Source: a virus
Length of the DNA: 23,268 bases
Reading direction: 5' to 3' (one strand)
IMG/VR virus record: IMGVR_UViG_3300035698_030596
Coordinates: 1 to 23,268 of that record
The translations under genes were made by a program, and so were the position numbers. Each line of letters opens with the position of its first letter. Positions within the stretch are counted from its first letter, which is position 1. The notes beneath the pieces are model-generated. The model ran no database searches, was not told where the DNA came from, and saw only the letters and a list, made by a program, of their open reading frames with translations. Below, piece by piece: positions 1 through 23,268 of this stretch.

Positions 1-93
1 ATAAAAAATTATATAAATACATTAAAAATGCAGTCAATGATATAATCGATTATCAAAAAAAGTCAAAAAAGAATATTCAAAAATTTGAAAATT

Positions 94-510
94 TTATAGC
101 TTGAATCTCATGATGAAACTAATCATATGTTCATCATTTTCAATACTCTCTTTAATATCATCAATTGTTTCAATATACTTATTCACTGATCTTTCATTCT
201 CAAATCCCCATAATCTTACTTCAATATCTTCTGGTTCTAATACCAATAATAATCTTTGATAGATATCAAGAATCATAGGAAGAAATTTTGGATCTTTATC
301 ATATAAATTCTCCGCAGTTAAATTAGACATCTCAATAGATATTTTCCATAACCTACCACCTACCACGAATGAGTACCACCTACTACTTTTCATACACCCT
401 GTATACTCATCTTTAACAGCATAACCCTCATCACGCGCAATATTAAGAACCTGTTCAAGTTCCCATTGATCATATTCAACATTCTCATTAAATAATTTTA
501 TATACTTCAT
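94..510 (-). CDS. Unknown phage protein with capsid-targeting-like N-terminus
   Basis: A 138-residue soluble protein that I do not recognise. It begins MKYIKLFNEN, which fits the short N-terminal pattern shared by several unrelated proteins in this window (see findings). The rest is acidic and mixed alpha/beta, with no signal peptide, no membrane segment and no catalytic motif that I can name. Its ATG overlaps the TGA of the upstream TOPRIM gene by four bases (ATGA), so the two are probably translationally coupled and belong to the minus-strand unit that starts with the probable small terminase. If the N-terminal peptide is a packaging tag, this would be an internal head protein; that is inference. 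The gene is real on the evidence of its overlap, its length and its N-terminal motif; function unknown. Confidence 0.75.
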   Translation of the reverse strand: MKYIKLFNENVEYDQWELEQVLNIARDEGYAVKDEYTGCMKSSRWYSFVVGGRLWKISIEMSNLTAENLYDKDPKFLPMILDIYQRLLLVLEPEDIEVRLWGFENERSVNKYIETIDDIKESIENDEHMISFIMRFKL

Positions 511-1100
511 TTAATCTCATCCAAACATTTTTTCAAAAAGACTTTTGCTTCTTCAGGATTTAAATCATTAACATCTTTACCCGTCTCAACACAAAATGAG
601 TAATCACCAACTGTTTGAAGTTTTAAACTATCTTTATTACCATCATTATCATAAATAACAATTTTCTTTTGTGGAATAGTTGCTAACCAAGAACGCATTG
701 AGCTATTTGGATCATTACAAAGTGTTGCAATAGCTGGATAACCTGCTTCATGTATTCGAGCAGCATCAAATACTCCTTCAACAATAAAAACAAAATCATC
801 TGTAAAGTTGGTTGATTCTAAACCCCATACTGCAATTTTAGGACCTTTATCTTCTCTAGTTGCCCAAATATAATATTTAACCATTCGAGGATCAGTAACT
901 TTATTCTGACCTTTTTTAGGATATTTAGGATTATATTTCTGATAACCTACCATTTGTCCCGATAAATTATAAAGGAAGAAAAAAACATCACCATGCTCAT
1001 CATCAATAATGACACGGGTTTTCTTAACATCAACACCTCGTTCTTTGAGATGTTCTATTGTATTAAATTTTTCAAGTATAAATTCAGCATATGAGAACAT
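507..1100 (-). CDS. Stand-alone TOPRIM domain protein (primase-like)
   Basis: A 197-residue protein with a recognisable TOPRIM domain in its second half. A hydrophobic strand runs into the conserved glutamate motif (IVEGVFDAAR, E108 and D112), and about 40 residues later another strand runs into the acidic motif (IVIYDNDGN, D151 and D153). This is the metal-binding core used by DnaG-type primases, topoisomerases and OLD nucleases. The sequence just before it resembles the linker in primases of the DnaG/gp4 type. No zinc finger and no helicase domain are present, so it is either a minimal primase-like nuclease/transferase or part of a split system. The N-terminus MFSYAEFILEKF loosely fits the shared capsid-targeting-like pattern. 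It lies 16 bases after the probable terS and overlaps the next gene by ATGA. TOPRIM assignment good; biochemical role unknown. Confidence 0.75.
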   Translation of the reverse strand: MFSYAEFILEKFNTIEHLKERGVDVKKTRVIIDDEHGDVFFFLYNLSGQMVGYQKYNPKYPKKGQNKVTDPRMVKYYIWATREDKGPKIAVWGLESTNFTDDFVFIVEGVFDAARIHEAGYPAIATLCNDPNSSMRSWLATIPQKKIVIYDNDGNKDSLKLQTVGDYSFCVETGKDVNDLNPEEAKVFLKKCLDEIK

Positions 1101-1116
1101 ATACTATTTATTAAAT

Positions 1117-1746
1117 TTATTTACCAGATTTCTTGTCTAACAAAACAGCTTTATTAATCATATCATTAAGATTTGAATTATCAATAACTTGACCTTCATT
1201 ATCATCACCAGTTGATTCAGTGACAGAAGTTACTACCTCCATTAAATCATTTCTAAAATCTTTATAGAATTTTTCCAAATCTGATTTTTGCGACATAGCA
1301 AATTTTGAATTTTCACGAACTTCTTTAATTGTTTGATTAACAACTTCATGCATACGTGCTGAATTATCACCATTATCAACTTGTCTCATCTGAATAATGA
1401 AATTCTTTCTGGTCATTTTCTGCAAGAAAACTGTTTCCGCATAAACCATCGCATCTTCACGAAGCTTATTCTTTATATAGGGATGTGTTTTTAAATCTGG
1501 AAATTCACCCAAATAAAGGTCGACCAATGATTCTAAAACTTCTAATCCCTTTCTAGAAGCGGAAATAAGGTCTGAATCATAATCATATAATTCAATTTCA
1601 CCCAGATCTGGCAAGTCTTCAATTGTTGCAAGGTGCTGACTTATATCAAAATCTTCAGAACCTGCACCATTATTCTCTTCTTGTATTAAATCGAACTCAT
1701 CAATTAATCTTTTTGCTTCTTTATCTTTCTTTGACTCTTTAGCCAT
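1117..1746 (-). CDS. terS: Probable terminase small subunit (T4 gp16-like)
   Basis: A 209-residue acidic, mainly helical protein encoded divergently from the large terminase. The start MAKESKKDKE at 1746 is preferred to an upstream in-frame ATG at 1833, because the upstream extension overlaps the divergent gene and an AATATATAC promoter box lies between the two starts. An acidic N-terminal part contains a DLPDLGE element reminiscent of the DLPGIDGEE element of T4 gp16. It is followed by long helices (about residues 75-175) that could form the oligomerising coiled-coil core, including a KFYKDFRND segment comparable to KLHKDMKD in gp16. Small terminases recognise the packaging start and regulate the large-subunit ATPase. 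The call rests on this weak resemblance plus the position next to terL, and it remains unconfirmed. Confidence 0.55.
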   Translation of the reverse strand: MAKESKKDKEAKRLIDEFDLIQEENNGAGSEDFDISQHLATIEDLPDLGEIELYDYDSDLISASRKGLEVLESLVDLYLGEFPDLKTHPYIKNKLREDAMVYAETVFLQKMTRKNFIIQMRQVDNGDNSARMHEVVNQTIKEVRENSKFAMSQKSDLEKFYKDFRNDLMEVVTSVTESTGDDNEGQVIDNSNLNDMINKAVLLDKKSGK

Positions 1747-1767
1747 ATGAAAATTATATATTTTGTA

Positions 1768-1778
1768 GTATATATTAA
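1768..1778 (-). promoter_or_regulatory. Phage promoter-like box TTAATATATAC
   Basis: On the minus strand TTAATATATAC lies about 21 bases before the probable terS start. It matches the box found before most transcription units here and is divergent from the box at 1814. Confidence 0.5.
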
Positions 1779-1813
1779 TCTTTTTGTGTGGAATTTTTTC
1801 CACTTTTAAGACA

Positions 1814-1823
1814 AAATATATAC
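1814..1823 (+). promoter_or_regulatory. Phage promoter-like box AAATATATAC
   Basis: This box ends three bases before the ATG of the ribbon-helix-helix gene. As a -10 element it would place the transcript start at or inside the coding region. There is no Shine-Dalgarno sequence. Confidence 0.5.
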
Positions 1824-1826
1824 ACC

Positions 1827-2000
1827 ATGTCAAGAAAACGAGGATTAAACAAAAGCAAAGTCGGATTTTCAGTAGATATTGAGCTAGTTAAAGAACTAGA
1901 TGAGTACTGTGAAGAGAACTATATGAATAAGTCCAAAATTGTTAATGACCTTTTAAAAAGGTTCCTCGAATCAAAAAAAATTAAAGACAATGGCAACTAG
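1827..2000 (+). CDS. Ribbon-helix-helix (Arc/CopG-type) DNA-binding protein
   Basis: A 57-residue basic protein. The start MSRKRGLNKSK is chosen because a promoter-like box sits just upstream and the ribbon-helix-helix fold begins immediately after it; an in-frame ATG at 1788 overlaps the divergent gene. A basic tail leads into a beta strand (KVGFSVDIE, about residues 12-20), then helix 1 (ELVKELDEYCEE) and helix 2 (NKSKIVNDLLKRFLESK), as in the MetJ/Arc/CopG family. These proteins bind DNA as dimers through the paired strands. The gene overlaps the large terminase start by 11 bases and shares its unit, so it may repress the terS/terL divergent promoter or assist packaging-site recognition; both roles are inference. 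The fold is fairly secure. Confidence 0.75.
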   Translation: MSRKRGLNKSKVGFSVDIELVKELDEYCEENYMNKSKIVNDLLKRFLESKKIKDNGN

Positions 2001-4086
2001 ACAAGTAGTGTGGACCACTAAAATGGTGGATGACGCAATAGATAAAATAAACAATGGATTTCTTTTAAAAACACACGATATGCCTTTTTACGAGAAGGTA
2101 ATCGGTTTAAGAAAAGCCAAATTAACAACATCACTTTCAACTGATGAAATCAGTGAGTATATAAAGTGTAAAACAGATATACATTATTTCTCTGAAAATT
2201 ACTGTTATATTAAAGGGGAGAGAGGTGAGCAAATACCCTTAGTTTTAAGGGACTATCAAAAAGAAATTTTAGATAATTTCTTTAATCATAAATTTAACAT
2301 ATTAATGGCATCAAGACAAATTGGGAAAACAATTTGTTCTGCTATTATGATATTACACTTTGTATTATTCAATAATGGTAAAAATGTACTGGTAACAGCG
2401 AATAAATTAGACACAGCGGTTGAAATACTTGACAAAATCCGTGAAATCTATCAGCAACTACCATTCTTTTTACAACAGGGTATTATAAACTGGAATCAAA
2501 AAATGATAGTATTTGAAAATAAAAGCCGTATTAAAGGGTTTGCAACAACAAAAACATCATCAATTGGACAAACGGCTGACTTTTTATACCTTGATGAGTT
2601 TGCATACCTACCTGATAGCATCGCTGAGAAATTTTATAAATCAGTTTTCCCAACAGTTGCTAATATTGAAAACTCAAAGATTATAATAACATCAACTCCA
2701 AACGGATTTAACCTATTTCATAAACTATTAATGGATGCAGAAAAGCCTGAAGGTGAAAAATCAAACTACATAGCTAACCGTGTATATTGGTGGCAAGTAG
2801 ATAAACGACATGTGACTTATATAAGGTTAAATCATGCGGAAATGGAACAGCGCGAAATAAATAAAGAAGAACTGTTTGAATATATTCAAGAAAAATATCC
2901 TAATAATAAATCTGAAATGCACTGGGATGATGATATAAATAAATGGATAATTACAATATTTAATTCAGAAGGATGTGAAGAAGATGAGATCATAAGAGAG
3001 GAATTCAACGGAATTAAATTTCCTATTTTAGGTGAAATAACAACTTGGAAAAAAGAAACTATCAAGGATATTGGTGGTGAAGAAGCTTTTAACCAAGAAT
3101 TTGACCTAAAATTTATAAATGCATCTCGAAGCCTTCTTGAAGAAGGATTAATCGAGGAATTACAAACCAATCAAGATAAATATGAATTCCAACCAATTAA
3201 TGAATTTGATGATAAGTTAAAATTCTCTTATAGAGATTTGAAATGGACAACTAACAAAGATCTTTATGATTCTCCAATGAGGAAAAGCATTAAAGGTATT
3301 ATGTCTGTCGATATATCGGAAGGATTAGGACAAGACCATTCAGTTATTAACATATTTCGATTAATGCCCAAATCTATTAAAGATATTGAGAAAAATCATA
3401 TGAATTTTAAAAATATAACTGATTTTTTTGAACTAAGACAAATTGGAATGTACAGATCAAATGTTGTCTCAGTGCAACAATTATCTGAATTACTTTATAT
3501 GCTAGCATTTGAACATTTCGATTCTGAAAATTTCAAAGTAGTATTAGAATTAAATCAATATGGTAATGAATTACTAGCACATATGCCTGGTCTATTTGAA
3601 GGTAAAAATCAATATGGATCATTTATATTTTTCAGATATAAACACAGAATAGATTCAGAAGATGAAAAAATAGGTTTGAAAGTAACTGGCATTAAAAATC
3701 TTATGATGAAGGATTACCAAGAAAAATTACATAATAGGGATCTTATTATTAATAATAATGATAATATTACCGAAATGACAACATTTATTAAACACACAGC
3801 AGCAAATGGTACAGTAAAATATGCAGCAGATGGAAAATCAAATGATGATATGGTAATGACAGTTGTTAATATGGCTTATACAATGAATAAAAATGTATAT
3901 AAGAACTTTGTGGAAGATTACCATTTTTCATTAGAGGGTAATATCAAAACTATTATTGATAAGCTTCTTAACGAAATTGAATATACAGAAGGGGTTGACT
4001 ATTCTCAGCTATTGAGAATACGTAAAAATAAGTTATCTTATGATCAACAAATGGCAAATGCTAAGAAACAATGGGGAGTTGGTTAA
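1990..4086 (+). CDS. terL: Terminase large subunit (T4 gp17-type ATPase/nuclease)
   Basis: A 698-residue DNA-packaging motor. The ATPase half shows Walker A ASRQIGKT (107-114), Walker B FLYLDEFAY with catalytic E203, and coupling motif III TSTPNG (about 234-239). The K113-to-E203 spacing of 90 residues equals that of T4 gp17 as I recall it. The RNase-H-fold nuclease half shows D441 (SVDISEG), E520 (VVLELN) and D619/D620 (SNDDMVM), the metal-binding triad. It translocates DNA into the prohead at the portal and cuts it at headful. It is longer than gp17 (610 residues): the stretch between motif III and the first nuclease aspartate is about 90 residues longer (about 260-370, rich in W, D and E), and the N-terminus before Walker A is about 50 shorter. 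Its TAA shares bases with the convergent clpS stop. Confidence 0.97.
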   Translation: MATRQVVWTTKMVDDAIDKINNGFLLKTHDMPFYEKVIGLRKAKLTTSLSTDEISEYIKCKTDIHYFSENYCYIKGERGEQIPLVLRDYQKEILDNFFNHKFNILMASRQIGKTICSAIMILHFVLFNNGKNVLVTANKLDTAVEILDKIREIYQQLPFFLQQGIINWNQKMIVFENKSRIKGFATTKTSSIGQTADFLYLDEFAYLPDSIAEKFYKSVFPTVANIENSKIIITSTPNGFNLFHKLLMDAEKPEGEKSNYIANRVYWWQVDKRHVTYIRLNHAEMEQREINKEELFEYIQEKYPNNKSEMHWDDDINKWIITIFNSEGCEEDEIIREEFNGIKFPILGEITTWKKETIKDIGGEEAFNQEFDLKFINASRSLLEEGLIEELQTNQDKYEFQPINEFDDKLKFSYRDLKWTTNKDLYDSPMRKSIKGIMSVDISEGLGQDHSVINIFRLMPKSIKDIEKNHMNFKNITDFFELRQIGMYRSNVVSVQQLSELLYMLAFEHFDSENFKVVLELNQYGNELLAHMPGLFEGKNQYGSFIFFRYKHRIDSEDEKIGLKVTGIKNLMMKDYQEKLHNRDLIINNNDNITEMTTFIKHTAANGTVKYAADGKSNDDMVMTVVNMAYTMNKNVYKNFVEDYHFSLEGNIKTIIDKLLNEIEYTEGVDYSQLLRIRKNKLSYDQQMANAKKQWGVG

Positions 4087-4364
4087 CTAACTTCAACGGT
4101 AACTAATAGGCCCGCATTTTCAAGTTTTTCTTTCATATCATTTAATGTATCAAGATCACCATATTTAACATCACATTCCCCTTTGAAATGTACAATATGT
4201 GCACATTGACTAGCTTGTTCAAATTGGTGTCGACAGACTTCCATTAAACATTTTATTACCCAATCAAAGGTATTGAAATCATCATTATGCATAATTAATT
4301 TATAAGGCTGTGACCTAATGGTTTTAGCTTGTGATTTTTTTTGTTTTCTAGTTATTGTTCCCAT
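4083..4364 (-). CDS. clpS: ClpS, ATP-dependent Clp protease adaptor
   Basis: A 93-residue protein that is recognisably ClpS. After a basic, flexible N-terminal tail (1-20) come strand YKLIMHNDDFNTFDW with the N-degron-binding N27, D28 and D29, helix VIKCLMEVCRH, the QASQCAHIVHFKGEC segment carrying the conserved histidine H59, and the C-terminal VKYGDLDTLNDMKEKLENAG part. The NDDxNTFD pattern and the CxHxxxQAxQCA stretch match the Bacteroidota version rather than the proteobacterial NDDYTPME version. ClpS hands proteins with N-terminal bulky hydrophobic residues to ClpAP or ClpCP. The long basic tail could reach the Clp ATPase. It follows the HAD gene by three bases and its stop overlaps the terminase stop. 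Host-derived in origin and probably used to redirect host proteolysis (inference). Confidence 0.93.
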   Translation of the reverse strand: MGTITRKQKKSQAKTIRSQPYKLIMHNDDFNTFDWVIKCLMEVCRHQFEQASQCAHIVHFKGECDVKYGDLDTLNDMKEKLENAGLLVTVEVS

Positions 4365-4367
4365 ATT

Positions 4368-4892
4368 CTATTTATTATTTACCACAATCTGTGTTTTGTT
4401 CGATTTAGTAACATCTATTATATTAATTTGTGTGCTCTGAGTTGGTGCCCATTTATTTTCCCACTCAACTAAATTTGAATGGTGATCATCATAAATAGTA
4501 AAAACCTCAGGCTTATGCTCATTTATTAGGTTTGTGAATAACCTTGTCTTAAATCTAAAGGTATTAGAATTTGGATTTAATTCTATTTGATCAAATTTTA
4601 AGCCATGAAAATCTAATATTTTATTAACTTCGTTAGTTAATTTCACCAATCTACCAGTTGCTAGAACAGTCAATGTTTCAGAATCATTAATAGACTTTAG
4701 ATATTTATTATAAACATACATATTAAGAGGTATATAAAATACATCCAAATCAAGTGATTCTGATTTAGATGCCCAGCCATTATAGGGCCAAACAATTCCT
4801 TTCGCCTTTTCCCATATTTCCTTTCCTTCATAAAAGTCAGGAGTATAGACTAAGGTCCCATCAAAATCAAATATGTCTACTCTTTTATACAT
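4368..4892 (-). CDS. HAD-superfamily phosphatase-like protein (Swiss-army-knife RNA repair-like)
   Basis: A 174-residue HAD-fold protein. The start MYKRVDIFDFDGT at 4892 puts HAD motif I in the usual position and lies four bases after a promoter-like box; longer upstream starts overlap the divergent gene's promoter. Motif I is FDFDGT (D9, D11), motif II is LATGR (T79-R81), a TFRFK segment (111-115) supplies a possible motif III lysine, and motif IV is TIYDDHHSN (D135, D136). The TFKFK-type segment followed by an acidic motif and a histidine recalls the HAD_SAK_1 family (HAD domain of Swiss-army-knife RNA-repair-like proteins). The substrate is unknown; such enzymes may act on nucleic-acid phosphate ends. 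It is co-directional with clpS, three bases apart. HAD fold secure, subfamily moderate. Confidence 0.8.
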   Translation of the reverse strand: MYKRVDIFDFDGTLVYTPDFYEGKEIWEKAKGIVWPYNGWASKSESLDLDVFYIPLNMYVYNKYLKSINDSETLTVLATGRLVKLTNEVNKILDFHGLKFDQIELNPNSNTFRFKTRLFTNLINEHKPEVFTIYDDHHSNLVEWENKWAPTQSTQINIIDVTKSNKTQIVVNNK

Positions 4893-4896
4893 GATA

Positions 4897-4906
4897 ATAT
4901 ATATTA
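4897..4906 (-). promoter_or_regulatory. Phage promoter-like box TAATATATAT
   Basis: On the minus strand CTAATATATATT lies four bases before the HAD gene start. It fits the recurrent box, though the final base is T rather than C or G. Confidence 0.4.
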
Positions 4907-4927
4907 GTGCCGAGAACGACACAATAC

Positions 4928-4936
4928 GATATATAC
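4928..4936 (+). promoter_or_regulatory. Phage promoter-like box GATATATAC
   Basis: This box lies 32 bases upstream of the coiled-coil membrane gene at 4969. Together with the minus-strand box at 4897 it makes a compact divergent promoter region. Confidence 0.5.
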
Positions 4937-4968
4937 AAAAGTAAGCATTTTTTAAAAAAATAACAACT

Positions 4969-5406
4969 ATGGGAGAAATTATAGCCGCAATATTAAAAAA
5001 ACTTGATGCAAAATCATTAATTATAATTGGACTTTTGGTGATATCCTGTGTGTTCATAGGACTTTGGGTTTTTAGTGATAACGGCTCTGCTGAAGAAAAT
5101 TCAAGACTTAAGAAAGAAAATATAGAACTTGAAGCAGATAAGAAAAGAATTCAAAAAGCTTTTGACAAAACTATGAAGCTATATGAAAAAGATTCCATTG
5201 CATTAGAAAAACAAATACTAGAATTTTCAATGTTAGAAATTGAACTTGAAAAGGAAAAAAGAGAATCTGAAGAATCTAAGAGAAAACTAAGAGAACAAAA
5301 GCTCCAATACGAATTGAGTAAGAAGAAGATTGAAGATATGAAAGAAGAGACTGTTAGAAAAGAAGGCAACTCATTATTAAAATCCGTAAAAGAAAAAGGA
5401 AAATGA
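4969..5406 (+). CDS. Inner-membrane coiled-coil protein, i-spanin-like
   Basis: A 145-residue protein with one N-terminal transmembrane helix (about 16-35, SLIIIGLLVISCVFIGLW) followed by a long, highly charged coiled coil (about 41-140) and no enzyme motif. This is the layout of Rz-type inner-membrane spanins: short cytoplasmic tail, one helix, periplasmic coiled coil. The next gene starts inside its stop codon (ATGA at 5403-5406) and encodes a secreted coiled-coil protein, which fits a two-component spanin pair acting in the last step of host lysis. No holin or endolysin is recognisable next to it, so the lysis role is inference; a structural or membrane-scaffold role is possible. Confidence is high for the gene and topology and low for the function. 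Confidence 0.45.
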   Translation: MGEIIAAILKKLDAKSLIIIGLLVISCVFIGLWVFSDNGSAEENSRLKKENIELEADKKRIQKAFDKTMKLYEKDSIALEKQILEFSMLEIELEKEKRESEESKRKLREQKLQYELSKKKIEDMKEETVRKEGNSLLKSVKEKGK

Positions 5407-6047
5407 AAAAAATCTTATTAAGTATATTATTATCAATACCATTAATGTCATTCGGACAAGCATTAGAGCCTAATGAATTTATCGGTGTTCCATTTGCCGT
5501 TACGATAGAACAACCTGTAGAACAACCAGTTAATGTTATCATTTTGGAATTTACAGAGGATATGATAAGACCACATATTGAAGATACTATTAAACAAGAA
5601 GATTTACCAATGTTCCTAACATCTTCAAAAGGAGATACAATTGGTATCATATTAACCGTTGAACAAGTACAAAACTTAGATCATAAAGCGGAAATAGGAG
5701 GACTATTAGAAAAAGCTTTAATAGAATGTGATCAACTTGATGCATTTTATATACAAGTAATCAGCGGACTTGAAAACCAAGTTATCATCTACGAAAAAGA
5801 GATAAAAAATTTAACTAACCAAGAATCGCAACGATCAGCAATGATTAAGCAATTACAAACAGGGTTAGCACAAAAACAAAGCGAGTTAGATATAAGTGAT
5901 GATCAATTATTCAACCTTGAAATCATTGTATCGAATCTTGAAAAAGACCTTAAAAAGCAAAAAGTAAAAACTATAGCAGGATCAGTAACAGGAGGAATAA
6001 TCGGTGCTATTGGTGTTGCAGTAGGTATTTTCTTCGGAACTAGGTAA
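5403..6047 (+). CDS. Secreted coiled-coil protein with C-terminal membrane segment, possible spanin partner
   Basis: A 214-residue protein with a clear Sec signal peptide (residues 1-18, ending LMSFG, with glutamine next). A glutamine after the cleavage site is typical of Bacteroidota exported proteins. The mature part has a beta-rich region (about 25-105), a coiled coil (about 115-188) and a glycine-rich hydrophobic C-terminus (about 190-212) with glycine-zipper spacing. There is no lipobox cysteine, so it is not a classical o-spanin lipoprotein; the C-terminal segment could anchor it to a membrane instead. Translation is coupled to the upstream i-spanin-like gene by ATGA. Together they could bridge the periplasm during lysis, or form an envelope-associated complex. 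The signal peptide is secure; the function is speculative. Confidence 0.45.
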   Translation: MKKILLSILLSIPLMSFGQALEPNEFIGVPFAVTIEQPVEQPVNVIILEFTEDMIRPHIEDTIKQEDLPMFLTSSKGDTIGIILTVEQVQNLDHKAEIGGLLEKALIECDQLDAFYIQVISGLENQVIIYEKEIKNLTNQESQRSAMIKQLQTGLAQKQSELDISDDQLFNLEIIVSNLEKDLKKQKVKTIAGSVTGGIIGAIGVAVGIFFGTR

Positions 6048-6066
6048 AAAATCGATTTCAGAAAGG

Positions 6067-6075
6067 AATATATAC
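6067..6075 (+). promoter_or_regulatory. Phage promoter-like box AATATATAC
   Basis: A perfect AATATATAC 25 bases upstream of the Q/A/P-repeat gene at 6101. Confidence 0.5.
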
Positions 6076-6100
6076 CTTATAAAAATATTATTTACAAAAT

Positions 6101-6736
6101 ATGAAACATATTAGAAAATTTGAAAGTCACAGAGAATATCGTCAGAAGTACGATCTTATCCAAGAACTTGTAATGCAAAAAGGGAATGACTGGACTGTTA
6201 AAGCTAATATAGATATCCCACAGTCACTTATTAACGCATACGTTAAAAAGACAAAAGAAACTACTGGAAAGGATTTGAGAAAATTCTTTGGAGATGCTGA
6301 AATTGCACAGGATATGGTAAAATTTGTTACCACTAATTTCATGGATGTTGATAATATTCATGGTGGTGCATTAACAGGAGATGAAGAAACAAGCCCACAA
6401 CTAGATGCAACAGCTCCACAAGCACAGACACAAATGGAACCAGGTATGCAGGCTCAGCCACAAATGCAGGCTCAACCAGGTATGCAGGCTCAGCCACAAA
6501 TGCAGGCTCAGCCACAAATGCAGGCTCAGCCACAAATGCAGGCTCAGCCAGGACAGGCTCAACCACAAGTACAACCACAAGCGCAAGCACAAGGAGGTAT
6601 GATGCAAGGACAACCACAAGCTCAACCACAAGTACAGGTTCAAGCTCAAGCTCAAGCACAAGATTTTGAAGATATTGAAGATGAAGAAGAACTTGATTTA
6701 TCAGATGATGAAAACACAGAAGAGCTTCCACTTTAA
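6101..6736 (+). CDS. Q/A/P-repeat protein with capsid-targeting-like N-terminus
   Basis: A 211-residue protein in three parts. Residues 1-90 are a folded-looking helical domain that begins MKHIRKFESH, the clearest example of the shared N-terminal pattern. Residues about 105-185 are low complexity, built on MQAQPQ units and ending in looser QAQPQ repeats. The last 25 residues are strongly acidic (DFEDIEDEEEL and similar). There is no membrane segment or enzyme motif. A flexible Q/A/P linker with an acidic tail would suit an internal head, scaffold-like or tail-associated protein, but I do not recognise the family. It forms a single-gene unit between its own promoter-like box and a strong terminator. 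Gene certain, function unknown. Confidence 0.8.
   Translation: MKHIRKFESHREYRQKYDLIQELVMQKGNDWTVKANIDIPQSLINAYVKKTKETTGKDLRKFFGDAEIAQDMVKFVTTNFMDVDNIHGGALTGDEETSPQLDATAPQAQTQMEPGMQAQPQMQAQPGMQAQPQMQAQPQMQAQPQMQAQPGQAQPQVQPQAQAQGGMMQGQPQAQPQVQVQAQAQAQDFEDIEDEEELDLSDDENTEELPL
6446..6553 (+). repeat. Six 18-bp tandem repeats inside a coding gene
   Basis: Six head-to-tail 18-base units (ATGCAGGCTCAGCCACAA and near-identical forms) start at 6446, 6464, 6482, 6500, 6518 and 6536. Units differ mainly in the last codon (CAA, GGT or GGA) and one synonymous CAG/CAA change. The period is a multiple of three, so gain or loss of units keeps the MQAQPQ reading frame. Such near-identical repeats are prone to slippage, so copy number may vary between isolates. 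Confidence 0.97.
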
Positions 6737-6762
6737 ATAATTAAACATAACAAAAATGAAAA

Positions 6763-6790
6763 ACAGGACTAAATTAGTCCTGTTTTTTTT
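6763..6790 (+). terminator. Rho-independent terminator
   Basis: A nine-base perfect stem (ACAGGACTA / TAGTCCTGT) with a three-base loop (AAT) is followed by an uninterrupted run of eight T. It ends the Q/A/P-repeat gene unit and comes just before the promoter-like box of the next gene. Confidence 0.93.
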
Positions 6791-6791
6791 A

Positions 6792-6801
6792 TATATAAAT
6801 A
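6792..6801 (+). promoter_or_regulatory. Promoter-like box TATATAAATA
   Basis: Contains TATAAATA, identical to the T4 late-promoter -10 consensus. It begins right after the terminator T-run and ends one base before the ATG at 6803, so the transcript would start at or within the start codon if this box is a -10. Confidence 0.5.
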
Positions 6802-6802
6802 C

Positions 6803-7420
6803 ATGGGAATATTATCATTTAATGAATACAATACGTATCAAGAAACTAATCTTTTAGTTGTTGATGTTCAGAAATCTTTTAGTGATTTTTTTACACCTCT
6901 CTATCTAAGTAAGGTACATGAATACTGTGGTGATTATACAAATGTTTATCAAATATGGGATAATCATATCGATGGTCATGGTGTAGATAAAGATTTCCTA
7001 TATGATGATAAACCAGATGTCCCTGTACACGGAGACTTATATACATTTCCTAACCAAAAATTATTAATTGAAAAAAGATATAATTATGGTGTCGATGCTG
7101 ATTTTTATAAATCAATATTAGAAGAGCGAACATACCAAGAAATAAAAGAGAAAGAGAAAGCAAGAACTCTTAAAAAAGGTGATTTATACTTAACTACTAA
7201 GGGAACTTGTATCGTATTTGTTGGAAACCATCATCAATGGTTTCATGTTGGGAGAAAAATGTTAGACTTTTTCAATTCACTAAAAGGTAAACATATAACA
7301 ATAATTGGTGGATCAGATTCGGAATGCTTGGATGATATTTATACTGCTGCTGAATCAATTGGAGTTATTATTAAAAGAGATTGGAAATATATTTACACAG
7401 CCGTAAATTGTCCTATATAA
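6803..7420 (+). CDS. Isochorismatase/nicotinamidase-like cysteine hydrolase
   Basis: A 205-residue protein with the Asp-Lys-Cys catalytic layout of the isochorismatase superfamily: D21 in LLVVDVQ, K91 in LLIEKRYNYG, and C175 in GGSDSECLDDIYTAAESIG. A D-x-H-x3-H cluster (WDNHIDGHG; D53, H55, H59) sits where nicotinamidases bind their metal, so a PncA-like activity (nicotinamide to nicotinate) is plausible. A lysine/glutamate-rich insert of about 25 residues (108-132) is not typical. The N-terminus MGILSFNEYN resembles the shared capsid-targeting-like peptide. It stands alone between two terminators, so it is transcribed separately. Superfamily fairly secure; substrate unproven, and other amidases or isochorismatase-like enzymes remain possible. 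Confidence 0.7.
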   Translation: MGILSFNEYNTYQETNLLVVDVQKSFSDFFTPLYLSKVHEYCGDYTNVYQIWDNHIDGHGVDKDFLYDDKPDVPVHGDLYTFPNQKLLIEKRYNYGVDADFYKSILEERTYQEIKEKEKARTLKKGDLYLTTKGTCIVFVGNHHQWFHVGRKMLDFFNSLKGKHITIIGGSDSECLDDIYTAAESIGVIIKRDWKYIYTAVNCPI

Positions 7421-7453
7421 AAAAAGTGTCCAGATTTTGGACACTTTTTTTTT
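7421..7453. terminator. Bidirectional terminator between convergent genes
   Basis: A stem of seven or more pairs (GTGTCCA / TGGACAC, extended by A-T pairs) with a five-base loop (GATTT) is flanked by an A-run on the left and nine T on the right. It can end transcripts from both the hydrolase gene (plus) and the gene at 7474-8148 (minus). Confidence 0.92.
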
Positions 7454-7473
7454 ATAAATATATTTTTTGATTT

Positions 7474-8148
7474 TTAGACTTCATCGTTTGTATCTTCAAC
7501 AAGCATATCCACGCCTGGTTCGATCAAACCCTCATTCATCATCATTGCCCAATTCTGGATATCTTCAACTAAATTCTTAGAAGAAGTATCATAGAAACTA
7601 ACTAGCTTTGAAATTTCACCTATTCTAATTAGAATAGATGCTAATGCTCTAGCTTCATTTGTCAATCCCTTAACTTTATGCTGTGCTAACAAGTGATATA
7701 CATAAGTAATTTCTGTTGCAGTTACTGGATATTCCAAAACTGTATTTTCTTGGAATTTATTACCATCACCATGCATATTTTCTAACATTTCAGTTAATTC
7801 CAAAGCGATAAATAATGAATTAACATCATATTCCAATTTGTGATTTAATAAATATGTTAATACTTTATACTGTCGATGATCAAGATGGAAATTAAATTTA
7901 GCATCCCTCAATTCCATTTTAAACTCATTCAAAAGTGTTTGTGCTTGTCCATATAAAGAATCCTTTACATGCTCTTCTTCGCCCTTTCCGGTATTTTCAT
8001 TCATATAAGCTGTTACCGCTTCTAATTTCTTATCTAAGCTATCCTCAGATTCAAAACCGATAATTCGGTAAAGATTATCATTTTCTGTAAATTCTACATC
8101 TGGCTTGATTGTAGAAACTACTGGTGCTTCATTGTTTTCAAAATTCAT
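7474..8148 (-). CDS. Unknown phage protein, probably virion-associated
   Basis: A 224-residue acidic, largely helical soluble protein with no motif that I recognise. It has an acidic, flexible N-terminus and C-terminus (VEDTNDEV end) and a helical core with several leucine-rich segments. It is the last gene of a minus-strand unit with the gene at 8167-8613 (18-base gap), ending at a bidirectional terminator. Position next to the tape-measure region suggests a structural, chaperone or assembly role, but nothing in the sequence proves that. The gene is secure from its length and tight packing. Confidence 0.75.
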   Translation of the reverse strand: MNFENNEAPVVSTIKPDVEFTENDNLYRIIGFESEDSLDKKLEAVTAYMNENTGKGEEEHVKDSLYGQAQTLLNEFKMELRDAKFNFHLDHRQYKVLTYLLNHKLEYDVNSLFIALELTEMLENMHGDGNKFQENTVLEYPVTATEITYVYHLLAQHKVKGLTNEARALASILIRIGEISKLVSFYDTSSKNLVEDIQNWAMMMNEGLIEPGVDMLVEDTNDEV

Positions 8149-8166
8149 TTGTTTCTTTATTATTTT

Positions 8167-8613
8167 TTAGAATGTGATTTCTTCTCTACCATCCTTAACT
8201 TGTTGATCATATAGCTCCTCCACTTGATTAGCTCTCGCAACTTTATCAAGACTGTATTTATTTATAATAGCTGAGAATGTGGATAAATCTGGTTTAATCA
8301 TTTTAATTTTACCTGATTGTGTATCAATAGAAATTTTATCAATTTCTTGCTCAATCAAAATACCGATTGATTCAGCATCAAAAACTAACAATAGTTCTTC
8401 ATTAAAAGATACCATCATTTGTTTATTTATAAGAAATTCATACATATCAGATAATTTGCTGATTTTAATCAATTCTTTTTGTTTTGAATTCCCAAGGAAT
8501 TGGAAATTAATATTTATCGGGAAAGCTTTCTTTTCAAAAACTTTGTTAAATGTTGATTTAGTATCATCATCAACTTCATAAAACTTCTCTGCTCTTTCTG
8601 TTGTATTCGCCAT
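8167..8613 (-). CDS. Unknown phage protein, probably virion assembly
   Basis: A 148-residue protein, mixed alpha/beta, with no motif that I recognise. It begins MANTTERAEKFYEVDDDTK and has strands (INFQFL, ISIDTQSGKIKMIK) around a helical middle; no signal peptide or membrane segment. A TATAAATA box on the minus strand lies about 16 bases before the start, so this gene probably opens a two-gene unit with the 224-residue protein downstream. Location between the terminator and the tape-measure gene group suggests a structural or chaperone role (inference only). Confidence 0.72.
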   Translation of the reverse strand: MANTTERAEKFYEVDDDTKSTFNKVFEKKAFPININFQFLGNSKQKELIKISKLSDMYEFLINKQMMVSFNEELLLVFDAESIGILIEQEIDKISIDTQSGKIKMIKPDLSTFSAIINKYSLDKVARANQVEELYDQQVKDGREEITF

Positions 8614-8629
8614 TAATCGTTTGTATTTT

Positions 8630-8637
8630 TTATTTAT
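8630..8637 (-). promoter_or_regulatory. Promoter-like box TATAAATA
   Basis: A minus-strand TATAAATA 16 bases before the ATG at 8613. This matches the T4-type late -10 sequence and a normal short leader. Confidence 0.5.
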
Positions 8638-8664
8638 AGGATTTTTCCGTATATTAGTTGGTTA

Positions 8665-9093
8665 CTATAATATAAAAAATAGAGTTGCTAGTATAAGAGT
8701 TAATCCTATAGAAATAGGAATGAACCTTCTATAAAGAAGTGTATTATAATCAACAGTATCTATTTTTTTAAATCCAATAATCAATAAGTAGGCATATTTT
8801 TCTACTTTCTGAACATTACCATAAAAAGTATACATTTCTCTTAGTCCAATAGAATCTAAATATTCTGCCAATTTTATAGAATACTCTGTAATCATTTTCT
8901 CAGAGATCTGATCAATATCACTTTTCCGTAAATTATAAGGCTCTTCAAAATATTCAGTTGGTATATTTAAAACAGTGTACATCCTATCAGCATTATCAAT
9001 TTTAATATTGAATTTTGTCAATAACACATTTTTGTTCTTTTTTATAGTCTCTTTATAGCTATAATATAGTTTTATATCATTTATTAGTCCCAT
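8665..9093 (-). CDS. Tail-anchored membrane protein, unknown function
   Basis: A 142-residue protein with a soluble, lysine- and tyrosine-rich N-terminal part and one hydrophobic segment at the extreme C-terminus (about 125-142, FIPISIGLTLILATLFFIL), preceded by arginines. This is the topology of a tail-anchored protein with its N-terminal domain in the cytoplasm. No enzyme motif is visible. A promoter-like box (AATTATATAC) lies about 11 bases upstream, overlapping the stop of the S74 gene. It may act at the host membrane or be a virion protein that meets the membrane during infection; neither can be decided from sequence. Confidence 0.7.
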   Translation of the reverse strand: MGLINDIKLYYSYKETIKKNKNVLLTKFNIKIDNADRMYTVLNIPTEYFEEPYNLRKSDIDQISEKMITEYSIKLAEYLDSIGLREMYTFYGNVQKVEKYAYLLIIGFKKIDTVDYNTLLYRRFIPISIGLTLILATLFFIL

Positions 9094-9104
9094 GTTAATT
9101 ATAT

Positions 9105-9113
9105 GTATATAAT
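9105..9113 (-). promoter_or_regulatory. Phage promoter-like box ATTATATAC
   Basis: On the minus strand ATTATATAC lies 11 bases before the tail-anchored protein start at 9093. Confidence 0.4.
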
Positions 9114-9350
9114 TTATGTTGTTTCCACCGAAGAAAAATCAACATCTATCTTAGAATAATCAACACAATAGAAACCATTAGACACACAAACTGCATTTTT
9201 GTGCTCAGATTCTAACAATTCTTGCGCTATAACACCCTTATACATTTTTTTCTTGTTCATTATATAAGTGAATGTATAAATATTAATACCACTATCCGAC
9301 ACGCCAACTTTCTTTATAATGTTTTTTAAACGTCTATCTGAATATTCCAT
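9114..9350 (-). CDS. Stand-alone peptidase S74 / intramolecular chaperone domain
   Basis: A 78-residue protein that is essentially a single short peptidase-S74 (endosialidase-type chaperone) domain. SDRRLKNII (4-12) carries the conserved Ser-Asp and the downstream Lys (S4, K9), INIYTFTY follows, then GVIAQELLESEHKNAV (about 39-54) and VDYSKIDV (63-70). In the family this domain sits at the C-terminus of tail fibres, helps them trimerise and cuts itself off at the serine. Here only three residues precede the serine, so there is nothing attached to fold or release. Its ATG overlaps the stop of the 954-residue gene by one base (TAATG). It may act in trans on a fibre such as the 13662-14999 product, or be a recombination remnant. 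Domain call is confident. Confidence 0.85.
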   Translation of the reverse strand: MEYSDRRLKNIIKKVGVSDSGINIYTFTYIMNKKKMYKGVIAQELLESEHKNAVCVSNGFYCVDYSKIDVDFSSVETT

Positions 9351-12214
9351 TAGTCAAGTTGATTTTGTTTTATTGAGTTCAAATATGTTTTCAACGTTCC
9401 TTTTGAACCAACTACACTTGATATATCAGCCAAAATTCCTGTCATTCTATCTATTTTCATACCCAAATCTTTTATATCTGAATTACCAGCAGCCACAGGT
9501 GTCATTTTAATTCCTGAAGAGCCTGAGCTAGTTGACTCAGATTTTTTAGATTCAAAGTCTTCTACTAACTGTGATAACACACCTGATCTATCCTCTAGAC
9601 TAGACATAATTTCCTCAAATTGTTGTGGATCTGTGAGTGATAACAGAACTATACTTGAAGACATTGATCTAACAGCAGCCAATTTCTCAGCATCTATACT
9701 AGATATAGTATCATTAAACTTTGTAAATGAACTTGATAATTTATCAAATGCTATTGCTAAAGATGTTATACTACTTACCATTGATTTTAACGGTGCAACT
9801 TCTGCGGTTCCCTTAAAAGTATTTTTAACAAGTTTCATCATTTCACCATATTTCTGTAAAGTGAATAATGTTCCTTCCATCCAGGCTTTTGAAGGATATT
9901 TAGCAAAATCTCCCTTTGAAAATATTTTATCAATTTCTAAAACACTATGTGCGATTTTATCTAAACCACCACCAGCCATTTTTTTAAGTTTATCACCAAG
10001 TATGTCTTTCATACTTTTAGCACTCATAAGTGCTGAAAACTTTGATAAAGTTCCTACTGAACCTTCAACCCAATCAACACTAGGATATTTAGTATATGAA
10101 CCCTTGCTAAATAATAAGTCAATTTTCAATATTGATTTTGCTATACCGTCAATACCACCAATCAATTTCATTATTCCTTGTTTAGCCAAATCTTTAAATC
10201 CGATACCTGATATAAATTCAGTAAATTTAGACAAAACACCTAATGCCCCTTGTACCCATAACATTGGAGGGAAAGAAGTATATTGTCCACTAGATAATAT
10301 CTCATCTGTTTTTACTATCATCGTTGCAATTCCTAATATTGCTAATGTACCCGCAGCCATTGCTGCTGCACCAAGTCCAAATGTTCCTATAAACAATGCA
10401 CCAATTGCTAATGCTGATACCCCAAATATTAATAAAGATAATCCTGTACCAACTATCCATTCAGAGCTTGGAAATTTAGAATAATCTCCCATTGCTAAGA
10501 TAGCATCAACACCAACCATCAAGGCTGCTATTCCTAAAACGGCAGCACCACCTGCTAATAAAGCTACTGCTCCCATACCACCAGTCGCGGTAATTAAGAA
10601 GCCTAAACCAAGAGTCATAACTGCAAAAGCAAATATACTAACGCCCGTTCCAAGTGTCCAATCTAACGATGGATATTTTTTATACTCACCATAACTTAAT
10701 ATCATCGAGGATAATGAAATAACCCCTGCAATCATAACAACTGCTAAACCACCTTGTAAATAGTCTTTCATCGTACCTAGTTTAGATATTCCAAACATAG
10801 CTAATGCCATAACAAATGAGCTAACTGCTAAACCAATACTCAACGCAGTGAACATAAAAATACCTCCTAATGTCACTGGAGCCATCATTGCAACAGCATA
10901 TGATGCTGCTGATACTGAAGCACTTATTATAACTATAGATGCCGCTCCTTTTAATATATCTTTTACTGCCATACCTTTTAATGGCTTAATCGCCACTACC
11001 ATCATAGCAGTAACAATACTTGTTGCAACCCCTAATAATCCAAATTTTAATATCTGAACAAAGCCAACATCAGCCATCGTGGCTAATAGATGTGAAGATG
11101 CTACAATAGAAGCTGACATAATAACCATCATAGCAGCTCCTTTAAACATATCTTTTACCGATACATCCTTTATACTTTTCATCAATGGTCTAATTGCATA
11201 TGAAATAGCAAAAAATACTCCTGCAATAACAACAGAGCTTATAGCAGCACCCAGTCCAATCCATTGAACATTTTTTAATATTTTAGAAGATTCTACAATA
11301 GCATATGAAATACCAATTAATACTAAAGGCATTAACGCTGCTGCCGCAATAGCTTCAATTGGCTTTATACCTTTAAAAGCTCCTATTAAATTCCCTAAAC
11401 CATAGGAAATTGCTCCAAATGCTCCTGCAATAACAACTACTGAGAACGCTTGTGCTAACCCTATTGGTACGGTCTGAGCAAGTATATAAGATGATGCAGC
11501 AATAGCCACACTAACGCCCAATAGAACAACTGGCATCAACCAGGCAGCCTTTAAAGCATCAGCAGGTGCAATATCTTTAAACCCTGTAATCATTTTACCT
11601 AATGAAAAAGACATTAACGAAAAAGCTCCTGCAATGGCTACAACGCTTAATAACTGCATCGGTCCTAATATCGCAATATGTGATAAAATATAAGATGATG
11701 CTACAAGTGATAAAGACATAGATGTAATAATACCAAAAATCGATAAGGCGGAACTATAGTCTAAATCCATAGCCGCAATTTTTTCAAATGAATAAGCAAT
11801 CATTGGTAATGATAAAGATAACGCCAGCACTGAAGAAAAATCTACTTCCCCAATAAGCTTAAATGCTAAACCAATAGCCAATATACCACCAGCAATCAAA
11901 ACAATCATACCAACACCCTTTTTGATACCATCCATTGCACCACTCTTCTTATCACCACCAAACAATGAATTTTCAGCAGATTTTTCCTTTGATAATTGAA
12001 TAATTGTTTGTTGATTGTCTAATATTTTTGATGTATCTGTTTTAATAGCTTTGACACCATTATTAATTTCTTTTAGTTGTTCACTAAAGTCACCACTCTG
12101 TAGTGCTGAACCAACAGCAGTCTTTGATTCTCCCTTTTTCTTATCTAAAGATTCAGAGATTTTTTCGAGTGCAACCGATAGGTTGCTAAGGGCATCTAAT
12201 AATTGTTTATCCAT
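9350..12214 (-). CDS. Giant hydrophobic repeat protein, probable tail tape measure
   Basis: A 954-residue protein. Residues 1-95 are hydrophilic and helical; about 98-640 are dominated by long hydrophobic helices; about 640-790 are amphipathic; 800-954 are helical and Ser/Lys-rich. It is built from degenerate tandem repeats of about 62-68 residues. The first series carries an A-S-S-Y-I-L-type motif (near 173, 241, 309, 373, 437). The second carries G-x-Y-x-K-Y-P-S-x-x-W (509, 576, 643, 705, 768), often followed by GT or GS. Size, helical repeats and hydrophobic segments fit tail tape-measure proteins, which set tail length and can enter the host membrane. A full helix would give a tail of roughly 140 nm by the 0.15 nm per residue rule. 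A non-tape-measure structural role is possible. Confidence 0.6.
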   Translation of the reverse strand: MDKQLLDALSNLSVALEKISESLDKKKGESKTAVGSALQSGDFSEQLKEINNGVKAIKTDTSKILDNQQTIIQLSKEKSAENSLFGGDKKSGAMDGIKKGVGMIVLIAGGILAIGLAFKLIGEVDFSSVLALSLSLPMIAYSFEKIAAMDLDYSSALSIFGIITSMSLSLVASSYILSHIAILGPMQLLSVVAIAGAFSLMSFSLGKMITGFKDIAPADALKAAWLMPVVLLGVSVAIAASSYILAQTVPIGLAQAFSVVVIAGAFGAISYGLGNLIGAFKGIKPIEAIAAAALMPLVLIGISYAIVESSKILKNVQWIGLGAAISSVVIAGVFFAISYAIRPLMKSIKDVSVKDMFKGAAMMVIMSASIVASSHLLATMADVGFVQILKFGLLGVATSIVTAMMVVAIKPLKGMAVKDILKGAASIVIISASVSAASYAVAMMAPVTLGGIFMFTALSIGLAVSSFVMALAMFGISKLGTMKDYLQGGLAVVMIAGVISLSSMILSYGEYKKYPSLDWTLGTGVSIFAFAVMTLGLGFLITATGGMGAVALLAGGAAVLGIAALMVGVDAILAMGDYSKFPSSEWIVGTGLSLLIFGVSALAIGALFIGTFGLGAAAMAAGTLAILGIATMIVKTDEILSSGQYTSFPPMLWVQGALGVLSKFTEFISGIGFKDLAKQGIMKLIGGIDGIAKSILKIDLLFSKGSYTKYPSVDWVEGSVGTLSKFSALMSAKSMKDILGDKLKKMAGGGLDKIAHSVLEIDKIFSKGDFAKYPSKAWMEGTLFTLQKYGEMMKLVKNTFKGTAEVAPLKSMVSSITSLAIAFDKLSSSFTKFNDTISSIDAEKLAAVRSMSSSIVLLSLTDPQQFEEIMSSLEDRSGVLSQLVEDFESKKSESTSSGSSGIKMTPVAAGNSDIKDLGMKIDRMTGILADISSVVGSKGTLKTYLNSIKQNQLD

Positions 12215-12236
12215 GTTATCAACTTGTCGTTATATT

Positions 12237-12247
12237 GTATATATAAA
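12237..12247 (-). promoter_or_regulatory. Phage promoter-like box TTTATATATAC
   Basis: On the minus strand TTTATATATAC lies about 22 bases before the tape-measure candidate start at 12214. It is divergent from the box at 12262. Confidence 0.5.
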
Positions 12248-12261
12248 TTAATACCCAATTC

Positions 12262-12272
12262 TTAATATATAC
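12262..12272 (+). promoter_or_regulatory. Phage promoter-like box TTAATATATAC
   Basis: Lies 24 bases upstream of the ATG at 12297 and three bases upstream of an in-frame GTG at 12276. Confidence 0.5.
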
Positions 12273-12296
12273 ATTGTGAAAAATAACGTAGAAATT

Positions 12297-12752
12297 ATGG
12301 GATTTAGAAAATTTATACACAAAATTGATGAATCATTGAAGGATAAACAATTAAATAGGATTCTAGACAAGTTGAAGAATGGAGATATTTCTCCACGTGA
12401 AAAGAGATTTTTAGACAATTACGACAAAAGAACTGATAAAGATCTTATGGATTTTCATATGCTAGATAAATTAAGCACTTTTAATAAGATTACATCAATA
12501 ATTGAACGTGGTAAAAAGATTATCTGTAACCTAACAGATCGAAATGGTAAATTTGGTATTGAAATTAAAACTATTACTAATAATTACCAAGAACAAGAAA
12601 CAATAATATTCTTAACAAACGGTGAAGAGGTTATTTTAGAAGATAATTATCTATATAATATTATTTATAATTTCCAAAAAGATATTTATTCCTTAGAAGA
12701 ACATGATGAATATTTTGAAAAAATTCCAGTTAAAAGTGATGAAAATCTATAA
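12297..12752 (+). CDS. Unknown protein with capsid-targeting-like N-terminus
   Basis: A 151-residue charged protein that I do not recognise. The ATG at 12297 is chosen because it gives MGFRKFIHKIDES, which fits the shared N-terminal pattern, and leaves a 24-base leader after the promoter-like box. An in-frame GTG at 12276 would add seven residues. Residues about 20-60 are helical and basic (DKLKNGDISPREKRFLDNYDK), followed by a beta-rich domain (IICNLTDRNGKFGIEIKTI and ILEDNYLYNII). It overlaps the next gene by 14 bases. No enzyme motif is visible. Gene probable; function unknown, perhaps an internal head protein if the tag idea holds. Confidence 0.72.
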   Translation: MGFRKFIHKIDESLKDKQLNRILDKLKNGDISPREKRFLDNYDKRTDKDLMDFHMLDKLSTFNKITSIIERGKKIICNLTDRNGKFGIEIKTITNNYQEQETIIFLTNGEEVILEDNYLYNIIYNFQKDIYSLEEHDEYFEKIPVKSDENL

Positions 12753-13014
12753 TTTTATACAATTTTGTAATGAAGAAGTCGGTGGTGTCGAATTAATTGG
12801 ACATATGGGACCAAATTATGGTGAAGAAGGGAATAATAAAATGATTGGTCCCTCTCCTACTGATGTTATCTATAGTGAAATATCTTCAAAAATGTACACA
12901 CAAGACGAATATCAAGAATTATATCATAATTACTTAAAGAATGGTGGAAAACCATTACATGGATTTAATCAAGAAAATTTAGATTATGTATTAACAAATA
13001 TAAATGAGGAATAA
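12739..13014 (+). CDS. Small unknown protein with capsid-targeting-like N-terminus
   Basis: A 91-residue protein with no recognised domain. The start at 12739 is preferred because MKIYNFIQFCNEE matches the shared N-terminal pattern; an upstream in-frame ATG at 12703 lies deep inside the preceding gene. The middle holds a Gly/Pro/Asn-rich loop (GHMGPNYGEEG and GPSPTDV) and the C-terminal half is helical with several tyrosines. It overlaps the upstream gene by 14 bases and its TAA is one base from the stop of the convergent tail gene. Function unknown. Confidence 0.65.
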   Translation: MKIYNFIQFCNEEVGGVELIGHMGPNYGEEGNNKMIGPSPTDVIYSEISSKMYTQDEYQELYHNYLKNGGKPLHGFNQENLDYVLTNINEE

Positions 13015-13015
13015 A

Positions 13016-13657
13016 TTATCGATATTCCATATCCAATTCCCATGAAATAGGAGCCCCAGTATTATCACCAATAACTTCAACATAAACAGTTGAGCCAGTA
13101 AATCCAAATGATGATGAGATAACACCATCATCAAAATCAGATAAAACTGAGCTACCTAACTCACCCAATTCACTTAATATTGTACCTGTAGTAAAACCTG
13201 GGCCTGGCACAGGAACTCTTTTTATAATAGATGTACTAGATGAATAATAAACATTATCGGTTAATGATTGATATGCTGTTAATTTAAAATCAAAATATTT
13301 AACATTCCCACTTGTATATGAAAAGGTAAATATATCAGTAGGAACATTATCAGTTGTAGTAATATATTCTTTTATATAATACTTTCTCTGAATATTTACA
13401 TTATCAAAAAGTGCTTCTATAGCAACACCATTATTCCCTAATATTACACTATTTAAATTAGTACTATTATTTTGTAATTTTATTTCATCTTCCTTAATAT
13501 GTATACTAACATCCTCACCTGACATAATAAGAATACCACTTACTCTATTATCAAGATATTGAATAGAGTTAATACCATTTTCAGATACTATTACTGAATC
13601 TGGACCTAATTGTAACCTAGAATCCACAGTTGCATTTGTTATTGAATAAGTGCTCAT
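13016..13657 (-). CDS. Beta-rich virion protein, probably tail fibre or baseplate component
   Basis: A 213-residue protein rich in Ser, Thr, Asn and Val with alternating short strands, low in lysine and without enzyme motifs: the typical look of phage fibre and adhesin parts. The N-terminal half has a repeating strand pattern (SVIVSENGINSIQYL, VSIHIKEDEIKLQNN, SVILGNNGVAIEAL) reminiscent of beta-helical or triple-stranded fibre shafts. The C-terminal half is a globular beta domain with a Pro/Gly turn (VPVPGPGF). It directly follows the 445-residue fibre-like gene (four-base gap), so both probably belong to the same tail or receptor-binding assembly. Which structure it belongs to is inference. 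Confidence 0.65.
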   Translation of the reverse strand: MSTYSITNATVDSRLQLGPDSVIVSENGINSIQYLDNRVSGILIMSGEDVSIHIKEDEIKLQNNSTNLNSVILGNNGVAIEALFDNVNIQRKYYIKEYITTTDNVPTDIFTFSYTSGNVKYFDFKLTAYQSLTDNVYYSSSTSIIKRVPVPGPGFTTGTILSELGELGSSVLSDFDDGVISSSFGFTGSTVYVEVIGDNTGAPISWELDMEYR

Positions 13658-13661
13658 AATT

Positions 13662-14999
13662 TTATGTATATTTCATTGTTTGCCAATAAACATTTTCGGT
13701 AAAAGGTGTTATAGAATTTGAATTAACAGTAAATCCTAAATTTGTTTTATTTTCTACTGACCAAGTTCTGGATAACTCACCCGTAACTGCTATTGAATAA
13801 TTAATTGTTGAATATGTTGCTCCTAATAATACTGAATAAGTCCCTCCTGCTGAAAAAGATGCACCTATAATATATCCTGACTGATGAATTTCAGACAATT
13901 TATCCTCACTCAATAGTCTATAGAATTCTATATTACCAATATTACTAACAGTAGCACCCGCATCAACATTTAAATCACCATTTAATACTACTACTTTTCC
14001 AAAAGTACCAATATCCAATGTTCCATCAACATCTAAATCTCCATATATTAACATTTGTTTATATGCGGGTATTGTAACTGTCTCAGGTGCTTGAATTTTA
14101 TAACTTGGAAATGAACTATCTGGGATATATGTTGAAGATATTACTGTACTATTTGTGGTTGTTACAAGAGAAACTCCTGGACCAGCAATTAGATTTATAT
14201 CGACTCTTCTTGTGCTCAAAGATGTACTAACAATACCTATTCCTGTTCCGCCATAAATATCAGTTAACATATCAACTTGCTGCAATGAACCTAAGTTCAA
14301 GTTACTAATTGAACCAGTTCCGACTAAAGAACCATTCAATACTACAACCTTACCATAGTTGCTGACATCTCCATTAACCTCAAAATCACCATAAACTAAA
14401 TATTGAGAATTGGTCGCAACAGTTAAACTACCACCAAGGTCTAAAGTATGTTCAATATAAGGATCTCCATCAAATTCTTGCTTAACCCATGTTCCATTGA
14501 AATAAGCCCAAAGCGGTCCTTTTTCATTATCATCACGAACACTCATACCTTCAGTTGGAAATATATCTGTCCACGAACCTTGCCATTCAACTATATTACC
14601 ATCTTTACCAGTCCATGCTCCTGCACCTGATAGAACCAAATATCTATCACCATTTGAAGGTGTCAAAACCGATGGATCTCCTGAAGTTGCAGCGATAACT
14701 GAATCTTGCCATTCACCAGTATTACTAGCACTAAGTCCTAGTTGTAATAATTGCCAATTTGCATCATTAGCAACATCTGGTGAGGAAATATTTCTTAATT
14801 GATAAAATTCTGTTGTAGATATAACATATACTAACATACCAAATTCTCGCCTATCAGTAGTAATATTATTTCTAGCTGAAATATTATCAACACTATGCAT
14901 ACCACCTTTTATTTCACTTGAATATGCTGTTGCAATTGGCATTATGTCCGTTAGTGGTCTAATCGGTGCTACAACAAGTGTTCCAGTATTTTGAGCCAT
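13662..14999 (-). CDS. Tail fibre / adhesin-like protein with DUF2793-like domain
   Basis: A 445-residue beta-rich protein. Residues 10-90 hold a region (FGMLVYVISTTEFYQLRN, ANWQLL) common in phage tail proteins. Residues about 95-173 look like the DUF2793 type found in tail proteins (PSNGDRYLVL, GAWTGKDGNIVEW, GSWTDIFPTEGMSV, AYFNGTW). Two copies of a beta repeat follow, YLVYGDFEVNGD...GKVVVLNGSL (200-225) and MLIYGDLDVDGT...GKVVVLNGDL (316-343), which suggest a beta-helical stalk. A C-terminal domain (about 360-445) rich in Thr, Ser and aromatic residues may be the receptor-binding tip. It has its own promoter-like box at 15025 and is followed by the 213-residue fibre-like gene. Fibre role likely; exact position in the virion unknown. 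Confidence 0.7.
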   Translation of the reverse strand: MAQNTGTLVVAPIRPLTDIMPIATAYSSEIKGGMHSVDNISARNNITTDRREFGMLVYVISTTEFYQLRNISSPDVANDANWQLLQLGLSASNTGEWQDSVIAATSGDPSVLTPSNGDRYLVLSGAGAWTGKDGNIVEWQGSWTDIFPTEGMSVRDDNEKGPLWAYFNGTWVKQEFDGDPYIEHTLDLGGSLTVATNSQYLVYGDFEVNGDVSNYGKVVVLNGSLVGTGSISNLNLGSLQQVDMLTDIYGGTGIGIVSTSLSTRRVDINLIAGPGVSLVTTTNSTVISSTYIPDSSFPSYKIQAPETVTIPAYKQMLIYGDLDVDGTLDIGTFGKVVVLNGDLNVDAGATVSNIGNIEFYRLLSEDKLSEIHQSGYIIGASFSAGGTYSVLLGATYSTINYSIAVTGELSRTWSVENKTNLGFTVNSNSITPFTENVYWQTMKYT

Positions 15000-15024
15000 T
15001 TATAGTTAATTAATGTTTTGTTCA

Positions 15025-15035
15025 TTATATATTAA
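15025..15035 (-). promoter_or_regulatory. Phage promoter-like box TTAATATATAA
   Basis: On the minus strand TTAATATATAA lies about 25 bases before the tail-fibre start at 14999. It is divergent from the box at 15051. Confidence 0.45.
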
Positions 15036-15050
15036 TTCCACTATCACATT

Positions 15051-15060
15051 AAATATATAG
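15051..15060 (+). promoter_or_regulatory. Phage promoter-like box AAATATATAG
   Basis: Ends four bases before the ATG at 15065. Same arrangement as the boxes before 1827, 16055, 18332 and 20699. Confidence 0.5.
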
Positions 15061-15064
15061 AGTA

Positions 15065-15388
15065 ATGAAACATCTAAAACATTTTGAAAATAGTCGATTT
15101 ACTGAAAAAATAAAAGTCAGTAAATATGATGGATTACAACAACGCGCACTACCTACTAAAAGGAGATTAAGTGAAGAAGAAAATAAATTTATGCTTACTA
15201 ATATGTCAAATTATGCATGGTCAAATTTTATTGATGCAAATGGACATATAGGATTGGGTGGTGGTATGAGCGATAATGAGGAACAAGAACCTACTTTTAG
15301 GAGCTATATTACTGAAGATGATTTATTGAATGCAATGGTTGCTGACCGTTTTGAGAAGGCTAAACGTCGCGTTTGTGGTTCTTTTTAA
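15065..15388 (+). CDS. Small unknown protein with capsid-targeting-like N-terminus
   Basis: A 107-residue protein that begins MKHLKHFENSRF, almost the same as the MKHIRKFES start of the Q/A/P-repeat protein, while the rest of the two proteins is unrelated. After a basic segment (about 15-35) it has a helical part, a glycine stretch (IGLGGGMSD) and a charged C-terminus with a run of basic residues (FEKAKRRV). No recognised domain. Its last 29 bases overlap the convergent homing-endonuclease-like gene. The near-identity of the first nine residues with an otherwise different protein supports both the start codon and a shared targeting role. Function unknown. Confidence 0.75.
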   Translation: MKHLKHFENSRFTEKIKVSKYDGLQQRALPTKRRLSEEENKFMLTNMSNYAWSNFIDANGHIGLGGGMSDNEEQEPTFRSYITEDDLLNAMVADRFEKAKRRVCGSF

Positions 15389-16055
15389 AATTATCCCACA
15401 TTAATTCCCAAATAATATTTCGATGTTTATAAGACAATTTAACCAAATTAATATAATTATCTTCACAATATTCAACTTTAATATTATTATCATTTTTTCT
15501 ATGAAACTTTATATAATCATCTTGTGAATAAAATTCAATACAGGTTCTTATTTTTGGCAAATAAAAATCAAATCCCAATTTACAATCACAATCCTCAAAT
15601 TTATAGTCTTGTAAAAATTCAATATTATTTTTGGTCAAAAATTCAATAATCTCTTGTTTCGATTCATTAACTAAATCACTATCAGAGTATTTAGTAACTA
15701 TTTTATACTTAGGAACAACACCTTCTAAATGTGAAGTAGCTCTTTGTTCATATTTATTACCCTTATAATCATAAAAAATAATCTTATTAAGAGAACCATT
15801 ATATTCAGTATCTGAATAATCATATTTATTACACCAAACTTCATTAGCCTCCTGTATAAAATCAACAGTTGTCTTCTTCTCAGTTGTTTTTTCAGGACAC
15901 CTACCCATTAAATGCTTTTTCGGACATTGTGACATGGTAATACCATTATGAGACAGTGTAATATGTGTTCTCATATTAACATAATCTATGTAATCATATT
16001 TATAACCATGTACAGCACGTGCATTATCTATGAATCTTTTGAAATTCTTGTTCAT
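15360..16055 (-). CDS. Homing-endonuclease-like protein (Vsr/PD-(D/E)xK type with DUF723-like repeats)
   Basis: A 231-residue protein. The start MNKNFKRFIDNA at 16055 is chosen because a GATATATAC box lies just upstream. Two copies of a DUF723-like DNA-binding repeat follow: FKRFIDNARAVHGYKYDY (5-22, ending near CPKKHLMGRC) and DFIQEANEVWCNKYDY (65-80, ending near HLEGVVPKY). The C-terminal nuclease-like domain has E135 (ESKQEIIEFL), D163 (FDFYLP) and E174 (CIEFYSQDDY), the order of catalytic residues in Vsr-like phage homing endonucleases. The usual E-Y-D-G-x-Q-H stretch reads E-F-Y-S-Q-D-D-Y here, so activity may be lost or altered. It sits next to uvsX, divergent from it. Family reading is by memory of such phage genes. 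Confidence 0.65.
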   Translation of the reverse strand: MNKNFKRFIDNARAVHGYKYDYIDYVNMRTHITLSHNGITMSQCPKKHLMGRCPEKTTEKKTTVDFIQEANEVWCNKYDYSDTEYNGSLNKIIFYDYKGNKYEQRATSHLEGVVPKYKIVTKYSDSDLVNESKQEIIEFLTKNNIEFLQDYKFEDCDCKLGFDFYLPKIRTCIEFYSQDDYIKFHRKNDNNIKVEYCEDNYINLVKLSYKHRNIIWELMWDNFKKNHKRDV

Positions 16056-16059
16056 AGTT

Positions 16060-16069
16060 GTATATATCC
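16060..16069 (-). promoter_or_regulatory. Phage promoter-like box GGATATATAC
   Basis: On the minus strand GGATATATAC ends four bases before the ATG at 16055. It supports that start over an in-frame ATG at 16091. Confidence 0.45.
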
Positions 16070-16075
16070 ATAAGT

Positions 16076-16124
16076 GTACGCCCCCCTTCATCTATAACTT
16101 AAAAAAGGTTGAAAAGGGGAGTAC
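16076..16124. repeat. Imperfect inverted repeat with C- and G-tracts upstream of uvsX
   Basis: The left arm GTACGCCCCCCTTCA (16076-16090) pairs imperfectly with the right arm TTGAAAAGGGGAGTAC (16109-16124): GTAC with GTAC, CCCC with GGGG, TTCA with TGAA, around an 18-base AT-rich centre. The runs of C and G stand out in this AT-rich sequence. It lies between the divergent starts of the endonuclease-like gene and uvsX, upstream of the uvsX box at 16131, so it is more likely a protein-binding site or recombination feature than part of the uvsX leader. Confidence 0.6.
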
Positions 16125-16130
16125 AACATT

Positions 16131-16140
16131 GAATATATAC
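16131..16140 (+). promoter_or_regulatory. Phage promoter-like box GAATATATAC
   Basis: Lies 19 bases before the uvsX ATG, with an A-rich leader (AAAAAGAAAGATTAAAAC) in between. Confidence 0.5.
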
Positions 16141-16159
16141 TAAAAAGAAAGATTAAAAC

Positions 16160-17368
16160 ATGGCTAAAAAAGCAAAAAGTCAATTTGAATTTTCTAGAAT
16201 CGGTTCTATTTTAGATAATATTTCAAAGACAGTTCCAATTCTTATAGAAAAGGAAATTAGAGAGAAGAAATTTATCTCAACAGGTGTTTATTTAATGGAC
16301 GCTGCGTTATCGGGAAAACTATTGGGTGGTGGAGTTGCCAACAACAGAATCACAGCATTAGCAGGTGAATCTGGTGCTGGTAAATCATTCGTAGCATATT
16401 CTATAGCGAAGCATGCACAAAGAGAAGGATATTCAATTATCTATATTGATACTGAGCAATCAGTTGACCTGGAAGATATTCCAAAATTTGGAGTAGATAA
16501 TTCATTAGCAAAATTCAGACTAGTTAGATCAAATAAAGTTGAAGATATTAATATGACTTTAACAAAATTAATTGATGAACTAAAAGATGAAAAAATGAAA
16601 GGTGCTAAACTACCAAAACTAATGATTGTATTAGATTCACTTGGTCAAATGGCATCTAATAAAGAAAAAGAAGACTTACTTAAAGGTAATATCAAACAAG
16701 ATATGACTAAAGCAAAAGCAATAGGTTCTATGTTCCGATCAATTAATACTGATCTAGGATTCCTAGAAATACCTATGATTGTATGTAACCATACTTACTT
16801 AACAATGGATTTATTCCCAAGAGCTGTTATGAAAGGTGGTAATGGACTTTTATACTCTGCCTCAGTAGTAGGAATGATGTCAAAATCAAAACTAAAAACT
16901 GGAGAGGAAGATGATATGGATCTTGGACAATCTGGAATTAATGTTCTATTCAAAACTCAAAAGAATAGACTCGCCAAACCCAAGAAAATCAGATTCGATA
17001 TATCTTTCGCGCATGGTATGAATCCTTATACAGGATTAGATGCTTTCTGTCGACCAGAATATTTTGAAGAAATTGGAATTGCTAAAGGGAAAATGTCAGT
17101 AGATAAAGATACGGGTGAAATGACCTTTACACCAGGAGGTAACAAATTTTATGTTAACCATCTTGATAAATCATTTTTCTTGAAAAGATTATTTACTGAG
17201 GAAGTTTTCACACAAGAGGTATTAGAAAAAATGGCTCCAATTGTAAATGATTATTTCCGTTTCAAATCTGTTGAAGAATTAGAAGAAACAGAGAAGAAAT
17301 TTCACGAAATTATGGAAGAATCTGAAATTTCTTCTGATGATTTTGATGCAGGAGATTTATTTGATTAA
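16160..17368 (+). CDS. uvsX: UvsX/RecA-family recombinase
   Basis: A 402-residue RecA-type strand-exchange ATPase, close in length to T4 UvsX (391). Walker A is GESGAGKS (69-76), the catalytic glutamate is in IDTEQ (E99), and Walker B is LMIVLDSLG (D159). The stretch DSLGQMASNKEKEDLL...QDMTKAKAIGSMFRS and the later NHTY...MKGGNGLLYSAS follow T4 UvsX closely, more than cellular RecA. The C-terminus is strongly acidic (SSDDFDAGDLFD), as in recombinases with a regulatory tail. It coats single-stranded DNA and drives recombination-dependent replication and repair. The start MAKKAKSQFEF lies 19 bases after a promoter-like box. It is followed after 14 bases by a small gene, probably in the same unit. 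Confidence 0.96.
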   Translation: MAKKAKSQFEFSRIGSILDNISKTVPILIEKEIREKKFISTGVYLMDAALSGKLLGGGVANNRITALAGESGAGKSFVAYSIAKHAQREGYSIIYIDTEQSVDLEDIPKFGVDNSLAKFRLVRSNKVEDINMTLTKLIDELKDEKMKGAKLPKLMIVLDSLGQMASNKEKEDLLKGNIKQDMTKAKAIGSMFRSINTDLGFLEIPMIVCNHTYLTMDLFPRAVMKGGNGLLYSASVVGMMSKSKLKTGEEDDMDLGQSGINVLFKTQKNRLAKPKKIRFDISFAHGMNPYTGLDAFCRPEYFEEIGIAKGKMSVDKDTGEMTFTPGGNKFYVNHLDKSFFLKRLFTEEVFTQEVLEKMAPIVNDYFRFKSVEELEETEKKFHEIMEESEISSDDFDAGDLFD

Positions 17369-17382
17369 AAAAAATTATTATC

Positions 17383-17577
17383 ATGAAGAAGATATTACTA
17401 AACATATTAGAATCTAAACAAATTGAACTAAGTGAAAAAAGATTCGATATTGTTTATAAAGCTGGTGTTAATAATATTATTTCTAACCTAGATTATTACC
17501 ACAATAAGCCATATAGCTGTAAGTCGGTATTAATGACATTATTTGAAGAAGGAGTATTGAAAGAGTTACAAAAATGA
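17383..17577 (+). CDS. Small unknown protein downstream of uvsX
   Basis: A 64-residue, mainly helical, basic protein that I do not recognise. It begins MKKILLNILESKQIELSEK and contains one tight Tyr-Tyr-His-Asn turn and two cysteine-free helices at the C-terminus (SVLMTLFEEGVLKELQK). The gene starts 14 bases after uvsX with an AAAAAAATTATTATC leader, so it is probably co-transcribed and could be an accessory of recombination, but nothing in its sequence shows this. Its short length makes it less certain than its neighbours. Confidence 0.6.
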   Translation: MKKILLNILESKQIELSEKRFDIVYKAGVNNIISNLDYYHNKPYSCKSVLMTLFEEGVLKELQK

Positions 17578-17625
17578 AATTTGTCCACCTTTCAACGTAT
17601 CTCGGACAATACTTCTTACTTTAAA

Positions 17626-17898
17626 TTATCTATATTTTATTACACCACCAATATTATTTGTAGTTGGTGCATTAAGACTCTTAGCTTGACCAAATAAAAA
17701 TTCAGTATATCTTTGAATTTGGTCTGGATGTTTAGTGAAATATTTTACTAAAGTATTTCTTTTTTCATCATCACTCATTTCATCCTGGTCATCCAAATTA
17801 TATAATTGAAATAATCTTAATAAGTTATTATCAACAAATCCTTCAGCATCTAATTGTGTTTTAGGATTATATCCTTCATAATCTTCAATGTATTCCAT
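17626..17898 (-). CDS. Small acidic unknown protein
   Basis: A 90-residue acidic, helical protein with no recognised motif. It begins MEYIEDYEGYNPKTQ and contains an Asp-rich turn (LDDQDEMSDDEKRN) followed by a helix-rich C-terminal part. Its ATG overlaps the stop of the upstream ART-like gene by one base (TAATG), so the two are coupled. By analogy with enzyme/partner pairs it might be an immunity, chaperone or regulator protein for the ART candidate, but that is only a positional guess. Confidence 0.65.
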   Translation of the reverse strand: MEYIEDYEGYNPKTQLDAEGFVDNNLLRLFQLYNLDDQDEMSDDEKRNTLVKYFTKHPDQIQRYTEFLFGQAKSLNAPTTNNIGGVIKYR

Positions 17899-18332
17899 TA
17901 TTGTTGTGATACTATTTTAGCCTCGGTTGTTGTATAAACCCATAATGGATCATTAACCACACTATTAGGCTCACCTTTCCAAAAGTTTTCTGCCATTAAT
18001 TTAATCTTATGCTCATCTTGAACTTCTTTAATGCTTGTTACCCATGATAAATCATGTTTATTGACTTCAGAAGTAGGTTCAACCGTATACAAATTATCGG
18101 TATTTCCACCAGCTTCGGATATTTTATCAGGATCATCACACATAAATAATGCTTCTCTATGTGATAATTTATTTTCAGGTCTATATTTTTCAACTATAGA
18201 AAAAGAATTTTCTTGTTCTTGATTATATCTATCACCACCTTTTAGTGTTTCACCTATTGGAAGTTCAATTCTACTACCATGATAGTATACTCTATCCGAG
18301 CTTTCAAAGTATTTGTGGAATTTTTTTATCAT
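17898..18332 (-). CDS. Putative ADP-ribosyltransferase (Arr-like) with capsid-targeting-like N-terminus
   Basis: A 144-residue protein. After the tag-like start MIKKFHKYFESS, residues 16-33 read YYHGSRIELPIGETLKGG, which matches the N-terminal motif of rifampin ADP-ribosyltransferases (YHGT...L..G..L.PG; H18 is the NAD-binding histidine). A central segment EALFMCDDPDKISEAGG (60-76) sits where Arr has its second strand and helix. LYTVEPTSEVNKHD (81-94) parallels the Arr VEP-x-G motif before its aspartate, FWKGEPNS (117-124) parallels its FPGNPTKSY segment, and PLWVYTTTEAKIV resembles its final strand. The length equals Arr (about 140). The family transfers ADP-ribose from NAD. A classical catalytic tyrosine is not obvious. 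T4 packages the ART Alt; a similar role is inference. The gene is coupled to the next one by TAATG. Confidence 0.5.
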   Translation of the reverse strand: MIKKFHKYFESSDRVYYHGSRIELPIGETLKGGDRYNQEQENSFSIVEKYRPENKLSHREALFMCDDPDKISEAGGNTDNLYTVEPTSEVNKHDLSWVTSIKEVQDEHKIKLMAENFWKGEPNSVVNDPLWVYTTTEAKIVSQQ

Positions 18333-18335
18333 AAA

Positions 18336-18346
18336 CTATATATTAA
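18336..18346 (-). promoter_or_regulatory. Phage promoter-like box TTAATATATAG
   Basis: On the minus strand TTAATATATAG ends three bases before the ART-like gene's ATG. Confidence 0.5.
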
Positions 18347-18389
18347 AAACAACTTTTTTAAAAAAGTATCTATAAATACAGTTTGTCTT

Positions 18390-18420
18390 TTTGGCAACTG
18401 TAAAAAAATAACTATATTTG
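18390..18420 (+). promoter_or_regulatory. Bacteroidota-type promoter (TTTG-N19-TAnnTTTG)
   Basis: TTTG at 18390-18393 and TATATTTG at 18413-18420 are 19 bases apart, matching the host primary-sigma consensus of Bacteroidota (-33 TTTG, -7 TAnnTTTG). The metallophosphoesterase ATG follows six bases later. A TATAAATA at 18371 is also present. This is the only exact host-type promoter that I noticed in the window, so the gene may be expressed early by host polymerase. Confidence 0.55.
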
Positions 18421-18425
18421 TAATA

Positions 18426-19040
18426 ATGATTTTAAGAGACAAAATACAAACAGACAAAGACCAAGAGGTATACTTCGCATCGGACTATCACTTTTGGCAC
18501 AAAAATGTTATCCGTTTTGACGGACGACCTTACGATAATGTCGTAGACATGAATGAAGAATTAATTGTTAAATGGAATAACAAAGTTAGTCCAGATGATA
18601 AAGTTTATTATTTAGGTGATATGGCTTTCGCCAGTAAAAACAAAACTCACGATTTAGTTTGGAGATTAAATGGTAAAATAACAATGATTATGGGTAACCA
18701 TGATCGTTATCAAACTATTGAACGAACAAAGAGATTTGACGGAATTTATGATTATGGAGAACTTTGGGTAACTGATGGCTCAGAATCACTTTCTGGAAAA
18801 TCACAAACACAACACATCTGTATGAGCCACTACCCTTTTATGGTTTGGAATGGACATCACAGAGGAAGTTGGATGTTACACGGACACTGCCATAACAGTT
18901 TGCGAAAAAACCAACCTGAATTCTACAACCGAAAAATTGAAGATATGGGATTGAACCACTGGAACTATGAACCAGTTTCTTACCAAGAACTGAAAGAAGT
19001 TATGGATAAGAAAATAATAGCAACAGTTGACCATCACTAA
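18426..19040 (+). CDS. Calcineurin-like metallophosphoesterase
   Basis: A 204-residue enzyme with every metal-binding block of the calcineurin-like phosphoesterase fold: D20-x-H22 in ASDYHFWH, G64-D65 in YYLGDM, G90-N91-H92-D93 in MGNHDR, H135 in MSHYPF, and G153-H154-x-H156 in LHGHCH. These coordinate two metals that hydrolyse phosphomonoesters or diesters; small phage relatives of this size act on unknown substrates. The start MILRDKIQTD is preferred because earlier in-frame ATGs lie in the intergenic and antisense region and would cover the promoter. The ATG is six bases after a host-type -7 box. The stop overlaps the next ATG (TAATG). Fold certain, substrate unknown; nucleotides or RNA ends are possible. 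Confidence 0.93.
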   Translation: MILRDKIQTDKDQEVYFASDYHFWHKNVIRFDGRPYDNVVDMNEELIVKWNNKVSPDDKVYYLGDMAFASKNKTHDLVWRLNGKITMIMGNHDRYQTIERTKRFDGIYDYGELWVTDGSESLSGKSQTQHICMSHYPFMVWNGHHRGSWMLHGHCHNSLRKNQPEFYNRKIEDMGLNHWNYEPVSYQELKEVMDKKIIATVDHH

Positions 19041-19423
19041 TGAAAAAGGCTGATAGAAAATTTTGTAAAAATAGAGGAAAAAGGATAGCTAATTGGTTAA
19101 ATAAAAGTTATCCTTTTTCTTCATATAACAAAACAAACCAAAATAATTATTCAAAATTAATCTATCGTTGGGTCGCTGAGGAAAGAAAAACAAAACTGAT
19201 TGTACAAGTAACACAAGAAAGATCTAACATCAACTTAGAAATAAGAAGAGCAGGGTTACCACATTTTGGTGGAAAACAAAAACCATTTATAATAAAACAG
19301 AAGAATTTTAACCTATTAAAAGAAGAATCCTTCGATGAATTCAAGAAAGAAGTAAGAGTTCTAGAAGACTTAGTATACAAATCATATGCCAGACACAGAA
19401 AAATCTCACAAATATTAATATAA
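19040..19423 (+). CDS. Small basic protein of unknown function
   Basis: A 127-residue, strongly basic protein (many Lys, Arg and Asn), with no recognised domain. The first third is basic and helical (KKADRKFCKNRGKRIANWLNK), the middle is beta-like (KLIVQVTQERSNINLEIRR), and the C-terminus is helical and charged. The charge suggests nucleic-acid binding, which is inference. Its ATG overlaps the metallophosphoesterase stop by one base, so it is translationally coupled and may work with that enzyme. Confidence 0.72.
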   Translation: MKKADRKFCKNRGKRIANWLNKSYPFSSYNKTNQNNYSKLIYRWVAEERKTKLIVQVTQERSNINLEIRRAGLPHFGGKQKPFIIKQKNFNLLKEESFDEFKKEVRVLEDLVYKSYARHRKISQILI

Positions 19424-19446
19424 TATATGGTATATCATGATGTTGC

Positions 19447-19974
19447 ATGAAATGTAAAAAACCATCAAAAATGGCAAAAGAAAAACAAACAATAGAATTT
19501 TACTACGGGAGAAGGTGGTTTGATATACGATTATCAGTATCATCAAACGCATATCATCTTCATTTTAGCACTATTCAAGAAGCAAATGACTTTTATGATC
19601 ATTATGATAAAACAACAGATAGAACATATCTTTTAAAAAATGTCTATCTTGATGGAGAACAGTATAATACAGGCATTGTTCCTGATACTCATGATGCTGT
19701 TACTTTTAAATATTGGGGAAATCAGTACCATGACATCGAAGCGGATAAAAAAAACAAAGTATATCGTGGCAAACCTCGTAACCGTGAAGAAATACTAAAA
19801 GACCGTGAATTATATAAACAATTAAATGGTAAAACTATCATAGTTAAAACAGATAAAGGCAGAGGCGGTGGTTTTAGTAATGGTAAAAATTGGGGAAACC
19901 CTGATTGGCGAGAAGTTAAATCACTTGTCTTACGAACAATTCGAAATGATAATTTGGATAAGCTATTAGATTAG
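19447..19974 (+). CDS. Unknown phage protein
   Basis: A 175-residue protein (or 167 if translation begins at the in-frame ATG 19471, MAKEKQTIEF). It is rich in aromatic residues and charged, with beta-like segments (IEFYYGRRWFDIRLSV, YLLKNVYLDGEQYNT) and a lysine/arginine/glycine loop (KTDKGRGGGFSNGKNWGN) near the C-terminus. I do not recognise a family. TAATATATGG at 19421 could be a degenerate promoter box; otherwise the gene follows the metallophosphoesterase unit by 23 bases. Its TAG shares bases with the stop of the convergent gene. Confidence 0.7.
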   Translation: MKCKKPSKMAKEKQTIEFYYGRRWFDIRLSVSSNAYHLHFSTIQEANDFYDHYDKTTDRTYLLKNVYLDGEQYNTGIVPDTHDAVTFKYWGNQYHDIEADKKNKVYRGKPRNREEILKDRELYKQLNGKTIIVKTDKGRGGGFSNGKNWGNPDWREVKSLVLRTIRNDNLDKLLD

Positions 19975-20699
19975 TGTTCAGACTTACCACCCCAATCATA
20001 TTCTACAATTAAGTGACCATTAGAGGTCAAAGTGTGTTTTTCCTTATCAACACTTAATATACCACAAACAGCTTCGCTTACTTTTGTAGCACTTAATTGC
20101 TTTTCTAAAACTTGGTTGAACTTTTCTTCATCGATAAAGTCCTTTACTTCGATTTTAATACCAATATCCATAACTTCCATTGTTTCATTAACAAGTTTCG
20201 TGTATGAATAATCAATCAAGTTAGATTTAACTTTTTCAAGCTCATCTTTTGTATAAATAACGACTTTTGTATCATATTTATTCCCATTAACAGAGAAATG
20301 ATGCTTTTCAGAGTTTTTAATATCTACATGACCTAATGATGTATCATAATGGTCAGCAATAATTTTTTCATGCTCGACAGTCGCCTTATCGATTCCCCGA
20401 TATAAACACTCTTGTATTTTCTGAACACGATATGAATCAGATTCTAATACTGAGAAACCCTCAAATGTAAGAACACCATCTTCTGCCATTGATTTTCTAT
20501 CACCTATAACATCATTAATAACTTTTTCAATTCGGTTAATACCATCAAGCCCATTTCTTTCTAGAAATGATATAAGCCTAGTATTATTCTTAAAATACTT
20601 ATCTAGCCTTTTTGGATTAATTTTCCATTTTTCAACATATTCATCGATATATTCATTAACTAATTTATAATATCTGTTCAGTTCTTCTGAATTTCCCAT
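19971..20699 (-). CDS. Unknown phage protein
   Basis: A 242-residue soluble protein with no motif that I recognise. The first 75 residues are helical and charged (MGNSEELNRYYKLVNEYIDEY...). The middle holds beta segments with several histidines (HYDTSLGHVDIKNSEKHHFSV, about 117-137), which might bind metal. The C-terminal half is alpha/beta and ends in a Trp-Gly-Gly turn. The start MGNSEELNRY does not fit the shared N-terminal tag. An AAATATATAG box ends three bases before the start. Stop bases are shared with the convergent 19447-19974 gene. Gene secure, function unknown. Confidence 0.75.
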   Translation of the reverse strand: MGNSEELNRYYKLVNEYIDEYVEKWKINPKRLDKYFKNNTRLISFLERNGLDGINRIEKVINDVIGDRKSMAEDGVLTFEGFSVLESDSYRVQKIQECLYRGIDKATVEHEKIIADHYDTSLGHVDIKNSEKHHFSVNGNKYDTKVVIYTKDELEKVKSNLIDYSYTKLVNETMEVMDIGIKIEVKDFIDEEKFNQVLEKQLSATKVSEAVCGILSVDKEKHTLTSNGHLIVEYDWGGKSEH

Positions 20700-20702
20700 G
20701 TT

Positions 20703-20713
20703 CTATATATTTA
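20703..20713 (-). promoter_or_regulatory. Phage promoter-like box AAATATATAG
   Basis: On the minus strand TAAATATATAG ends three bases before the ATG at 20699. It is divergent from the box at 20738. Confidence 0.5.
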
Positions 20714-20737
20714 TCATTGAGATTGGATATTCGCCTC

Positions 20738-20746
20738 TTAATATAT
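20738..20746 (+). promoter_or_regulatory. Phage promoter-like box TTAATATAT
   Basis: TTAATATAT runs directly into the ATG at 20747, so the box and the start codon overlap or touch. A more upstream promoter is not obvious. Confidence 0.35.
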
Positions 20747-21676
20747 ATGTTAGAAAAATATCAAAAATTTGTGAATTTAAGAGAATCTAAAGCATATTTC
20801 AATCGGAAACCAGTAGAATACATATTAAAAGAATCATATGATGATTTAAGAGAGGATCATGAGTTTATTCCAAGATTTTCATTGAAAAATATACGTGATT
20901 TCCAAAATATACCGATTAATGAACCGATTAAATATGACCAGAACATAATGATTAAAGCAATCAAGTATGGAATGATATTCTTAATCAACTATAAAGGAGA
21001 AAAAGATAAGCATTTTGCAGGTCATGAGCGTGTAATATACCCAATGGTGCTTGGACGTTCATCTAAAGGTAAAATACTTGTTAGAGGATGGCACTTGAAC
21101 GGATGGTCTGTATCAACAAATAGACATATTAATAAAATATGGAGAATGTTCAGGGCAGATAGAATTTTATCAATGACATTTACTGGTTCTTTTTATAGGT
21201 TAGCACCAAATGGTTATAATATGTATGATAAAGGTATGAGAGGTGGAATAATCGCTCGTGCAGATTTTAATGCTATTAGAAGAAACCAACAAACACTAGT
21301 TAAAGCACAAGCAATTCAAAATAAGGATGAAGTTTCACTAGAAAATGAAAATTCAAAATTTGCTACAATTAAAGTCAAACCAACAGATACTAAATTCGAC
21401 TTAGATAACCTTGAAGAGAATTCATATTTTAATAATATCAAAGATACTGAGGGAGTTCGTATATCATTCTTAAAAAGTATTTATGGAAATGAATATTTAT
21501 GCATTTTAGGAGCTATTGGCAGACCAGGAAATACAGTTAAAATACTAACTGACACAGGTCGTAATATTGGTGTTTATAAAGTTCTTGATTCAACAACTGG
21601 AGATGTGCTTAAAAATATTAAGAATGTAAAGGGTAATAAAATATATGATCTCTACATTTTTGATAAGAAATTATAA
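20747..21676 (+). CDS. WYL-like domain protein with capsid-targeting-like N-terminus
   Basis: A 309-residue protein. The start at 20747 gives MLEKYQKFVNLRES, a looser fit to the shared N-terminal pattern; an in-frame ATG at 20717 would place a promoter-like box inside the gene. Residues about 68-150 resemble a WYL domain: a hydrophobic strand IFLINYKG, then GHERVIYPMVLGRSSKGKILVRGWH with the conserved R-x-I-x-P-x-x-L-G pattern, and IWRMFRADRIL matching the conserved ending of that fold. WYL domains bind nucleic acids or nucleotide ligands and regulate bacterial transcription and defence. A separate C-terminal beta domain (about 205-309) is not recognised. No helix-turn-helix is present. The domain call is by motif resemblance only. 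Confidence 0.5.
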   Translation: MLEKYQKFVNLRESKAYFNRKPVEYILKESYDDLREDHEFIPRFSLKNIRDFQNIPINEPIKYDQNIMIKAIKYGMIFLINYKGEKDKHFAGHERVIYPMVLGRSSKGKILVRGWHLNGWSVSTNRHINKIWRMFRADRILSMTFTGSFYRLAPNGYNMYDKGMRGGIIARADFNAIRRNQQTLVKAQAIQNKDEVSLENENSKFATIKVKPTDTKFDLDNLEENSYFNNIKDTEGVRISFLKSIYGNEYLCILGAIGRPGNTVKILTDTGRNIGVYKVLDSTTGDVLKNIKNVKGNKIYDLYIFDKKL

Positions 21677-21683
21677 TATATAA
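21674..21683 (+). promoter_or_regulatory. Weak promoter-like box TAATATATAA
   Basis: Overlaps the stop of the WYL-like gene and ends three bases before the ATG at 21687. It could be chance in AT-rich DNA. Confidence 0.3.
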
Positions 21684-21686
21684 TTT

Positions 21687-21965
21687 ATGTTAAGAACATT
21701 TGAAGAATATACAGGAAAATCACCACTAGTTTTGCTAATAGATGATGAAGGGAATGAGTTAATGATTCCTGGTAATTATGAAGAAGGTGTTGGAATTTTT
21801 GATACTGAAGGAAATGAATATCCAGCAGGTGTTATGAGAGATGGAAGCGTTGTAGTTGCAAAAGCCGAAGGAAATTCTGCATTAAAATTATCAGGTGAAA
21901 CACCAGTTGATGGATTAAAAAATTGCTTACAAGACGGGTTTAATTACTTTGAAGGAAACGAATAA
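21687..21965 (+). CDS. Small beta-rich unknown protein with capsid-targeting-like N-terminus
   Basis: A 92-residue acidic protein that begins MLRTFEEYTGKSP, fitting the shared N-terminal pattern. The remainder reads as short strands with Gly/Asp turns (LVLLIDDEGNELMIPGNYEEG, GIFDTEGNEYPAGV, GSVVVAKAEGNS), suggesting a small beta barrel or sandwich. No enzyme motif. It starts 10 bases after the WYL-like gene and ends two bases before the PPK2 start, so the three form one unit. Function unknown; a packaged partner of its neighbours is possible but unsupported. Confidence 0.72.
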   Translation: MLRTFEEYTGKSPLVLLIDDEGNELMIPGNYEEGVGIFDTEGNEYPAGVMRDGSVVVAKAEGNSALKLSGETPVDGLKNCLQDGFNYFEGNE

Positions 21966-21967
21966 TT

Positions 21968-23050
21968 ATGGATATAAATATTATAATAAACGAGTTAGAT
22001 GAACTAAGAGATTATCTTTTGGATAATATCCAATATGATTCAGGATCTAATCAATTAATAATAGAAGAAGGTTTTAAACTTAATACTAAAGAATATCTTA
22101 CTAAGATTAGTAATGCGATTGGTGAAGATGTTGCCAAAAAACTTAATATCAGAGCATTACTTAGAAAACTTAACCAAGTTATTGTTCTCAAGAAAAGAAG
22201 CACACGTAGAGTAATACGAGAAACTCTTCAAAGTTACACAGACACATTAGGAGAAAGAATTACAAAAATTAATCAAAAGCATCCAGCCGAAGATTATCTT
22301 GATAGAGTTGATGGTGAAGAATCTATTTTACCACGTAGAAAATATGAAGATGAAAAATTCAAAATTCAAATTGAACTATTAAAACTACAAGAATGGGTAG
22401 TTGCTACTAAACAAAAAGTAGTAATTGTATTTGAAGGAAGAGATGCAGCAGGAAAAGGATCAACTATTAAAAGATTTGTTGAATATTTAAACCCTGCACA
22501 TTTTAGAGTTGTTGCATTAGGAATTCCAACAGAAGATGAAAAGAATAACTGGTTTGGTAGATATGAAAGACACCTCCCAAGCGAAGGAGAAATTGTTTTC
22601 TTTGATAGGTCTTGGTATAATAGAGCGGTTGTAGAACCAGCAATGGGATATTGTTCTGAAAAACACTATGAGCATTTTATGAAAAATGTTACAAAATGGG
22701 AAGAATCATTACAAGGAAAAGGATTTAGCGTATTTAAATTGTGGTTTTCCATATCTAAAGAAAAACAAAACGATAGATTTAATAGAAGATTAGCACATCC
22801 ATTAAAATATTGGAAATATTCACCTAATGATGCTAAAGCATTAGATGCCTTTGAAAGAATTGGACAATTAAAGAATAGAATGTTTACAGAAACATCAAAT
22901 GCTAATGTCCCATGGGTCATAATTAATTCAGAAGATAAAAAAGTTGCTAGATTAAATGCTATGCGATACATACTTGATTCAATCGATTATGAAGGGAAAG
23001 ATTCTAAATATACTAAATGGTATCCTGAAGTTGTTAATAAGCTAGATTAA
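21968..23050 (+). CDS. ppk2: Polyphosphate kinase 2 (PPK2 family)
   Basis: A 360-residue protein. The C-terminal two thirds are PPK2: Walker A GRDAAGKGS (157-165), Walker B FFDRSWYNR (211-219), and lid-region residues RFNRRLAHPLKYWKYSPND (270-288), with family-typical PWVIINSEDKKVARLN (315-330). PPK2 enzymes phosphorylate nucleotides with inorganic polyphosphate or the reverse; single-domain members of this type usually make ADP or ATP (or GTP) from polyphosphate. Residues 1-120 form a helical N-terminal extension that I do not recognise and that is longer than in typical single-domain enzymes. It starts two bases after the preceding gene, in the same unit. Catalytic motifs are intact. Nucleotide preference cannot be read from the sequence. 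Confidence 0.95.
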   Translation: MDINIIINELDELRDYLLDNIQYDSGSNQLIIEEGFKLNTKEYLTKISNAIGEDVAKKLNIRALLRKLNQVIVLKKRSTRRVIRETLQSYTDTLGERITKINQKHPAEDYLDRVDGEESILPRRKYEDEKFKIQIELLKLQEWVVATKQKVVIVFEGRDAAGKGSTIKRFVEYLNPAHFRVVALGIPTEDEKNNWFGRYERHLPSEGEIVFFDRSWYNRAVVEPAMGYCSEKHYEHFMKNVTKWEESLQGKGFSVFKLWFSISKEKQNDRFNRRLAHPLKYWKYSPNDAKALDAFERIGQLKNRMFTETSNANVPWVIINSEDKKVARLNAMRYILDSIDYEGKDSKYTKWYPEVVNKLD

Positions 23051-23064
23051 CGAGTCAAATAAAT

Positions 23065-23268
23065 TTACTCACCTATTTCACACCCTGCATCAACAAAGAA
23101 ATCTCTTAATACACGATAAGTATTAATATCCTCTTCTGGATACAGCTTCCTCATATTCCCCAATATAATAACCAACAATATGTGAATACATATCTTGGTC
23201 TCTATTACCCTCATATACATCATTAAATACTTTATCAATTGTGTCTTCGGGTAAGTCACTAAATTTAC
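23065..23268 (-). CDS. Partial gene at window edge, probably frameshifted
   Basis: The minus strand has good coding character from the window edge in one frame, reading ...FSDLPEDTIDKVFNDVYEG...HIVGYYIG, then a GGGG run (23158-23161), after which this frame ends in EYEEAVSRRGY and a stop at 23123. In the adjacent frame the same run leads into NMRKLYPEEDINTYRVLRDFF...GCEIGE ending at 23065. Removing one G would join the two parts into one smooth protein. So either the sequence has a one-base insertion (error or real mutation), or two short genes overlap, or a programmed frameshift occurs. The N-terminus lies outside the window and no family is recognised. Confidence 0.5.
   Translation of the reverse strand, partial: VNLVTYPKTQLIKYLMMYMRVIETKICIHILLVIILGNMRKLYPEEDINTYRVLRDFFVDAGCEIGE

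Follow-up and report, generated by a model that had tools for sequence, protein, structure and literature searches.

The window analysed here is a 23,268-nucleotide stretch of viral DNA (IMG/VR record IMGVR_UViG_3300035698_030596) in which several genes with dissimilar products begin with a similar short peptide, designated the tag. The window is part of a larger phage genome. The records nearest to it are LR756502 and LR745206 (642 and 635 kb), with 52% identity to the window in TerL. The ten N-termini that an earlier note had listed as carriers of the peptide all occur in the sequence at the positions it had given. Seven are robust, an eighth is probably a variant, a ninth is refuted, and the last is a possible carrier that scores about zero against our profile. 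Table 1 lists these genes and a PPK2-like neighbor.

Table 1. Tag carriers and related genes of the window
Position	Strand	Length (aa)	N-terminal peptide	Tag status	Body	Profile score	Remarks
94-510	-	138	MKYIKLFNE (484-510)	robust	without assigned function	12.3	
507-1100	-	197	MFSYAEFILE (1071-1100)	robust	TOPRIM/DnaG-primase-like		
6101-6736	+	211	MKHIRKFE (6101-6124)	robust	Gln/Met/Ala-rich repeats	13.0	
6803-7420	+	205	MGILSFNE (6803-6826)	robust	nicotinamidase/isochorismatase-like		
12297-12752	+	151	MGFRKFIHKIDE/S	probable variant		low	late-type box TTAATATATA at 12262-12271
12739-13014	+	91	MKIYNFIQFCNE (12739-12774)	robust	from about VGGVELIG		
15065-15388	+	107	MKHLKHFE (15065-15088)	robust		12.9	AATATATA box just 5'
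17898-18332	-	144	MIKKFHKYFE (18303-18332)	robust	weakly Arr-ms-like	6.3	TTAATATATAGTTT directly 5' of tag (18333-18346)
20771-21676	+			untagged	WYL-like		likely true start GTG at 20771, 24 nt 3' of called ATG (20747)
21687-21965	+	92	MLRTFEEYTG	possible		-0.1	without Glu site
21968-23050	+			untagged in window	PPK2-like		tagged in relatives: MINNFIKFINEE (W01), MPVYNFHKFINEE (W02)

Genes of the window and their orthologues

The TOPRIM protein matches phrog_849 over residues 12-194 (E 3.5e-29), and its tag is spaced as in T4 MKTYQEFIAE. Its orthologues bear other tag types (MKYLRTYEGF, MIIKKYIKFINEE), and its T5-like homologues open directly with the body (MTVDELTEHLLSRGFD). Orthologues of the repeat protein 6101-6736 begin MKHIRQFESYR or MKHIRTYENYR, with terminase nearby in relatives W01 and W02 as in the window. 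Those of 12739-13014 begin MAIKSFKSFNEEVSGTELVG or MIKKFYQFINEISGTELVG, and those of the probable variant 12297-12752 begin MGFKKFIKHYLLGES or MGFKKLIKYYILGES.

For the nicotinamidase-like protein, a tag-like start was found in 27 of 28 viral-contig orthologues read, as well as in W01, W02, and W04; the one exception (L219) has no ATG at that site. In a predicted model, residues 1-11 have pLDDT below 50 and the body is mostly about 90. The model matches nicotinamidases (1ilw, 6kua, and others) with a VIA Z of 10.7, and their chains begin at model residues 12-14; Foldseek gave an E of only 0.02. Residues D21, K91, and C175 are invariant in 20 orthologues and are presumably the Asp-Lys-Cys triad of the isochorismatase/nicotinamidase superfamily. 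With the modeled fold and this triad the protein has the features of the superfamily. A sequence search of PDB with this protein and the ART-like one found no real match.

The protein at 17898-18332 had been described as ART-like. Its tag stands, while the ART assignment is weak, with an Arr-ms match of E=0.0045 and 17.6 bits against a cut-off of 25; in this sub-threshold match, profile position 1 aligns from residue 16. A single-sequence structure model (pLDDT 29) was not usable, and the protein found no relatives among viral contigs. No homologue of 21687-21965 was found in W01-W03. PPK2 is among the carriers of W01 (PF03976, E 5.9e-77), and a search of viral contigs for its relatives gave one partial locus.

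The WYL-like protein had also been counted as a carrier, from a start that appears to be miscalled. None of its orthologues shows a tag, and most start M(N/T/S)L (MNLKQT, MSLSHS, MNLRQV) at the position aligned to Val9, the GTG codon. The peptide MLEKYQKF encoded 5' of that GTG abuts a promoter box, and TTAATATAT ends at the called ATG. We therefore ruled out a tag on this protein.

Tag frequency in related genomes

The tag was surveyed in LR756502, LR745206, LR756504, and a sampled part of LR756501 (735 kb), and is very strongly enriched in all four; relatives are labeled W01-W09. These genomes are AT-rich, and W01, W02, and W03 have 932, 924, and 895 genes. The earlier note had proposed testing its motif, M-x(2,4)-[FILY]-x(1,2)-[FY]-x(0,4)-E, for enrichment, and it is enriched genome-wide: 182/932 starts (54.1±6.5 when shuffled), 161/924 (58.4±7.2), and 85/895 (46.9±6.1). 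Within the window it occurs in 7 of 31 called genes, compared to 1.0 expected from internal Met residues or 2.3±1.2 from shuffled starts. A profile gave a sharper separation when each genome was scored with a version trained on the others, with tagged starts numbering 154/932, 136/924, and 57/895 and expectations of 0.3-1.5 from internal Met and 3-5 from shuffled starts; this enrichment is not fully independent, because the profile partly includes the Glu. An independent set of 102 IMG/VR cassettes, picked solely by promoter box and MK[YH]xK, has Phe or Tyr at position 7 in 93 members (background 16%).

Jumbo phages PTm1, MA9V-1, and PAU showed no clear tag enrichment, and the excess in the first 200 kb of W08 (462 kb) is weak at best (18 vs 10.9±3.4). 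In T4 itself the number of carriers is too small for generic enrichment to reach significance (12 vs 7.7), and a strict T4-style pattern is needed to recover IPII, IPIII, and gp61.1.

Relatives of 635-735 kb each encode tens to over 150 different carriers. The 166 of W01 fall into 146 body clusters, and the three genomes plus the window yield 302. Among the bodies are Acb1, T4-type RNA ligase, SET, PPK2, cyclase, nicotinamidase-like, and TOPRIM proteins. The tag is modular, sitting ahead of complete domains, and orthologues retain it yet swap one type for another (the nicotinamidase-like, TOPRIM, HAD, and 12739-13014 proteins). We know of no precedent for a single head with over 150 kinds of internal protein, and the literature searched gave no description of such a tagged-cargo system in this clade.

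Tag structure, prohead protease, and promoter

There are two tag types, 9-13 residues long: type A, M-K-[YH]-[LI]-K-x-[FY]-...-E, and type B, M-I-K-K-[YFW]-x-x-F-[IL]-x-E. In T4 IPIII, positions 4 and 7 dominate targeting, and positions 8 and 10 govern processing (PMC9026906). These key positions correspond to conserved tag positions: type A conserves 4 (Leu/Ile) and 7 (Phe/Tyr), and type B is the T4 pattern displaced by one residue. Some tags in W04 are nearly that of T4 with the same displacement (MVKMFREFLNEA, compared to MKTYQEFIAEA). A hydrophobic-x-Glu site is found in 75-87% of tags vs 28-32% of untagged starts, and is not evident in a minority of tags. Tag ends FNE, YNE, and INE resemble the propeptide ends of the major capsid protein (MCP), which we placed by position: EFHQINE/NAYVN in W01, EFHSINE/NAYAN in W02, IHE/N in W03, and MNE/N in W04.

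The earlier note had asked whether a gp21-type protease is encoded elsewhere. An S77 prohead protease is present in every relative examined, W01 through W09. Those of W01-W04 match at 20-25 bits (E 1e-4 to 4e-6), below the Pfam cut-off of 27 bits, and their genes adjoin that of MCP, as in T4. A PF03420 search of the window, a genome fragment, found none.

Tagged genes share a late-promoter-like box, TTAATATATA, abutting the start codon. Box AATATATA lies within 60 nt upstream of 78/166 tagged vs 124/766 untagged genes in W01 (p 4e-16), 72/150 vs 116/774 in W02 (p 2.5e-17), and 32/61 vs 87/834 in W03 (p 1.7e-14); about half of tagged genes have no exact box in that interval. The same box precedes the MCP, portal, protease, TerL, baseplate hub, and head decoration genes, and was not seen ahead of RNR, helicase, or topoisomerase genes.

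Probable capsid targeting and its alternatives

We consider it probable that the tag targets proteins to the capsid in the manner of the T4 internal proteins, and that a promoter-plus-tag cassette addresses a large set of injected effectors to the capsid. The capsid-targeting part of this proposal, made in the earlier note, holds as regards enrichment and the S77 protease and loses its WYL-like member; as to virion location and cleavage, we infer that the proteins are packaged and the tags cut. The central idea gains strength from the T4 positive control, from the likeness of tag ends to the MCP propeptide end, from the swapping of tags among orthologues, and from the shared late-type promoter. 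Unrelated genes would have acquired a short module consisting of the late-type promoter, an ATG within a few bases, and then the peptide. Tagged proteins would be made late, the hydrophobic/aromatic pair of the tag would bind the prohead core, and the S77 protease would cut after the Glu during head maturation. The freed enzymes, packaged with the DNA, would enter the next host together with it and work from the outset on host takeover and defence.

Any targeting system could put one N-terminal signal on enzymes of unrelated kinds, and the tag might instead send its carriers to a different structure built by the phage in the infected cell (replication compartment, membrane, or assembly site) and stay on, the carriers not being virion proteins. 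This is unlikely, given the late-type promoter common to tagged and head genes, the likeness of tag Glu sites to the MCP propeptide end, the match to T4 targeting residues, and the lack of a tag on RecA and terminase. It is more improbable still that the tag packages proteins without being removed, or anchors them to the inner shell; the tags with no clear Glu site would fit, as would the inferential basis of cleavage, but the frequency of that site in tags relative to untagged starts and the presence of the S77 protease argue against it.

An effect of translation initiation or AT-rich codons with no role for the peptide is scarcely credible and was rejected. The genomes are indeed AT-rich, and Lys2 is enriched at many starts, but clear enrichment of the tag is absent from the jumbo phages PTm1, MA9V-1, and PAU, the information content of untagged starts collapses past codon 2, and the two tag types replace each other among orthologues. 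Synonymous codons vary within the tag; the peptide is therefore what is kept. Descent of all carriers from one ancestral start, which a single expanded family might suggest (48 of 51 members tagged, supplying 31 of W01's carriers), was rejected as equally improbable, since the carriers of W01 form 146 body clusters and include unrelated Pfam families, and beyond this clade the homologues start directly with the body.

Beyond capsid targeting as such, we lean toward a general cargo system in the megaphages of this clade. A transferable late-promoter-plus-address cassette ahead of more than 100 unrelated genes per genome would fill the capsid with enzymes for injection (anti-CBASS, RNA repair, cyclic nucleotide, NAD and polyphosphate metabolism, protein modification), ready to work as soon as the next infection begins. 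If so, a gene's first residues would tell which uncharacterized proteins of the largest phages travel with the DNA, the hypothetical proteins among the body clusters would become a catalogue of candidate effectors, and what a phage injects would become testable by sequence. Such a system would also suggest one use for very large heads and provide a short, transferable peptide with which enzymes could be loaded into large capsids.

The closest known parallel is T4, where IPI-IPIII and Alt, processed by gp21 (Peptidase S77), likewise carry a short N-terminal peptide with a hydrophobic residue at 4(5), an aromatic at 7(8), and a Glu site. The S77 gene next to MCP, the unrelated bodies, and the roles in host takeover or defence (here predicted) are also alike. 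T4, however, has a handful of carriers; in this clade carriers number tens to over 150, and the tag comes in two interchangeable types, forms a module with the promoter, and heads enzymes (Acb1, RNA ligase, PPK2, SET, cyclase, nicotinamidase-like). Phages phiKZ and SPN3US eject large sets of head proteins into the host, several processed by a gp21-related protease, much as predicted here. Several of their propeptides exceed 100 residues, and a single one compares with the T4 signal, whereas the tags of this clade are short and common to unrelated proteins. Anti-defence and takeover functions are also delivered with the DNA by polyvalent injected proteins and by P1 DarA-type internal proteins, as the tagged proteins may do; polyvalent proteins are single multidomain chains, whereas this clade has many separate proteins sharing an address.

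Tag enrichment in the window and its relatives

The window, a viral fragment of 23,268 bases, has a TerL that is 52% identical to those of W01 (LR756502, 642 kb) and W02 (LR745206, 635 kb) and 37% identical to those of W03 (LR756504, 636 kb) and W04 (LR756501, 735 kb). Mahaphage genomes larger than 634 kb are predicted to replicate in Bacteroidetes (PMC7162821). W01 to W03 were analysed in full, W04 and a 462 kb relative, W08, only in part, and genes were called by a codon-usage script.

The earlier note listed ten window proteins as starting with a short peptide resembling the T4 capsid targeting sequence, here called the tag. Its motif, M-x(2,4)-[FILY]-x(1,2)-[FY]-x(0,4)-E, occurs at 7 of 31 window starts, with 1-2 expected, and the enrichment extends to 182 of 932 starts in W01, 161 of 924 in W02 and 85 of 895 in W03, against 54, 58 and 47 for shuffled N-termini and about 35 for internal Met. 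A two-type profile, trained on the remaining genomes and scored on the one left out, found 154, 136 and 57 tagged starts, respectively (internal-Met expectation 0.3-1.5); these counts vary with start calling, and because the profile overlooks several clear tags the real number is probably higher. Type A reads M-K-[YH]-[LI]-K-x-[FY] and type B M-I-K-K-[YFW]-x-x-F-[IL]-x-E. Of 211 starts in the initial 200 kb of W04, 41 fitted a generic pattern (10.2+-2.8 expected), an excess not seen in PTm1 (6 vs 8.6), MA9V-1 (8 vs 5.6) or PAU (12 vs 7.4), phages that also have an S77 protease. A strict T4-style pattern, run on T4, returned IPII, IPIII, gp61.1 and no others. Our search, limited to open-access papers, found no description of such a tag system.

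Coordinates of features in the window, its relatives and T4
Feature	Genome	Position (strand)	Remark
TOPRIM protein	window	507-1100	
TerL	window	1990-4086	
ClpS-like protein	window	4083-4364 (-)	assigned by eye
Tagged protein	window	6101-6736 (+)	long Gln/Met/Ala/Pro repeat tail (QPQMQAQ...)
Nicotinamidase-like protein	window	6803-7420	
Listed carrier	window	12297-12752	probable variant tag
ART-like protein	window	17898-18332	
TTAATATATA, nearly abutting an ATG	window	18333-18346	
WYL-like protein	window	20747-21676	
Listed carrier	window	21687-21965	undecided
PPK2	window	21968-23050 (+)	untagged
DILLDLxDDGFxV-like family member	W01	212797-213231 (-)	motif shortly downstream of tag
Class III nucleotide cyclase	W02	528558-529244	tagged, downstream of late-type box
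Extra S77-like match	W04	11386-11787 (-)	besides that at 73997
gp61.1	T4	18966-19130 (-)	start MKTFKEFIKED resembles internal proteins

Unrelated bodies behind the tag

By blastp of the bodies, the 166 W01 carriers form 146 clusters, and all carriers pooled form 302. One remote family, with a motif like DILLDLxDDGFxV and no Pfam name seen, accounts for 31 W01 and 17 W02 carriers, 48 of its 51 members being tagged. Pfam families among the carriers include PPK2, phage lysozyme, T4-type RNA ligase, Acb1, 2'-5' ligase-like, SET, HNH, GNAT, DHH, Toprim, NUDIX, Sa_NUDIX, guanylate cyclase, DegT, methyltransferases, NFACT-R, M15 peptidase and peptidoglycan-binding domains.

Across orthologues the tag is retained while its sequence and type vary. 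Of 28 orthologues of the nicotinamidase-like protein read in viral contigs, 27 have a tag-like start (MKFLKTFESYN, MRHLKVYEDFN, MIKKFKLFREN, MVIDRFEKF and others), the exception (L219) being without an ATG there; the W04 orthologue carries MKVIKFSDYLKES despite only 29% identity. Bodies start with LIIVDVQ or a near variant. In the AlphaFold model, pLDDT is below 50 at residues 1-11 and mostly about 90 or higher in the body, and alignments with known nicotinamidases begin at model residue 12-14, which pairs with residue 1-3 of those enzymes (Z 10.7). The TOPRIM protein starts with MFSYAEFILE in the window, MKYLRTYEGF in W01 and MIIKKYIKFINEE in W02, and T5-like homologues begin directly at the body. 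Acb1 carries MIKKYLEFMKES in W01, MKLKKYKQFIKES in W02 and a variant tag on one of two W03 copies; the W01 and W02 RNA ligases have a tag, those of W03 and T4 none; and both W01 and W02 have a tagged PPK2. Among W01-W02 reciprocal best hits, both members are tagged in 32 pairs, neither in 335 and one in 25 (Fisher p 9e-27), many of the discordant pairs having a diverged tag below profile detection. DNA conservation drops downstream of the tag, within which synonymous codons differ.

Some listed carriers required correction. The WYL-like protein proves to be untagged: its orthologues begin level with its Val9, which a GTG encodes, and a promoter box abuts its upstream ATG. The ART label on another carrier is weak.

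Late-type promoter box and head maturation

Many tagged genes carry TTAATATATA at roughly -14 to -5. AATATATA occurs within 60 nt upstream of 78 of 166 tagged and 124 of 766 untagged genes in W01 (p 4e-16), 72 of 150 and 116 of 774 in W02 (p 2.5e-17), and 32 of 61 and 87 of 834 in W03 (p 2e-14); the host-type TAnnTTTG box is rarer upstream of tagged genes in W01 and W02. The late-type box also precedes the MCP, portal, protease, TerL, baseplate hub and one head decoration gene, and was absent from the upstream regions inspected for RNR, helicase and topoisomerase; DnaK-like and GltX-like genes (named by eye) have TAnnTTTG in its place. In an independent IMG/VR scan for the box plus MK[YH]xK, with position 7 unconstrained, F or Y stood at position 7 in 93 of 102 distinct proteins among the matches listed. 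Most of the tagged cyclase, SET, PPK2, Acb1 and RNA ligase genes have the box directly upstream; anti-host enzymes under a late-type promoter would make most sense if delivered to the next host.

Mutants of T4 IPIII assign targeting to residues 4 and 7 and processing to residues 8 and 10 (PMC9026906), and these are the conserved tag positions, offset by one residue in type B. The gp21-type protease that the earlier note proposed to seek elsewhere is represented by an S77 match in all relatives, its gene lying between portal and MCP in W01, W02 and W04 and adjoining MCP in W03. The MCP N-terminal region includes EYAEFHQINE/NAYVNASN in W01, with near variants in the other relatives, and from its position we infer that the INE/N-type site is the counterpart of the T4 propeptide end. 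YNE/S, FNE/S, FINE/E and IFE/S are examples of tag ends that match this site. A hydrophobic-x-Glu within residues 6-18 is found in 84% (W01), 87% (W02) and 75% (W03) of tagged starts and 28-32% of untagged ones, a contrast for which the profile itself in part selects. On sequence grounds, tagged proteins are predicted to be packaged in the virion and to have their tag cleaved.

Several minor observations concern single genes or the box. Since TTAATATATA is so near the ATG, tagged genes may give leaderless transcripts; for untagged genes the box has a second peak at about -35 to -26. The W02 cyclase could have a role in host cyclic nucleotide signalling. The ClpS-like protein, whose orthologues are 62-65% identical in W01 and W02 and weaker in W03, possibly gives the phage control of N-end-rule proteolysis.

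What the first reader, a model, noticed from the sequence alone, without database searches (positions are those of the whole stretch)
17626..18332. Possible capsid-borne Arr-like ADP-ribosyltransferase with a coupled small partner
The YYHGS...L..G..L.GG start, LYTVEP segment and FWKGEPNS segment follow the order of Arr rifampin ADP-ribosyltransferases, in a protein of Arr length, fused after a tag-like MIKKFHKYFES. T4 uses packaged Alt to modify host RNA polymerase, but Alt is a different ART type. A small acidic gene is coupled by TAATG and could be a regulator.
Basis: partly seen in the sequence, partly recalled or inferred. Interest (0 to 1): 0.75.

Follow-up and report, generated by a model that had tools for sequence, protein, structure and literature searches.

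The report
Leader-tagged Arr-like ADP-ribosyltransferase in a megaphage
This giant-phage gene most likely makes a small NAD-using enzyme, a distant cousin of the bacterial rifampin-modifying enzyme Arr, fused to a short leader like the one T4 uses to load proteins into its head, so it may be a protein injected into the host at the start of infection; its target is unknown and nothing has been tested at the bench.

Summary
A 144-aa ORF (17898-18332, minus) carries YYHGS, LYTVEP and FWKGEPNS in order and is coupled by TAATG to a 90-aa ORF.

The ADP-ribosyltransferase (ART) reading holds. Arr-ms is the only Pfam hit (E 0.0045, below cut-off). I found two real homologues: a 298.6-kb phage (L193) and Achromobacter phage Motura. 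The three-member profile matches the Arr profile at 95%, E 3.5e-8. A predicted model with an alignment (pLDDT 83) matches ART structures: BC2332, Arr, KptA. H18 is invariant. It is not a member of Arr proper: the ExDPN and PGNPTxSYR signatures are absent and both curated cut-offs are missed.

The capsid part is supported by context only. MIKKFHKYFES is one of a family of leaders on unrelated proteins in this megaphage clade (78 of 992 genes, 8.9 expected). Relatives encode gp23 and a gp21-type protease. In two relatives the same slot holds an unrelated gene with a leader close to T4's capsid-targeting sequence; in five it is empty. Motura's ART carries that phage's own shared leader.

The "partner" idea fails: the small gene is conserved in 20 or more relatives lacking the ART. 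Target and packaging remain unproven.

The parts
17898..18332 (-). Arr-like ADP-ribosyltransferase gene (P0001, 144 aa)
   Evidence: ORF; Arr-ms only Pfam hit; homologues L193 and Motura; AF2 with alignment pLDDT 83.4, pTM 0.74; ART structures as best fold matches
18303..18332 (-). N-terminal leader MIKKFHKYFE (residues 1-10), capsid-targeting-like
   Evidence: leader type on 78 of 992 clade genes, 8.9 expected; low pLDDT (mean 49 for residues 1-10) in the model; T4 ipII/ipIII MKTYQEFIAE
18273..18287 (-). YYHGS, residues 16-20, with H18 = Arr H19
   Evidence: HG invariant in 19-sequence alignment and in the three family members
18123..18152 (-). ALFMCDDPDK, residues 61-70; F63 at the place of Arr Y49
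   Evidence: alignments; Y in L193, F in Motura
18075..18092 (-). LYTVEP, residues 81-86, core strand
   Evidence: Y82, E85, P86 invariant
18042..18053 (-). D94-L-S-W97, region where the third catalytic residue would lie
   Evidence: W97 invariant, D94 is D in L193 and H in Motura; assignment is inference
17961..17984 (-). FWKGEPNS, residues 117-124, family-specific insertion
   Evidence: aligned to NYWAGVPY of L193
18337..18346 (-). TTAATATATA, phage promoter-like motif just upstream of the start codon
   Evidence: within 30 nt of start: 20/72 leader-tagged and 66/802 other genes against 2/874 in shifted windows
17626..17898 (-). Conserved 90-aa gene (P0002), coupled by TAATG; neighbour, not a dedicated partner
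   Evidence: homologues beside UvsX in >20 loci without an ART

Best explanation
The gene encodes a divergent, Arr-like ART of the His-type (HY-x) clade with a detachable N-terminal leader of about 10 residues. Made under a phage-type promoter, it would be drawn into the prohead core by the leader, trimmed by a gp21-type prohead protease and injected with the DNA. There it would take NAD+ and transfer ADP-ribose to a host molecule early in infection, as T4 Alt does but with an unrelated ART body. Shown by computation: the ORF, homology to two phage proteins, Arr as the nearest characterised sequence family, invariant H18, the shared leader, the variable slot, and gp23 and gp21-type protease in relatives. 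Inferred: catalysis, packaging, cleavage, injection. The target is unknown; in one phage the ART lies beside an ADP-ribosylglycohydrolase, which favours a reversible macromolecular modification over drug inactivation.
For: Arr-ms is the only Pfam hit for P0001 (17.6 bits), for L193 (17.1 bits, tied with one chance hit) and for Motura (12.5 bits). The profile of the three, with no Arr in it, matches the Arr profile at 95%, E 3.5e-8, and its best hit among 177,635 PDB sequences is ARR-2, E 0.0037. A model with alignment A5 has pLDDT 83.4; best matches are BC2332 Z 10.7, Arr Z 7.3/7.0/6.9 and KptA Z 5.1, all ARTs (BC2332-like is SCOP d.166.1.6, PMC3000352). Leader enrichment. Same slot: empty in L229, L232, L233, L234 and L238; unrelated gene with leader MIKTYLQFINES or MIKSYLEFINES in L230 and L241; T4 ipIII is MKTYQEFIAE. 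Motura's ART shares MxIQAxxRLxA with seven neighbouring genes. In L193's phage 8 of 58 genes share an F..W[LI]..E leader, 0.43 expected. gp23 in 10 of 10 records and S77 protease in 10 of 19. L193 ART beside ADP_ribosyl_GH, E 2.5e-67, and 5 kb from gp23.
Against: Without an alignment the model failed (pLDDT 29), and the good model used Arr sequences, so it is not an independent proof. L193 was found with a motif pattern that presupposes YHG[ST] and YxVEP. The Y49 equivalent is F63 and the third catalytic residue is not fixed (D94 is H in Motura). The leader ends YFE, not the strict L/I-X-E. Window-phage gp23 and protease are not on this fragment. L193's own leader (MVSSFKQWE) fits its phage's type only loosely. 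The gene is an orphan in its clade (0 of 41 related records).
Confidence: 0.62

Rival explanations
1. It is an active Arr-like ART made inside the infected cell but not packaged; the leader is a general feature of this phage's proteins with another role, such as a membrane, nucleus-like compartment or complex-recruitment signal.
For: Leaders sit on many proteins of unknown place, including genes near replication genes; no virion data exist; the leader cleavage motif is imperfect.
Against: Leader resembles T4's capsid-targeting sequence in layout, most clearly in the slot-mates MIKTYLQFINES and MIKSYLEFINES; relatives have the gp23 and gp21-type machinery; L193 lies by gp23.
Confidence: 0.2
2. 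It is a small-molecule ADP-ribosyltransferase, a degenerate Arr that inactivates a rifamycin-like antibiotic or a diffusible defence compound for the benefit of the infected host, as proposed for Arr of Microbacterium, Gordonia and PBC5 phages.
For: Arr is the nearest named family; published proposal for phage Arr proteins (PMC9503650).
Against: Arr signature segments ExDPN and PGNPTxSYR are absent; NCBIfam rifampin_ARR cut-off 130 against 15.7 bits; leader and ADP-ribosylglycohydrolase neighbour of L193 fit a macromolecular target better.
Confidence: 0.1
3. ART-fold protein without transferase activity (a binding or inhibitor protein).
For: F at the Y49 place and uncertain third residue.
Against: H18, G19, Y82 and E85 are kept across three remote phages; third residues vary in active His-type ARTs (own knowledge).
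Confidence: 0.06
4. The similarity to Arr is convergent motif similarity and the protein has another fold.
For: Single-sequence score is weak and motif-driven; single-sequence model failed.
Against: Profile-profile E 3.5e-8, Arr top-ranked in an unbiased PDB sequence search, Motura found through fold and confirmed by sequence profile E 1e-7.
Confidence: 0.02

Closest known systems
Rifampin ADP-ribosyltransferase Arr (PF12120, NF033144; PDB 2HW2, 9IBA)
   Same: HG[ST] start with catalytic-type His, L..G..L, Y.VEP strand, ART fold, similar length; best sequence-level match
   Different: lacks ExDPN, PGNPTxSYR and the W-A-x-E-L-A helix; carries two insertions of its own and an N-terminal leader; F instead of Y49
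BC2332 (PDB 2AUA), SCOP d.166.1.6
   Same: best structural match of the model, Z 10.7 over 130 residues; a predicted ART of unknown function
   Different: no sequence match found; cellular Bacillus protein; target unknown
T4 Alt (head-packaged ART)
   Same: proposed life style: ART with a short N-terminal propeptide, packaged, injected, acting on the host early (PMC9503650, PMC9026906)
   Different: Alt belongs to the R-S-E clade (PMC9503650), is much larger and modifies RNA polymerase alpha; here a small His-type ART, target unknown
T4 internal proteins IPI/IPII/IPIII with capsid-targeting sequence
   Same: short leader shared by unrelated bodies, variable cargo genes, gp21-type protease in the clade
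   Different: cargo here is a predicted enzyme; leader ends YFE rather than IAE; packaging not shown
Arr-family ARTs of Microbacterium, Gordonia and PBC5 phages (PMC9503650)
   Same: phage-borne Arr-related ARTs
   Different: untagged as far as examined, small genomes, proposed to act on small molecules

Membership tests
ADP-ribosyltransferase superfamily, His-type (HY-x) clade | ART fold | tested here: met
   model pLDDT 83.4; best PDB matches are ARTs; prediction used ART relatives in the alignment
ADP-ribosyltransferase superfamily, His-type (HY-x) clade | first catalytic-type residue His in [YF]HG[ST] | tested here: met
   H18 invariant in all homologues and in Arr
ADP-ribosyltransferase superfamily, His-type (HY-x) clade | second position Tyr | tested here: inconclusive
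   F63 in P0001, F in Motura, Y in L193
ADP-ribosyltransferase superfamily, His-type (HY-x) clade | NAD turnover | not testable with these tools
   needs purified protein
Arr rifampin ADP-ribosyltransferase | curated family score (Pfam 25, NCBIfam 130 bits) | tested here: not met
   17.6 and 15.7 bits
Arr rifampin ADP-ribosyltransferase | ExDPN with catalytic Asp (D84) and PGNPTxSYR signature | tested here: not met
   invariant in seven Arr proteins, absent in P0001, L193 and Motura
Arr rifampin ADP-ribosyltransferase | modification of rifampin | not testable with these tools
   biochemical assay needed
T4-type capsid-targeted internal protein | short N-terminal leader shared by unrelated proteins of the phage | tested here: met
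   78 of 992 genes, 8.9 expected; unrelated slot-mates with the leader
T4-type capsid-targeted internal protein | gp21-type prohead protease and gp23 capsid in the phage | tested here: inconclusive
   present in relatives; not on this 23-kb fragment
T4-type capsid-targeted internal protein | L/I-X-E cleavage site at the leader end | tested here: not met
   P0001 has Y-F-E-S, close but not L/I-X-E; slot-mates have I-N-E
T4-type capsid-targeted internal protein | presence in the virion | not testable with these tools
   needs virion proteomics
T4 Alt family | R-S-E catalytic signature, Alt-type ART | tested here: inconclusive
   only Arr-ms appears in Pfam at E<=1; no direct Alt comparison was run
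Toxin-antitoxin pair (ART plus P0002) | the two genes co-occur | tested here: not met
   P0002 family without any ART in over 20 loci

The most novel reading that the evidence does not exclude
A small Arr-like ART family has been recruited independently in unrelated jumbo and mega phages as a head-packaged, injected effector, each time behind that phage's own genome-wide leader: MIKKFHKYFE here, an F..W[LI]..E type in L193's phage, MxIQAxxRLxA in Motura, perhaps MKSFNEWMEE in L173. Arr-related enzymes would then be macromolecule-modifying takeover or counter-defence enzymes, not only drug-resistance enzymes, and shared leaders would let one read a phage's cargo list from sequence.
Probability: 0.45. 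Interest if true: 0.75.

Novelty: new variant of a known kind. Interest (0 to 1): 0.55.

Why it matters
Head-packaged ARTs are known from T4 Alt and predicted in many phages, and Arr relatives in phages have been read as drug-resistance genes. A His-type, Arr-like ART on a capsid-targeting-like leader joins the two and predicts a new injected host-modifying enzyme in huge phages. The leader itself gives a testable way to list the injected cargo of uncultured megaphages, and Motura is an isolate in which the idea can be checked.

Tried and rejected
Direct searches with P0001 alone found nothing in phages, viral contigs or genome contigs, nor in 41 related virus records with P0001 or Arr-ms. Arr-ms across 395 Bacteroidota genomes gave 34 true Arr carriers but no bridging family; the best weak matches (16.6 bits) show that 15-17 bits alone is not proof at genome scale. 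Single-sequence AF2 failed. MAFFT with only two Arr sequences misaligned P0001, so phage relatives were added. Aeromonas 'minor capsid' tblastn hits were read and carry no ART motif: chance. L025:13916-14440, second in the Arr HMM list, has no ART motif. Other pattern scans and an A4 scan gave only L193 again. P0002 as antitoxin or regulator was rejected by its distribution. Horizontal gain is not visible in base composition (ART 31.0% GC, window 30.5%). T4-type late TATAAATA is not enriched before leader genes. PHROGs has no family for P0001.

Full report
WHAT IS THERE. On the minus strand, 17898-18332 encodes 144 aa (P0001) and 17626-17898 encodes 90 aa (P0002); stop and start overlap as TAATG. 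P0001 reads MIKKFHKYFE | SSDRV YYHGS ... ALFMCDDPDK ... LYTVEP ... DLSW ... FWKGEPNS ... YTTTEAKIV. The window is a 23,268-base virus record. Its UvsX is 83% identical to that of an uncultured 634,780-bp phage and 53-79% to that of 43 further virus loci (one more, L045, is 36%), so it is a piece of a megaphage of that clade.

IS IT AN ART. Among Pfam families only Arr-ms appears for P0001 (E 0.0045, 17.6 bits, residues 16-91, cut-off 25), and in NCBIfam only rifampin_ARR (E 0.01). An HMM of 77 genuine Arr proteins ranks P0001 first among 3,648 ORFs of the window and its relatives and above 20,000 shuffles of P0001. The score is modest and comes mostly from the YHGS end; in 395 Bacteroidota genomes chance matches reach 16.6 bits, so this alone would not settle it.

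HOMOLOGUES. P0001 by itself finds nothing. A codon-degenerate scan for YHG[ST]...Y.VEP gave 12 in-frame proteins. One, L193 in a 298,603-bp phage, is a true relative: 54 bits, 32% identity, and the similarity runs beyond the search motifs (EKYRP.N, GG..D, N[YF]W.G.P, AKI[VI]). Its Pfam hits are the same part of Arr-ms (17.1 bits) and one chance family at the same E. The pattern presupposed two motifs, so that agreement is partly built in. A model of P0001 then led to Achromobacter phage Motura in the viral fold library (E 1.9e-8), and the two-member profile A4 finds the Motura gene in its 221-kb genome at E 1e-7. The three share Y17, H18, G19, L24, P25, G27, E48, R51, G75, D79, Y82, E85, P86, W97, G120, Y133 and A138.

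LINK TO ARR. The three-member profile, which holds no Arr, has ARR-2 as its best hit among 177,635 PDB sequences (E 0.0037). Arr profile against family profile gives 95% probability, E 3.5e-8. Folded alone, P0001 gives no model (pLDDT 29). With a 19-row alignment of the relatives, other phage Arr-like proteins and true Arr it gives pLDDT 83.4 and pTM 0.74, with residues 1-10 at low confidence and the insertions absent from Arr mostly at good confidence. Best structures are BC2332 (Z 10.7, 130 residues), Arr (7.3, 7.0, 6.9), KptA (5.1) and then other ARTs. BC2332-like proteins are a family of the ADP-ribosylation superfamily in SCOP (PMC3000352). Because Arr sequences were in the alignment, the model agrees with the ART reading but is not independent of it.

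NOT ARR PROPER. Seven Arr proteins share ExDPN and PGNPTxSYR without exception; the three phage proteins have neither. The place of Arr Y49 is F63 (Y in L193, F in Motura). The third catalytic residue is not assigned: D94 is D in L193 and H in Motura. I therefore file it as an Arr-like ART of the His-type clade, not as a rifampin ART. The residue names H19, Y49 and D84 of Arr are from my own knowledge of the Arr structure paper.

THE LEADER. In 992 non-overlapping ORFs of the window and 44 related loci, 78 start with a leader of the type MK.[IL]K.F.E; 8.9 are expected from shuffled N-termini. The proteins behind it are unrelated. T4 ipII and ipIII begin MKTYQEFIAE. In T4 a 10-residue leader is enough for packaging; residues 4 and 7 matter for targeting, 8 and 10 for processing, and gp21 cuts after L/I-X-E (PMC9026906, PMC10229621). 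P0001 has F5, Y8, F9 and E10: similar layout, not the strict motif. Relatives carry a gp23-type capsid (10 of 10 records tested) and an S77 (gp21-type) protease (10 of 19), close to each other in G019, G030 and G040.

THE SLOT. The ART lies between P0002 and a divergent phosphoesterase. In L229, L232, L233, L234 and L238 no gene of appreciable size lies between them. In L230 and L241 a 99-aa gene of another family, starting MIKTYLQFINES or MIKSYLEFINES, sits there, and in L241 it overlaps P0002 by one base, as the ART does. So the slot takes leader-bearing cargo of different kinds. P0002 itself is the constant member, found next to UvsX in over 20 loci without an ART, and distant homologues carry the leader themselves. 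It is not an ART-specific regulator.

OTHER PHAGES. Motura's ART starts MEIQAAVRLQAS, and seven other genes in the 14 kb around it start with the same kind of leader (MxIQAxxRLxA). In L193's phage 8 of 58 genes in 57 kb share an F..W[LI]..E leader (0.43 expected); the ART begins MVSSFKQWE, a looser fit. L173, an Arr-ms protein above the Pfam cut-off, can start at MKSFNEWMEE in the tail-gene region of a 458,813-bp phage, but few other genes there share it. Different leaders in front of related ARTs suggest independent recruitment to the same delivery route; this is inference.

EXPRESSION. TTAATATATA lies 4-13 nt upstream of the ART start codon. Clade-wide it occurs within 30 nt of 20 of 72 leader genes and 66 of 802 others, against 2 of 874 in windows shifted upstream. 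The divergent phosphoesterase has the window's only host-type TTTG-N-TAnnTTTG site, a match expected about once by chance; such sites precede 0 of 74 leader genes and 39 of 831 others. This fits phage-controlled expression of the ART but does not time it.

MECHANISM AND RIVALS. The best-supported account is an injected ART: leader-guided packaging, trimming, injection, NAD-dependent modification of a host molecule. In L193's phage the ART gene overlaps by four bases a convergent ADP-ribosylglycohydrolase (PF03747, E 2.5e-67), 5 kb from gp23; ART-glycohydrolase pairs in Aeromonas phages are read as macromolecular modifiers (PMC9503650). That argues against simple drug inactivation. The window phage and most relatives lack such a gene on the held records. 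The main rival is an ART that is never packaged. The target is open; RNA polymerase is only an analogy to Alt.

NOVELTY. Packaged phage ARTs and phage Arr relatives are both known (PMC9503650). What I did not find described in the held library is an Arr-like ART on a capsid-targeting-like leader. Verdict: new variant of a known kind.

Noticed in passing
window 18337-18346 and genome-wide in L002-L045: TTAATATATA a few bases upstream of start codons is a promoter-like signal across this megaphage clade (86 of 874 genes within 30 nt against 2 of 874 in shifted windows).
   Followed up: partly
L226 (Motura 136000-150000): Eight of 23 genes share an N-terminal MxIQAxxRLxA, a possible capsid-targeting leader of a new type.
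   Followed up: partly
L219, L193 (298.6-kb phage): Run of genes with MxF..W[LI]..E leaders (8 of 58, 0.43 expected) just downstream of the gp23 capsid gene.
   Followed up: partly
L230:2200-2499 and L241:2202-2501: 99-aa proteins with leaders MIKTYLQFINES / MIKSYLEFINES, close to T4 ipIII, in the ART slot; function unknown.
   Followed up: partly
window 94-510, 6101-6736, 15065-15388: Further leader-bearing proteins in the window (MKYIKLFNEN, MKHIRKFES, MKHLKHFENS), candidates for the same route.
   Followed up: no
window 21968-23050: PPK2 polyphosphate kinase gene (Pfam E 2.7e-78), unusual cargo for a phage.
   Followed up: no
window 6101-6736: Leader-tagged protein with a long QAQPQM repeat tract.
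   Followed up: no
L173:1498-1920 and L184/L188: Other phage Arr-like ARTs: one with a possible MKSFNEWMEE leader, one inside a 1,171-aa open frame, probably a polyvalent protein.
   Followed up: partly

Follow-up and report, generated by a model that had tools for sequence, protein, structure and literature searches.

A phage-specific lineage of class I-type polyphosphate kinase 2 in huge phages with an uncharacterised N-terminal domain

Polyphosphate kinases of the PPK2 family are recognized by a catalytic criterion, the Asp/Lys pair of Walker A together with the Asp-Arg pair of Walker B (PMC4748334), and are sorted into classes by the residue after Walker B, with Asn denoting class I, Gly class II and Glu class III (PMC8776046). 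Class I enzymes phosphorylate nucleoside diphosphates and most favor formation of nucleoside triphosphates (NTPs), although these class rules are preferences: PPK2 can work in the direction of polyphosphate synthesis as well, and the class I enzyme of C. glutamicum prefers synthesis (PMC8776046). Structures with which a new member can be compared include those of F. tularensis PPK2 (FtPPK2; 4YEG, 5LL0, 5LLB, 5LLF) and S. meliloti SMc02148 (3CZQ, 6DZG). Among phages, complete genomes of 634, 636, 642 and 735 kb were described by Al-Shayeb et al. in the Mahaphage clade, the largest of which are predicted to have Bacteroidetes hosts (PMC7162821). Polyphosphate is not mentioned in that paper, and a full-text literature search for phage polyphosphate kinase, with subscription journals and bioRxiv mostly outside its coverage, found no report. 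Phage T4 provides a further point of comparison, as it loads proteins into its head via capsid-targeting sequences (PMC3012670, PMC5694885); by annotation, the mature form of a T4 internal protein lacks its leader, MKTYQEFIAE. The enzyme family described here is known; its phage-specific variant, which carries an uncharacterised N-terminal domain, is new.

The DNA analyzed (the window) is the 23,268-base virus record IMGVR_UViG_3300035698_030596 from IMG/VR. Its terminase has 52% identity, over 97-99%, to the terminases of the Mahaphages LR756502 (642 kb) and LR745206 (634 kb). The gene at 20717-21676 (+), which encodes 319 aa of unassigned function, is 72% and 70% identical to genes that lie beside PPK2 in the 634 and 642 kb phages respectively. 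A second PPK2 neighbor, at 19971-20699 (-), encodes 242 aa, also of unassigned function, and is assigned by synteny. Each of these two families is found near PPK2 in 22 of 24 loci of the viral clade to which the window belongs (clade A, below), and neighbor genes of the window PPK2 recur in both LR745206 and LR756502. Because the terminase and neighboring genes match the 634-642 kb Mahaphages, and the PPK2 groups with viral PPK2s, we identify the window from its gene content as a fragment of a giant bacteria-infecting virus, and hence as phage DNA rather than contamination. Directly upstream of PPK2, a 92-aa ORF (21687-21965, +) ends 2 bases before the PPK2 start.

The PPK2 gene (21968-23050, +) starts with ATG, is free of internal stops and encodes 360 aa, which Pfam, NCBIfam and the tree together place as class I-type PPK2 of a phage-specific lineage. 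Its catalytic domain (residues 123-345; 22334-23002, +), also recovered by Foldseek, matches Pfam PPK2 at 263.1 bits against a cut-off of 22.3 (E 2.7e-78), and the P. aeruginosa-type PPK2 equivalog of NCBIfam (PPK2_P_aer, TIGR03707) is matched at 304.2 bits against a curated cut-off of 301.8. Walker A reads GRDAAGKG (residues 157-164; 22436-22459, +), in which D159 and K163 correspond to FtPPK2 D62 and K66. Walker B and the class signature read DRSWYN (22604-22621, +), with the core DRS at residues 213-215 and N218 of the class I type. The lid motif RFNRR (22775-22789, +) carries the polyphosphate-contacting arginines R270 and R274, the equivalents of FtPPK2 R174 and R178. Mapped onto FtPPK2, all ten of D62, K66, D117, R118, R174, R178, K184, K228, K229 and R232 are kept, as D159, K163, D213, R214, R270, R274, K280, K324, K325 and R328; the sole change among the residues mapped is at the polyphosphate contact His76, which is Tyr173 in the window. 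The original prediction that the PPK2 motifs are intact is thus borne out.

An AF2 model of the protein (pLDDT 91.2) has as its closest structures in Foldseek the class I F. tularensis PPK2 with polyphosphate, at 51% identity, a TM-score of 0.95 on the target and an rmsd of 1.3. The window enzyme shares with FtPPK2 and SMc02148 the fold, Walker A and B, the class I Asn, the lid and most polyphosphate contacts, and its domain is about 50% identical to that of FtPPK2. It differs from FtPPK2 by an additional N-terminal domain of ~120 residues, by Tyr in place of His76 and by its position on a separate viral branch. Across 35 viral homologues the catalytic residues do not vary, a pattern that speaks for selection on activity. 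The window PPK2 itself forms a long branch in trees (0.56-0.64), and this copy may therefore be drifting despite its intact motifs.

The N-terminal domain (residues 1-122; 21968-22333, +) is modeled with a pLDDT of about 80-95 in the context of the whole protein and of 84.5 alone, with low values at residues 106-114. AF2 predicts helices at residues 3-19, 40-51, 53-58, 61-74, 79-92 and 94-101, and a short beta-hairpin at 21-32. Alignment of profiles by hhalign shows the domain to be common to both viral clades, A and B (E 1e-9 over 101 columns). Against the extensions of bacterial PPK2s, only the last 18 columns align, and these are the start of the PPK2 domain; a bacterial origin of the N-terminal domain was rejected on this ground. 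The original prediction held that the first 120 residues are unlike ordinary single-domain PPK2 and proposed searching them alone. That search, against Pfam, PHROGs, PDB sequences and PDB folds, returned no convincing match, and in sequence the extension does stand apart; having an extension does not set it apart, as bacterial class I PPK2s commonly have one of like length, unrelated in sequence to the viral one. The best Foldseek match to PDB folds has an E of 1.6, and the best VIA-align match, a helical bundle at Z 6.6, lies in the chance range for such bundles. A PDB profile search gave weak hits only, the best being a designed protein, and a match to UTP20 was discarded (E 0.005, below the cut-off and in one member only). 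The most obvious conserved feature of the domain is a basic stretch near residues 74-85, which reads LKKRSTRRVIR in the window, LKKRNTK in many clade A relatives and LLKKGDKKK in clade B. We infer for the domain a probable role in positioning, regulating or docking the enzyme, and the basic stretch could help to hold polyphosphate or nucleic acid.

One scan of IMG/VR found relatives of the window PPK2 on 294 viral contigs; the best 80 of these were read, giving 66 distinct proteins together with earlier loci. They form two clades, A (the megaphage type, including the window) and B. Of the four largest complete phage genomes, three carry the gene (the records of 634, 642 and 735 kb), and in the 636 kb record it was not found. 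The PPK2s of LR745206 (634 kb), LR756502 (642 kb) and LR756501 (735 kb) share the N-terminal domain and have 42-59% identity to the window protein over 87-98%. The view of PPK2 as an unusual phage gene, part of the original prediction, therefore gives way to one in which it is common in huge phages. Such a phage-specific branch, present in these genomes and in hundreds of contigs, suggests that huge phages draw on host polyphosphate for energy as a lasting strategy and not through an accident of gene capture.

The PPK2-domain tree splits 65 viral rows, the window among them, from 77 bacterial rows by a branch with starred support (99*), with three long-branched bacterial rows (SAR86 and similar) also on the viral side. 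When long or doubtful rows are left out, the remaining 40 viral rows lie together on one side of a branch whose support (70) is unstarred. On these trees a single origin of the viral PPK2s is likely, not proven. Two records from phage collections, Moraxella phage Mcat6 and MT835589, fall among the bacteria; the MT835589 PPK2 groups with Brachybacterium, and mis-assembly, host DNA or a separate capture are possible.

Some loci of the collection have further features. One relative (locus L002, 5503-7107) is a kinase-phosphatase fusion, in which PPK2 is followed at the C-terminus by a HAD domain of the 'Swiss Army Knife RNA repair' type (PF18143). The same locus has a calcineurin-like phosphoesterase, and one is also encoded in the window (PHROG 547; 18279-19040, +), with relatives near PPK2 in 7 clade A loci; these genes raise the question of whether polyphosphate may be their substrate.

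Two alternative readings concern what the gene is and where it came from. In PHROGs, a 'thymidylate kinase' family is the sole match (E 2e-5). Among viral models the closest, BFVD A0A8D9CF65 of an uncultured marine phage, with 40% identity over nearly its whole length, bears the name 'Thymidylate kinase' and not that of PPK2. A thymidylate-kinase-like nucleotide kinase misread as PPK2 is nevertheless highly improbable, since the NCBIfam dTMP kinase model scores 16.4 bits against a cut-off of 83.25, while the PPK2 model is passed, and the residues of the polyphosphate channel are conserved. Still harder to credit is that the gene is host contamination or a bacterial PPK2 acquired recently; recent host contamination is the outcome that the original prediction had named as counting against it. 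Nothing in the window points this way, although the Mcat6 and MT835589 records illustrate that PPK2s filed under phages can group among bacteria. The phylogeny set out above separates the window and its relatives from bacteria, with the qualifications of the three bacterial rows on the viral side and the support of 70 in the reduced set; the neighbors are conserved phage genes with megaphage orthologues, and the N-terminal domain is common to the viral PPK2s. On present data, this phylogeny and gene neighborhood exclude a recent capture of the window gene from a host.

The best explanation, to which we assign a probability of about 0.7, is that the product of the gene is a catalytically competent class I PPK2, belonging to a phage-specific lineage, that would make NTPs from host polyphosphate. 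Conserved residues and the class signature are what point to NTP production. In the proposed mechanism, the phage would infect a Bacteroidetes-type host, where PPK2 would phosphorylate ADP and GDP at the expense of host polyphosphate, and the resulting NTPs would be independent of host energy metabolism, a private supply for a very large genome. Weighing against this reading are the ability of PPK2s to run in the other direction, the class rules being preferences, and the particulars of the window copy, with its long branch and the replacement of a contact His by Tyr. An enzyme used mainly for polyphosphate synthesis, the product serving, for instance, as a counter-ion or stress signal, has the precedent of class I PPK2s that prefer synthesis, such as that of C. 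glutamicum; given that most class I enzymes favor NTP formation and that a phage need for polyphosphate is not evident, we consider it very unlikely.

The gene neighborhood bears on a further reading. In 9 clade A loci (L004, at 4357-6816 on the minus strand, L008, L012, L013, L019, L020, L026, L031 and L044), genes for NAMPT and an NMN adenylyltransferase-Nudix protein lie a few genes from PPK2, which suggests an NAD-rebuilding module beside the polyphosphate kinase in these loci. NAMPT and NMN adenylyltransferase are the gene pair of the phage NAD-rebuilding pathway NARP2. A phage NAD-rebuilding pathway, NARP1, has been described (PMC12774641). NAD-synthesis genes near PPK2 fit a role in nucleotide economy, and a counter-defence role is possible: the main use of the enzyme could be to restore ATP and GTP, or to strip polyphosphate that triggers stress responses of the host, against a nucleotide-depleting host defence. 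That T4 internal proteins are counter-defence proteins is in keeping with such a use. The argument is nevertheless one from neighborhood, and such NAD genes are ordinary in large phages too, so that we regard counter-defence as the main use as unlikely.

Compatible with NTP production by a phage class I PPK2 is a variant in which, in many of these phages, the enzyme is packaged in the head and ejected. A leader would direct PPK2 into the prohead, a protease of the T4 gp21 type would cut after (I/L)xE, and the enzyme would arrive in the cell along with the DNA, so that NTPs are supplied ahead of all phage gene expression. We consider this variant possible, with the odds somewhat against it. Most clade A relatives, the Mahaphage PPK2s among them, have ~30-40 extra N-terminal residues bearing a leader, for example MLKRFSNFIREEL, MINNFIKFINEE and MVTKFLKFVVES. 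The leader pattern, which was chosen after examples had been seen, is matched by 20 of 26 clade A PPK2s, and several others are close. These leaders have the same layout as T4 MKTYQEFIAE, including the (I/L)xE end, and like it recur on unrelated proteins. Unlike the T4 internal head proteins, the cargo here is a metabolic enzyme, its packaging and cleavage are putative, and the window copy is without the leader: the window PPK2 starts MDINIIINELDEL, with no match to the pattern and no targeting leader ending in (I/L)xE. The window phage may have lost the leader, or expression of its PPK2 may be confined to the cell.

The leader is not confined to PPK2. In a 436 kb relative, the pattern occurs at the start of 53 of 504 genes versus 29 of 1481 internal Met positions (p 2e-14), and shuffled N-termini give a mean of 14 and a maximum of 25. 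The bodies of the 53 proteins are unrelated except for one trio, and 38 leader-bearing proteins of this genome have no Pfam or PHROGs family in common. Among strict FxxFxxE leaders, 15 of 21 have I or L before xE, as in the T4 protease rule, a position that was not part of the search pattern. The leader is also specific to families, being present in 18/24 PPK2s and in four further families at at least 60%, and in 0/8 NAMPT, 0/8 NMN adenylyltransferase, 0/7 UvsX-like recombinase, and no members of the 242-aa neighbor family or clamp genes. A general gene-start or translation feature was rejected as its explanation because several conserved families of the same loci lack it. Additionally, a T4-type major capsid protein (Gp23) was found in all 9 PPK2 contigs tested. 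Peptidase_S77 matches occur in 9 of 14 (E<=0.001), of which 3 are above the curated cut-off, with the megaphages' own matches below it. In another branch, PPK2 is embedded in multidomain proteins of 1116-2377 aa, one of which also has a peptidoglycan-binding domain, and INEG/LNE-like stretches occur both before and after PPK2 in these giant proteins. Evidence for the leader in clade B is weak: beyond PPK2, a slight enrichment (16/929 versus 7/2588 at score >4) led us to set aside a general leader in those genomes.

We found no virion proteomics of these phages, and on the sequence patterns above we treat packaging of PPK2 in the virion as a serious hypothesis, not a result. In its fullest form, which we put forward tentatively and hold to be somewhat doubtful, huge phages with T4-type heads would load PPK2 by its leader and eject it with the genome, giving immediate ATP and GTP from host polyphosphate ahead of transcription, possibly against nucleotide-depleting defences, and each genome would place the same leader on dozens of other, unrelated proteins that are likewise ejected. 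Should the leader prove to act in capsid targeting, one could read from sequence which proteins these uncultured phages eject, and a large part of their unannotated genes would become open to prediction.

Several further observations concern possible targeting or processing signals. The giant proteins with a central PPK2 (L041, 5158-12291; L049, 5158-10164; L054, 5164-8514) have INEGFF or LNE-like stretches between modules and are possibly polyproteins cut by a head protease; the peptidoglycan-binding domain is that of L041. Clade B loci and L198-L212 have recurrent N-termini, such as MK.IKLTE.DL.RIVKRVL.E and LLxEIxRI..MG..LNE, on several proteins, with weaker statistics than in clade A. In the window, the N-terminus of the 92-aa ORF upstream of PPK2, MLRTFEEY, resembles the leader only loosely. 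Leader-like starts are seen on four unrelated window genes, namely 94-510 (-, MKYIKLFNEN), 507-1100 (-, MFSYAEFILEKF; a Toprim-type protein by our reading), 6803-7420 (+, MGILSFNEYN) and 17898-18332 (-, MIKKFHKYFESS), whose products are candidate capsid-targeted proteins.
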